A stretch of DNA of 40,310 bases, taken from positions 1-40,310 of the IMG/VR virus record IMGVR_UViG_3300044701_002192, one strand, 5' to 3'. The translations under genes and the position numbers were made by a program. Positions 1-40,310 of the stretch are shown here, piece after piece; positions within the stretch are counted from its first letter, which is position 1, and each line of letters begins with the position of its first letter. Origin of the DNA: a virus. The notes below the pieces were generated by a model, which worked only from the letters and a program-made list of their open reading frames with translations, was not told the DNA's origin and ran no database searches.

Positions 1-426
1 CACGAAATTGACACGCCAAATATTATTGGCGAACGGCACCTAGATTACGCATGTCAAGAAGAGAGATACGATAACATCTCAGCCTGGGCCATCTCTAAAA
101 TACCAAAAAAATCAATAATATACTTAGAAGACTATGCCTTTGCTGCTAAAGGTGTAGTATTTAATATTGGTGAATGCTGTGGTGTATTAAAACATAAGTT
201 GTGGGCTTCTAATTATAGTTACGGCACATTTGCGCCAAGTCAAATCAAGAAATTTGCAACTACAAAAGGTAATGCTACTAAGATGCTTATGCACGAGAGT
301 TTTATTGAAGAAACGCAATTTGATATATCGGCAGTAATTAATTGTCATGAGGGTGAGTCTCCGATGTCAGACATAATCGACTCATATTACATAGCCAAAT
401 TTGCCCATTGTCAATTCATAAAATAG
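1..426 (+). CDS. RuvC-like Holliday junction resolvase, 5'-truncated by window edge
   Basis: The reading frame is open from base 1, so the start lies outside the window; 141 C-terminal residues remain. The visible part has the RuvC-type pattern: an acidic strand end (IYLEDYAF), the motif KKFATTKGNATK typical of phage RuvC-like resolvases, and a C-terminal SDIIDSYYIA with two aspartates three apart, as in the D138/D141 pair of E. coli RuvC. Such enzymes cut branched DNA during phage recombination or before packaging. It leads a run of nuclease genes (ExoI-like, RNase H). Family assignment is good; the substrate is inferred. Confidence 0.8.
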   Translation, partial: HEIDTPNIIGERHLDYACQEERYDNISAWAISKIPKKSIIYLEDYAFAAKGVVFNIGECCGVLKHKLWASNYSYGTFAPSQIKKFATTKGNATKMLMHESFIEETQFDISAVINCHEGESPMSDIIDSYYIAKFAHCQFIK

Positions 427-456
427 TTGATATAAATTATATAGTGTTGATATAAT
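427..456 (+). promoter_or_regulatory. putative sigma70-type promoter
   Basis: TTGATA and TATAAT separated by 18 bases, right after the resolvase stop and 20 bases before the next ATG. The -10 is consensus and the -35 has one mismatch. It would drive the exonuclease and RNase H genes downstream. Confidence 0.45.
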
Positions 457-476
457 ATTCTTAAAGTGACTACTAT

Positions 477-1583
477 ATGAGAACTTCAAAAAGAACCACA
501 TTCTCAAAAAATGTTGCGTCTGCTGAACCAGAATGGGACGAAACTCGTGAGTCTCTGCCCAACATTCTAAATTGGTATAGTTATAACAAAACCCAAGATG
601 ATGCAAAAGAATATCTCTTGGACTACGCAAAATACTTAAACTTTGAAAAGTCGGATATTAAACTACTAACGGCCTCAAGAGAGAGATTCAATACTAGCAT
701 CGCATGGCTATCTAGATTGTTGTTAATCACCCTTTCGGCAGATCAAGATATAAAAACTAGAATTATCGATGAATTGAATAGAATCATTTCTATTGAAAAA
801 AATAAAACAAAAGCCACTCCTCAAGTCGATAAAAAGCCTTCAGTTAATGTTCAAGAGAATATACGATCAAAGTTGGCTGAGTATCTGGGAGAGATAAATT
901 TTCAACTAGACTTAATATTACACTCAATAAGAAAGAGTGAGCCAATAGAATTTTCTCTTAAAGACTGGCTTAGTTGCAACAAAGTTAGCGCCATACAAGT
1001 TAAAAATATATCTACCTATTTTAAGACTCACGTAATTTCTGAGTTGTTAGAGACTCAAGCCAAAACCTGTGAGCAGCTAACAGAGGCATATTCGTTTCTG
1101 TCGGCAAAGCAGCTCAAAGCGTATATAGATGTAATTCAGCAGTTTATATCAGATTCAGATGAGCAGCATTTGGTTAAAAAACAAATGCTCGTACACAATA
1201 GAACTCCTAAAAAAGTAACTAAGAGTCCATTGAAGCAGGTTGCAAAATTAAAATATCTCAAAGAACATAATGAACTGAAAAGCGTGATGCCGACAAAAAT
1301 AATAGGAGCAAAAGCTATAGTTGTGTATAATGCTGAAAGTAGAGTCGCAACATATTATGAGTGTGATAATAATCACGGTTTTGCCATAAAAGGTTGCACA
1401 CTATTAAACTATGATGTAACGAAAAGTATAAGTAAAATTTTGAGAAAGCCAGAAATGGTTTTGCCTACTATATTAAATGATGGTAGAGTTTCAGTAAGAA
1501 ATACTTTGCGAGACATAGCGGCAAAAAATAAAACTGCTAATGGCAGGTTTAATGATAATTCTTTAATATTGAGAGTCTTTTAG
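477..1583 (+). CDS. conserved hypothetical phage protein, 368 aa
   Basis: I do not recognise a function. The N-terminal two thirds are charged and predicted helical, with a lysine-rich linker near residues 110-125. The C-terminal about 100 residues look like a separate compact domain (around GFAIKGCTLLNYD and RKPEMVLP, ending NGRFNDNSLILRVF), of a type I associate with hypothetical proteins of marine T4-like phages. The gene sits one base before the ExoI-like exonuclease gene, so the two are probably co-translated and may work together in DNA processing. No signal peptide or membrane segment. Confidence 0.75.
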   Translation: MRTSKRTTFSKNVASAEPEWDETRESLPNILNWYSYNKTQDDAKEYLLDYAKYLNFEKSDIKLLTASRERFNTSIAWLSRLLLITLSADQDIKTRIIDELNRIISIEKNKTKATPQVDKKPSVNVQENIRSKLAEYLGEINFQLDLILHSIRKSEPIEFSLKDWLSCNKVSAIQVKNISTYFKTHVISELLETQAKTCEQLTEAYSFLSAKQLKAYIDVIQQFISDSDEQHLVKKQMLVHNRTPKKVTKSPLKQVAKLKYLKEHNELKSVMPTKIIGAKAIVVYNAESRVATYYECDNNHGFAIKGCTLLNYDVTKSISKILRKPEMVLPTILNDGRVSVRNTLRDIAAKNKTANGRFNDNSLILRVF

Positions 1584-1584
1584 T

Positions 1585-2907
1585 ATGCGATACGTAATTT
1601 TCGACCTGGAGACAAGTGATCTCAATTATGTCGGCCAGATATTAAATTTTGCTTTTGTAGAGGTTGATGAAAATTTTAATTTAAAGTCATCTTTGAGAGA
1701 TAAGATTAAAATTTGTCCGATGCAACTACCAATGCCAGAGGCAATTCTATCAAATAGAATAGATGTAATTGAACATCAAAAAGAAGCTACCGAAACTGAG
1801 TTCTCGGCAATGCGCAAAATTTATAACTACATAGAAAGTCTTTGTGAATATGAGCCTGTTCGTCTTATAGGTTATAACTCAAACTCATTTGATATTCATT
1901 ATCTAAGAACATCCCTCATAAGAAATGGATTTAATCCGTACTTCGGAGGTCAATTGTCATACGGCGATCTTCTTCACGCAGTTAATAAATTGACAATATC
2001 AAATGACCAATTTCTATCTAAACTGAAACGAAAAGATAATGGTAAGCCAAGCATGTCTTTAGAGTCCGTGTGTAAAGTGATGGGCATATTGTCTGAAGAT
2101 TCTACGCAAGACCACGAGTCAATGTCTGATGTTCTTTTAAGTATTGAACTGGCAAAGAAGTTAAAATGCGCATATGAATTGGATATAAAGACGTATTCAT
2201 CATATGAGATTTCTAAAAGGTATACAGATTTTGATGCCATAGAAGTTTATGCAAATTTTGATGAGGTAGGAAATAAATTCCCCGAAGATCAATGCTATTA
2301 TGTGTTACACGAGCATAATAAATCGACCGCACTATGGATAAATCTAAACAAATTTGAATCTGGTCAGGGCAAAAAATCTATCTTATGGTGCAATAAGAAT
2401 ACGGCCCCACTATTTGTTAAACGATATATTAAAGATGCTGATATTAGAGCTAGAGCAGCCGCAGCTAAGAAAGAGCTTTCAGAAATTACTATAGCTAATT
2501 TTTGGCCAGATAAAGAGTGTGACTTAGAGCAGTCTATATACACATTGCCAATAAACGAGATTAAGTCGTTATCTCAGGCGATTCATAATAAAGACTTGTA
2601 TCTTCTTAAAGAGAATAAAAATAAACACGCAAATGTTTTATACTTGAGATTTTTGTGCAATAATGTAAATTCTGATGATGTTGATAAAATATCTGAAAAA
2701 TATATACGCTACAGATATGGTGGAAAATTGCGTCTAGATAAAAATGAAATTAATTCTGAAGAGAAGCTATATCATCCCACGTATAAAGAACTTCTTGAAA
2801 GAGTCGATAAATATTGTGAAGGTGATGATAAAGAATTAATGTTGAAATTAAAGCAATACTATCTTCATAGTAAGATGGCAAAATTCTTCTCAAGTGAATT
2901 AATATAA
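1585..2907 (+). CDS. ExoI (SbcB)-like 3'-5' DEDDh exonuclease
   Basis: 440 residues against 475 for E. coli exonuclease I. The DEDDh motifs are visible: FDLET near residue 6 (Exo I), GYNSNSFDIHYLR near residue 95 (Exo II), and DHESMSDVLLSIELAKKL near residue 170 (Exo III, with HxxxxxD). The stretch GKPSMSLESVCKVMGI before Exo III and a long C-terminal region match the exonuclease I layout rather than a simple DnaQ proofreader. The expected role is 3'-5' degradation of single-stranded DNA during phage recombination or host DNA turnover. Neighbours are a resolvase and RNase H. The closest alternative is a generic exonuclease_X-T protein. Confidence 0.8.
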   Translation: MRYVIFDLETSDLNYVGQILNFAFVEVDENFNLKSSLRDKIKICPMQLPMPEAILSNRIDVIEHQKEATETEFSAMRKIYNYIESLCEYEPVRLIGYNSNSFDIHYLRTSLIRNGFNPYFGGQLSYGDLLHAVNKLTISNDQFLSKLKRKDNGKPSMSLESVCKVMGILSEDSTQDHESMSDVLLSIELAKKLKCAYELDIKTYSSYEISKRYTDFDAIEVYANFDEVGNKFPEDQCYYVLHEHNKSTALWINLNKFESGQGKKSILWCNKNTAPLFVKRYIKDADIRARAAAAKKELSEITIANFWPDKECDLEQSIYTLPINEIKSLSQAIHNKDLYLLKENKNKHANVLYLRFLCNNVNSDDVDKISEKYIRYRYGGKLRLDKNEINSEEKLYHPTYKELLERVDKYCEGDDKELMLKLKQYYLHSKMAKFFSSELI

Positions 2908-2921
2908 TGGATTTATAACAA

Positions 2922-3809
2922 ATGATATTGATAGATTTAAATCAGGTGATGATAAGTTCCCTGATGTCACAAGTTGGCAGCAACCCAAACGCAGAACTTT
3001 CTGAAGACCTAATACGACACATGGTTTTAAGTTCAGTGCTCTCATATAAGAAGAAGTTTTCTGACGAATACGGAAACCTTGTATTCTGTGCTGATGATAA
3101 AAATTATTGGAGAAAAAAGATTTTTCCATTCTATAAAGCAAATAGAAAAAAAGCTAGGGATGCCTCCAAATTTGACTGGAACATGATTTTTAATACTCTA
3201 AACAGAATTAGATCTGAGATTAAAGAAGTTTTTCCATATTCGGTTATCCAAGTAGAATCTGCCGAGGCCGATGATATAATTGCGACGCTGTGTAAATACA
3301 CGCAGACGAATGAACTTAAGCGAGTTGGTTTTATGACAGAACCACAAAAAGTTCTAATTTTATCTGGAGATAAAGATTTTTTACAGTTGCAAAAATATTC
3401 TAATGTTAGGCAATTTTCTCCACTACTTAAGAAATACTTAACTACTGATGACCCTAAAAAATTTTTAATGGAACACATTATAAACGGAGACTCAGGTGAT
3501 GGTGTTCCTAATTTTCTTTCTCAAGACTCGGTTTTTTTAACTGAGGGGGTTCGACAAAAACCAATACGAAAAGTTAAACTTGAAGAGTGGTTAAAGATAG
3601 GAGACCCGGAAAAGTTTTGTGATGATGAGATGCTTAGAAATTATAAAAGAAATGAATCTTTGATTAATTTGGATTTAATTCCTACAGAGATACAAAATTC
3701 TATAGTTGCTATGTATGAAACGAAACTTGTGGGAGATAGAAAAAAAATGTTTAGTTACTTCGTTACTAATAAGTTAAAGTATTTAATGGATAGTATATCC
3801 GAATTTTAA
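2922..3809 (+). CDS. rnh: T4 RNase H-like 5'-3' exonuclease (FEN family)
   Basis: 295 residues, close to T4 Rnh (305). The N-terminal MILIDLNQVMISSL carries the first metal aspartate. DDKNYWRKKIFPFYKANR is the arch/helical region typical of phage 5' nucleases. ESAEADDIIATLC and LSGDKDFLQLQKY are the acidic metal sites, and NGDSGDGVPNFL is the helix-hairpin-helix entry. In T4 this enzyme removes RNA primers and flaps from lagging-strand DNA. In T4 rnh lies in the same cluster as genes 33, 59 and 32, which also follow here about 7 kb downstream. Confidence 0.9.
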   Translation: MILIDLNQVMISSLMSQVGSNPNAELSEDLIRHMVLSSVLSYKKKFSDEYGNLVFCADDKNYWRKKIFPFYKANRKKARDASKFDWNMIFNTLNRIRSEIKEVFPYSVIQVESAEADDIIATLCKYTQTNELKRVGFMTEPQKVLILSGDKDFLQLQKYSNVRQFSPLLKKYLTTDDPKKFLMEHIINGDSGDGVPNFLSQDSVFLTEGVRQKPIRKVKLEEWLKIGDPEKFCDDEMLRNYKRNESLINLDLIPTEIQNSIVAMYETKLVGDRKKMFSYFVTNKLKYLMDSISEF

Positions 3810-3820
3810 ATGGAAAAAAT

Positions 3821-4360
3821 ATGACATTGACTATAGCAGAAGTGTTTAAGAAAATTAATGAGGTAAGATTTAATGGTGATCGAGTTTTCATCTTAAAAAA
3901 GAATGATACTCTAGCTTTGAGAGGATTGCTAAGAATGAATTATGATCATTCTCTAAAGATAAGTCTTCCTGAAGGTGCGCCTCCGTATAAAAAGAAAAAT
4001 GTTCCTGCCGGTTTCGGAGACACCACACTATTATCATCGGCTAAAACTTGGTATGTATTTTCTAAAGAATTAGCTCCAACGTTAGCTCAATCTAAAAGAG
4101 AGTTTTTATTCATATCTCTATTAGAATCATTAGATCCGGTAGAGGCTGAAATTATGATTTTGGCCAAAGACCGAAAGCTAAATTTAAATTTAACCGCTAA
4201 GGTTATAAATGACGCATTTCCAGATCTAATTAAAGATTATAGCACAGATGAGACAGAAAATTCTATAAATATTAATGAAGTTGAATTTAACTCTACACCA
4301 ATGAGTGCTAATGGGCAAGAGACGCAAAAACGAGGAAGAGGAAGACCAAAGAAGTCCTAG
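3821..4360 (+). CDS. DUF6433-like phage protein with C-terminal AT-hook-like tail
   Basis: 179 residues of unknown function; the pattern (N-terminal EVFKKINEV, then AGFGDTTL, then LLESLDPVEAEIMILAKDRKL) fits what I remember of the DUF6433 family of T4-like phages. The last ten residues, KRGRGRPKKS, contain the RGRP core of an AT-hook, suggesting contact with AT-rich DNA; that is inference. Start chosen for GGAAAA ten bases upstream of the ATG. The 3' end overlaps the next small gene. Confidence 0.65.
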   Translation: MTLTIAEVFKKINEVRFNGDRVFILKKNDTLALRGLLRMNYDHSLKISLPEGAPPYKKKNVPAGFGDTTLLSSAKTWYVFSKELAPTLAQSKREFLFISLLESLDPVEAEIMILAKDRKLNLNLTAKVINDAFPDLIKDYSTDETENSININEVEFNSTPMSANGQETQKRGRGRPKKS

Positions 4361-4562
4361 AACTTTAGTAAAAGTTTATAATTTAATATTAACTTTTGAT
4401 ACTAATGTTGCCAATGAAGACTTGGCAAAAGAGATAGAGTTAATTATAGCGCAAGTAAACTCATTACTGGCAAAGAATATAACTGATTCCTTACCGTATA
4501 TCTTTAAAGATTCCGGTAAGGAATGTAAGGTATCAATATCATACAATAAAGATGAAGATTGA
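4311..4562 (+). CDS. small hypothetical protein overlapping the upstream gene
   Basis: 83 residues from ATG at 4311 (a GTG at 4305 would add two). About 50 bases overlap the 3' end of the DUF6433-like gene in another frame, where the overlap encodes a charged stretch in both proteins. The remaining part (YNLILTFDTNVANEDLAKEIEL and on) looks like a genuine small alpha/beta protein. Function unknown. It converges on a minus-strand ORF with no spacer. Confidence 0.6.
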   Translation: MGKRRKNEEEEDQRSPRTLVKVYNLILTFDTNVANEDLAKEIELIIAQVNSLLAKNITDSLPYIFKDSGKECKVSISYNKDED

Positions 4563-4793
4563 TTACGGCTTCTTTCTTTTTGGAGCCACAACCTTAGTTT
4601 CAACTTCGGTTGAAACCTCTTTCTTTTTTACGTCCTTCTTTTTTGTTTCTGCCTTTTTCTCTGCCATATTAGTTTTGACCTTAGTTTCTACGTTTTTGTT
4701 ACAAGATTTTGTTTGATTGCAAGACTTGCTTTTACAAAATAAAAGGCAAGCTAGCGATTTAAATAAACATTTAAGATTCATATTTACTGCCAT
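4563..4793 (-). CDS. small lysine-rich hypothetical protein
   Basis: 76 residues, or 35 if translation starts at the internal ATG (MAEKKAETKKK). The C-terminal half is a Lys/Glu/Val repeat ending PKRKKP. The N-terminal part has five cysteines (KCLFKSLACLLFCKSKSC). No convincing ribosome site precedes the first ATG. Its stop codon directly abuts the stop of the convergent gene. Could be a DNA-binding tail-like peptide or a chance ORF. Confidence 0.4.
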   Translation of the reverse strand: MAVNMNLKCLFKSLACLLFCKSKSCNQTKSCNKNVETKVKTNMAEKKAETKKKDVKKKEVSTEVETKVVAPKRKKP

Positions 4794-4811
4794 TAACTTT
4801 AAATAAAATGA

Positions 4812-4840
4812 TTTACAATTAAGTATAGCTATGCTAGACT
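4812..4840 (+). promoter_or_regulatory. weak putative sigma70 promoter
   Basis: TTTACA, 17 bases, TAGACT, upstream of the GTG-started gene at 4884. It lies in the 90-base gap after the minus-strand ORF, so some promoter is expected here. Confidence 0.3.
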
Positions 4841-4883
4841 TTAAGTATAGAAATATTTATCTATACTATTTAGGAGACTATTT

Positions 4884-5432
4884 GTGAACATATTTTATTT
4901 AGATTCAAATCCATTAATAGCAGCTCAATATCATGTAGATAGACATGTAATAAAAATGATATTAGAATCGGCGCAATTGCTATGCACTGCCCATAGAGTT
5001 ATTGATGGCATTCAGACCAAAGTATCTAGGCTCACCAAAACTGGCAAACATAAACAAATAAATGCATATCTATTAAATGATTCTGCAAAAAATTCTCTAT
5101 TGTATTCGGTCACGCACATTAATCATCCATGCACTATTTGGTGTCGTGACAATATAAATAATTACATGTGGCTATATGAGTTGTTTGTAAGTCTATGTGA
5201 TGAATATACATATAGATATGGCAAAAAGCACAAGACAGATTTTCTACTTCGTGACGTATTGCAAAATTCTCCGATTAGCATATCAACTTCTGAGTTTACG
5301 CAGCCAGCACAAGCAATGCCAGAAAAGTATCGCAGCGCAGATTCTATTCAGGCATATCGTCAATATTACATACATGAGAAGCATAGCTTTGCTAAATGGT
5401 CTAAGCGAGCTACGCCAGAGTGGTTTATTTAA
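4884..5432 (+). CDS. conserved phage hypothetical protein (GTG start)
   Basis: 182 residues. The start GTG is preceded by TAGGAGA seven bases upstream, which fixes it. The N-terminus MNIFYLDSNPLIAAQYHVDR followed by HVIKMILESAQLLCTAHR is a pattern I associate with a widespread T4-like phage family of unknown function; C-terminal features are NHPCTIWCRDN and FTQPAQAMPEKYR. Conserved histidines and aspartates (DRHVIKM) suggest an enzyme or metal site, but no reaction is known to me. Confidence 0.75.
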   Translation: MNIFYLDSNPLIAAQYHVDRHVIKMILESAQLLCTAHRVIDGIQTKVSRLTKTGKHKQINAYLLNDSAKNSLLYSVTHINHPCTIWCRDNINNYMWLYELFVSLCDEYTYRYGKKHKTDFLLRDVLQNSPISISTSEFTQPAQAMPEKYRSADSIQAYRQYYIHEKHSFAKWSKRATPEWFI

Positions 5433-5448
5433 TTATCCGTGAGACTGT

Positions 5449-5709
5449 ATGCCAACTTATGAATATTATTGCAATAAATGTGAGAATACTTTCGATAAGC
5501 TATTACCAATAGCAGACCGACAAACTCCAACTTCAGAGCCTTGTCCAAATTGTTGTGAAAAAAATTCTATCGAGATGAAAATAGGAGCACCTTCTCCTAT
5601 AGATCCATTGAGATTAGATGGAAAAAATAGACCTCGCTCTGATTTTAGAGATAGAATGCAACAAATCAAGCAACTATCCGGAAAATCTTCTACCATTAAA
5701 GATTATTGA
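5449..5709 (+). CDS. FmdB-type zinc ribbon protein
   Basis: 86 residues. An N-terminal zinc ribbon is evident: MPTYEYYCNKCENTFDKL gives the first CxxC and PCPNCCEK the second, matching the FmdB putative regulatory family in length and start. Marine T4-like phages often carry such a gene. The C-terminal half is polar and basic (DFRDRMQQIKQL). DNA or RNA binding is plausible but not shown. It overlaps a possible TTG start of the PhoH gene. Confidence 0.8.
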   Translation: MPTYEYYCNKCENTFDKLLPIADRQTPTSEPCPNCCEKNSIEMKIGAPSPIDPLRLDGKNRPRSDFRDRMQQIKQLSGKSSTIKDY

Positions 5710-5711
5710 TT

Positions 5712-6479
5712 ATGGCAAAACGAAATAAAAATGTCGAAGTAGAGCTGTCACATGATACTGCTGAAATTGAAGAGGTGTTTGATGAATACAGAAGGCAAAA
5801 TAAAATTTTGAAACATAATTTTAAATTGACCCCAATAAGTGCATTGACACTGAATCAAAAACATGCATTTTCTAACAACAGTCAAGACAAAAATCTTCTG
5901 TTGGTAGGAGTTGCGGGCACAGGAAAAACTTTTTTAGCATGTTCTTTTGCACTAGCAGATTTATTTAACTCAAAGTGTAAAAAAATAATTATTATTAGAA
6001 GTGCAGTTACTACTAGAGACCAAGGATTCTTACCTGGAACGCTACAGGAAAAGATGTCTTTATATGAATCTCCGTATAGAGATATTTTTTCAGAGCTTTG
6101 CAGTGGCAGAAGAGATGTCTATGACCTTCTAAAAAAGAAAGAGTACCTTGAATTTATGTCAACTTCTTATTTGAGGGGCACAACTTTTAGCGATTGTATT
6201 ATAATTGTAGATGAGATACAGAATTGCACAGATCATGAAATTAATTCAATACTAACTAGAGTTGGTGACAATTCTAGGGTCATATTGTGCGGCGACCATA
6301 GACAAGATGATTTGAAAATGTTAAATAAATCTAGTCAAGTTAGTGGCATTAAGAATCTAATTGACACCGCTAAAGTTATGGAATCTTTTTCTGTAATAGA
6401 TTTTCAGATTGAAGATATTGTTCGCAGTGGTTTCGTAAAAGAGTATATTCTTGCTAGACTCAAATTAGGACTAGACTAA
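5712..6479 (+). CDS. phoH: PhoH-like P-loop ATPase
   Basis: 255 residues from ATG 5712; an upstream in-frame TTG at 5706 would overlap the previous stop and is less likely. Walker A is VGVAGTGKTFLA, Walker B is CIIIVDEIQN, and the PhoH signatures RSAVTTRDQGFLPGTLQEK and STSYLRGTTF lie between. CGDHRQDD follows as a sensor motif. PhoH-like proteins are NTPases linked to RNA helicase-type activity and are very common in marine phages; their role in infection is unsettled. The stop abuts the next ATG directly. Confidence 0.92.
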   Translation: MAKRNKNVEVELSHDTAEIEEVFDEYRRQNKILKHNFKLTPISALTLNQKHAFSNNSQDKNLLLVGVAGTGKTFLACSFALADLFNSKCKKIIIIRSAVTTRDQGFLPGTLQEKMSLYESPYRDIFSELCSGRRDVYDLLKKKEYLEFMSTSYLRGTTFSDCIIIVDEIQNCTDHEINSILTRVGDNSRVILCGDHRQDDLKMLNKSSQVSGIKNLIDTAKVMESFSVIDFQIEDIVRSGFVKEYILARLKLGLD

Positions 6480-6965
6480 ATGTCTATTATAGTATATAGA
6501 GCATTAAACACAAAAGAATACAGTGCACAATATCGACAAGATATCATTTGGGTATCTACCGATAAAGAACATGCAAAAATGTATTCTGATGGTGTTGGTA
6601 AAATATTTAAATTTAAAATCGTCGGTACGTTAGTTTCATTAGATTTGCAATTCATAAATGCAGAGGTTGACGTAAACTTTAACGATATAACCGATAGATT
6701 CAAAACAGCTCTCTTAGAGCTGTTTGAAAAAAAGAAACTATCAAGAGATAAAACTTTAAGTTTATTTGATGAAGTTAATGATTTACCTAAAGTCGCAGGA
6801 ATGAAAGAAGTTTGGCGGTGGATCCTACATAAAGAATTTACTGCAATAGCAAAAAAAGCTGGTTTTAATTCAATATTACAAAGAGAAGGACTCAGTAGAT
6901 ATTCTGGAAATATAATTACATACGGTATACTGGATAATAGAATGTTAAGAATGATTGAAGATTAA
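6480..6965 (+). CDS. hypothetical protein, possible ADP-ribosyltransferase-like fold
   Basis: 161 residues beginning on the base after the PhoH stop. No firm family. The order VYRALNTKE near residue 5, IIWVSTDKEHAKMYSDG near residue 22, and FKFKIVGTLVSLDL resembles the arginine, S-T and strand layout of small ART-type domains (R...S...Y). A catalytic glutamate is not assignable with confidence. T4 uses ARTs (Alt, ModA, ModB) to modify host RNA polymerase, so such a role is possible, but this remains inference from a short pattern. Confidence 0.6.
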   Translation: MSIIVYRALNTKEYSAQYRQDIIWVSTDKEHAKMYSDGVGKIFKFKIVGTLVSLDLQFINAEVDVNFNDITDRFKTALLELFEKKKLSRDKTLSLFDEVNDLPKVAGMKEVWRWILHKEFTAIAKKAGFNSILQREGLSRYSGNIITYGILDNRMLRMIED

Positions 6966-6967
6966 TT

Positions 6968-7627
6968 ATGAATGTGAAGTTAATATCCTATAGTCAGCCA
7001 ACCGAACAGCTTAAACAACTTAATATAGACGATGTGCAAGATTTGGTTGCATATTGTGCTAGAGTTAGTAATCCCTCGAACCAATTAAATATTGAAACAT
7101 CTGAGAAGCTAATTCAATACTTAGTTAAGCATTCTCACTGGAGTCCACTTGAGATGGTTTCTGCATGTCTTGAGATAACTACAACACGAGACATTGCTAG
7201 ACAAATTTTGAGGCACAGAAGTTTTAGTTTCCAGGAATTTAGTCAAAGATATTCAGACCCAACAAAAGAGTTAGATTTTGTTGTGCGAGAGGCTAGACTT
7301 CAAGATACAAAAAACCGGCAGAACAGTGTAGAGGTCTCAGATGAAAAGTTGCACGAAGATTGGAAGAATAAGCAACTTGAGGTGATACGAAAAGCTAAAG
7401 AGGCTTATGTTTGGGCAATTGAAAATGGTATAGCTAAAGAGCAAGCCAGGGCAATACTACCAGAGGGCAACACTGTAAGTCGCCTATATATGAGCGGAAC
7501 AATTAGAAGTTGGATACACTTTATACAATTGAGAAGCGCAAACGGCACTCAAAAAGAGCACCAAGAAATAGCTAAAGTGTGCGCTAAGATTATTAGTGAA
7601 ATATTTCCTTTAATGAGCAGCATATGA
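6968..7627 (+). CDS. thyX: flavin-dependent thymidylate synthase ThyX
   Basis: 219 residues. The ThyX signature RHRxxxxxxxS is present as RHRSFSFQEFS followed by QRY. Further family features are HSHWSPLEM near residue 56, ARAILPEGNT near residue 160 and WIHFIQLRSANGTQKEHQEIA near the end. The enzyme makes dTMP from dUMP with FAD, NADPH and methylene-tetrahydrofolate, feeding phage DNA synthesis. The last four bases overlap the next gene (ATGA), so the two are translationally coupled nucleotide-metabolism genes. Confidence 0.95.
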   Translation: MNVKLISYSQPTEQLKQLNIDDVQDLVAYCARVSNPSNQLNIETSEKLIQYLVKHSHWSPLEMVSACLEITTTRDIARQILRHRSFSFQEFSQRYSDPTKELDFVVREARLQDTKNRQNSVEVSDEKLHEDWKNKQLEVIRKAKEAYVWAIENGIAKEQARAILPEGNTVSRLYMSGTIRSWIHFIQLRSANGTQKEHQEIAKVCAKIISEIFPLMSSI

Positions 7628-8022
7628 TACGAAGAGACAATAGCGGAATAAAATATGATGAACACAAGCCAAGGTGGGATCTATTGCCGTTTGATGCTCT
7701 AAATGAAATCGCAAAAGTCATGACCTATGGCGCAATTAAATATGAGCCAAGAAACTGGGAACATGGCATGAGCTGGAACAGAGTTTTTGCATCTATGCAA
7801 AGGCACCTGAGCGCATGGTTTCATGGCAATAACATAGATGATGAAAGTAAGATGTCACACTTAGCTCATGCCGCATGTTGCATGTTATATCTTCTGGCAT
7901 TTGAAGTTAGGCGTGAAGGTATAGACGATAGACCAAAATTGACCGATGCTGCAATTAAGAACATGAAAGATTGTAGTAAGATTCAAGATTATGCAGATGA
8001 AATAAAGTCAAAAATTGCATAA
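7624..8022 (+). CDS. dATP/dGTP diphosphohydrolase-like (DUF5664) protein
   Basis: 132 residues. GIKYDEHKPRWDLLPFDAL, then TYGAIKYEPRNWEHG, then SMQRHLSAWFHGN and SHLAHAACCMLYLL match the all-helical MazG-like DUF5664 proteins annotated as dATP/dGTP pyrophosphohydrolase N-terminal domains. Those enzymes cleave dNTPs to dNMPs and pyrophosphate. Coupled to thyX by an ATGA overlap, so it probably helps adjust the dNTP pool. Substrate preference is inferred from the family only. Confidence 0.8.
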   Translation: MIRRDNSGIKYDEHKPRWDLLPFDALNEIAKVMTYGAIKYEPRNWEHGMSWNRVFASMQRHLSAWFHGNNIDDESKMSHLAHAACCMLYLLAFEVRREGIDDRPKLTDAAIKNMKDCSKIQDYADEIKSKIA

Positions 8023-8029
8023 AATTAAA

Positions 8030-8058
8030 TTGACAATTAAAAAACTATAAGATATTAT
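8030..8058 (+). promoter_or_regulatory. sigma70 promoter of the tmRNA gene
   Basis: TTGACA, 17 bases, TATTAT, ending about 12 bases before the predicted mature 5' end of the tmRNA. The -35 is perfect and the -10 has one mismatch. This indicates independent, host-polymerase transcription of the tmRNA. Confidence 0.75.
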
Positions 8059-8069
8059 AAATTAAATAT

Positions 8070-8468
8070 GGGCCTGTGTAGATTCGACAAACTATAGAAA
8101 CTATACGCCTACAACACGATGATGGTTCTTGGCATCGTAATAAATGAACCAAAATCTAAGTGCAAACTTTGATTCTTTCGATTACGCCTTAGCCGCATAA
8201 TCCGTGGCTTATAGATGTTCTGCTAGTTACTCTATAAGTTGCGAAATTCAAACTAGTGGTGCTCACAGATAACCATCCGTTATGTGAGGTTAAAACCTAA
8301 ACTTGGGTGCGAAAGCTGGTTGACCAGCTCCTTGTGACTGAGTGTTGTCTAAACTGAATGTCAACGGGGTTAAGGGCTTGGAAAGCCAGAAAGTTTAGAC
8401 TATTGTTGTATATGGCTATGAGAGAGAATAGTTTGAACATCGGGTGCGACTCCCGATCAGGTCCACCA
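8070..8468 (+). ncRNA. ssrA: transfer-messenger RNA (tmRNA), one-piece
   Basis: 399 bases. The 5' GGGCCTG pairs with 3' CAGGTCC over seven base pairs, including the G3-U70 wobble that alanyl-tRNA synthetase needs, then A and an encoded CCA. The 5' end has the conserved GATTCGAC and the 3' end a T-arm CGGG-TGCGACT-CCCG. The resume codon GCA at 8162 opens a tag frame encoding ANFDSFDYALAA, stop TAA at 8198-8200; with the charged alanine the tag would be AANFDSFDYALAA, ending in the YALAA degron used by ClpXP. It is the uninterrupted (one-piece) type. It would rescue stalled ribosomes and tag their products. One oddity: G replaces U at T-loop position 55. Confidence 0.95.
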
Positions 8469-8485
8469 TTTTATTGCGTTTACCT

Positions 8486-8707
8486 ATGAAAATTATAACA
8501 CTGGTCGATTTAAATAAAAAGATAGAAGTTAACAGTAGCAAAGATTTAATTGCCACCCTTGACTTGAGTCCCAAGATATTTTATAATGCATATCATTCAG
8601 CAATATTTAATAGATTTGATACATTATGGGCATATACCACCAAAAAAATGATATGCCTATTTACCAGTAAAACTGAGGCTCTTTATTTTTATAGAAATTT
8701 AAAATGA
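8486..8707 (+). CDS. small hypothetical protein
   Basis: 73 residues from ATG 8486, 17 bases after the tmRNA CCA end. An upstream in-frame extension would run into the tmRNA and is rejected. Unrecognised; alternating hydrophobic strands (IITLVDLNKKIEV, MICLFTSKTEALYFY) suggest a small alpha/beta fold. Its stop overlaps the next start by four bases. Confidence 0.6.
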   Translation: MKIITLVDLNKKIEVNSSKDLIATLDLSPKIFYNAYHSAIFNRFDTLWAYTTKKMICLFTSKTEALYFYRNLK

Positions 8708-9021
8708 GATTTGAAACCTTTGGAAATAACCAATTTGAGATTGACCTTCTAAATTGCAAAATATTGCCGGAACTAATACGAAACAAGAACTTTGCAACAA
8801 AATTGTATGAGACGCTGTGTAATCACATATTCATTAAAGGCTGTCATGAGTTTTTTCCTTCTTGGAGATATGCCGCCGGATTTGTAGCATATTTAAGAAA
8901 CGTCTTTTTTAACCTAGATGAAGAATACCTGGACTTCTATTTGTCAGGAAAAGAAGGATTTGCACACCAAGAAATAGAAGAAATTCTAAAAAAACTTGAT
9001 TGGACAATAAAAAATCCATAA
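8704..9021 (+). CDS. conserved hypothetical phage protein
   Basis: 105 residues, ATGA-coupled to the upstream gene. The central WRYAAGFVAYLRN and EEYLDFYLSGKEGFAHQEIEE recall small proteins of unknown function in T4-like marine phages. No metal motif, signal peptide or membrane segment. Confidence 0.65.
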   Translation: MRFETFGNNQFEIDLLNCKILPELIRNKNFATKLYETLCNHIFIKGCHEFFPSWRYAAGFVAYLRNVFFNLDEEYLDFYLSGKEGFAHQEIEEILKKLDWTIKNP

Positions 9022-9047
9022 ATTTTACGTTTTGAGAAATTAATTAT

Positions 9048-9055
9048 TATAAATA
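9048..9055 (+). promoter_or_regulatory. T4-type late promoter (TATAAATA)
   Basis: Exact match to the T4 late -10 element TATAAATA, which needs no -35 when the phage sigma gp55 and coactivator gp33 are used. A gp33 homologue is encoded at 10521. Positioned to start RNA near 9062, just before the structured ncRNA candidate. Confidence 0.55.
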
Positions 9056-9061
9056 ATGTCT

Positions 9062-9244
9062 CATTTATAAAAAATAGCCTTAGTTCGACTGCAAAGATTT
9101 CTGGGGGAACAGAAAACTTCAGTGTGGAAGATCTAAGATACTAAATTTATTGTGGTTCGCTTTGAAGTCTGCATACTAACAATTCAAGCATATTTGCATA
9201 TTGTATTGCTATAGTTTGAATTGTTTTATGCAGACTTTCTTTTT
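9062..9244 (+). ncRNA. candidate structured late non-coding RNA
   Basis: A 265-base gap without a gene. It can fold into a three-way junction: CTTAG 9079-9083 with CTAAG 9133-9137, enclosing TTTCTG/CAGAAA (9098-9115, loop GGGGAA) and CTTC/GAAG (9117-9130). It ends in a hairpin of about 21 pairs (9165-9187 with 9216-9237, 28-base loop) followed by a T-rich run, as a rho-independent terminator. A late promoter lies immediately upstream. No known riboswitch or RNA family was recognised. Transcription is inferred, not shown. Confidence 0.5.
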
Positions 9245-9251
9245 ATAAATA
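9244..9251 (+). promoter_or_regulatory. T4-type late promoter (TATAAATA)
   Basis: Exact TATAAATA, 34 bases before the ATG at 9286, placed directly after the long hairpin. It would give a transcript with a leader of about 28 bases for the next gene. Confidence 0.55.
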
Positions 9252-9285
9252 CTCTAGAATCACTTTATATTTTATAAAGCTAACT

Positions 9286-9576
9286 ATGCTAACTTTTTTA
9301 GAATTTCTCGAATGTCTGCCGCTAGAAGAACGCAAAAAGTGGAACAAAAAGACTGGTCGTGATTACGCTAAAGAGAAAGAGTATCAATCTTCTCCAGAAC
9401 GCCGAAAATATAGAGCCAAATTAAATAAATACAACAGAGAAAAGGGCACGTACGGCAACGGAGATGGAAAAGATGCGTCCCATAAAGACGGAAAAATATC
9501 CGGCTTTGAAGATGAATCTAAAAATCGAGGTCGAGCTGAAAAAAGCAGATTGCCAGGATCTAAGCGAAAGAAATAA
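9286..9576 (+). CDS. basic conserved phage protein
   Basis: 96 residues, very charged and basic. The block YREK is followed by GTYGNGDGKDASHKDGKI and a tail KSRLPGSKRKK; the GNGDGKDxxHK element is one I associate with small T4-like phage proteins of unknown function. The high charge suggests nucleic-acid or virion DNA contact. An upstream late-type promoter suggests late expression. Confidence 0.7.
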   Translation: MLTFLEFLECLPLEERKKWNKKTGRDYAKEKEYQSSPERRKYRAKLNKYNREKGTYGNGDGKDASHKDGKISGFEDESKNRGRAEKSRLPGSKRKK

Positions 9577-9581
9577 CTAAG

Positions 9582-9989
9582 CTACTTTTTACTGTTAATA
9601 TATCTAACCAATAATTCTTGCCATGTTTGGCAAGTGGGGCCACTTTCCCAGGCAAACCTGCCAAGCAATCTTAAAGTGGTATAATACACGTAAGCCGCAA
9701 GATAGTAAAAAGGTCTTCTTTTTTTGGGCAATCGTCTAATAGAAGAGTGACATCTGTGTAAAAAATCTTTGTCGGCCAGCTTTCTAATTTGAGTTGTACC
9801 TCCTCTCCAATAGAAAAAATCATGATATATTGAGGCCTCTTTGAAGATCAGGTCGTGCGGATCTATAATAAAATGCTTGCTACCAACACCATTCCAAATG
9901 TGTTGTTTAAAAAAATCTTGCTGCTCTTTCGTTAAACTATCGTATGATAGCCCATAATCATCTAATTCTTTTATCATAATACTTGACAA
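9582..9989 (-). CDS. conserved phage protein with phospholipase A2-like HD motif
   Basis: 135 residues. The segment EASIYHDFFYWRGGT then RKLADKDFLHRC resembles small phage/bacterial proteins with an HDxxYW motif like the catalytic helix of prokaryotic phospholipase A2, and also DUF1353-like sequences. A hydrophobic helix (YYLAAYVYYTTLRLLG) follows. The assignment is tentative: the paired cysteines of classical PLA2 are not seen. It is transcribed against its neighbours and converges on the 9286 gene. Confidence 0.65.
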   Translation of the reverse strand: MSSIMIKELDDYGLSYDSLTKEQQDFFKQHIWNGVGSKHFIIDPHDLIFKEASIYHDFFYWRGGTTQIRKLADKDFLHRCHSSIRRLPKKRRPFYYLAAYVYYTTLRLLGRFAWESGPTCQTWQELLVRYINSKK

Positions 9990-10011
9990 ATTATTATATA
10001 ATGTTTATTAT
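9983..10011 (+). promoter_or_regulatory. sigma70 promoter for hsp20
   Basis: TTGACA, 17 bases, TATTAT, followed by a 40-base leader and GGAGG nine bases before the hsp20 ATG. It overlaps the 5' end of the divergent gene. No obvious sigma32 element was seen. Confidence 0.6.
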
Positions 10012-10050
10012 ATTTATGCAGATTTTTATTTTTTACTTGGAGGTATAAAA

Positions 10051-10428
10051 ATGATATTTGATAACATGACACTTAATACTTTGTTAAATGAGCCAAAGAG
10101 ATACGCAAGAAAATATGTTCCTTACAATTTGGTTAGGGTAAGCAATACCGAAATTGCCGTAGAGCTTAATGTTGCTGGATTGAATGAAGATGATTTAAAT
10201 GTTGAGGTTCAAGCCAACAAGTTATATGTCACGTATGACCCTAAACAAAAAGATTCAAGAAAGTACATAGTTAATCACATAAGTTATTCTCCGTTTACTT
10301 TAGAATACACTTTAGATGATGAATATAAAGTTCGTGATGCAAATTTTAAAAACGGAATTTTAACTATAAATTTTGAATTGGTTATTCCTGAAGAGAAGAG
10401 ACCGAAAAAAATTAAAATAACACATTAA
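10051..10428 (+). CDS. hsp20: small heat-shock protein, Hsp20/alpha-crystallin
   Basis: 125 residues. The alpha-crystallin domain spans about residues 25-125: PYNLVRVSNTEIAVELNVAG, the EDDLNVEVQANKLYV strand pair, FTLEYTLDDEYKVRDANFKNGILTINF with the family's A-xxx-NGxL motif. It ends in a short KKIKITH tail. Such ATP-independent holdases are common in marine T4-like phages and are thought to help particle assembly. It has its own promoter and a strong terminator, so it is a monocistronic unit. Confidence 0.93.
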   Translation: MIFDNMTLNTLLNEPKRYARKYVPYNLVRVSNTEIAVELNVAGLNEDDLNVEVQANKLYVTYDPKQKDSRKYIVNHISYSPFTLEYTLDDEYKVRDANFKNGILTINFELVIPEEKRPKKIKITH

Positions 10429-10466
10429 AAATACTAGACAGCTTACTCAAACTGTGGTATTCTAAA

Positions 10467-10496
10467 AGCAGCCTTATAGCAAGGCTGCTTTTTTTA
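10467..10496 (+). terminator. rho-independent terminator after hsp20
   Basis: AGCAGCCTT, loop ATAGC, AAGGCTGCT, then TTTTTTT. Nine perfect pairs and a T run; separates hsp20 from the gp33-gp59-gp32 block. Confidence 0.9.
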
Positions 10497-10520
10497 TTTG
10501 AAAGTCAACATAGTAATCAT

Positions 10521-10751
10521 ATGAATGCCAAAATACACAATCAGACAACCTTTTGTCAAACAATAGAAAAAATGGTTTTTGAAAGAAAAATTACATACTT
10601 AGAAGCCGTAACTGAATATATAACTGAAAATAACATAGAAGCAAATTCGGCGTCTAAGTTGTTGAATAGTAATATAAAACAAAAAATAGAGTTCGAGGCC
10701 ACTCAACTAAATCTAATCAATAGAGGTAAAAAGCCAGCAACATTATTTTAA
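10521..10751 (+). CDS. 33: late transcription coactivator, T4 gp33-like
   Basis: 76 residues against 112 for T4 gp33. The pattern TIEKMVFERKITYLEAVTEY, then ITENNIEANSASKLL, then IKQKIEFEATQLNLI follows T4 gp33 (IEKMVEEFGMSYLEATTAFL and on). In T4, gp33 bridges RNA polymerase, the late sigma gp55 and the sliding clamp gp45 to activate late promoters. T4 places it next to genes 59 and 32, as here. The TATAAATA elements in this window fit with its presence. Confidence 0.82.
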   Translation: MNAKIHNQTTFCQTIEKMVFERKITYLEAVTEYITENNIEANSASKLLNSNIKQKIEFEATQLNLINRGKKPATLF

Positions 10752-10755
10752 TTCT

Positions 10756-11397
10756 ATGAATATAGAATTTGCATATTCAAAATATGTATCTTTAAAACTA
10801 CACTTCAATCGAGATGACTATGATTATTTCAAATACGAAGGAAAAGTAAAAATTAGTCCTGAAGCATATGATGAAAGAGCTGATAAACCATATTTTAAGC
10901 GGGCTTGTAAACTATATTCAGAAGCAGAGTATGTAAATTTGTTGATTGCCAATTTTATATACTGCCAAGAATCATGGATAGGAGATATAGTATCAGACTT
11001 GGGTAAATCTAGGTTGTTTGAGTGGAAAAAGATAATTCAGTCTATAAAGTACACATTCAAACAAGATCTAATTTACATTGAAGAATACTTATCAGACAAT
11101 GATTTAAACTTTAATGAATTGTTTAAGAAGTCTACTCCTTATCCGGCAATAGTTAAGTTTTGCGTTGAGAAAAGTATAAGTTTAGAAACATTTGTTATTT
11201 TAAATAAACTCTTGAATTTTGTTTTTAGAGTTGATAAACTTATAGATGAAAGAATCTTGTGGAATAAATACAAACTTTTGTCTGTGAAGTATGCTCCGTT
11301 TATTGCTTCAGATGACTTGAGTTCGTATAAGCAAATTTTAATTGAGAAATTTTACACAAAATCATTGACAAACACACAAATTAAAAATACTATATAG
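10756..11397 (+). CDS. 59: gp41 helicase loader, T4 gp59-like
   Basis: 213 residues against 217 in T4. Matching landmarks are KISPEAYDERADKPYF (T4 RVSDAAYQKRRDKYFF), NFIYCQESWIGDIVSD (T4 NLVANQDAWIGDIS), IIQSIKYTFKQDLIYI and SISLETFVILNKLLNFV. All helical. It loads the replicative helicase gp41 onto gp32-coated forks and recombination intermediates. It sits between genes 33 and 32, in T4 order. Confidence 0.9.
   Translation: MNIEFAYSKYVSLKLHFNRDDYDYFKYEGKVKISPEAYDERADKPYFKRACKLYSEAEYVNLLIANFIYCQESWIGDIVSDLGKSRLFEWKKIIQSIKYTFKQDLIYIEEYLSDNDLNFNELFKKSTPYPAIVKFCVEKSISLETFVILNKLLNFVFRVDKLIDERILWNKYKLLSVKYAPFIASDDLSSYKQILIEKFYTKSLTNTQIKNTI
11365..11393 (+). promoter_or_regulatory. sigma70-like promoter for gene 32
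   Basis: TTGACA, 17 bases, TACTAT, inside the last codons of gene 59. It allows gene 32 to be expressed apart from 33 and 59, as expected for a protein needed in bulk. Confidence 0.5.
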
Positions 11398-11401
11398 AGT
11401 A

Positions 11402-11455
11402 ACACCATTTTTGGTGAAATATCACTAAAACTAAAATATATTGGAGAAATACTAC
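11402..11455 (+). promoter_or_regulatory. gene 32 mRNA leader, possible autogenous operator
   Basis: A short hairpin CACCA-TTTT-TGGTG is followed by a second possible pairing (GGTGA with TCACT) and an unstructured A/U-rich stretch leading to GGAG. T4 gene 32 mRNA has an upstream pseudoknot plus unstructured leader that gp32 coats to shut off its own translation. The analogy is structural only. Confidence 0.35.
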
Positions 11456-12367
11456 ATGTCATTTAGTAACCTAAAGAAAAATATTGGCGCTCAAGGTATC
11501 AAGTCGTTGCAAGACCAGCTTGATAAACTTAACAATAAGTATGGAAATAGTAATGACGACACAAGATTTTGGAAGTTAGAGACTGATAAGGTTGGCACTG
11601 GTGCGGCAGTAATTAGATTTCTACCAGAAAGTGAGGGTGAAACTACACCTTGGGTTATCATGTATAACCACTCGTTTCAGGGTCCGGGTGGTTGGTATAT
11701 TGAGAACTCTTTGACCACTTTGAATCAAGCAGATCCGGTGTCTGAGTATAATCGAGATTTGTGGAATTCTGGTATTGAGGCTAACAAGAATATTGTTCGC
11801 AACCAGAAGCGACAGACAAAATACATATCAAATATTCTAGTGATTAAAGACCCAGCTAATCCGCAGAATGAGGGTAAGGTTTTCATGTTTAAATATGGCA
11901 AGAAAATCTTTGAGAAAATTAAGGCAGTAATGTTTCCTGAGAATGATGCAGTAGACCAAAAAGAGCCTATGAATCCATTTTGCCCCTGGACTGGCGCTAA
12001 CTTTAAGCTAAAGATTAAGCGAGTTAGTGATTATCCCAACTATGAGCAATCTGAATTCTCAACAAAAGAGCCTCTTTTTGGTGGCGATGATGCAAAAATT
12101 GAAGCTCTATGGAAAACTCAACATAAGTTATCTTCTTTGCTAGAGTCCAGTAACTTCAAGACCTACGACCAACTAAAGGCTAGGTTAGATAAAGTTCTTG
12201 GTCTGAAGAGTGCATCAGCGCAAGAAGAGAAGAAGCCAGTGCAAATGGTAAGTAAACCATCATTGTCTGAAAGTGCTAGCGTAATAGCTGATAAATCGTC
12301 TAGTTTTTCAGACGATGATATTTCTGATGATCTTGATTATCTTCAACAGTTAGCGAATGAAGAGTAG
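11456..12367 (+). CDS. 32: single-stranded DNA-binding protein, T4 gp32-like
   Basis: 303 residues from ATG 11456 with GGAG ten bases upstream. It has the N-terminal basic cooperativity region, the OB core (NHSFQGPGGWYIENSL, ISNILVIKDPANPQNEGKVF, CPWTGANFKLKIKRVSDYPNY) and an acidic C-terminal tail (DDDISDDLDYL) for partner binding. Where T4 has the zinc ligands C77, C87 and C90 this protein has no cysteines (the stretch after WYIEN), so the zinc site appears lost. It coats single-stranded DNA in replication, repair and recombination. A strong terminator follows. Confidence 0.95.
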   Translation: MSFSNLKKNIGAQGIKSLQDQLDKLNNKYGNSNDDTRFWKLETDKVGTGAAVIRFLPESEGETTPWVIMYNHSFQGPGGWYIENSLTTLNQADPVSEYNRDLWNSGIEANKNIVRNQKRQTKYISNILVIKDPANPQNEGKVFMFKYGKKIFEKIKAVMFPENDAVDQKEPMNPFCPWTGANFKLKIKRVSDYPNYEQSEFSTKEPLFGGDDAKIEALWKTQHKLSSLLESSNFKTYDQLKARLDKVLGLKSASAQEEKKPVQMVSKPSLSESASVIADKSSSFSDDDISDDLDYLQQLANEE

Positions 12368-12400
12368 TCGAGAAATAAAAAACTACTTTTAGAGTTTTTT

Positions 12401-12428
12401 AAAGGAGCCATTCGGCTCCTTTTTTTTG
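12401..12428 (+). terminator. rho-independent terminator after gene 32
   Basis: AAAGGAGCC, loop ATTC, GGCTCCTTT, then further Ts. It lies between convergent genes and ends two bases before the tape measure stop, so it may work in both directions. Confidence 0.88.
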
Positions 12429-12429
12429 T

Positions 12430-14988
12430 TTAATATCTTGGTCCTCGGTCTACCGGACTTCCTGGACCAAAATGCAACTGAGAACCGGCAGGTAATTGTT
12501 GCGCTGGTGTCATTCTAGTAGAGTTATCAGTTTTACTTTGATTGAATGAATTTATTATATTCACCACTGTATTATTTGGATTTGTTTCTAATTGGCCAGG
12601 TTTAATTTGAGGTTCAGACATCTCAGGTAAATATTTTCGTGTGCCTCCGGGTTGAATTTTATTTGACATGATATCAAAAACTTGCTTTAAGCCTCTACCC
12701 GGAGCAAAAATACTAGGATTTGCAGCAGCCTCATCAGGAAAAAGCATTGAGGCATCTCTAAACGGCGTAGTCTCTTTCATCTTTAGAAATCGTGCAGCTT
12801 TACCTGGACCCATGAAATGCGCCATGTATAATTCTGCGTATGTTGGTTCTCTATTTAATTGTGTTTTTAATATATTTCTATTTTGATTAGTTAAAAATGT
12901 AGTTGCTTCAAGCATCTTCTGAGGGTCAAATCTGTCGGCCAGTGTCCAGTTTTTGCCCATTTGCTTAGTGACTCTTTCCCAAGTTCCTTTAGTAAATTGA
13001 CCCAGACCGCTAGCTGAACTTAAAGGATTTTTTGCATTTGGGTTATTTGAAGATTCTACCTTGAATAACTGCTGTATATAATCTGACATGCCTCCGGCTG
13101 CGGTATTAATTGGTTTTCTGCCGTAAGTCTCTTCACGCCAAGATTCTGTGCTCTGCGACCACCTTCTATTCTGAGCCGCTTCAATGTTTTGCATCGATTT
13201 AATGCGATTTGCGGTGATGGCCTCACGTTCAGCTTGCGTTTTTTCAAGAAGAGCTTTAGTTTCAGATATGCTTTTATTTAAATCTTGACTGTCAGTGTCG
13301 GTTCCAAAAAATGACCTAATACCTTTTTGGGCGTTCATGAGACTCAGGCCAAAACCAAGCCCCAACTCTTTAGTTTTTAGATACGCCTTAGTGGCACCAT
13401 CACCTACGGTTGCCATGAATCCAGATGTAACATCTTCATAAATGCTAGTGGCAACATTTTGGCCATATTGCATAGCGCCATCTATAACTTTAGCCGTCTT
13501 TTCTGGGCCGTAATATGCCGCTAGTCCTCCAGTTATCGCACCGCCAACCGCACCAACCGCAGTTCCTATTCCCGGAACCACTGAACCTCCTAACCCACCA
13601 GCCGTAGCACCTACACCCATTTGACTAAGAACTCGCCAGAATGTCGATTCATCTTCTTGTCCGGCCAATCCTGTAGCTAATGCTGACGTAAATCTTCCTG
13701 TTCCGTATTCTAAATATGCATCTGAAGTTGCGCCTTGAACGACATTTGCCGCACCCGTAGCTATATTGAATGGAGTCGCTAAAAGTCCACCTACTCTAGC
13801 CAATTTTCCACCCATTCCCAAAATAGAAAATACTTTTGATAAGTTAAGAAATCCGGTATTTTCAGCACTGGCAACATCTTTTGTTTGCTCTGCCACTAGA
13901 TTCCAGTCGGCATTTGTTAGGTTTTGTTCAACCTCACCAGACCAAGATTTGGCATCTTCAAGACCTCCTTTACTTGCATCTAAAATGGTTTTTCTAAGCT
14001 CAGGACTCGCCAATAGTGCGGTTATTGCAGTTGCCCCCAACCCTATAACGCCACCTCTTAGAATATTGCGAATAATGCCGCCAGCTCCTCCTCGAATAAT
14101 GCCGCCAACCGCCCCTCCCAAGACAGCGGACGTTGCGGCAGAACCCAATCCCCCCATACCGCCAGTGTTTGGTGTAGTGCCATTACCAGCAGTAGAACTT
14201 GCGCCCGAAGTTGCGCCTGAAATTGCAGCAGCACCGCCTATCGTGCCACTTTTTTCCATAACATTACGTTTAGATGCGCTCTCTCTTAAAGTCTCTAATT
14301 CCTCAGACCTTTTACGTAGTTTTTCTTTGGTTTCGCTCTTTTCAGAATTTACTAGAGTTGATATGTCTTCAGCAATTTTGGGTAAAACTGATACGCTATT
14401 TAATATAGCCTCTAGCGTATTAGTTGCAGCACTCGAAGCCACCACATCTGGACTTGCGCTGGCTATTTGAGCGGCCTTTTCATTGGCAACAGCATCTTTT
14501 TTATATTTTGCCGCACCAGTTAATACTTTTATATCAACTTTACTAATTTTATCTGCCAAAGAGTTTGATATTCGTTTGACTTCTTTAGCGTTGACTAGTG
14601 CTTTGTTTAGCGCATTCACTTCTCTCGCAGTAATTCTGCTTGAGATTGACCTGGCCAACTTTCCTAGTTCTTTTCCAAAGGTCAAGGCTTTTGTTATTTT
14701 GTTTACATCAGACTGCTTTAACGTGCCAGTCATTTTGTCAACTAATTTAACTAGTTGCTTCTCTCTAGCTATTGATTCTGATATTCTCTCTACATCTTTA
14801 TCAGATACCTTTTCGGTTGCGGTCTTAGCGGCCTTTGCAATCTTTTTTGAATTTTTAAGGGTTTTAGTTACATTATCAACATCTCTAGCCAAAACTTTAG
14901 TTGAGCTATTTAGAGATTTAATCTCTTTCTCTAAAGACTTTACTTGACTTTCTAAGTCTTTCTCCTTTTTAGTCTTTTTTGTTGGCAT
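12430..14988 (-). CDS. tail tape measure-like protein with lytic transglycosylase domain
   Basis: 852 residues. Residues 1-130 are a lysine-rich coiled coil with repeated ARDV/REVNALNKAL-type heptads. Residues about 250-330 are Gly/Ala-rich and hydrophobic (IRGGAGGIIRNILRGGVIG), typical of tape measure membrane segments, with a second such zone near 450-500. Residues about 630-790 form an SLT-like domain: LFKVESSNNPNAKNPLSSA with the catalytic-type glutamate, SGLGQFTKGTWE, AELYMAHFMGPGKAARFL. The order tube, chaperone, frameshift ORF, tape measure on this strand supports the role: setting tail length and helping cell-wall passage. A gp29 or hub-lysozyme equivalent is the alternative. Confidence 0.78.
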   Translation of the reverse strand: MPTKKTKKEKDLESQVKSLEKEIKSLNSSTKVLARDVDNVTKTLKNSKKIAKAAKTATEKVSDKDVERISESIAREKQLVKLVDKMTGTLKQSDVNKITKALTFGKELGKLARSISSRITAREVNALNKALVNAKEVKRISNSLADKISKVDIKVLTGAAKYKKDAVANEKAAQIASASPDVVASSAATNTLEAILNSVSVLPKIAEDISTLVNSEKSETKEKLRKRSEELETLRESASKRNVMEKSGTIGGAAAISGATSGASSTAGNGTTPNTGGMGGLGSAATSAVLGGAVGGIIRGGAGGIIRNILRGGVIGLGATAITALLASPELRKTILDASKGGLEDAKSWSGEVEQNLTNADWNLVAEQTKDVASAENTGFLNLSKVFSILGMGGKLARVGGLLATPFNIATGAANVVQGATSDAYLEYGTGRFTSALATGLAGQEDESTFWRVLSQMGVGATAGGLGGSVVPGIGTAVGAVGGAITGGLAAYYGPEKTAKVIDGAMQYGQNVATSIYEDVTSGFMATVGDGATKAYLKTKELGLGFGLSLMNAQKGIRSFFGTDTDSQDLNKSISETKALLEKTQAEREAITANRIKSMQNIEAAQNRRWSQSTESWREETYGRKPINTAAGGMSDYIQQLFKVESSNNPNAKNPLSSASGLGQFTKGTWERVTKQMGKNWTLADRFDPQKMLEATTFLTNQNRNILKTQLNREPTYAELYMAHFMGPGKAARFLKMKETTPFRDASMLFPDEAAANPSIFAPGRGLKQVFDIMSNKIQPGGTRKYLPEMSEPQIKPGQLETNPNNTVVNIINSFNQSKTDNSTRMTPAQQLPAGSQLHFGPGSPVDRGPRY

Positions 14989-15022
14989 TATTGATCCTTC
15001 AAATTAAATAGATTGCGCAGAA

Positions 15023-15196
15023 TTATTTATTCTTAATCGCCTCTTCTTTCTTTTTAATGTGCTCAATCAAAAATGTCACATATATATCTAATTCATAAGG
15101 CAATAGGTTTTCTAACTCTTCTATTGAATACTTATGATGCTGAACCAGACCAAATATTGTGTGGTAATGGTTCTCTAACGAGGTGTGATTCAGCAT
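15023..15196 (-). CDS. short tail chaperone extension (frameshift partner of gp26-like gene)
   Basis: 57 codons from ATG (TAATG overlap with the upstream stop), but more likely read as a fusion. In frame -1 relative to the gp26-like ORF there is no stop between its slippery site and this ORF. The sequence (SIEELENLLPYELDIYVTFLIEHIKKKEE) is short, acidic then basic and helical, as in the T part of tail assembly chaperones. It directly precedes the tape measure gene, the standard place for such proteins. Confidence 0.7.
   Translation of the reverse strand: MLNHTSLENHYHTIFGLVQHHKYSIEELENLLPYELDIYVTFLIEHIKKKEEAIKNK
15024..15031 (-). promoter_or_regulatory. late-promoter-like element (AATAAATA)
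   Basis: On the minus strand reads AATAAATA, one mismatch from T4 late TATAAATA, 35 bases upstream of the tape measure ATG. It overlaps the last codons of the short chaperone ORF. Confidence 0.35.
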
Positions 15197-15921
15197 TAAA
15201 CTAAAAAATTGTCTAATCCTTTAAGAACGTGAGTTTGAGATTTACCGCAAGATTTGCATTCTAGTAGCACTTCGTGAGATAATTGAGGCATTGTTTCAAG
15301 AAATTCTTCAATCTTTCTAAATTGTTGCGTAGTTAGAGCCTCTAAAAATTGTATGCCCTCATCAATCGCAACATCTTTGGCCGATGTTACGACATTTGAA
15401 TCGTATACAGACTCAATACATGACCACATTAACTTTAATTCGGCATTGGGCTCAGACATCGTTTTTGAAAATATCGCTAATGCCTTATGATTAGGATATT
15501 TCATAATAATTCCAACTTCGTTCGTTAGCTCTATTTTATTATTAAAGCCTCCCTTAAAGTTAACCTTAACTTCTTTTAGGTTTATCTCAACTTCTTTTAT
15601 TTTTTTACATTCATCGCACTTTGAATCTTCTAAAGCTGAAAACGAAATTTTTGTGGTCTCGCCGACCGAAACTATTCTTAATTGAAGCATTAAGTATTCC
15701 AAATCAAATACTTCTAACTTCTCCACATCGACATTTTGAGATACTATACAATTATTAATTACCTGTTTAACAGCCGATGACATTTCTACTGAATCGTTGC
15801 CCGATGCGGCGGTCAATAGAATTTTTTGCTCTTTCACTGAAAAAGGACGTATTGTCACTTCTTCTTTGGTAGACGGAATTGTAGTTGTGTATGTTATAAC
15901 GTCAATCTTTGGCAATGGCAT
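15196..15921 (-). CDS. 26: T4 gp26-like baseplate hub assembly / tail chaperone protein
   Basis: 241 residues; T4 gp26 has 208. IDVITYTTTIPSTKEEVTIRPF followed by SVKEQKILLTA matches the conserved gp26 start (PF..KEEKILL). The middle has a four-cysteine zinc-like pair: CDECKKI and, near the C-terminus, CKSCGK. Position between a tube-family gene and the tape measure, plus the -1 slippery heptamer T TTT TTA just before its stop, points to a G/GT-type tail assembly chaperone role. It ends NFLV, with TAATG overlap to the next ORF. Confidence 0.82.
   Translation of the reverse strand: MPLPKIDVITYTTTIPSTKEEVTIRPFSVKEQKILLTAASGNDSVEMSSAVKQVINNCIVSQNVDVEKLEVFDLEYLMLQLRIVSVGETTKISFSALEDSKCDECKKIKEVEINLKEVKVNFKGGFNNKIELTNEVGIIMKYPNHKALAIFSKTMSEPNAELKLMWSCIESVYDSNVVTSAKDVAIDEGIQFLEALTTQQFRKIEEFLETMPQLSHEVLLECKSCGKSQTHVLKGLDNFLV
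15202..15208 (-). other. -1 ribosomal frameshift slippery heptamer
   Basis: Minus strand reads AAT TTT TTA GTT TAA at the end of the gp26-like gene, containing the canonical heptamer U UUU UUA in the correct phase. A -1 slip continues AGT TTA ATG CTG into the 57-codon ORF with no stop, giving a fusion of about 299 residues. No downstream stimulatory structure was identified by eye. Confidence 0.65.
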
Positions 15922-15950
15922 AATAAAACTCCATAATATTGGGTTGTTGA

Positions 15951-15958
15951 TATTTATC
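15951..15958 (-). promoter_or_regulatory. late-promoter-like element (GATAAATA)
   Basis: Minus strand GATAAATA, one mismatch from TATAAATA, 30 bases upstream of the gp26-like ATG and overlapping the end of the tube-family gene. Confidence 0.35.
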
Positions 15959-16634
15959 GGGCTCCTAAAAGCTCTGATGTGGCAGCAAATGCATTTACAG
16001 AAGAACTCGTCACTTCAGATGTATCTGTATAGCCGCCCAAAATATACTGTAGCGATGACCGCCACCTTGCGTATGAAAAGGTTACAGTTAAAGTTAAAAT
16101 TTCATTTTTTGCGGTGTATGATAGTGGTTGAGCCTGAACAACTTTCGGATAAGCATCTTCTATAGTAAATATTGAAATCAATTCACCGGCAGTAGAGCCA
16201 ATTTCAATCTCAGAGTTGTCCATTTTTTGAATGACGATTGTTCCGATATAATCGGCATAATAATTCAAATAGTTAGATTTTGGCGCTATGATATACTGTT
16301 GCCACATGTCAAAAAATGCCCGCTCAATCATTATGTTGGTGCACATGAAGGTAATATCTATTGTATCATATAGTGCGCCGTAAGGCATTTCACGAATTGT
16401 GCCGTACATTCTATGAGGCGTTGTTGCTATTCGTTTACCCGGAAGAGATGCTTCTACCGCCAACATTGATAGATTTCTGCTTCCTACTCCGGCTATTATT
16501 CCCTTTGGTATGGCATTAAAAGATCTTTCAGTTATAACTGAAATTGGAGGAATTATATTAACCAGATAGTTTGCCTTGAGCGATGGACCTCGACTAACAT
16601 TTAGTAAAGATTTTAATTTGTTTATACTTGCCAT
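15954..16634 (-). CDS. tail tube / tube-initiator family protein (T4 gp19/gp54 type)
   Basis: 226 residues. The pattern SLPGKRIATTPHRMYGTIRE, then YDTIDITFMC, then ERAFFDMWQQYI, YYADYIGTIVIQKMD, AYPKVVQAQPLSY and ILTLTVTFSYARW fits the T4 gp19 fold family, shared by the tail tube and the baseplate-tube junction proteins gp48 and gp54. At 226 residues it lies between gp19 (163) and gp54 (320). Since gp48 is encoded nearby, gp54 is an attractive reading; being the tube itself is the alternative. It is followed by the chaperone and tape measure genes. Confidence 0.75.
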   Translation of the reverse strand: MASINKLKSLLNVSRGPSLKANYLVNIIPPISVITERSFNAIPKGIIAGVGSRNLSMLAVEASLPGKRIATTPHRMYGTIREMPYGALYDTIDITFMCTNIMIERAFFDMWQQYIIAPKSNYLNYYADYIGTIVIQKMDNSEIEIGSTAGELISIFTIEDAYPKVVQAQPLSYTAKNEILTLTVTFSYARWRSSLQYILGGYTDTSEVTSSSVNAFAATSELLGAR

Positions 16635-16650
16635 CTATATAATTCCTAGT

Positions 16651-17250
16651 TTACAGTTTTACCATTTTTGCACTGTCTCGCCAAACCACAGATTCATTTT
16701 GCTTCATAAACTTTTGAGTCGGCAAAAATAGCGTCATGTTCCATTCGTCTCTAGGAACTCTGTAAAATGGCTTTGTTATTATGTGGTTTAATAAATATCT
16801 TTTCAAGCATGGTATGTGATACCGTAATGCAATGCTTGCCATTAAAATGCGCTTATTGACATTTATAATTGCGGCGTCCGTATCCTTAGAATAATCTTCA
16901 AATTTATATAACGCTTTCATAAATTGCGCTCTTTGTGTGGGTCTTAAGTAGTGCATGTTTAGACCCCAAAATCCATTACGTGTATTTTCTATAATGAAAC
17001 ATAATGGAAATTTATCATAGTATGGCAATTTATCTTTATATTTTGGAGAATATTGATACAGGTATAGCTCACCCAGTGTGTAATTTGAGGCAACTGTATT
17101 TACTTGAGTTATTCTATATGGTTTATCTTTTGGAAATAGGGATGCTATTTTTTTTCTATTCCATTCCAAAGACGCCAAAGTGCTGTTCTTTACAAACTGT
17201 GGATTTTTAGCATCCTTTAGAATTTCTGTTAGTATCTGGCTTCTTCTCAT
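16651..17250 (-). CDS. conserved structural-cluster protein of unknown function
   Basis: 199 residues. The centre KDKLPYYDKFPLCFIIEN followed by GFWGLNMHYLRPTQRAQFM is a pattern I associate with T4-like phage structural regions, but I cannot assign a T4 gene number. The N-terminus resembles a linker helix (MRRSQILTEILKDAKNPQ). It lies between gp4 and the tube-family gene, so a head-completion, neck or tail role is likely. An AATAAATA element lies only five bases upstream of its ATG. Confidence 0.75.
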   Translation of the reverse strand: MRRSQILTEILKDAKNPQFVKNSTLASLEWNRKKIASLFPKDKPYRITQVNTVASNYTLGELYLYQYSPKYKDKLPYYDKFPLCFIIENTRNGFWGLNMHYLRPTQRAQFMKALYKFEDYSKDTDAAIINVNKRILMASIALRYHIPCLKRYLLNHIITKPFYRVPRDEWNMTLFLPTQKFMKQNESVVWRDSAKMVKL

Positions 17251-17263
17251 GTATATATTTATT

Positions 17264-17704
17264 CTAGGTGATTAGCTTTATTCCCATTGATTTTAAAGTA
17301 TCTTCTGTCCATACCATAAATGTTGCGTTTCGTGTCATCGCCAACTTATTTGCGGCTTTCCATTTACATTGATTTTTAACAAACTCTAAACTTTCTTTTA
17401 TATATCTTTTAGTTGCTTTTTTTGGCTTTTCGGGAGGCACCGTATATTTTTTTGGTTTTACTTCTATCCAGTAATTTTCGCCCGATTTAGTTTTAAATGT
17501 AAAGTCCACGAAATATCTATGTTCTTTATTATCGGTGGCGCATAAATATATAATAACAAGCTCTTCAGAAGACCATTCGATTATAGATGAATTATTGTCA
17601 AACCACATCATTAAAGCTAGTTCCCAAGATGAGCGGTAAAAGACATTGTTATAATTACCTATATATTTTGATGGATTCTTTAATTTAAATTTTCCTTGGT
17701 ACAT
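17264..17704 (-). CDS. 4: head completion protein, T4 gp4/gp50-like
   Basis: 146 residues from ATG at 17704; a TTG three codons upstream would overlap the divergent start. T4 gp4 is 150. Aligned landmarks: YQGKFKLKNPSKYIGN (T4 YSGKWVPKNISKYRGD), VFYRSSWELALMMWFDNN, IEWSSEELVIIYLC, HRYFVDFTFKTKSGENYWIEVKPKK and CKWKAANKLAMTRN. The RYFxD...ExKPKK core is PD-(D/E)XK nuclease-like. In T4 it acts in head completion before tail joining. Its start is two bases from that of divergent gp48. Confidence 0.9.
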   Translation of the reverse strand: MYQGKFKLKNPSKYIGNYNNVFYRSSWELALMMWFDNNSSIIEWSSEELVIIYLCATDNKEHRYFVDFTFKTKSGENYWIEVKPKKYTVPPEKPKKATKRYIKESLEFVKNQCKWKAANKLAMTRNATFMVWTEDTLKSMGIKLIT

Positions 17705-17706
17705 AC

Positions 17707-18759
17707 ATGTCAAAATTTTTAGACTTTTTGGGCGATCTTAAGGCATATGTTCCTAGTGGCTCAGATGCTCTGCAAATATTAATTGGAAGCCTAGCTGGAG
17801 GAATAACTGCAACCCCAAATAGTGGCGCATCTTTATTAACTGACGAAGTAGATCCGGCCGCCATAGGTCCATCATTCAGCAACAACTCCTTGTTGAACAG
17901 AATAGCAAAGCCAGAATCATACTACACAGACAAAGGAGTTGAATTCTACCCATCAGATTTATTTCAAGCCGGAAATGAGGCATACATTTTATTCTTTATG
18001 CGTGATTCGGTTTACTCTTCGGCGGCATTACTAAAGCGTATAGCATTATATATGCCCGCTTCTGTTGCGGTTAATTATGGCGCAGAATGGCAGCCCATTA
18101 ATATGTTTATTACACAAGACCAACGGTCGGCACTAAAAAGTGAAGTTGGTGGTATGATAGATAGCACCTCTACAGAAGAGGCTCTTAATAGACTGACATC
18201 GCTACTTGCCGGAACCGGAGCAGAAGGATTTATGACTGCTGTAACTAAAAGTGTATCTCAAAGCATAATGAATGAGACTTCAATTGGCCAACAAGCCTCG
18301 GTCATAGCCGGAAAAACTGTTAACCCAATGACATCTCTTGCATTTAGAAATGTAAATTTAAGGCAGTTTAAATTTAGATTTGAATTGATGGCTAGAAGTG
18401 CAGAAGAAAGCGAAAGCATAAAGAATATAATTAGTATATTAAAGTACGGAATGCATCCTGCAAGCGTAAAAAATGTGACTATAGGCGGCGCATCAGATAC
18501 AACAGTTAATAATTTGGCCGAAAAAACATTTTTAAATTATCCAAATACCTTTGATATATTTTTATTTTCACCATCTGCCGAATATCTGTTTCAAATTCAA
18601 AGGTCAGTTCTTTACGATATGATTGTTAACTACAATGGCCATGAAGGAGCCGTGGCATCATTCTTTAAAAAGACTGGTGCGCCAACAAATATAACACTAG
18701 AGCTTGCGTTTCAAGAAACAGAAATTCTCACACGAGACAGAGTAATGATGGGATACTAA
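17707..18759 (+). CDS. 48: baseplate tail-tube junction protein, T4 gp48-like
   Basis: 350 residues against 364 in T4. The N-terminal 60 residues are loop-rich. The core has a tube-like fold: VNPMTSLAFRNVNLRQFKFRFEL, ARSAEESESIKNIISILKYGMHP, FLNYPNTFDIFLFSPS and TNITLELAFQETEIL. gp48 caps the baseplate hub and starts tail-tube polymerisation with gp54. It is followed at once by gp53. Its ribosome site must lie inside the divergent gp4 coding sequence; none is obvious. Confidence 0.85.
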   Translation: MSKFLDFLGDLKAYVPSGSDALQILIGSLAGGITATPNSGASLLTDEVDPAAIGPSFSNNSLLNRIAKPESYYTDKGVEFYPSDLFQAGNEAYILFFMRDSVYSSAALLKRIALYMPASVAVNYGAEWQPINMFITQDQRSALKSEVGGMIDSTSTEEALNRLTSLLAGTGAEGFMTAVTKSVSQSIMNETSIGQQASVIAGKTVNPMTSLAFRNVNLRQFKFRFELMARSAEESESIKNIISILKYGMHPASVKNVTIGGASDTTVNNLAEKTFLNYPNTFDIFLFSPSAEYLFQIQRSVLYDMIVNYNGHEGAVASFFKKTGAPTNITLELAFQETEILTRDRVMMGY

Positions 18760-18760
18760 T

Positions 18761-19303
18761 ATGAGACATTTTATTTATTATCCTAAAATAGAATACGGAA
18801 ACAATTTAGCCGTAAACATAATGGTTCGTGCAAAAATACGAGACTTAGTTCTCAACAATACTGCAATATACTACAAATACACAATGGAAGATGGTGAAAG
18901 ATATGACATTGTGGCACATAAGTATTATGGAAATTCTGATTACGTTTGGGCCATATTTTACGCAAATAATATACTAGATCCGATTGCTGATGCGCCAAAG
19001 GCACATAACGATTTTATATCATATATAAAGGTTAAGTATGGCAGTATACAGACGCCGAGTCAAACTATACACCACTACGAATATACGGACACATTGAGCA
19101 ACAAAACATTTATAATAGATGGTGATACATATTATCAGTATCTTAGCGAGCTTGAACCAGAAACCCAATCATTTAAAAAAGTGCGGCCAGTAACTCAATT
19201 TGAGTATGAAGAAGAACTTAATGAGAGTAGAAGAAATATTGTCGTTTTAGATAAACAATATATTGGCAGTATAACTAATGAGCTTGAAAATATTTTTTCA
19301 TAG
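18761..19303 (+). CDS. 53: baseplate wedge protein, T4 gp53-like
   Basis: 180 residues, near T4 gp53 (196). Features are the RAKIRDLVLNNTAIYYKY segment and a LysM-like core EDGERYDIVAHKYYGNSDYVWAIFYANNILDP, followed by the PKAHNDFISYI stretch typical of gp53. In T4 gp53 links wedges around the hub. It starts one base after the gp48 stop and ends three bases before the hub gene. Confidence 0.88.
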   Translation: MRHFIYYPKIEYGNNLAVNIMVRAKIRDLVLNNTAIYYKYTMEDGERYDIVAHKYYGNSDYVWAIFYANNILDPIADAPKAHNDFISYIKVKYGSIQTPSQTIHHYEYTDTLSNKTFIIDGDTYYQYLSELEPETQSFKKVRPVTQFEYEEELNESRRNIVVLDKQYIGSITNELENIFS

Positions 19304-19305
19304 TT

Positions 19306-20685
19306 ATGGAAAAAATTAAAGGTGCATACGATTTTGTATTGAATTACCTCATTTTAACTTCACATGATGGAGTTGAGTATGATTTTTCGGGCCATTTAGT
19401 GGAGCTTAGGTATCACGAAAATATATTTTCTCCGGTAATATACGGAGAATTATCGGTAATAGACTCTGTTGATTATGCTAGTTTGTTACCAATACTGGGC
19501 GAAGAAAGATTGCAAGCATCATTTACTAGACCCGATGAGAAGTCAAAAACTGGAAAGCTATTACCGGCAATAACTTTTGATTTAGCTGTATATAAGCTAC
19601 AGGGTAGATTAAATCAAAATGAGGGCTCCGGTAAAGCACAAACCTACACTCTTGGGTTTACATCTGATGTGGCATATACTAATTTTAGTAGCAGAGTGTA
19701 TAAAAAATTTAGAGACATGAAATATTCAGATATGGTTAAAGTCGTACATTCTGAATATTTATCAGACGACGGCAGTAAAATTGAAATTGAAGAGACCGCA
19801 GGTGAATATTCATTTTATGCTCAACACATATCTCCGTTTGATTTAATTAAAAAATTAGCTCTTAGAAGTGTGTCTGATAATAAAAATGGCTACAGTTATG
19901 TCTTTTATCGTGATCGAGATGGGTATAAGTTTAAAACAATAAGTTCTATAGGTAAACAAGACCCATATTTGTCGATAGCATATTCACCTAAAAGTTTACC
20001 CGGAGAAAAAATAAACGAATTATACTCAATAAATGAGTATTCTGATGATATGACTATCGATACTTTAGATGCTGTGTCTAAAGGCGAGGCTAGTTCTGCC
20101 CTGTTAAGTGTTGATCCTGTACGAAGAAAATTTTATCTAAAGGCTTTTGATTTGAGAGGAGATGCGGGGTTTCAGCAACATCAAATACCACTCTTACAAG
20201 ACTCAGACTGGAAAAAGTTTCCTCATATACATAAGCATAAACCATTCTTAGACAGTGGCAGACTTTTCGGAGACCCCAGAGCCAATTTAAAAATGGTCAT
20301 AACAGATTTTGGTCACAAAGACACCAATTACATTTCAGAGCGTGACAGTGACGTATATGAATATGACCCCGAATATTATTTGTTGCAAACCGACTCACAC
20401 TTCAAACAACTACAATCTAAGGTGCTATCAGTAGCAGTAACCGGACACCCAGGAGTAAAGGCGGGTTCAGTAATTAAATTTTACTTGCCTGAAGTTGTAG
20501 GCAGGGTTGGTGAAAAAGATAAAGAAGAACTTGACAGGTATCTTCAAGGTAACTACATAGTTACGCATGTTGTGCATATAATAACTAAAAATAAATATCA
20601 AATGAATCTTAAAATTATTAAAGATTCTTACTTTAATCAAATTAAATCTAGAAATCCAGTTAAAGAAAATAAAGGCGTTTTCTAA
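19306..20685 (+). CDS. baseplate hub protein, T4 gp27-like
   Basis: 459 residues; T4 gp27 has 391. The start LNYLILTSHDGVEYDFSGHL, then ELRYHENIFSPVIYGELSVIDS and LPILGEERLQASF fits hub proteins of the gp27/gpD superfamily. The C-terminal domain (VAVTGHPGVKAGSVIKFYLP ... LQGNYIVTHVVHIITKNKY) fits the hub OB-type barrel. The hub trimer joins spike, wedges and tube. Tight linkage with gp48 and gp53 supports this. Divergence from T4 is high, so the exact orthology is tentative. Confidence 0.75.
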   Translation: MEKIKGAYDFVLNYLILTSHDGVEYDFSGHLVELRYHENIFSPVIYGELSVIDSVDYASLLPILGEERLQASFTRPDEKSKTGKLLPAITFDLAVYKLQGRLNQNEGSGKAQTYTLGFTSDVAYTNFSSRVYKKFRDMKYSDMVKVVHSEYLSDDGSKIEIEETAGEYSFYAQHISPFDLIKKLALRSVSDNKNGYSYVFYRDRDGYKFKTISSIGKQDPYLSIAYSPKSLPGEKINELYSINEYSDDMTIDTLDAVSKGEASSALLSVDPVRRKFYLKAFDLRGDAGFQQHQIPLLQDSDWKKFPHIHKHKPFLDSGRLFGDPRANLKMVITDFGHKDTNYISERDSDVYEYDPEYYLLQTDSHFKQLQSKVLSVAVTGHPGVKAGSVIKFYLPEVVGRVGEKDKEELDRYLQGNYIVTHVVHIITKNKYQMNLKIIKDSYFNQIKSRNPVKENKGVF

Positions 20686-20743
20686 TTGACTTTGATATGA
20701 ATGCATAATATATTAGTGGCGAGAGTTAATTATATTATTATAT

Positions 20744-20917
20744 ATGGAAAAGACTACAGAACAAAAGCAAAAAACAAAACTAGAACTTGATGAGTTTGAG
20801 AGAGTAAATAAGAAGCTGAAAAAGCAGAGAAAAATGTTCGAGCAAGACCTTCAAATGGAAGAAATGCTTGAAGATGTAGATGAGTCTCTTTATCACATGA
20901 TAAAGAATATCAAATGA
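20744..20917 (+). CDS. small coiled-coil protein
   Basis: 57 residues, extremely charged (EQKQKTKLELDEFERVNKKL, then KKQRKMFEQD), predicted to be one long amphipathic helix. No strong ribosome site. It fills the gap between the hub gene and the next ORF with plausible phage codon use. Function unknown; a small assembly factor or scaffold is possible. Confidence 0.5.
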   Translation: MEKTTEQKQKTKLELDEFERVNKKLKKQRKMFEQDLQMEEMLEDVDESLYHMIKNIK

Positions 20918-20930
20918 TGGTTGAGCAACC

Positions 20931-21242
20931 ATGAAAATAGAGTTTGTTAAAGATTTAATACGTTGTAGACGAGATGATTTGCTATTGAACTTAAATTTTA
21001 TTTTTAAGAATACTCGTGCGCAGATATATCCAGATTATGAAATGCGAGCACTAGAATGCGATGAGATTAAGCAATTTTTCACATCCTGCACTCATATAGA
21101 GTTGGAAATTGATTTACATAAAACTCCACCCCTAAAAATACAATCTATAAGGCATATGATTGAAACTATACATAATATGCAAGCTGAGTTTATTCATGTA
21201 AATGACCGCAATACTATTCAAATTAAAATAAAAACTAAATAG
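20931..21242 (+). CDS. hypothetical protein
   Basis: 103 residues, unrecognised. It has a basic N-terminus (VKDLIRCRRDDLLLNLNFIF) and a mixed alpha/beta C-terminus (HIELEIDLHKTPPLKIQSI). It lies between the hub and a virion protein gene, so a structural or assembly role is likely by context only. Confidence 0.55.
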   Translation: MKIEFVKDLIRCRRDDLLLNLNFIFKNTRAQIYPDYEMRALECDEIKQFFTSCTHIELEIDLHKTPPLKIQSIRHMIETIHNMQAEFIHVNDRNTIQIKIKTK

Positions 21243-21275
21243 TCTTGCGAATATATTATCATAAAGTAATCTACT

Positions 21276-22643
21276 ATGGCTCAATATAATAAAACTACAG
21301 CATCACTACTAGCCGATAGTAAAACTCTTTATGAAGTTGTCATGCTTGCCGATAAAGATGGCAACATTAGCAGCAGCAGCTCAGGCACTAACGTAGAGTT
21401 TTCCGGTGCATCTGCCGATGCTTTTGGTAGAGGTCGCATTAGTGAACCTTATACTCTAGGTGATTATAAGCATACTTATAAGAATTTAAATGATTTTAAT
21501 GATTTATTAGTTAGCGGTGGCACAGTAACATATGCAACCAACGAAGCCAATTCGGTATTAAGCACCAACACAACGGCCACATCAAGAGTCGTTCATCAGA
21601 CTAAGAGGTATCACCATTACCTACCCGGAAAAAGTCAACTAATTCTAACATCATTTAACTTTAATGCCAATTCTGTATCGTGTAAGAAAAGAATTGGATA
21701 TTATGATGATAAAAATGGCGTATTTTTCGAGAGAGAAGTAAACGCAAGCGGACAAGTTTCACTAAAGTTTGTGATGCGGTCTTATGTGACTGGCGTAGCG
21801 GTAGATGTATCTGCGGCACAGAGCACCTGGAGCCTCGATAAGTGCGATGGCACAGGCCCATCTGATTTCAATATTGATACTACTAAGACTCAATTATTTT
21901 TTGCCGACTTTCAATGGTTGGGCGTTGGTAGAGTTCGGTGTGGCTTTGTGCATAACGGTAAAGTAGTAGTGGCTCATGAGTTTACCCACTCAAACACATC
22001 TGAGAAGGTTTACTGGTCAAATCCGAATCTGCCAGTTAGAAGCGAAATTTTAAATACTGCCGAAAACTCTGGCGCTACGATGCAGCACATATGCTCAAGC
22101 GTAATGTCAGAGGGTGGTTATATTGAGGCGGGCACAGATTTTGAGATACAAAATACAACAGCGATACCCACAATACTACCCGGAACCACCTGGACTCCAA
22201 TTATAGCCGTGAGATTAAAAAACACATTTAATGGTTACGACAATCGAGTATTATTTAAATCTGAAAATGTTTCGGTTTTCGCCGATTTGAAGTCAATAGC
22301 GTATAAGATTGGTAAAGTTCCTACTTCAGCATCCCTATCCGGCACATTAACCTGGACCTCGGCTGGCACAGATTCGGCATGTGAATATGCCTTAAATGCA
22401 ACTGGCGTCACCTTTGCAGACTTCGTTTCGTTTGGTGGTGGGTTTGTTGCCGCTGGCGTATCAACCGGAAGCGCATCATCCTCAACCCCAAGTTCACTTT
22501 CAGAGTCAAAAAGAAATTTCATATCTCAGAATTACGATTCGACTAATTCTGAGGTTTTTGTTATATTGGCTAGAACATTAGCTAATGGTGCTAATGATTC
22601 GGCTAATGTGTGGGCATCTTTACAATGGAAAGAAATAATCTAA
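21276..22643 (+). CDS. virion structural protein (marine phage type)
   Basis: 455 residues, rich in Ser, Thr, Gly and Asn, almost without long helices. The N-terminus (TTASLLADSKTLYEVVMLADKDG) is followed by a beta-rich body with KRIGYYDDKNGVFFERE, FADFQWLGVGRVRCGFVHNG and WSNPNLPVRSEI. This arrangement resembles virion proteins that recur in T4-like and other marine phages, probably surface-exposed decoration or fibre-associated. The C-terminal Ser-rich linker (STGSASSSTPSSLSESKR) precedes a last beta segment. Exact role unknown. Confidence 0.7.
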   Translation: MAQYNKTTASLLADSKTLYEVVMLADKDGNISSSSSGTNVEFSGASADAFGRGRISEPYTLGDYKHTYKNLNDFNDLLVSGGTVTYATNEANSVLSTNTTATSRVVHQTKRYHHYLPGKSQLILTSFNFNANSVSCKKRIGYYDDKNGVFFEREVNASGQVSLKFVMRSYVTGVAVDVSAAQSTWSLDKCDGTGPSDFNIDTTKTQLFFADFQWLGVGRVRCGFVHNGKVVVAHEFTHSNTSEKVYWSNPNLPVRSEILNTAENSGATMQHICSSVMSEGGYIEAGTDFEIQNTTAIPTILPGTTWTPIIAVRLKNTFNGYDNRVLFKSENVSVFADLKSIAYKIGKVPTSASLSGTLTWTSAGTDSACEYALNATGVTFADFVSFGGGFVAAGVSTGSASSSTPSSLSESKRNFISQNYDSTNSEVFVILARTLANGANDSANVWASLQWKEII

Positions 22644-22861
22644 CTTCAATATATTCAGACTCAATTAAGCTACTAGATGATGGCGCATCAGTATATTTCA
22701 CTAAAAAATCGAATTCAGAAAATAAAATAATAATAGAGCATTCAGAGCTATCGTTTTTATTAGATTTTTTTGATTACGTTCTGAGTAATTATACTAATAA
22801 TGAAATTAGTGTAATCAAATTAAAAAATAGAACTAAACTTGTTCTTTATGTCAGCAATTGA
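22625..22861 (+). CDS. small hypothetical protein
   Basis: 78 residues from ATG 22625, overlapping the 3' end of the virion gene by 19 bases. A GTG at 22610 would lengthen it but is not needed. Pattern LTSIYSDSIKLLDDGASVYFTKK and a leucine-rich middle; unrecognised. Its end overlaps the next gene by 14 bases. Confidence 0.55.
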   Translation: MERNNLTSIYSDSIKLLDDGASVYFTKKSNSENKIIIEHSELSFLLDFFDYVLSNYTNNEISVIKLKNRTKLVLYVSN

Positions 22862-23384
22862 GACTCTTCTATCTGGCAAAAGACTTCCCAAATTTGCTAA
22901 TCGAAATGATACAATAACCTTTGCATCGTATTCAGAATATGCCGCTGGTGTGCTATTAGAAAAATATATACCAGGTTATGAGCTTAAGATGGGCACCACA
23001 TTTCAGGTACCCATAGGCCACAATAAAACCTGCGATTTTTTGGTTAATGGTGTATTTGTTGAGTATCATCCGTGTAACATTCAGCATGAATTTGAAGATA
23101 GGCAGGCACTAAGACAATTTTATCAAGCCTTGCGGCATGTTAAATCTCCGTTTAGAGAGCAAATTGTATCTGCAATAACTGACGAGTTAAGTGAAAAATA
23201 TTATCGTCGCAGAAAATTTTTAATTAGTATGCACGGAGGCAAAGACTCTGAACTAATTGTGGCTAGAAGCGCAGTAGATTTGTATCGTAATGTAATTAGA
23301 AGATTTTCTGAGTCTGCTCCAAAAGAGTCGGAGTTTATACGAGAATTTAAAAAATTGAGTAACGAAAAAACAATAGTATTTTGA
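22848..23384 (+). CDS. hypothetical protein with nuclease-like core
   Basis: 178 residues from ATG 22848. GTTFQVPIGHNKTCDFLVNG then VFVEYHPCNIQHEFED gives a D-(strand)-ExH arrangement like compact PD-(D/E)XK or Vsr-type endonucleases. The C-terminal half is helical and basic (EKYYRRRKFLISMHGGKDSEL). The nuclease reading is inference; it could be a phage protein without catalysis. The stop is followed by a late-type promoter element. Confidence 0.6.
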   Translation: MSAIETLLSGKRLPKFANRNDTITFASYSEYAAGVLLEKYIPGYELKMGTTFQVPIGHNKTCDFLVNGVFVEYHPCNIQHEFEDRQALRQFYQALRHVKSPFREQIVSAITDELSEKYYRRRKFLISMHGGKDSELIVARSAVDLYRNVIRRFSESAPKESEFIREFKKLSNEKTIVF

Positions 23385-23392
23385 TATAAATA
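23385..23392 (+). promoter_or_regulatory. T4-type late promoter (TATAAATA)
   Basis: Exact TATAAATA spanning the stop of the upstream gene, 10 bases before a small ORF and 170 before the HD-domain gene. An RNA starting about six bases downstream would be nearly leaderless for the small ORF. Confidence 0.45.
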
Positions 23393-23401
23393 TCGGTACT
23401 T

Positions 23402-23560
23402 ATGAAACCTGAAGTATTCTTGTTTGCTAAAAAAATAATATTTAAAGAATCTGTCACCTTTGAAGATAGATTGGCCATCAGAGACGAGCTTCAATACTTA
23501 TTTGTCAATTGCATATTCTCTTTCAATAGCGACAATGATTTAATTATACGAGGTGTGTAG
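23402..23560 (+). CDS. small hypothetical protein
   Basis: 52 residues (MKPEVFLFAKKIIFKESVTF and on), filling the gap between two genes, two bases from the next ATG. LAIRDELQYLFVNCIFSF suggests an amphipathic helix. Unrecognised; supported only by position, coding-like composition and the late promoter upstream. Confidence 0.45.
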   Translation: MKPEVFLFAKKIIFKESVTFEDRLAIRDELQYLFVNCIFSFNSDNDLIIRGV

Positions 23561-23562
23561 AA

Positions 23563-25053
23563 ATGTTCAAGCGTGAGGTGATAACTACTTCTCAAGCAAA
23601 ATTACCAAATTATGCATCAATACAATTATCAGAAACTTCTGAATCAATAATAGAAACATCTCCGTCATTTAAAAAATTAAAAATTCTCATTAATAGCACA
23701 ATAGGCTACAGCGAACACTCAGAAGAGTTTTCAAAAATAAGGAGATTTGACCACTCAGTTTATGCCGCAAAACAGGCTCATCTGCTACCTTCAGCCAAAT
23801 TAACCGACTATGAAAAGATGTGCCTTGAGCTTGCGCTCTTATTGCACGATGTCGGCCACGCTCTAGGCTCACATACAATTGATAAATTATATCATGCGAT
23901 GTCTGAAAATAAAAATACTGCTACTCCAGATATCTCGGCGTATGGCTACTCAAAACATGATTATCACGAGTACCACACATCTAAACTGGTGGCCTCGACA
24001 GAGTATAAAACACTATTCTCAAATGACCAACTTCTGTCAGATGTTCTTGCCATATTAGCCTTTGAAGATATTCGGAGCCAAGCCGATAAAGACAAAGACT
24101 ATCAATTTAAAATTAGACCATCATTATCTGGCGACCAAATAAAAATGCTATATACCTTAAAAGATTGGCTAGACCGGCTATCTTATCTTGAGTTAGAATA
24201 TTTAAATTGCAGAGATTTCTCTGACCAAGATAAGCAAAATGCAATAGCAGCATTTGAGCGATTTAGAAGCTCTATAGAAATAAAAAACAATACTGCCGTT
24301 ATACGACAAAAAAGACGACCGCCTGAAGCTATGTTGATAACTCAATATGATGCTGATATAGACGAGTCTCCGGCGGTAGAGATTATTAGACTTAGAGAGC
24401 AATTATTTAATAGAAGTGTTTATCATCCCCTCTCTGCCGCATATGATGAATATATCATGAGGGGCACTAGAGTTCATGATGCGACATACTCTAGTGTAAG
24501 ACGGGCTCTGTCAGAGTCGCCCATGTCTATATTTTCACCTGAAGTATATAGAACCCTGACACATCAATCAAGATATTGCCTCAGTCGAGAATTGGTGCCT
24601 TTAGTCACAATAGACCATTATTTCTTAACTAGCCGCGGACAACTAGCATTTCAACCTTACGGCGCATGTGATTTTAGACAATTTACTCAATTGATCTGTG
24701 CGGAAAATAAATATCTAGCCTCTTTCGGAGAACTACTATTAAATGATAGAATATCTAAAGAGCTTTCTAGGCCAACAGAGCTTTATGTATTAAAAGTAAA
24801 GAGGCCCACTAAAACATTCACCTATGACACGATAGACGATAGCGGCATAATTAAACCTATGACCCAAAGAGTTAACGACACAAATAATTTTTCTGTTATT
24901 GTAGCATTAAAACTGCTACGCCAACAGCAAGTTCCGGCATTAATTGAGTTGTCTAAAGATATAGTAGAAAGCGAATTTAAAAAGCGGGGTTGGGTCTACG
25001 GCGAATTAAATTTTCAACACTTATATAATCCAAATATATTTACCGAAAAATAA
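23563..25053 (+). CDS. HD-domain phosphohydrolase (dGTPase/SAMHD1-like)
   Basis: 496 residues. The HD superfamily residues are in order: RRFDHSVYAAKQA (first His), LELALLLHDVGHALGSHTID (His-Asp pair and downstream His), HDYHEYHTSKL, and DWLDRLSYLELEYL (last Asp). The layout is like dNTP triphosphohydrolases and their YdhJ-like relatives; the C-terminal half is not recognisable. It could hydrolyse dNTPs or another phosphomonoester; substrate is unknown. It ends the plus-strand block. Confidence 0.8.
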   Translation: MFKREVITTSQAKLPNYASIQLSETSESIIETSPSFKKLKILINSTIGYSEHSEEFSKIRRFDHSVYAAKQAHLLPSAKLTDYEKMCLELALLLHDVGHALGSHTIDKLYHAMSENKNTATPDISAYGYSKHDYHEYHTSKLVASTEYKTLFSNDQLLSDVLAILAFEDIRSQADKDKDYQFKIRPSLSGDQIKMLYTLKDWLDRLSYLELEYLNCRDFSDQDKQNAIAAFERFRSSIEIKNNTAVIRQKRRPPEAMLITQYDADIDESPAVEIIRLREQLFNRSVYHPLSAAYDEYIMRGTRVHDATYSSVRRALSESPMSIFSPEVYRTLTHQSRYCLSRELVPLVTIDHYFLTSRGQLAFQPYGACDFRQFTQLICAENKYLASFGELLLNDRISKELSRPTELYVLKVKRPTKTFTYDTIDDSGIIKPMTQRVNDTNNFSVIVALKLLRQQQVPALIELSKDIVESEFKKRGWVYGELNFQHLYNPNIFTEK

Positions 25054-25287
25054 TTAATCTAAACTTAAATTATTTTCTTTCAATAATTGCCACAAGTTAG
25101 TTCTAATTTTATCATAGGCATCTTTAACTTCTTCAGATAAGTCACAATTATATTTAATTTGCTCTCTCAGCATATTGTTTAATTCATAAAGAACTAATTT
25201 ATAGTCCCGTCCGTGGCGCATATCTTCAATCTCTTGCACCTGCTCAAAGTTTTCTGTGTCGTAAATTAATTTAAATATCGCTTTCAT
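25054..25287 (-). CDS. small conserved hypothetical protein
   Basis: 77 residues. MKAIFKLIYDTENFEQVQEI then EDMRHGRDYKLVLYELNNML, then LREQIKYNCDLSEEVKDAYD is a pattern I have seen in small phage proteins of unknown function. Its stop directly abuts that of the convergent HD gene. Confidence 0.65.
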   Translation of the reverse strand: MKAIFKLIYDTENFEQVQEIEDMRHGRDYKLVLYELNNMLREQIKYNCDLSEEVKDAYDKIRTNLWQLLKENNLSLD

Positions 25288-25360
25288 AATTGCAAAATAT
25301 ACTAAAAATTAAAAGAATTATCCAAAGTATAATAACTAAAGAAAAAATGAGTTTCATATA

Positions 25361-25675
25361 TTAAAATGCCAAATAACATAAAAATAATATTAACACATTA
25401 CAAAAAGTATCGCCGACAGATGATTGACCCTCTTCTTTACGCTTACAATCAGATGATGCCCAGGCTAAAAGTATTATCCAGAATATTAAGGTCCAGCCAA
25501 AGAATAAATTAAAAACAAATATCGAAATACTATTTTTTACATTTCTTGTAGATGCAATAATAAATGGCAAAAAATAAAGTAATACTATAAATATGCCAAT
25601 GTGCATAAAGAATTCAGTGATTCCCATGCTAATCATGTCAGGTATAAATGTATATATTGTTTTTTCAGTATTCAT
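25361..25675 (-). CDS. Imm-like superinfection immunity membrane protein
   Basis: 104 residues; T4 Imm is 83. Two membrane segments are seen: FMHIGIFIVLLYFLPFIIAS and ISIFVFNLFFGWTLIFWIIL, with a third hydrophobic end. The stretch LPFIIASTRNVKNS then NLFFGWTLIFWIILLAWA is the signature of the superinfection immunity family. T4 Imm blocks DNA entry of related phages from the inner membrane. The extra C-terminal part (CKRKEEGQSSVGDTF then hydrophobic) is longer than in T4. Host side and specificity unknown. Confidence 0.85.
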   Translation of the reverse strand: MNTEKTIYTFIPDMISMGITEFFMHIGIFIVLLYFLPFIIASTRNVKNSISIFVFNLFFGWTLIFWIILLAWASSDCKRKEEGQSSVGDTFCNVLILFLCYLAF

Positions 25676-25705
25676 AATTTTAATTTATATCACAAAAGCA
25701 TAATC

Positions 25706-26041
25706 ATGTCAACAGAGTTATTAATACACAAATTAGTATTTGAATATGACAAATATACTCTATTAAAAATAAAGTCTAATAAAATACCACAAGACTCTTT
25801 AAAATCGGCCATGATAACAGATATTCCGGGGTTTGAGCAGAGATGCACAATAATGGCTTGGCATCTTGCATATCAGGAATATTGTAGCACAAGCGATGAT
25901 AAATCATACTCATCTTTTATAACAAATTGTGTTGGCACAATAGATGGCTTAAAGCTATACAGCAAAGCATTTGATGAAATTCACTCAATATTAGACAAAG
26001 ATTTAACTATAGCTAAACTAATAGAGTTTCAGGCATCATAA
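25706..26041 (+). CDS. hypothetical protein
   Basis: 111 residues from ATG 25706; the longer frame back to 25601 would overlap the divergent imm-like gene and lacks a ribosome site. All-helical, with PQDSLKSAMITDIPGFEQRC and a cysteine pair. Unrecognised. The end overlaps the convergent minus gene by 13 bases. Confidence 0.55.
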   Translation: MSTELLIHKLVFEYDKYTLLKIKSNKIPQDSLKSAMITDIPGFEQRCTIMAWHLAYQEYCSTSDDKSYSSFITNCVGTIDGLKLYSKAFDEIHSILDKDLTIAKLIEFQAS

Positions 26042-26259
26042 TTAGTCTGCTGAAGTTCTTTGAATGTCTTCAATAGTTTAGTAGCATCTTCAATACACTC
26101 AGCAACATTCAGGTCAAGAGCCTCAACCGCATCAGATACCGACTCACCAACAAACTCAAAGTATTCAACAATATACCTAACTTCAATGGCAGTAAGATAC
26201 TTAATATCGGCTTTTTCTATATAGTAGTCAACATCAACTGTACTTTCAATAAAATTCAT
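26029..26259 (-). CDS. small acidic hypothetical protein
   Basis: 76 residues with GAGGAGA nine bases before the ATG and its own promoter. Acidic and helical (VEYFEFVGESVSDAVEALDL). Unrecognised; this is the first gene with the short-promoter, AGGAGA layout that becomes the rule further right. Confidence 0.65.
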   Translation of the reverse strand: MNFIESTVDVDYYIEKADIKYLTAIEVRYIVEYFEFVGESVSDAVEALDLNVAECIEDATKLLKTFKELQQTNYDA

Positions 26260-26284
26260 ATGCGTCTCCTCACTTTATTGTTTA

Positions 26285-26313
26285 TGTATACCACAATAGC
26301 CTAAACATGTCAA
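26285..26313 (-). promoter_or_regulatory. sigma70 promoter
   Basis: Minus strand TTGACA, 17 bases, TATACA, 26 bases before the 26029-26259 gene start. Confidence 0.6.
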
Positions 26314-26320
26314 TAGTATT

Positions 26321-26587
26321 TTAATCTTTAGTCTCAGGAGGCTCAGGTAGCGGCATCCAGTGAGTGATCTCATCAGACCAACCCGCATGTTCATAGGTGC
26401 ACTTCGACACTTGTAACTGCGGCGAGAGCCAATTGCCCGCAACAACCCCATTATGAACCGCGACTGCCCAAAATGTGCCAATATTTTTACCAGCGATCAC
26501 GACCGCTCCTATCTCAGGCAGCCTATCTTTCACGCTAATCCAACTAATTTCTCCTTCTTCAGCCTTTTCTGGTGTTTGATTTATCAT
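26321..26587 (-). CDS. DUF551 family protein
   Basis: 88 residues. ISWISVKDRLPEIGAVVIAG at the start and the ending THWMPLPEPPE are the two hallmarks of DUF551, a common phage family of unknown function. Complete length for the family. It is two bases from the phosphoesterase gene upstream, so they are probably one operon with the methyltransferase gene. Confidence 0.85.
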   Translation of the reverse strand: MINQTPEKAEEGEISWISVKDRLPEIGAVVIAGKNIGTFWAVAVHNGVVAGNWLSPQLQVSKCTYEHAGWSDEITHWMPLPEPPETKD

Positions 26588-26590
26588 ATA

Positions 26591-27172
26591 TTATAACTTA
26601 TATTCTTCAACTTTATTATTTTTATGAATTAAATTCTTCTCGGCCTCCCAAGATGACATTAAATTATTCTGAACGTGATGATAAACCTCTTCTATGCTTA
26701 TAGGTCTATAGCCCCAACAATCAACACCAACGTCAAATGATAGCCCATAAGAACCCATATTGCCATGAGCATGACCAAATAAATGAAAACAATTTCTAGG
26801 TCTATGCACCCAAGTTCTGTGGGCATAATGAGATAAAAATATTCTAACCTTATTATCAAATACCTTAGTGGTTATTAAATGCGTATCTTTAATAAAATTA
26901 AATCTATTGGCAATATATTCTAAATTCGTGTCGTGATTGCCTTTAATTAAATTAATTTGTCCAGATAATCTATTAGATATCCGCTTCATTCGATTAATGT
27001 CTTTAGTATGACCAAAATCGCCAAGATGATATACAACATCACCTTTTCTTACAATAGAGTTCCAGTTGTGTATTAGTCCCTCGTCATGCTCGTCTATATT
27101 ATTAAATGGTCTATTACAATATTTTATTATTGCAGAGTGTCCGAAATGTGTGTCAGAAATAAAATAAATCAT
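26591..27172 (-). CDS. calcineurin-like metallophosphoesterase
   Basis: 193 residues. All family metal motifs are present: FISDTHFGH (D-x-H), VYHLGDFGH (GD), IKGNHDTN (GNHD), FLSHYAHRTW and HLFGHAHGNMG (GHxH). Related phage enzymes hydrolyse phosphomonoesters or diesters, and some act on nucleic-acid ends. Substrate unknown. It starts one base after the methyltransferase stop. Confidence 0.88.
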   Translation of the reverse strand: MIYFISDTHFGHSAIIKYCNRPFNNIDEHDEGLIHNWNSIVRKGDVVYHLGDFGHTKDINRMKRISNRLSGQINLIKGNHDTNLEYIANRFNFIKDTHLITTKVFDNKVRIFLSHYAHRTWVHRPRNCFHLFGHAHGNMGSYGLSFDVGVDCWGYRPISIEEVYHHVQNNLMSSWEAEKNLIHKNNKVEEYKL

Positions 27173-27173
27173 A

Positions 27174-27755
27174 TCACCTTGATTTTATTAACATTGTCTG
27201 AGTTGCTTGTTTTTTATTAGAAATAAAATGTTCTATCACCTCAAACCTAGAACCAATATAGTCTCTAAGCTCAGGCATTGACCACTCTCTAACATGAGAT
27301 TGATTCTTAGGTGGTCCGTTGTGTCCTGATTTCAATAAATCTCTATCTGGAGTTGATAATACCGCAAACTTTGGCTTACAATTTTCAATTAAATTCAAGA
27401 GAGAGTCTGGGTCTACAATATGTTCAATAACATCAGCGGCTATAATTAAATCATAACCTAGAGTAGAAGCAGAAAAATCGGAACTCCAGTTTCTATCAGG
27501 ATACCTCTCTCTCAACCACTTCACAGTTTCTTCAACATCAATACCCAAGGTATCTCGATCTGAAAAATTATTAAGTAGTTTATATGCAGATCCTGTTCCT
27601 ATATCTAATATTTTTGTAAACTTATTCTCGTCGGCAATTCTTTTTGCAAACTCATAGACCTCTCTTTGCCACTTGTCAGTATTCTTAGTATCATTAAAAT
27701 ATTTGTTATTTAACCTATGTATGTAATTTTCTTTTATTGAGTAGGTTTTTATCAT
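27174..27755 (-). CDS. SAM-dependent methyltransferase
   Basis: 193 residues from ATG 27755 (a start 15 codons upstream is possible but adds an unlikely Cys/Tyr-rich segment). Motif I is ILDIGTGSAYKLL, the acidic loop is LGIDVEE, and motif IV-like is YDLIIAADVIEHI, the layout of class I small-molecule methyltransferases. A conserved-looking NGPPKNQSHVREWSMPELRD follows, as in phage sugar or tRNA-modifying methyltransferases. Substrate unknown. Confidence 0.8.
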   Translation of the reverse strand: MIKTYSIKENYIHRLNNKYFNDTKNTDKWQREVYEFAKRIADENKFTKILDIGTGSAYKLLNNFSDRDTLGIDVEETVKWLRERYPDRNWSSDFSASTLGYDLIIAADVIEHIVDPDSLLNLIENCKPKFAVLSTPDRDLLKSGHNGPPKNQSHVREWSMPELRDYIGSRFEVIEHFISNKKQATQTMLIKSR

Positions 27756-27842
27756 AGTATATGTTATATATATCAAACAAATGTTAGATCCGCATAACAC
27801 TTGTTAAAAAAACTTGCTACTTTATGTGTATATAAAATTATA

Positions 27843-27850
27843 TATAAATA
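27843..27850 (+). promoter_or_regulatory. T4-type late promoter (TATAAATA)
   Basis: Exact TATAAATA on the plus strand, pointing into a 27-codon ORF that is antisense to the 3' end of the 27893-28120 gene. Confidence 0.4.
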
Positions 27851-27867
27851 GCCAAAAGTGAGGTGTT

Positions 27868-27951
27868 ATGTCAATACACGATAGTATATGTTCTAAAGGT
27901 TATCATCAATCTCTAAAAGAGCATTATCGTGTTGTTTTCCGAGTTTTCTGA
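27868..27951 (+). CDS. possible 27-residue peptide gene, antisense to a neighbour
   Basis: ATG with GTGAGG four bases upstream, 18 bases after a late promoter element: MSIHDSICSKGYHQSLKEHY, then seven residues and a stop. It overlaps the end of the minus-strand gene by about 60 bases. Weak evidence; could be chance. Confidence 0.25.
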   Translation: MSIHDSICSKGYHQSLKEHYRVVFRVF

Positions 27952-28120
27952 GTCCTATACCATAACCCTCTAGGAACTCTTTTTCTTCTCCTTTATTAGC
28001 CGCTGTTATCCTAGCTTCATTAAAGAACTTTATACTTACAGCATGTGTAACCCTATTCTCTGGAACTATTTGGTGTCCCCAGAGTTTAAATGCGTAATCT
28101 AATACTTTATCTATGTCCAT
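27893..28120 (-). CDS. small hypothetical protein
   Basis: 75 residues, AAGGAGA 12 bases before the ATG. DKVLDYAFKLWGHQIV and EEKEFLEGYGIGLRKLG; unrecognised. It follows the CAT tRNA by 32 bases and is probably transcribed with it. Confidence 0.65.
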   Translation of the reverse strand: MDIDKVLDYAFKLWGHQIVPENRVTHAVSIKFFNEARITAANKGEEKEFLEGYGIGLRKLGKQHDNALLEIDDNL

Positions 28121-28152
28121 GTTATGTGTGTCTCCTTTATCCGTGTTGAAAA

Positions 28153-28229
28153 TGGTGGGACCACTTGGACTTGAACCAAGGACCTACTGGTTATGAGCCA
28201 GCCGCTCTGACCTACTGAGCTATAGCCCC
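28153..28229 (-). tRNA. tRNA with anticodon CAT (Met or Ile2)
   Basis: 77 bases with an encoded CCA. Acceptor GGGGCTA pairs with TGGTCCC through two wobbles, D-arm AGCTCAGTAGGTCAGAGC, anticodon loop CTCATAA, T-arm CTTGG-TTCAAGT-CCAAG. The D-arm is of elongator type, so not initiator Met. It could be elongator Met, or Ile2 that reads AUA after lysidine modification; sequence alone does not decide. AUA is frequent in these genes, which would favour Ile2. Confidence 0.9.
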
Positions 28230-28240
28230 AAATTAAATCT

Positions 28241-28269
28241 ACTATACTACAACTTGCTTCTGGAGTCAA
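28241..28269 (-). promoter_or_regulatory. sigma70 promoter for the CAT tRNA
   Basis: Minus strand TTGACT, 17 bases, TATAGT, with the tRNA starting 12 bases after the -10. The 28270-28415 stretch to the right holds no gene I can see. Confidence 0.65.
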
Positions 28270-28417
28270 TGTATTTTGTAGTTGTACTCTAAAAAGTGCC
28301 TCTGTAGGTATCTGAAATCACTATACAAAAAAATGCTAAAATGGCTTTAAATGCGCTTTTTTCTCAAAACCTTGGGTCAGATACACACAAACTACATTAA
28401 AATTGACTTAAATTGGA

Positions 28418-28445
28418 CAAAAAGTGAGCAAAATCACTCACTTAT
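28418..28445 (-). terminator. terminator of the 28465-28761 gene
   Basis: Minus strand AAGTGAG, loop, CTCACTTTTT: about seven pairs followed by Ts, 20 bases after the stop. Confidence 0.6.
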
Positions 28446-28464
28446 TGACCAAAAACCACTAAAA

Positions 28465-28761
28465 TTACTTCAAATACGCTGGACCATATGGAGTCAAATA
28501 TTTTAGTCCATTATAGTCATCTGCAATATTACCTCTAGCGTGTTTAGCCGGAGCTGACCAACTTGCAGGTTTCAATACGTCTCCGGTAGTCTTATCTACG
28601 AAGCACCACACAGAGTTTCCTACTACAATCTTAGAGTATCTCTTACCTTCTGTTAGCGTAATCTCTTGGAATACATTAACACGACTCTGATGTTCATTAA
28701 GCATCTTAACTACACCAGCAAAGAATGTCGGGAACTTTTCATCAAATGTCATTGTGTCCAT
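28465..28761 (-). CDS. conserved phage hypothetical protein
   Basis: 98 residues. The segment SVWCFVDKTTGDVLKPASW and then SAPAKHARGNIADDYNGL is a pattern I know from many marine phage proteins of unknown function. CGGAGA precedes the ATG. Own promoter with leader hairpin. Confidence 0.75.
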   Translation of the reverse strand: MDTMTFDEKFPTFFAGVVKMLNEHQSRVNVFQEITLTEGKRYSKIVVGNSVWCFVDKTTGDVLKPASWSAPAKHARGNIADDYNGLKYLTPYGPAYLK

Positions 28762-28813
28762 GTCTCTTATCTCCGTGTTGTGTTTGAGAGTCTATCTCTC
28801 ACATTATAGGAAT

Positions 28814-28842
28814 AGCATAGCACACTATATGAGTCACGTCAA
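28814..28842 (-). promoter_or_regulatory. minus-strand promoter with leader hairpin
   Basis: TTGACG, 17 bases, TATGCT. The leader then reads GAGAG-ATA-GACTCTC, a five-pair hairpin, before CGGAGA and the ATG at 28761. First member of the promoter-hairpin family of this region. Confidence 0.65.
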
Positions 28843-28876
28843 TATATTTTTACATAAAAATATATTTTTTTAGTGG

Positions 28877-28905
28877 TTGACAAGTATATTTGTTTATGGT
28901 ATTCT
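28877..28905 (+). promoter_or_regulatory. plus-strand promoter facing away from its neighbour gene
   Basis: TTGACA, 17 bases, TATTCT, then CTACATCAAACGGACTTTT. It is back to back with the minus promoter at 28814-28842 and would transcribe toward the 3' end of the next minus-strand gene. First of seven similar promoters. Confidence 0.7.
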
Positions 28906-28978
28906 ACATCAAACGGACTTTTGGTGGACAAGGAATATCCAAAAAATGTCCAGAGTTTCTGAACATTCCCGGCAAAAA

Positions 28979-29200
28979 TTATAAACTTAAGTACGGACCT
29001 GTTACTGAGTATCCGTCGTTAGTTAGTTTATAAAATACTACTTGTCCGGTCTTTAGGTTTACTTGTATAATGTTACCATTAAGTACTGCAAGTTCAGCAT
29101 TACTTGAAAATGTGGCCAGGATTCCTCCAGATGCCAATCTAAGTTCCACTGAATTTGATGAGTTTACCACTACAAATCGTCCGGTGTGTATCTTTTCCAT
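28979..29200 (-). CDS. small hypothetical protein
   Basis: 73 residues, beta-rich (GRFVVVNSSNSVELRLASGG, ILATFSSNAELAVLNGN). AAGGAGA lies 11 bases before the ATG. Unrecognised. A TGATAGTG site occurs in its 5' leader at 29226-29233. Confidence 0.6.
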   Translation of the reverse strand: MEKIHTGRFVVVNSSNSVELRLASGGILATFSSNAELAVLNGNIIQVNLKTGQVVFYKLTNDGYSVTGPYLSL

Positions 29201-29225
29201 GTTTTTTGTTCTCCTTTAATAAAAA

Positions 29226-29233
29226 CACTATCA
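29226..29233 (-). repeat. TGATAGTG site (single)
   Basis: Minus strand TGATAGTG between the HNH gene and the 28979-29200 gene, 26 bases from the latter's start. Isolated leftmost copy of the 8-mer found in clusters beyond 32.7 kb. Confidence 0.45.
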
Positions 29234-29309
29234 CACTTTTAAATTATATGCAAGAATAACATTTAACGTTAACCTAAATACTTTACAATTAACTCTTTAT
29301 GTTAATACC

Positions 29310-29642
29310 ATGAAATGTCACTGGAAACACTGTTCTAACTTAGCAATAACTAAAGGTAAGTATTGCTCAACCACCTGCAAGAATAAGTTTCACGTAACCA
29401 AACACCGCAAGGACATCAAACGGAAAGCCGTGGAATACCTCGGAGGCGCATGTTCTCTCTGCGGGTATAGTAGGTGCATCTCTGCGCTAGAGTTTCACCA
29501 TAAAGACCCCAAAGAAAAGGACTTCAATATATCAAAGTCTTTAAAATCTTTTGAGACTATTAAGATTGAGTTAGATAAGTGTGTTTTGGTGTGTGCAAAC
29601 TGTCACCGGGAAATACACCAAGAAAAAGAACCGATATTTTAA
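29310..29642 (+). CDS. HNH endonuclease
   Basis: 110 residues. An N-terminal zinc finger (CHWKHCSNLAITKGKYCSTTC) precedes the HNH core: CSLCGY, then LEFHHKDPKEKDFNIS, then CVLVCANCHREIHQ, with both zinc-binding Cys pairs and the HH catalytic motif. Free-standing phage HNH enzymes are usually mobile homing-type nucleases. It is the only plus-strand gene in a long minus-strand array and lies beside tRNA-Asn, as expected for an inserted element. Confidence 0.88.
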   Translation: MKCHWKHCSNLAITKGKYCSTTCKNKFHVTKHRKDIKRKAVEYLGGACSLCGYSRCISALEFHHKDPKEKDFNISKSLKSFETIKIELDKCVLVCANCHREIHQEKEPIF

Positions 29643-29693
29643 GTGCTCGGTTCCACACACTTTTAACAAGGAGATGACACGAAACTTTTAAAA

Positions 29694-29770
29694 TGGCTCC
29701 GGCGGTTGGACTCGAACCAACGACATCAAAGTTAACAGCTTTGCGCTTCTACCAACTGAGCTACACCGGA
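29694..29770 (-). tRNA. tRNA-Asn (anticodon GTT)
   Basis: 77 bases with an encoded CCA. Acceptor TCCGGTG with CGCCGGA, discriminator G as in tRNA-Asn, anticodon loop CTGTTAA, T-arm GTTGG-TTCGAGT-CCAAC. Complete cloverleaf. No clear promoter immediately upstream. Confidence 0.93.
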
Positions 29771-29799
29771 ATGGTATCTCTTTACTCTCACTCTCTCTT

Positions 29800-29905
29800 T
29801 CTGAGGCGGCGAAACTCTAACCCGTAGTTGAGCTATATCAGCACATAGATTGAGCGATAAACTGCACCAAATGAGCTATAAAACCGGATCAAATGGGCGA
29901 TAAAA
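29800..29905 (-). other. tRNA-like 5' half remnants
   Basis: The minus strand contains in tandem GCTGATATAGCTCAACTACG (near 29830), a second GGTTTTATAGCTCATTTGGT (near 29880) and a weaker third copy TTTTTATCGCCCATTTGATC (near 29890-29905). Each resembles a tRNA acceptor plus D-arm, but no matching 3' half is seen. Probably decayed tRNA genes or duplicated fragments. Confidence 0.4.
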
Positions 29906-29908
29906 AGT

Positions 29909-29978
29909 GGGAACCAGTTAGAACTTAGAGAGAGACAGCTCTTTGCTCTATTTTTTATAACTGCGCCTGGTTCCCGCC
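29909..29978. repeat. long-range inverted repeat
   Basis: GGGAACCAG near 29911 and CTGGTTCCC near 29969 form nine pairs around a loop of about 50 bases. Together with the tRNA-like pieces to the left it fills a 270-base gap without genes. Confidence 0.5.
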
Positions 29979-30039
29979 GCACAGTGTTTTGTGTAACAAA
30001 CTACCAAGAGATATGAGACAAGTAGTTTATTACATTATA

Positions 30040-30336
30040 TCATAATATTACATTCATGTCAATAGCAGATGATGAAATATTTTCATTTGTTGTCAATTCA
30101 TTCACCATAGGAGTCGGATCTATCATACAACTAAAGTTATACTGACCACGTTGAGCCTTGAACTCTTTGTTCACAAAGATCCAGGTAAGCTCATTATACT
30201 CACACTTACCACTGCTTATCAGTGACAGCAATTGCTTACGAGAAACAATTGTACCATAAGTATTAATAATATAGCTAACCAACGCCTTACGTCGATCCCG
30301 ATTTCTACCCCACTTTGCGTTCTCATTATATATCAT
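30040..30336 (-). CDS. hypothetical protein, possible DNA-binding
   Basis: 98 residues. The basic N-terminus (WGRNRDRRKALVSYIINTYG) followed by VSRKQLLSLISSGKCEYNEL could be a winged or helix-turn-helix domain, but I cannot place it in a family. The C-terminal 25 residues look disordered. A weak promoter (TTGACT, short spacer, TATAAT) overlaps the upstream gene's end. Confidence 0.6.
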   Translation of the reverse strand: MIYNENAKWGRNRDRRKALVSYIINTYGTIVSRKQLLSLISSGKCEYNELTWIFVNKEFKAQRGQYNFSCMIDPTPMVNELTTNENISSSAIDMNVIL

Positions 30337-30367
30337 AACATTCTCACTTACATTATACTATTTTATA

Positions 30368-30718
30368 CTAAAAGTCAATACCCTTCTCTAAAATAAATTC
30401 ACCCTCTTTACCTCGAATAACCTTAGAAAACTTTATTGCAGTCTCATATCGGTCATTCTTGTCTCCTAGGCCGGTAAGAAGTACCTTTCCGGTAAGGGTA
30501 TCACCAAAATTTGCATTTGAGATTTTATTAGACGATGATGAAAGATATACTGCTCCGTATGTCGGATCTACTACAACTAAACTCTTAACCGTGATGCTTC
30601 TATAGTGTGATATAGGAACTAACTTACTTTTAGTCGAAACCACCTTTGCTCCAGTCAATGCAACTTTTACCTGCTTACCTTGTCTTAAGTGTTCTTCTAC
30701 CATTTGATTGTTTATCAT
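30368..30718 (-). CDS. hypothetical protein
   Basis: 116 residues, beta-rich with charged ends (GKQVKVALTGAKVVSTKSKL, KSLVVVDPTYGAVYLSS, FGDTLTGKVLLTG). Own promoter (-10 TATAGT, weak -35) with leader hairpin GAGA-ATTAAACC-TCTC and AGGAGAG before the ATG. Unrecognised. Confidence 0.6.
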   Translation of the reverse strand: MINNQMVEEHLRQGKQVKVALTGAKVVSTKSKLVPISHYRSITVKSLVVVDPTYGAVYLSSSSNKISNANFGDTLTGKVLLTGLGDKNDRYETAIKFSKVIRGKEGEFILEKGIDF

Positions 30719-30884
30719 ACTATTGTCTCTCCTGTGTTATGTTTGAGAGGTTTAATTCTCATTATAGGACTACTATAGCACACTTTTTATATTTTGAAAA
30801 GATTTTTTTTCACTTTTTTTCACTTTTTTTCACTTTTTAGGTGTCTTCGTGTATATATACTATAGACAAAAATATCAGCTCAAT

Positions 30885-31034
30885 ATGATATCTTTAGGAG
30901 GGGCTTCAGGCATCTCTGAACTCCGTAGAGTACAAGTCAATTCATCTACGGTAACTGCGCTGACAGGAATATTGATAAACGAGGAGGCTCTGTTGAATAA
31001 AAAATTGCAACCTCCGGAAGTGTTAATGCTATAA
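30885..31034 (+). CDS. possible small plus-strand protein or gene fragment
   Basis: 49 codons: MISLGGASGISELRRVQVNS and on, with composition less AT-rich than the surroundings. Good amino-acid composition but no ribosome site. It may be a remnant of a larger structural gene. Confidence 0.35.
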   Translation: MISLGGASGISELRRVQVNSSTVTALTGILINEEALLNKKLQPPEVLML

Positions 31035-31229
31035 AATTAACAATAAACTTCTCCGTTAGAATCGAAAGTCCACGTAAAGGAGTACCGCTAACCGCTTCTA
31101 CCTTTTTTTAAAGGTTGTGTTTATAGTCTATTCTATAACTTTTCTCTTGGATAGGAAAGTTCTATTCTAAATCCCAGATGTAAATTTAATATCTAAAAAA
31201 TATTAATATTAAAAAATAATCCGTAGAGA

Positions 31230-31285
31230 AAACGAGCCGAAGGCTCGTTTGAACGAGGATTTCAGCGAAGCTGAAATGCTCGTTC
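31230..31285. repeat. two adjacent strong hairpins
   Basis: AAACGAGCC-GAA-GGCTCGTTT (nine pairs) is followed directly by GAACGAG-G-ATTTCAGC-GAA-GCTGAAAT-G-CTCGTTC (15 pairs with a mismatch). On the minus strand both have CUUCG-type loops. They sit 14 bases after the small membrane gene's stop, so they may end or stabilise its mRNA. The rest of 31035-31298 shows no gene. Confidence 0.65.
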
Positions 31286-31298
31286 CTTTATAGAAGTT

Positions 31299-31457
31299 TT
31301 ATAAAAAGAAATAATCCACAATCAAATATAAAATCAGGATAAAAATTAAATCTTCTATTCCAGATTTAAATTCTTTAATAGATTTCTTTTTATACTTTTC
31401 TTTATGAATACTCTTATGATAGGTTTCTAAACAAGTTTTAAGTTCTTTAGGTCCCAT
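31299..31457 (-). CDS. small membrane protein candidate
   Basis: 52 residues: a basic N-terminal half (ETYHKSIHKEKYKKKSIKE) and one C-terminal hydrophobic segment (DLIFILILYLIVDYFFL). AGGATA ten bases before the ATG. A tail-anchored or pore-like toxin or host-takeover peptide is possible; no family recognised. Confidence 0.5.
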   Translation of the reverse strand: MGPKELKTCLETYHKSIHKEKYKKKSIKEFKSGIEDLIFILILYLIVDYFFL

Positions 31458-31538
31458 AAAAAGTTATATCCTATGAAAAATCTTATCCAAGATATCCTGT
31501 AGAGTTTCTATCCTGTACGTCCGGCCTAAAAAGATGAT

Positions 31539-31742
31539 TTAATTAATTTGCTCTGAGTCGCATTTTACGGCTCCTAGTAAGAGTTCTTTTGCTCTCATAA
31601 AAGATTCTACTGTATACTTACCTGCCATCATTTCCTTTCTAGCTATTTCAATACATCTTAAACAAGATGATGCATCAAACTTTCCGTGTATCTTTTCAAA
31701 GGTTTCAATTAGGTCAATAAATCTTTCCATCTTATCATTCAT
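31539..31742 (-). CDS. small hypothetical protein
   Basis: 67 residues, helical (MERFIDLIETFEKIHGKF, ESFMRAKELLLGAVK) with two cysteines in SSCLRCIEIARKE. AGGAGA lies about 12 bases upstream. Third gene of a unit started by the promoter at 32396. Confidence 0.6.
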   Translation of the reverse strand: MNDKMERFIDLIETFEKIHGKFDASSCLRCIEIARKEMMAGKYTVESFMRAKELLLGAVKCDSEQIN

Positions 31743-31749
31743 ATAAACA

Positions 31750-32064
31750 TTAATCTCCTACTGCATTATCATAACAATCTACTCCGATTGACCGGAGATT
31801 CCTGGCAATTGCTTCTGCTTGTGATAGTGCTATTCCGTCAGCATTATCGTATCCTATGTAAGCTGCTCTACCATATGTACCATAGGCTTTGCTTAAATAT
31901 CTTATTCCACAGGCTTCCAGAGCTTTTTTAAAGGCATTTAAAGTCTCTTTATTAGAACCTAAAGATAGGCATACATAAGCTCTACCACACCCGGACCTAT
32001 TTCCGGAACTAGTCACCATAAGTCCCTTTTGTATTTCTCGAATCATTTCGTTTGTTGTTGCCAT
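31750..32064 (-). CDS. hypothetical protein
   Basis: 104 residues; AAGGAGA before the ATG. Core RSGCGRAYVCLSLGSNKETL, then KKALEACGIRYLSKAYGTYG and SQAEAIARNLRSIGVDCYDN suggests an alpha/beta fold with repeated cysteine-containing strands. Unrecognised. Confidence 0.65.
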   Translation of the reverse strand: MATTNEMIREIQKGLMVTSSGNRSGCGRAYVCLSLGSNKETLNAFKKALEACGIRYLSKAYGTYGRAAYIGYDNADGIALSQAEAIARNLRSIGVDCYDNAVGD

Positions 32065-32077
32065 ACATTAGTCTCCT

Positions 32078-32335
32078 TTAAAGTATGTTTGTTACATTTA
32101 CCTCGAATAGTGTTGCGCCATAATTTTGACCCTTTTGGCACACAAGTTTCGCCGTGTGGATAATAGAATCTGATCCTAGATGTTTGTTGTGTCCCTCTAA
32201 AACAGATTGGTTGAATTGTGTTACAAAAGTCTCAAGGTTTTGTTTTGTTGCACGATGGCTCCAGGCGGTCTGCCATTTGTATCCACCTTGATCTACTACT
32301 TCCAATCTATATTTTGGTGTAACTGAGCGTCCCAT
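32078..32335 (-). CDS. conserved phage hypothetical protein
   Basis: 85 residues. Start GRSVTPKYRLEVVDQGGYKW and end YGATLFEVNVTNIL; beta-rich with a helix NLETFVTQFNQSVLEGHNKH. Unknown function. First gene of a three-gene unit. Confidence 0.7.
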   Translation of the reverse strand: MGRSVTPKYRLEVVDQGGYKWQTAWSHRATKQNLETFVTQFNQSVLEGHNKHLGSDSIIHTAKLVCQKGQNYGATLFEVNVTNIL

Positions 32336-32395
32336 ATCTCTTGTCTCCTTTTGTTTTGTTGAGTGTAAGGCTTATCTCTTTACCTTACACTCAAC

Positions 32396-32424
32396 ACTAT
32401 ACTACAAAATTATATTTTTGTCAA
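32396..32424 (-). promoter_or_regulatory. minus-strand promoter with long leader hairpin
   Basis: TTGACA, 17 bases, TATAGT, overlapping the end of the upstream gene. Its leader has GAGTGTAAGG and CCTTACACTC as a ten-pair stem around TAAAGAGATAAG, where other units have GAGAG/CTCTC: same structure, different sequence. Confidence 0.8.
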
Positions 32425-32670
32425 GTCTTTTTTTGCTTCAGGAAACTTTAGACCGAAATCCTCAATCATAATGTCCCGAATGTTTTCACGATCAATAGAG
32501 TCGGCAGCGAAATCATAGTTCTCCCGACTGAGAAGTTTTTCCAGAGCCCAAATCACATGATTCACGTTTGCACCCATCGGATAAATGCCGTCTTTACCGT
32601 AAAACTCAAGAACGTACTGAATGAATCCTTCGTGAGCCTCATCAATTGGTTGTTCATCATGATACCACAT
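32410..32670 (-). CDS. hypothetical protein
   Basis: 86 residues from ATG 32670 (AGGAGA eight bases upstream); a longer frame starts inside the leader and is rejected. Acidic, with YHDEQPIDEAHEGFIQYVLE and REDxDFAADSI-like helix. Unrecognised. Confidence 0.65.
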   Translation of the reverse strand: MWYHDEQPIDEAHEGFIQYVLEFYGKDGIYPMGANVNHVIWALEKLLSRENYDFAADSIDRENIRDIMIEDFGLKFPEAKKDLTKI

Positions 32671-32717
32671 ACTTTTATCTCCTTGTTGGTTTGAGAGTTT
32701 ATCTCTCATTATAGGAC

Positions 32718-32746
32718 TACTATACTACAAAAATATAATTTTGTCA
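32718..32746 (-). promoter_or_regulatory. minus-strand promoter with leader hairpin
   Basis: TTGACA, 17 bases, TATAGT, then AGTCCTATAATGAGAG and a GAGAG-ATAAA-CTCTC hairpin, then AAGGAGA. Drives the 32410-32670 gene. Confidence 0.85.
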
Positions 32747-32789
32747 ATTATATTTTTATATTTTTTTATAGAATCCTGTTTTATTAAGA

Positions 32790-32803
32790 CACTATCACTA
32801 TCA
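32790..32803 (-). repeat. TGATAGTG cluster, two copies
   Basis: Overlapping copies six bases apart on the minus strand, 44 bases upstream of a promoter -35. The neighbouring TAGAATCCTGTTTTA is shared with the 35.83 kb gap. AGGATA repeats follow to 32850. Confidence 0.7.
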
Positions 32804-32863
32804 TAGGATAGGATAAAATGCAGGATAAATTGAATAGGATATTTTTTAATCTCCTGAAAAAAA

Positions 32864-32891
32864 AAGACTCCGGCCTAAAAGCCGGAGTCTT
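32864..32891 (-). terminator. rho-independent terminator
   Basis: AAGACTCCGGC, six-base loop, GCCGGAGTCTT (11 pairs), followed on the minus strand by nine Ts. It ends the 32898-33194 transcript. Confidence 0.9.
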
Positions 32892-32897
32892 TTAAAA

Positions 32898-33194
32898 CTA
32901 CTTCACATTTCTAAACTTATATTCGGCACTTGCATGATGCCTATTCTCATATAAGTTGGTGCCATTAACTGTATGAGTAGCACCAACTTTATAATAGTGG
33001 TAATCGGAATCGAGTACCTCAACATTCACCGAAGAGTTCCAGCCACACCCATTAAGTTTTCTGCTCTTACTCAATACCTTTACGGTGGCTCCTTCCTTAT
33101 CGTAGAAGTTACTCAGGAAATACGTGGCTCCTACCTGTATCTCACTGTGTCGTTTTGCTATCCTAGCTCTCAATGCTTTCATGTCGAATCTCAT
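32898..33194 (-). CDS. hypothetical protein
   Basis: 98 residues from ATG 33194. Starts RFDMKALRARIAKRHSEIQV, then a beta-rich part (VGATYFLSNFYDKEGATVKV, NVEVLDSDYHYYKVGATHTV). AAGGAGATAG from the upstream gene's stop acts as its ribosome site, so the two are coupled. Unknown function. Confidence 0.7.
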   Translation of the reverse strand: MRFDMKALRARIAKRHSEIQVGATYFLSNFYDKEGATVKVLSKSRKLNGCGWNSSVNVEVLDSDYHYYKVGATHTVNGTNLYENRHHASAEYKFRNVK

Positions 33195-33198
33195 GATA

Positions 33199-33369
33199 CT
33201 ATCTCCTTGTCTTACGGTTAGACTTGCGTACAATCTTAGCGGCCTGGAGCCTCTGGCTCTCTTCTGGAGTATTCATGAATCCACCAAACATCTCCAGAGC
33301 TTTGATCATGTTATTGAGTTCCCAGGGTGCTCTGTTTCCGATTATTTTCTTAGCCTCTTCTAATGTCAT
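33199..33369 (-). CDS. small conserved phage protein
   Basis: 56 residues: MTLEEAKKIIGNRAPWELNN, then MIKALEMFGGFMNTPEESQR and a basic tail KSNRKTRR. This resembles small proteins of cyanophages with the pattern NMIKAL...LNTPEE.QRL.AAK. AGGAGAG precedes the ATG. Unknown function. Confidence 0.75.
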   Translation of the reverse strand: MTLEEAKKIIGNRAPWELNNMIKALEMFGGFMNTPEESQRLQAAKIVRKSNRKTRR

Positions 33370-33410
33370 AGTGTCTCTCCTATGTGAGCTTGATTGCTCA
33401 TTATGTTATC

Positions 33411-33439
33411 ACTATACCTTAAAAATATAGTTTTGTCAA
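33411..33439 (-). promoter_or_regulatory. minus-strand promoter with leader hairpin
   Basis: TTGACA, 17 bases, TATAGT, then ATAACATAATGAGC and the hairpin GAGC-AATCAA-GCTC. Drives the 33199 and 32898 genes. Confidence 0.85.
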
Positions 33440-33449
33440 TATATTTTTC

Positions 33450-33887
33450 CTACAAAGTAGCAATAACTTCCGGCTCAATTAACTTATCAAGCTCCGGCTT
33501 AACCTTAGTAAACCATTGGATTAACTTGGTTACACAATCATCAATAGACTTGGTGGAACTAACCTTGCGGAACTTAATTCCGTGCCGTCTCTGCATATAA
33601 TGACAAGTAATCTGCTCAAAGCTAACTTTGTCCATATCGACTGGACGACCGAAACCATCCATCAAGTGCATCATGAACTTCATGTGAACCGGAGAATTAT
33701 CTGCTATTCCGTACAGAGGGCTTACATCATGCACCATTATGAAAATATCCGATGTACTTAGTCCGAACTTCTCTGAGCGAGCCACAACCTTATACTTGTC
33801 GCCGAGAATAGAACGTAATTCTTCTCGAATCCGGTGTGCTGCTAGTGTAGACTCTACTTCTGCATATTGCTTTAATGATGCTGCCAT
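33450..33887 (-). CDS. hypothetical protein
   Basis: 145 residues from ATG 33887, AAGGAGA 11 bases upstream. LKQYAEVESTLAAHRIREEL is followed by an alpha/beta region (KYKVVARSEKFGLSTSDIFI, HMKFMMHLMDGFGRPVDM). Not recognised; the pattern recalls phage proteins of unknown role, without catalytic motifs. Confidence 0.7.
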   Translation of the reverse strand: MAASLKQYAEVESTLAAHRIREELRSILGDKYKVVARSEKFGLSTSDIFIMVHDVSPLYGIADNSPVHMKFMMHLMDGFGRPVDMDKVSFEQITCHYMQRRHGIKFRKVSSTKSIDDCVTKLIQWFTKVKPELDKLIEPEVIATL

Positions 33888-33938
33888 GTTAGTATATCTC
33901 CTTGTCTCTAGTATGAGCTTGATGCTCATTATGTTATC

Positions 33939-33967
33939 ACTATACCTTAAAAATATAATTTTGTCAA
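33939..33967 (-). promoter_or_regulatory. minus-strand promoter with leader hairpin
   Basis: TTGACA, 17 bases, TATAGT, ATAACATAATGAGC, hairpin GAGC-ATCAA-GCTC. Drives the 33450-33887 gene. Confidence 0.85.
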
Positions 33968-33976
33968 TATATTTTT

Positions 33977-34180
33977 TTATAGATAATAATTATGGATTGT
34001 CATTCTATCAGCCGGAACTTTAAGCATCTCTGATGCTAACTGATACAATTCTTTCACGCTTATCAGGAGTTCCCCTTCGTCTGTGAAACGATATTCTCCG
34101 TACTCGTTTCGTTGGTCGATGTATATGTCCCATGTGTAAAAATTAAAATCATCATTCCCGCAAACTGTTAGCTGTTTCAT
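33977..34180 (-). CDS. small hypothetical protein
   Basis: 67 residues: KQLTVCGNDDFNFYTWDIYI, a charged middle with ISVKELYQLASEMLKVPADR. AGAGAGA before the ATG is a looser ribosome site. Unrecognised. Confidence 0.65.
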   Translation of the reverse strand: MKQLTVCGNDDFNFYTWDIYIDQRNEYGEYRFTDEGELLISVKELYQLASEMLKVPADRMTIHNYYL

Positions 34181-34225
34181 AGTGTGTCTCTCTCTTATGT
34201 GAGCTTGATTGCTCAGTATAGGATT

Positions 34226-34254
34226 ACTATATCACAGGACATATTCTAAGTCAA
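34226..34254 (-). promoter_or_regulatory. minus-strand promoter with leader hairpin
   Basis: TTGACT, 17 bases, TATAGT, then AATCCTATACTGAGC with hairpin GAGC-AATCAA-GCTC. Back to back with the plus promoter at 34289. Confidence 0.8.
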
Positions 34255-34288
34255 TATATTTTTTCGCAAAAATATATTTTTTTAATGC

Positions 34289-34317
34289 TTGACAAAATTA
34301 TTTTTTTGTGGTATTCT
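34289..34317 (+). promoter_or_regulatory. plus-strand promoter of a short RNA
   Basis: TTGACA, 17 bases, TATTCT, then ACATCAAACGAACTTTGCTC. The transcript would meet a terminator 75 bases later. Confidence 0.8.
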
Positions 34318-34355
34318 ACATCAAACGAACTTTGCTCGGAGAACCAGGATATCCG

Positions 34356-34379
34356 TGATAGTGCATATCCATGATAGTG
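34356..34379 (+). repeat. TGATAGTG cluster, two copies
   Basis: Copies at 34356-34363 and 34372-34379, spaced 16 bases; the same spacing occurs at 37870/37886. Confidence 0.75.
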
Positions 34380-34388
34380 TCCGAAAAA

Positions 34389-34417
34389 ACCAGGGAGTTT
34401 TATCTCCCTGGTTTTTA
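34389..34417. terminator. bidirectional rho-independent terminator
   Basis: ACCAGGGAG, loop TTTTAT, CTCCCTGGT, flanked by As on the left and Ts on the right, so it can serve the plus-strand short RNA and the minus-strand 34422 gene. Confidence 0.88.
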
Positions 34418-34421
34418 GTGC

Positions 34422-34952
34422 TTACTCTTTATTGGATACGCTATCGTTATTCGACTGCTCGTCCGAGGTTTCTTCATCTTCTTCAACCTCATACCAGTCA
34501 TGGATATTAAACATATCAACCAAGTGACTCGGAACTATGCCGTCAATATCATGAGAGAAACCATCATAGCATTCATCGTATCCATCTTCCCATGAACCAA
34601 CAAATCCCACACCAGGTTCAAAGTAATATGCTGATATGCTGAAACCTAACTCTAATAGCTTCTCGTAAAACTCAATAGGGGGACTCCAGGCAGTCTCAAA
34701 TTGTAGCCTGATGCTAATATCAGTCTTTTCTTCAATATAGTTTCCGTCTGACTCAGTTACGTCCCACTTAGTTCCCCAGTTAGCGTTGCACCAACCATAC
34801 CAAGCGCCGGACTGGTCATACCCTTCTGGAAGAGGAAGAAACTCTGAAAATAGTCCGTGGTCATCTTCACGTTTGAATCCAGACTCGATTCGATTAATCA
34901 TAGCCGGATCATCGTGTGTGAATGTTACTGTATTAAAGCACCAATTTGGCAT
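34422..34952 (-). CDS. Api92-like ferredoxin-fold protein (DUF1281 type)
   Basis: 176 residues. MPNWCFNTVTFTHDDPAMIN is the hallmark start of the family; then FSEFLPLPEGYDQSGAWYGW, CNANWGTKWDV and LQFETAWSPPIEFYEKLLEL. The C-terminus is highly acidic (DWYEVEEDEETSDEQSNNDS), which may mimic nucleic acid, but that is inference. Found in phages and plasmids; function unknown. AAGGAGA precedes the ATG. Confidence 0.82.
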   Translation of the reverse strand: MPNWCFNTVTFTHDDPAMINRIESGFKREDDHGLFSEFLPLPEGYDQSGAWYGWCNANWGTKWDVTESDGNYIEEKTDISIRLQFETAWSPPIEFYEKLLELGFSISAYYFEPGVGFVGSWEDGYDECYDGFSHDIDGIVPSHLVDMFNIHDWYEVEEDEETSDEQSNNDSVSNKE

Positions 34953-34998
34953 AGTTATCTCCTTGTCTCGATTGAGCTTGATTGCTCATTATGGAACT

Positions 34999-35027
34999 AC
35001 TATACTACAAAATTATATTTTTGTCAA
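34999..35027 (-). promoter_or_regulatory. minus-strand promoter with leader hairpin
   Basis: TTGACA, 17 bases, TATAGT, then AGTTCCATAATGAGC and hairpin GAGC-AATCAA-GCTC. Confidence 0.85.
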
Positions 35028-35040
35028 TATATTTTATTGA

Positions 35041-35070
35041 GGTGGGGAACTTTTATTCCCCACCTTTTTT
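35041..35070. terminator. rho-independent terminator
   Basis: GGTGGGGAA, loop CTTTTA, TTCCCCACC, six Ts on the plus strand. It is two bases past the stop of the minus-strand 35073 gene. On the minus strand it lacks a good T run. Confidence 0.75.
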
Positions 35071-35072
35071 AT

Positions 35073-35414
35073 TTACTGAGCCGCTATCTTGTATCGTACA
35101 GCATCAGATACAAGAAATGCAGCGGTGCGGTCGTGTCCACCAATATTCCATCGAGTAATCTGCTCAGTCGGAGTTCCCTCTTCTCCGAGGTAACTCTTTC
35201 CGTTCTTCCAATTGTATATCGTAGCAACAAGGGTTTCTCCGGTATCGGTGTTAATTTTCAATGTCCATTCCGCATCTGTTTTGTAGTCGTATCCGGCCAT
35301 AGGTTCTCCGAATAATTCTACTAAAGTCTCATATTGGGTATTGACGAAACCAACCAGGGAAGTTCCGTTAACTTCATCAAAATTATCCAGTTTTGTGATT
35401 TTCTCTATTGCCAT
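35073..35414 (-). CDS. conserved phage hypothetical protein
   Basis: 113 residues. LVGFVNTQYETLVELFGEPM, AEWTLKINTDTGETLVATIYNW and TRWNIGGHDRTAAFLVSDAV define a phage family I recognise by pattern only; no function is known to me. Beta-sheet with a C-terminal helix. AAGGAGA before the ATG. Confidence 0.75.
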   Translation of the reverse strand: MAIEKITKLDNFDEVNGTSLVGFVNTQYETLVELFGEPMAGYDYKTDAEWTLKINTDTGETLVATIYNWKNGKSYLGEEGTPTEQITRWNIGGHDRTAAFLVSDAVRYKIAAQ

Positions 35415-35457
35415 ATCTCTTATCTCCTTGGTGAGCTTAATTGATCATTATGTTACC

Positions 35458-35486
35458 AATATACACCAAAAATATATTTCCGTCAA
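35458..35486 (-). promoter_or_regulatory. minus-strand promoter, variant
   Basis: TTGACG, 17 bases, TATATT, then GGTAACATAATGATC. The leader hairpin is weaker (GATC-AATTAA-GCTC, one mismatch). Confidence 0.65.
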
Positions 35487-35494
35487 TATATTTT

Positions 35495-35719
35495 TTATTC
35501 ATCCGATAAAATTAGCTTCTCATCAAATACTTCCTCGTACATCTCAATCAATTCTTTATCCTCTAAACTCTCGATTCCTGTCATACCGTAGCGGAATATT
35601 CCTTCAATAAATTGATCCCTAGCTTTGGCGTCATCATATATGCATTCCAGCTTATATTCAATAATTTCTGTAATGGCGTCTTCTCGACTCAAGTATGCTT
35701 CATCTCTTTCATTGTCCAT
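35495..35719 (-). CDS. small acidic hypothetical protein
   Basis: 74 residues, strongly acidic and helical (YLSREDAITEIIEYKLECIY, KELIEMYEEVFDEKLILSDE). It starts MDN and ends ILSDE, as does the 38794 gene, so the two may be diverged copies. Unrecognised. Confidence 0.65.
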   Translation of the reverse strand: MDNERDEAYLSREDAITEIIEYKLECIYDDAKARDQFIEGIFRYGMTGIESLEDKELIEMYEEVFDEKLILSDE

Positions 35720-35767
35720 TTCATATCTCCTTGTTTTGTGTGAGAGTTAATCTCTCATTATAGGACT

Positions 35768-35796
35768 ACTATACTACAAAAATATAATTTTGTCAA
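35768..35796 (-). promoter_or_regulatory. minus-strand promoter with leader hairpin
   Basis: TTGACA, 17 bases, TATAGT, AGTCCTATAATGAGAG, hairpin GAGAG-ATTAA-CTCTC, AAGGAGA. Confidence 0.85.
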
Positions 35797-35840
35797 TACT
35801 ATTTTTATATTTTTTTTTATAGAATCCTGTTTTACTCGGA

Positions 35841-35854
35841 CACTATCACTATCA
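35841..35854 (-). repeat. TGATAGTG cluster, two copies
   Basis: Copies six bases apart, minus strand, inside ATCCGATGATAGTGATAGTG; the flank TAGAATCCTGTTTTA is shared with the 32.78 kb gap. GGATA repeats follow. Confidence 0.75.
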
Positions 35855-35890
35855 TCGGATATTTGAAGGATATTTTTTTAATATCCTAAA

Positions 35891-35924
35891 AAGAGGCTCC
35901 GACCTATTCAGATCGGAGCCTCTT
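35891..35924 (-). terminator. rho-independent terminator
   Basis: AAGAGGCTCCGA, ten-base loop, TCGGAGCCTCTT (12 pairs), followed by Ts on the minus strand. Ends the 35930 gene. Confidence 0.9.
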
Positions 35925-35929
35925 ACCTC

Positions 35930-36415
35930 TTACCAACTGGAAGAGTAATAGAAATCACAATGGTCATACTCAGACTCAAGTAACGGACTAAGCATCTCTA
36001 TAGTGTACTCTAAATCATTAAAATAGTGTTCGTCATACTCAGTGCTTCCGAAGAAGAATCCGTCTTCTGTTGGAAGTAGTGAAGGAGCTAAATTCCGGTG
36101 CTTTAGTACATCTCGACATATCGCAAGAAGGTTTCTAATGTCATCGCGACTAACATTAACGGATTGACAATCATCGTGTCCGCTCTGAAGATTATCCACG
36201 AACCACTTGTGGATTTGATTAGCCTTTCTCCATTTTACTAAAACAGCTTTCAGCGTAAAAAAAGTATCCTTCTTAAAAGCTGGCGGAACTAACGGAAGAT
36301 TTTTTATTGCATCAATCGAGTTCCTCATTTTATTTTTGAACTCCACATCGTCTCCGAATTGTGCATCATACTCAGAAAAGGTAACACTAGCTTTTAGGTA
36401 CATATCGAGTCCCAT
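35930..36415 (-). CDS. conserved phage hypothetical protein
   Basis: 161 residues. MGLDMYLKASVTF at the start, KWRKANQIHKWFVDNLQSGH in the middle and GFFFGSTEYDEHYFNDLEYT near the end form a pattern very common in phage genomes and never given a function that I know. AAGGAGA precedes the ATG. Own promoter and terminator. Confidence 0.85.
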   Translation of the reverse strand: MGLDMYLKASVTFSEYDAQFGDDVEFKNKMRNSIDAIKNLPLVPPAFKKDTFFTLKAVLVKWRKANQIHKWFVDNLQSGHDDCQSVNVSRDDIRNLLAICRDVLKHRNLAPSLLPTEDGFFFGSTEYDEHYFNDLEYTIEMLSPLLESEYDHCDFYYSSSW

Positions 36416-36470
36416 ATCTCTTATCTCCTTGTCTCTCTTGAGCTTGATTGCTCATTTTTATTATAGGAAC

Positions 36471-36499
36471 ATATTACCACAAAATCTCAGAATTGTCAA
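36471..36499 (-). promoter_or_regulatory. minus-strand promoter, variant
   Basis: TTGACA, 17 bases, TAATAT, then TTCCTATAATAAAAATGAGC and hairpin CTTGAGC... arranged as GAGC-AATCAA-GCTC. Drives the 35930-36415 gene. Confidence 0.65.
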
Positions 36500-36561
36500 T
36501 TATATTTTTTCAGAAAAATATATTTTTTTGTCTCTTGACAATCCTGAGAAAGTATGATATA

Positions 36562-36723
36562 CTACTTACTTCTAATCGCTCTCAGGAATTCCCGGTGTCG
36601 CTTCTCCGCTTCACTAGGATTATCCTTCTTATCGATGCTCTGCTCATACCGGATCATTTTATTGATTAGTGATAGTGCTATATCCTTAGAGCTTCTGTCC
36701 AAATTTGCTGGTTTCTTATTCAT
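36562..36723 (-). CDS. small hypothetical protein
   Basis: 53 residues: NKKPANLDRSSKDIALSLIN, KMIRYEQSIDKKDNPSEAEK and RHREFLRAIRSK; basic and helical. AAGGAGA is nine bases before the inner ATG at 36723 and three before an outer ATG at 36729, so the inner one is preferred. It is downstream of a strong hairpin in the same transcript. Confidence 0.65.
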   Translation of the reverse strand: MNKKPANLDRSSKDIALSLINKMIRYEQSIDKKDNPSEAEKRHREFLRAIRSK

Positions 36724-36745
36724 AATCATATCTCCTTTACTTTCA

Positions 36746-36773
36746 GGAAGGGGGAGCTATTTCTCCCCCTTCC
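36746..36773 (-). other. intercistronic hairpin
   Basis: GGAAGGGGGAG and CTCCCCCTTCC, 11 perfect pairs, between the 36786 gene and the 36562 gene, without a T run. It may be an attenuator, processing site or mRNA stabiliser rather than a full terminator. Confidence 0.6.
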
Positions 36774-36785
36774 CATCTAATCTTC

Positions 36786-36980
36786 TTAGAACGGATTTGA
36801 CCAATTATAGGCTTGATTGTCTGATACTTGGCCATCTTTGTTGAGCGAGTCAACAAAATTGTTGAACATCTCCCGCTTCATAACGGAGTCTCCCTTTGCG
36901 GCAGGATTATACTTCTTGTGCTCTAACCAAAGCTCGGAAAACATTACCAGGACCTGTTTCTTGTTTAATTTTTTTCTCAT
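36786..36980 (-). CDS. small conserved phage protein
   Basis: 64 residues: RKKLNKKQVLVMFSELWLEH, then KREMFNNFVDSLNKDGQVSD and the ending AYNWSNPF. The NxxxDSLxKDGxI...WxNPF ending is one I associate with small phage proteins. Unknown function. AAGGAGA before the ATG. Confidence 0.7.
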   Translation of the reverse strand: MRKKLNKKQVLVMFSELWLEHKKYNPAAKGDSVMKREMFNNFVDSLNKDGQVSDNQAYNWSNPF

Positions 36981-37027
36981 ACATATCTCCTTTATGTTTA
37001 GAGTTATCTCTTACTCTTTATAGGAAC

Positions 37028-37056
37028 AGTATAACAGATACTTGATGATTAGTCAA
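37028..37056 (-). promoter_or_regulatory. minus-strand promoter with leader hairpin
   Basis: TTGACT, 17 bases, TATACT, then GTTCCTATAAAGAGTAAGAG with hairpin AGAG-ATA-ACTCT. Drives the 36786 and 36562 genes. Confidence 0.75.
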
Positions 37057-37077
37057 GCATCTATTTTATTTTTTTTT

Positions 37078-37314
37078 TTACAATTTAAGGAACGTATAGG
37101 TACAGACATCTCCACCTAATCCGGTGTTGGCATCGTTAGTCCATGAGAAGTAAGCATCGTCCTCGATATTGATACAAGCTCCTACCTCATACTCCTGAAG
37201 GTATGCATCAATAGCCTCGGCTTCACCATCTTGCAGTCCACTTGCATCTCCGTACATGAGGTAGCAAGCCCAGTACATCGGTAATGTTAATTCGACCATA
37301 TCTCTTTGTTCCAT
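37078..37314 (-). CDS. conserved phage hypothetical protein
   Basis: 78 residues from ATG 37314 (AAGGAGA eight bases upstream); the longer frame begins in the leader. Patterns are VELTLPMYWACYLMYGDASG, LQDGEAEAIDAYLQEY and FSWTNDANTGLGGDVCTYTF, typical of a phage family without known function. Small, acidic. Confidence 0.72.
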   Translation of the reverse strand: MEQRDMVELTLPMYWACYLMYGDASGLQDGEAEAIDAYLQEYEVGACINIEDDAYFSWTNDANTGLGGDVCTYTFLKL

Positions 37315-37356
37315 ATATTGTCTCCTTATATGAACATCTTTAATTGTTAGATGACA

Positions 37357-37385
37357 AGCATACCACAACCGGATATGCTTGTCAA
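37357..37385 (-). promoter_or_regulatory. minus-strand promoter, divergent leader
   Basis: TTGACA, 17 bases, TATGCT, TGTCATCTAACAATTAAAGA; the leader hairpin here is CATCT-AACAATTAA-AGATG, unrelated in sequence to the GAGAG type but at the same place. Confidence 0.7.
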
Positions 37386-37394
37386 TATATTTTT

Positions 37395-37616
37395 TTACTT
37401 AAACAGTCCTTGGTAAGTATAATCTCCATTGTGCTCGATGCCGTACATATCACACAATTTTCCAACAACGGCACGAAGCAATTCGTTAGAGGTAACAGCC
37501 GGATGTCCACCTTGTGTCTGAGATACCTCGCTTGACCATCTCGCCAAGGTATTAGCTACAGCGACAGGATTGCAAGCTGATTGAAGGAATTCGACGTTCT
37601 CTTTAGTTAGTTCCAT
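37395..37616 (-). CDS. small hypothetical protein
   Basis: 73 residues: ELTKENVEFLQSACNPVAVA, TQGGHPAVTSNELLRAVVGK and LCDMYGIEHNGDYTYQGLF. Helical. Unrecognised. Ribosome site GGAGAG. Confidence 0.65.
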   Translation of the reverse strand: MELTKENVEFLQSACNPVAVANTLARWSSEVSQTQGGHPAVTSNELLRAVVGKLCDMYGIEHNGDYTYQGLFK

Positions 37617-37665
37617 GTTTGTCTCTCCATGTTTTGTTTGAGAGCTTATCTCTCATTATAGGACT

Positions 37666-37694
37666 ACTATATCATATCAGATGCATCACGTCAA
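37666..37694 (-). promoter_or_regulatory. minus-strand promoter with leader hairpin
   Basis: TTGACG, 17 bases, TATAGT, AGTCCTATAATGAGAG, hairpin GAGAG-ATAAG-CTCTC. Confidence 0.8.
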
Positions 37695-37728
37695 TATATT
37701 TTTGCAGAAAAATATATTTTTTTAATTC

Positions 37729-37757
37729 TTGACAAAAAATAAAATCCATGTTATACT
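37729..37757 (+). promoter_or_regulatory. plus-strand promoter (first of a tandem pair)
   Basis: TTGACA, 17 bases, TATACT, then ACATCAAAGAGGATTTTTTA. A second promoter of the same type follows 74 bases downstream. Confidence 0.75.
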
Positions 37758-37802
37758 ACATCAAAGAGGATTTTTTAGGATAAAAATAATTATTTTTTTC
37801 TC

Positions 37803-37831
37803 TTGACAAAAATATATTTTTGTGGTATTCT
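37803..37831 (+). promoter_or_regulatory. plus-strand promoter (second of the pair)
   Basis: TTGACA, 17 bases, TATTCT, ACATCAAAGGGACATAGCCT. Drives the short RNA with four TGATAGTG copies. Confidence 0.8.
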
Positions 37832-37869
37832 ACATCAAAGGGACATAGCCTGGATATAGGAGTGCTCCG

Positions 37870-37912
37870 TGATAGTGTATACCCATGATAGTGATAGTGT
37901 CCGATGATAGTG
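37870..37912 (+). repeat. TGATAGTG cluster, four copies
   Basis: Copies start at 37870, 37886, 37892 and 37905 (spacings 16, 6, 13). Densest cluster in the window. The 6 and 13 spacings recur at 38719-38745. Confidence 0.8.
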
Positions 37913-37955
37913 AATCTCCACTCAATCTTATTTTAATTGAGTGGAGATTCTTTTC
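37912..37955. terminator. rho-independent terminator, 15-pair stem
   Basis: GAATCTCCACTCAAT, nine-base loop, ATTGAGTGGAGATTC, then TTTTCTT. It ends the plus-strand short RNA directly before the 3' end of the 37956 gene. Confidence 0.9.
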
Positions 37956-38180
37956 TTAACCAATAAGAACTACTGATTTACATTCTGTCTCAGTATCATC
38001 TGGATCTTCTACTACCTTACACATCCGGTGATATCCAGAGTATTCAACCATGCCGAGGTCAACGGAAGATACTTTTGGAGCTACTTGTGTGCGCCAGTAG
38101 TCTCCGCTGCTATACTGGAAGTGTACCTCTGCATCAGCCGGAAGTTGAGATAATTCTACAATTAGGTCGTGGACTTTCAT
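37956..38180 (-). CDS. small conserved phage protein
   Basis: 74 residues: MKVHDLIVELSQLPADAEVH followed by FQYSSGDYWRTQVAPKVSSV and the ending ETECKSVVLIG. The LxxLPxDAEVxF opening is widespread in small phage proteins of unknown function. It lies one base after the 38182 gene stop. Confidence 0.75.
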   Translation of the reverse strand: MKVHDLIVELSQLPADAEVHFQYSSGDYWRTQVAPKVSSVDLGMVEYSGYHRMCKVVEDPDDTETECKSVVLIG

Positions 38181-38181
38181 G

Positions 38182-38430
38182 TTATTGCCTCCAGTCGTTA
38201 GTTATTTTATTGAGTATCGCAGCTCCATGAGTGCGGATAAGATGCTGAGTAAACTCGATTACCTCTCGCGGAAAGTATTCTGGATTATCGAATCCAAAAT
38301 TGCCGTTGTCATACATTATCGGATAATCGCAGAACCATCCATCATCGAGACACCAATATCCGGTGCCGTTGTCTCTGGTTACTCGTCTGAGGGTATAGTC
38401 ACTCCACTTGGCTACTGTTATCTCTTTCAT
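38182..38430 (-). CDS. hypothetical protein, paralogue of 39025-39240
   Basis: 82 residues from ATG 38430. The core YTLRRVTRDNGTGYWCLDDG, WFCDYPIMYDNGNFGFDNPE is nearly the same as in the 39025 gene (YTITRVTRDNGTGYWKLDDG). It extends about 20 residues further at the C-terminus (THGAAILNKITNDWRQ). Function unknown. GGAGAG before the ATG. Confidence 0.75.
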   Translation of the reverse strand: MKEITVAKWSDYTLRRVTRDNGTGYWCLDDGWFCDYPIMYDNGNFGFDNPEYFPREVIEFTQHLIRTHGAAILNKITNDWRQ

Positions 38431-38478
38431 GTTGTCTCTCCATGTTTTGTTTGAGAGCTTATCTCTCATTATAGGACT

Positions 38479-38507
38479 ACTATATCACAACCAATAGTTC
38501 CCGTCAA
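38479..38507 (-). promoter_or_regulatory. minus-strand promoter with leader hairpin
   Basis: TTGACG, 17 bases, TATAGT, AGTCCTATAATGAGAG, hairpin GAGAG-ATAAG-CTCTC. The -35 to -10 region is almost identical to the promoter at 39292. Confidence 0.85.
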
Positions 38508-38551
38508 TATATTTTATTAAAATAAATTATTTTTTTTTATTATTTTTTATC

Positions 38552-38580
38552 TTGACAAAATTATTTTTTTGTGGTATAAT
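38552..38580 (+). promoter_or_regulatory. consensus plus-strand sigma70 promoter
   Basis: TTGACA, 17 bases, TATAAT: a perfect consensus promoter on the strand opposite to all nearby genes. Unlike the others it is not followed by ACATCAAA. Confidence 0.85.
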
Positions 38581-38718
38581 AGAGGTAGCACAGGAAAGCC
38601 AGGAGTTGTCCGGCTGTCCTTGTGTTCCTAGTAGTTTTTTGCTGTTTGCAAAAATGTATTATTGGTATTATAAAGGTATTCTATACTTTATATCCCTAGC
38701 CAATCCTTATTCCATATA

Positions 38719-38745
38719 TGATAGTGATAGTGTCCGATGATAGTG
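38719..38745 (+). repeat. TGATAGTG cluster, three copies
   Basis: Copies at 38719, 38725 and 38738; the surrounding ATGATAGTGATAGTGTCCGA is identical to that at 37885. Confidence 0.8.
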
Positions 38746-38747
38746 AA

Positions 38748-38792
38748 AATCCCAGACCCTGACTCTTTTGAACCAGGACCTGGGATTCTTTT
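38748..38792. terminator. terminator hairpin
   Basis: AATCCCAG with CTGGGATT around a second stem CCTG/CAGG, then CTTTTG. It lies two bases before the 3' end of the 38794 gene. Confidence 0.75.
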
Positions 38793-38793
38793 G

Positions 38794-39012
38794 TTACTCG
38801 TCTGATAGTATTATATCATCATAGCTAAAACGTAGGCTTAACTCTCTCTTAATGTCTGCCGGAGAGTAGTTATAGTATCCGGTGTGGCCAGTGAGTAGTA
38901 TTTGTTTGAGGTACTCTAGATCACCACACTCCAGATCATCTTCCAGTAGCATCTCTAGTGCTTCAGCTATTGATACTCTTAAAACATCGTTAGTGTCTAA
39001 TTGATTGTCCAT
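38794..39012 (-). CDS. small acidic hypothetical protein
   Basis: 72 residues: MDNQLDTNDVLRVSIAEALE, then MLLEDDLECGDLEYLKQILL and LRFSYDDIILSDE. It shares length, acidity, MDN start and ILSDE end with the 35495 gene. Unknown function. It is 12 bases downstream of the 39025 gene and probably co-transcribed with it. Confidence 0.65.
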   Translation of the reverse strand: MDNQLDTNDVLRVSIAEALEMLLEDDLECGDLEYLKQILLTGHTGYYNYSPADIKRELSLRFSYDDIILSDE

Positions 39013-39024
39013 GTTTGTGTCTCC

Positions 39025-39240
39025 TTATTTGTTTGTGTAGTCAAGTATTACGTTCTTGGTCCATTCGATTATACCGGCCGGGAACCATTCTGGATTATCA
39101 AATCCGAACTTGCCGGAATCATACAGTATTGGGTAATCGCATACCCAACCATCATCTAGTTTCCAGTAGCCAGTTCCGTTGTCTCTGGTTACTCTGGTTA
39201 TAGTATAGTCACCCATATAAGCGATCATCTGTTCTATCAT
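39025..39240 (-). CDS. hypothetical protein, paralogue of 38182-38430
   Basis: 71 residues. RVTRDNGTGYWKLDDGWVCD, YPILYDSGKFGFDNPEWFPA matches the 38182 gene at most positions. The promoter region upstream is duplicated as well, so this is a recent segmental duplication. The CDYP and FDNPE motifs are conserved in both copies. AAGGAGA about 10 bases upstream of the ATG. Confidence 0.75.
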   Translation of the reverse strand: MIEQMIAYMGDYTITRVTRDNGTGYWKLDDGWVCDYPILYDSGKFGFDNPEWFPAGIIEWTKNVILDYTNK

Positions 39241-39291
39241 GATTAAATATCTCCTTGAATTATATAAGGGTAAATCTCTTATTGTAGGATT

Positions 39292-39320
39292 ACTATATCA
39301 CAACCAATAGTTCCCGTCAA
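39292..39320 (-). promoter_or_regulatory. minus-strand promoter
   Basis: TTGACG, 17 bases, TATAGT, AATCCTACAATAAGAG. Leader pairing is weaker here (AAGAG-ATTTACC-CTT). Drives 39025 and 38794. Confidence 0.8.
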
Positions 39321-39366
39321 TATATTTTATTAAAATAAATTATTTTTTTTTTTATTATTTTTTATC

Positions 39367-39395
39367 TTGACAAAATTATTTTTTTGTGGTATACT
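39367..39395 (+). promoter_or_regulatory. plus-strand promoter of a short RNA
   Basis: TTGACA, 17 bases, TATACT, ACATCAAAGGGACTTTTCTT. Its upstream 70 bases are nearly identical to those before the 38552 promoter. Confidence 0.8.
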
Positions 39396-39401
39396 ACATC
39401 A

Positions 39402-39505
39402 AAGGGACTTTTCTTGGAACAACGGGACATTATTCCGTGATAGTGAACTCCATTCTTTTTACTTTAAGAGCAGGAAGGAATTGTTAATCCCTTCCTGCTC
39501 TATCG
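39402..39505 (+). ncRNA. candidate short RNA
   Basis: Runs from the 39367 promoter to a 12-pair hairpin AGAGCAGGAAGG/CCTTCCTGCTCT at 39467-39501, next to the 39508 gene's 3' end. It holds CCGTGATAGTG (copy at 39438). The hairpin lacks a T run, so read-through as antisense RNA is possible. Confidence 0.45.
39467..39501. terminator. hairpin between convergent transcripts
   Basis: Twelve pairs, eleven-base loop. No strong T run on either strand; terminator function is likely by position. Confidence 0.6.
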
Positions 39506-39507
39506 AA

Positions 39508-39711
39508 TTAGAACTCCTTACTTTGCATGAAAGCCTCGAACTCTTGGCGACTAATCATCTTCAGGTCGACGGCGACTTCCGCATTGATGGTGTGACACTC
39601 TTCTTGGATAACTGGATGCCATAGGCTGGATATCTTTGATCCTGGTTCGTAGTTATCTCTTGCCCATTGTTTGAACTCTTTAAGCTCTTCCGCATTTAAT
39701 AGTCTGAACAT
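39508..39711 (-). CDS. small conserved phage protein
   Basis: 67 residues from ATG 39711, AAGGAGA seven bases upstream. MFRLLNAEELKEFKQWARDN then YEPGSKISSLWHPVIQEECH; the W-A-R-x-N-Y-x-P-G pattern plus WHPV is one I associate with phage proteins of unknown role. Follows the 39784 gene past a hairpin. Confidence 0.7.
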   Translation of the reverse strand: MFRLLNAEELKEFKQWARDNYEPGSKISSLWHPVIQEECHTINAEVAVDLKMISRQEFEAFMQSKEF

Positions 39712-39742
39712 AAATCTCCTTTTATTGTCAATAGTTTTTAAT

Positions 39743-39774
39743 GAGATGGTGGGAACTTTTATTCCCACCATCTC
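39743..39774 (-). other. intercistronic hairpin
   Basis: GAGATGGTGGGAA and TTCCCACCATCTC, 13 perfect pairs, between the 39784 and 39508 genes and without a T run on the minus strand. Like the hairpin at 36746 it sits just ahead of an internal ribosome site. Confidence 0.65.
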
Positions 39775-39783
39775 GCTTTATCT

Positions 39784-40083
39784 CTAGTGAGTGCGATATG
39801 TCGCAAGCATATTTTCCTCTATCTTTGAGTGTAGCTCCCGAGCAGGAATTCTCTTAACATTAAACGCAACGTACGGACCGTTTTTAGTCTCCTCTCTAAA
39901 ATAATAGTTTATTTGCCGTGTGGTGGTGGGACTATACTTTTCAGTACAGGTAAAATAGTCGGTCCCGTCAAATAATACAACCGGAGTCTCATACGAGATC
40001 ATCACCTTCTTTCCGTTTGGGTACTGGAGCTCCTTCATATTCTTGGCTCCGAACTTTTTGATCTTGTGTGGTGCTGTTTTCAT
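39784..40083 (-). CDS. conserved phage hypothetical protein
   Basis: 99 residues. KELQYPNGKKVMISYETPVV, then TCTEKYSPTTTRQINYYFRE, a phage pattern (SYxTPV ... YSxTTxRHIN) that I recognise without a known function. Probably a small beta protein. AAGGAGATA before the ATG. Confidence 0.75.
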   Translation of the reverse strand: MKTAPHKIKKFGAKNMKELQYPNGKKVMISYETPVVLFDGTDYFTCTEKYSPTTTRQINYYFREETKNGPYVAFNVKRIPARELHSKIEENMLATYRTH

Positions 40084-40134
40084 GTTATTATATCTCCTTG
40101 AATTAAATAAGAATTAATCTCTTATTATAGGACT

Positions 40135-40163
40135 ACTATATCAGATCATTGATCAATAGTCAA
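40135..40163 (-). promoter_or_regulatory. minus-strand promoter with leader hairpin
   Basis: TTGACT, 17 bases, TATAGT, AGTCCTATAATAAGAG, hairpin AAGA-GATTAA-TTCTT. A/T version of the same leader stem. Confidence 0.8.
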
Positions 40164-40207
40164 TAATAAATCAACAAAAAAAATATTTTTTTTTATTATT
40201 TTTATGC

Positions 40208-40236
40208 TTGACAAAATTATTTTTTTGTGGTATACT
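40208..40236 (+). promoter_or_regulatory. plus-strand promoter, transcript leaves the window
   Basis: TTGACA, 17 bases, TATACT, ACATCAAACGGACTTTTCTT. Seventh copy; its RNA runs past base 40310. Confidence 0.8.
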
Positions 40237-40275
40237 ACATCAAACGGACTTTTCTTGGAGTATCCGATGTCCCTT

Positions 40276-40291
40276 CACTATCACACTATCA
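40276..40291 (-). repeat. TGATAGTG cluster, two copies, inverted
   Basis: CACTATCA at 40276 and 40284, eight bases apart, opposite in orientation to the other copies that follow plus-strand promoters. Confidence 0.7.
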
Positions 40292-40310
40292 TAACATTAT
40301 TTTACCTCTG

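Follow-up and report, generated by a model that had tools for sequence, protein, structure and literature searches.

The gaps between the minus-strand early genes of an uncultured T4-like phage (IMG/VR record IMGVR_UViG_3300044701_002192) repeatedly contain strong promoters that face the opposite direction, and this pattern is confirmed here in the window, i.e., the whole stretch of 40,310 nt that was analysed, whose tail and baseplate genes have T4-like/cyanomyovirus relatives. We suggest, with a probability of roughly 0.6, that these gaps are duplicated intergenic promoter/stem-loop cassettes resembling PeSLs, to which a reverse early promoter has been added. PeSLs are reportedly the promoter-early stem-loop cassettes of T4-like phages described by Arbiol in 2010 and Comeau in 2014.

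We refer to the plus-strand reverse promoters as class B, and to their partner promoters, which belong to the minus-strand early genes, as class A. The seven plus-strand -35 positions reported by the first-pass annotation (28877, 34289, 37729, 37803, 38552, 39367, and 40208) are all exact. The window holds 11 matches to the pattern TTGACAN{15,19}TATWMT where 0.45 would be expected, and none of 100 shuffles reaches 11; the matches are the seven sites plus 36535(+), 8030(+), 9983(+), and 30034(-), with 8030(+) lying directly before the phage's own tmRNA. TTGACA followed by TATWMTACATCAAA occurs six times on the plus strand, and neither on the minus strand nor in a control read backwards. Chance origin of the promoters is ruled out by these counts, which are far above expectation in the shuffles and in the strand and reversed-pattern controls. 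The TG extension is present in 8/8 plus promoters, including an eighth at 36535 that fits the group more poorly. The first-pass annotation had a ACATCAAA[C/G]GGAC leader after nearly all seven sites; it is exact in four (28877, 37803, 39367, and 40208), but 34289 has one mismatch, 37729 keeps ACATCAAA alone, and 38552 lacks the leader. Similarly, nearby genes were said to lie all on the other strand, which is true of the genes on either side of each site, although a plus-strand ORF (29310-29642) begins 433 nt downstream of 28877. The units and gaps are as follows:

28877-28978, plus strand: class B unit 1, TTGACA-17-TATTCT with the ACATCAAACGGAC leader, predicted start at ~28912; the hairpin scan of this gap found none
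34289-34416, plus strand: class B unit 2, TTGACA-17-TATTCT, predicted start at ~34324, TGATAGTG at 34356 and 34372, stem-loop at 34385-34416
37729-37802, plus strand: class B unit 3, TTGACA-17-TATACT with ACATCAAA, 74 nt upstream of unit 4, into which its transcript would read
37803-37950, plus strand: class B unit 4, TTGACA-17-TATTCT, predicted start at ~37838, four TGATAGTG boxes, stem-loop at 37912-37950
38552-38788, plus strand: class B unit 5, TTGACA-17-TATAAT, an unrelated structured body, three TGATAGTG boxes, imperfect stem-loop at 38747-38788
39367-39501, plus strand: class B unit 6, TTGACA-17-TATACT, predicted start at ~39402, TGATAGTG at 39438, stem-loop at 39467-39501
40208-40310, plus strand: class B unit 7, TTGACA-17-TATACT with ACATCAAACGGAC, two inverted TGATAGTG boxes; cut by the contig end, off which its transcript would run
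36535-36563, plus strand: extra consensus promoter, TTGACA-17-TATACT, without ACATCAAA; it forms a divergent pair with the minus promoter at 36499 and leads directly into the 3' end of a minus-strand ORF of 53 codons (36562-36723)
34226-34254, minus strand: example of a class A partner, TTGACT-17-TATAGT, promoter of the minus gene 33977-34180
28842, 36499, 37694, 38507, 39320, and 40163, minus strand: -35 starts of the other class A partners
32710-32897, minus strand: 188-nt gap without a class B promoter, two TGATAGTG boxes oriented the other way, stem-loop at 32862-32893
35720-35929, minus strand: 210-nt gap without a class B promoter, two TGATAGTG boxes oriented the other way, stem-loop at 35891-35924

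In seven gaps, that of 36535 included, the plus promoter that comes first and the promoter of a minus-strand early gene are arranged back-to-back. The distance between the paired -35 boxes is 34-46 nt and falls into two classes of 34-35 nt (34 nt in the 28877 pair) and 44-46 nt, which differ by about one helical turn; this phasing may be coincidence, because the two classes may simply be two groups of duplicates. The pairing was absent from the first-pass annotation. Seven divergent pairs lie in 28.8-40.2 kb and one elsewhere in the window; for comparison, other loci totalling 2.59 Mb have 63, a count in which overlapping loci were kept. Back-to-back promoters as such are ruled out as a rare feature, since they are common in viral contigs (at least 120 stretches); among 80 loci listed, same-strand genes flank 30 of 75 back-to-back gap pairs. 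The long gaps at 29201-30039 and 30719-31538 have no class B promoter.

As had been noted from the sequence, a hairpin follows the class B promoter in four gaps (34289, 37803, 38552, and 39367), beginning 61, 74, 160, and 65 nt past the respective predicted starts and adjoining the 3' end of the next gene, ~6 nt beyond the stop codon of this convergent gene. Stem-loop 34385 has a good U-tract on both strands, 37912 on the plus strand only, and 39467 has weak U-tracts on both strands; 38747-38788 is followed by TTCTTTTG and has a fair U-tract, both as judged by eye. In the two gaps without a class B promoter, the U-tract of the stem-loop is stronger on the minus strand. The first-pass annotation proposed that reverse transcripts may guard against read-through, a suggestion that would fit the bidirectional loop 34385, but the U-tract of loop 37912 serves the plus transcript alone.

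The units are clearly related to one another. All 15 pairs among the promoter blocks of six units beat their 30 shuffles each, and five units have in common the 23 nt that directly follow the -10 box, with 15 of 23 columns identical and ~17 nt predicted to be transcribed. Past the first 13 nt, the body of 34289 resembles those of 37803, 39367, and 40208 to a degree that 0/200 shuffles reached in each case; two further body pairs of the 15 were reached by 4/200 and 2/200. The first-pass idea of a family of small phage RNAs stands as far as kinship goes, but the transcription is predicted, the hairpins are mostly not alike when compared, and the RNA bodies have no common fold (five have z-scores of -0.6 to 0.4, and the 38552 body alone is structured, with a z-score of -2.9). 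The promoter block of 38552 is 97% identical to that of 39367, whereas the bodies are 28% identical (shuffle mean 30%); this near-identical block on an unrelated RNA is a sign of modular recombination. It is a single junction, internal to this genome. In 28501-40310 there are 19 copies of TGATAGTG, compared to an expectation of 0.5; the box need not belong to the RNA, because inverted copies sit in gaps without a reverse promoter.

From what can be read in the DNA, namely the promoters, their pairing and repetition, the shared 5' ends, the stem-loops, and one junction between promoter block and RNA, we infer the transcription, timing, termination, and recombination history of the cassettes. 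A complete cassette would combine three parts: a stem-loop where one minus gene has its 3' end, an AT-rich block, and a host-type promoter serving the minus gene that comes next. Seven gaps contain a further strong sigma70 promoter that is built alike (-35, TGn, -10, and A/T-rich upstream block) but faces backwards. Early in infection, the RNA polymerase of the host would be expected to initiate in both directions, with an mRNA as the leftward product and, as the rightward product, an untranslated RNA of ~90-200 nt ending at or near a stem-loop common to the convergent gene; such a shared stem-loop is present in 4/7 gaps. The cassettes may have spread and exchanged parts via recombination at the promoter block, as PeSL cassettes do. 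What the RNA itself would be used for is the least certain step.

One possibility, which we consider rather unlikely, is that the reverse RNAs are a small-RNA family acting in trans early in infection via their common 5' end, CAAASGGACUUUU..GGA, together with the UGAUAGUG box; they might, for instance, tie up an RNA-binding protein or a host RNA. The common 23 nt after the -10 box and the relatedness of some bodies past the leader argue for it, as do a pair of GGA motifs spaced by exactly 11 nt in four of the five units and UCCGUGAUAGUG, which puts GATAGTG at ~+34, +34, and +38 in three units. However, base-pairing of the seven RNAs with the 44 mRNA starts of the window gave no signal (60 shuffles each, best-hit P 0.22-0.88, with 3 of 26 minus starts placed one base off), there is no common fold, and the boxes are inverted in other gaps. 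RNAs that titrate CsrA/RsmA carry many GGA motifs in hairpin loops; the GGA excess that would point to such a CsrA decoy is marginal here (15 in 495 nt, compared to 8.6 in dinucleotide shuffles, with a maximum of 16 among 300 shuffles; 19 on the opposite strand). The only Rfam families at the gathering cut-off in the window are tmRNA and two tRNAs, so that RsaD at 34262-34416 (36 against a cut-off of 50) and SQ1002 at 35010-35074 (31.2 against 128) were rejected. A wider version, in which a multicopy early small-RNA family with divergent promoters, a ~17-nt common 5' end, and often the UGAUAGUG box targets a factor of the host or the phage in trans and spreads as a mobile cassette, appears a shade more doubtful still.

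Equally tentative is the idea that the act of reverse transcription counts rather than the RNA, with rightward polymerase making transcripts of the convergent minus gene end more sharply at the shared loop, or tuning the divergent promoter through supercoiling or competition for the shared upstream A/T block. The spacing of the -35 boxes and the position of the loops just past the convergent stop codons are consistent with this, but besides the possible origin of the spacing classes in two duplicate groups, loop 37912 lacks a minus-strand U-tract, and compact gaps work without a reverse promoter. The reverse promoters may also, with a similarly low likelihood, be useless copies of early promoters that came along when cassettes were duplicated. 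Among the spacers of class A and class B, several are indeed near copies, and in a search with a sequence model of the unit, the next-best matches after the seven units are six class A promoters (17-23 bits). On the other hand, the -35, TG, and TATNNT -10 are kept in 7/7 while other parts diverge, and the leader is specific to class B. Expression of tiny peptides is very improbable: AGGA/AGGAG lies ahead of GTG codons in two units (34289 and 37803) and of a 12-codon ATG ORF in 28877, but the candidate ORFs with such a site have 4-51 codons and are mutually unlike by eye, and some continue into the antisense gene. Peptide genes were rejected, since no conserved ORF was seen among the units, and the predicted plus RNAs look untranslated.

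Scans of viral and bacterial contig collections found no related unit outside this virus, and our searches found no close relative carrying the cassettes. The best match of the unit model in 1.5 Mb outside the window has an E value of 0.03, and it has no match in Melnitz or Slicko01, the latter of which contains a distant homolog (48.5%) of the gene at 28465-28761 without the unit. Counting strict reverse promoters that face a gap of >=50 nt with a home-made ORF caller, we found one in 8 comparison genomes (1.37 Mb), in S-RIM32, where annotation makes it a sense promoter, compared to six in the window, one of which is the tmRNA promoter; 38552 was left out owing to an overlapping plus ORF that is spurious, while 40208 is at the edge. 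S-SRM01, nt-1, Aeh1, RB43, S-PM2, P-SSM2, and Slicko01 were searched by promoter pattern alone.

Should the RNAs be produced, then repeated, mobile non-coding RNA units would exist in T4-like phages where mainly small proteins have been annotated. If they are unused, the gaps would be a case of promoter duplication seeding antisense transcription in phage genomes.

The earlier statement that no described T4-like system has this layout is too strong in view of PeSLs (PMC4503421), CfrI (PMC12197685), and the reverse promoters of Melnitz. In cyanophage S-PM2, CfrI is described as an antisense RNA linked to psbA (PMC12197685); it is likewise an antisense RNA from an intergenic region of a T4-like phage, but a single one, while the present units are multicopy. 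In bidirectional promoters as described by the Grainger group, the -10 elements are nearly symmetrical and the starts lie within 7-25 bp of each other (PMC10268837). They share with our pairs divergent transcription yielding non-coding RNA (predicted here); in contrast, the phage pairs are two full promoters, each with its own -35 and -10; 34-46 nt separate the -35 boxes, and ~100 bp the predicted starts.

Consensus sigma70 promoters directed against both flanking genes are also present in two cultured phages. One is Methylophilales phage Melnitz-1 (MZ577095, 71491-71916), where three of them follow in tandem within a single stretch, for which the annotation gives two CDSs (37 and 29 codons). 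The other is Pelagibacter phage HTVC008M (NC_020484, 80267-80295), with a comparable one. The claim of uniqueness among T4-like phages was dropped because of these sites. The tandem spacing in Melnitz is 74 and 77 nt, and that of 37729/37803 is 74 nt; repeated back-to-back cassettes were not seen in either phage. Being cultured, Melnitz offers a test ground for the reverse-RNA idea.

T4 early promoters are described as carrying a TG extension, -35, -10, and A/T-rich upstream block (PMC2988021). Class B promoters have the same -35, TGn, and -10 and, by eye, the A/T block, but face against the gene cluster and are followed by the leader ACATCAAASGGAC, conserved in four to five of seven.

The closest resemblance in our preferred reading is to the promoter/stem-loop cassettes (PeSLs) described in T4-like phages (PMC4503421), compared here by description only. 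Both have a strong sigma70-type early promoter between small accessory genes, accompanied here by a stem-loop in some of the gaps, exist in many related copies, and have signs of modular exchange. In the present phage, the strong sigma70-like early promoter is found in the gap, the related copies lie among small accessory genes, and a stable loop is present in 4/7 gaps, with a U-tract that is good in two and fair by eye in one. Compared to PeSLs as described, this phage would add a reverse promoter, predicted to produce a short untranslated RNA.

Every one of the seven plus-strand promoters that the first-pass annotation had placed between minus-strand genes, as sources of short terminated RNAs, was recovered at its position (-35 boxes at 28877, 34289, 37729, 37803, 38552, 39367, and 40208), far above chance in the controls run. 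The leader ACATCAAASGGAC that it had put behind nearly all of these reverse promoters held in part: it is exact in four of the seven and has one mismatch in a fifth, but 37729 has only ACATCAAA and 38552 none. An eighth consensus plus-strand promoter, at 36535, is without the leader and runs directly into a 53-codon minus-strand ORF.

Most minus-strand cassettes (one to three genes each) have their own promoter, referred to as class A and in most cases of the form TTGACN-17-TATAGT, and a short 5' leader, hairpin-capable in many. A similar hairpin-capable leader (e.g., AATGAGAGATAAGCTCTC) opens many early mRNAs in 28465-40083 (minus strand), and sits between promoter and ribosome site. Reverse and class A promoters stand back to back in seven gaps, with -35 boxes 34-35 nt apart in four and 44-46 nt apart in three. 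Leader-bearing reverse promoters occupy gaps of at least 217 nt, and most of the gaps lacking any reverse promoter measure no more than 120 nt. The box TGATAGTG occurs 19 times in 28501-40310, vs. 0.5 expected.

Individual gaps between genes
38470-38793: gap of 324 nt with a leaderless reverse promoter
36416-36559: gap of 144 nt housing promoter 36535
32710-32897: longer gap, no reverse promoter, inverted TGATAGTG boxes
35720-35929: longer gap, no reverse promoter, inverted TGATAGTG boxes
29201-30039: gap over 800 nt, no reverse promoter, contains a tRNA and a plus-strand ORF
30719-31538: gap over 800 nt, no reverse promoter

All 15 pairs among six promoter blocks are related (30 shuffles per pair; 37803 was represented by the block of its tandem partner 37729). 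Among the bodies (the predicted plus-strand RNAs), compared from the 14th nt downstream of the -10 box onwards, three of 15 pairs scored above all 200 shuffles and two more exceeded 196 and 198 of 200; the other ten were unremarkable, including all five with 38552, whose first 67 nt only were compared. Units 38552 and 39367 have promoter blocks 97% identical and unrelated bodies, as expected if parts exchange at the promoter. Unusual folding was absent from the bodies except that of 38552, and hairpin sequences are mostly dissimilar (one of six pairs exceeds its shuffles). The neighboring small genes 38182-38469 and 39025-39240 (both minus strand) appear paralogous by eye, and the promoter blocks upstream of them are duplicated too.

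Judged from sequence, the loop at 34385, which has a U-tract on each strand, and the one at 37912, with a plus-strand U-tract only, look like terminators of the predicted plus-strand RNAs. The loop at 38747-38788 is imperfect and, by eye, followed by TTCTTTTG, and that at 39467 has weak U-tracts; the stem-loop scan found no loop in the gap of unit 28877, and unit 40208 is truncated by the contig end. In both inverted-box gaps the loop's stronger U-tract is on the minus strand. Stem-loop 35039-35066 has a plus-only U-tract, and its gap has no consensus plus-strand promoter. Downstream of the hairpin-less unit 28877, within the minus-strand early region, lies a plus-strand ORF (29310-29642) that is HNH-endonuclease-like by eye.

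We propose that the host polymerase would drive early transcription from the reverse promoters, and that the products would be short untranslated RNAs from duplicated cassettes similar to PeSLs (the promoter-early stem-loop cassettes of T4-like phages), recombining at the promoter block. No conserved peptide was found in the units. The RNAs may plausibly be trans-acting; no pairing of the predicted RNAs with mRNA starts was found, and their GGA enrichment is marginal. Equally plausible are cis effects of reverse transcription itself, or that the reverse promoters and their RNAs are a by-product.

The 40,310-base virus record is evidently a genome fragment. Parts of it are near-identical in three other viral contigs, two of which extend it leftwards. 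T4-like/cyanomyovirus relatives exist for its tail and baseplate proteins, the top isolate match of a 455-aa virion protein being S-RIM32 (46%). Nearly every gene between about 25 kb and the right end is a small one on the minus strand. Contig G004 starts at a TGATAGTG box (window 32804) and another lies shortly before the window's end, which suggests that repeats may have broken the assembly.

Scans of viral contigs and bacterial genomes with the leader-plus-promoter pattern gave seven and six stretches in two viral scans and two in a bacterial scan. Two in each viral scan were the same virus as the window; the others, by eye, had no -35 box, were coding-like, or preceded a ribosome site and start codon. 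A 68-position sequence model recovered all seven units (46-70 bits), and the next six hits (17-23 bits) were all class A promoters. The best match in 1.5 Mb outside the window reached 14.8 bits (E 0.03), and neither Melnitz nor Slicko01 gave a match. The early proteins tried have only distant homologs or none. Gene 28465-28761 has homologs in 356 phage records, the nearest by score in Slicko01 (48.5%), a distance at which the absence of the units there says little.

Divergent promoter pairs number eight in the window (seven in this region) vs. 63 across other loci totaling 2.59 Mb, overlapping loci included. Promoters standing back to back are a common feature of viral contigs, with at least 120 stretches matched; at 80 listed loci, weaker pairs counted, divergent genes flank 33 of 75 gap pairs and same-strand genes 30. 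After correction, no strict reverse promoter with a gap of 50 nt or more ahead of it was found in eight comparison genomes. Titles and abstract openings in the literature, which was incompletely covered, held no report of such a layout (comparison literature, in part: PMC4503421, PMC4177764, PMC5931544, PMC12197685, PMC10268837, PMC2988021, PMC9004378).

Uniqueness of the reverse promoters is countered by sites in Melnitz and HTVC008M. The cultured phage Melnitz (MZ577095.1, 71491-71916) has three tandem minus-strand TTGACA-17-TATAAT promoters between two plus-strand genes, in a 426-nt stretch identical across four Melnitz records and carrying annotated CDSs of 37 and 29 codons, which may be spurious. 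In HTVC008M, one reverse promoter lies within a gap (80267), another where two genes join (19434). At 8030-8468 of the window (plus strand), a full-length match to a phage-encoded tmRNA (Rfam RF00023, 78.7 bits), which ARAGORN did not list, directly follows consensus promoter 8030, with the tag ANFDSFDYALAA by eye. According to PMC9004378, a tmRNA follows an early promoter in Melnitz as well.
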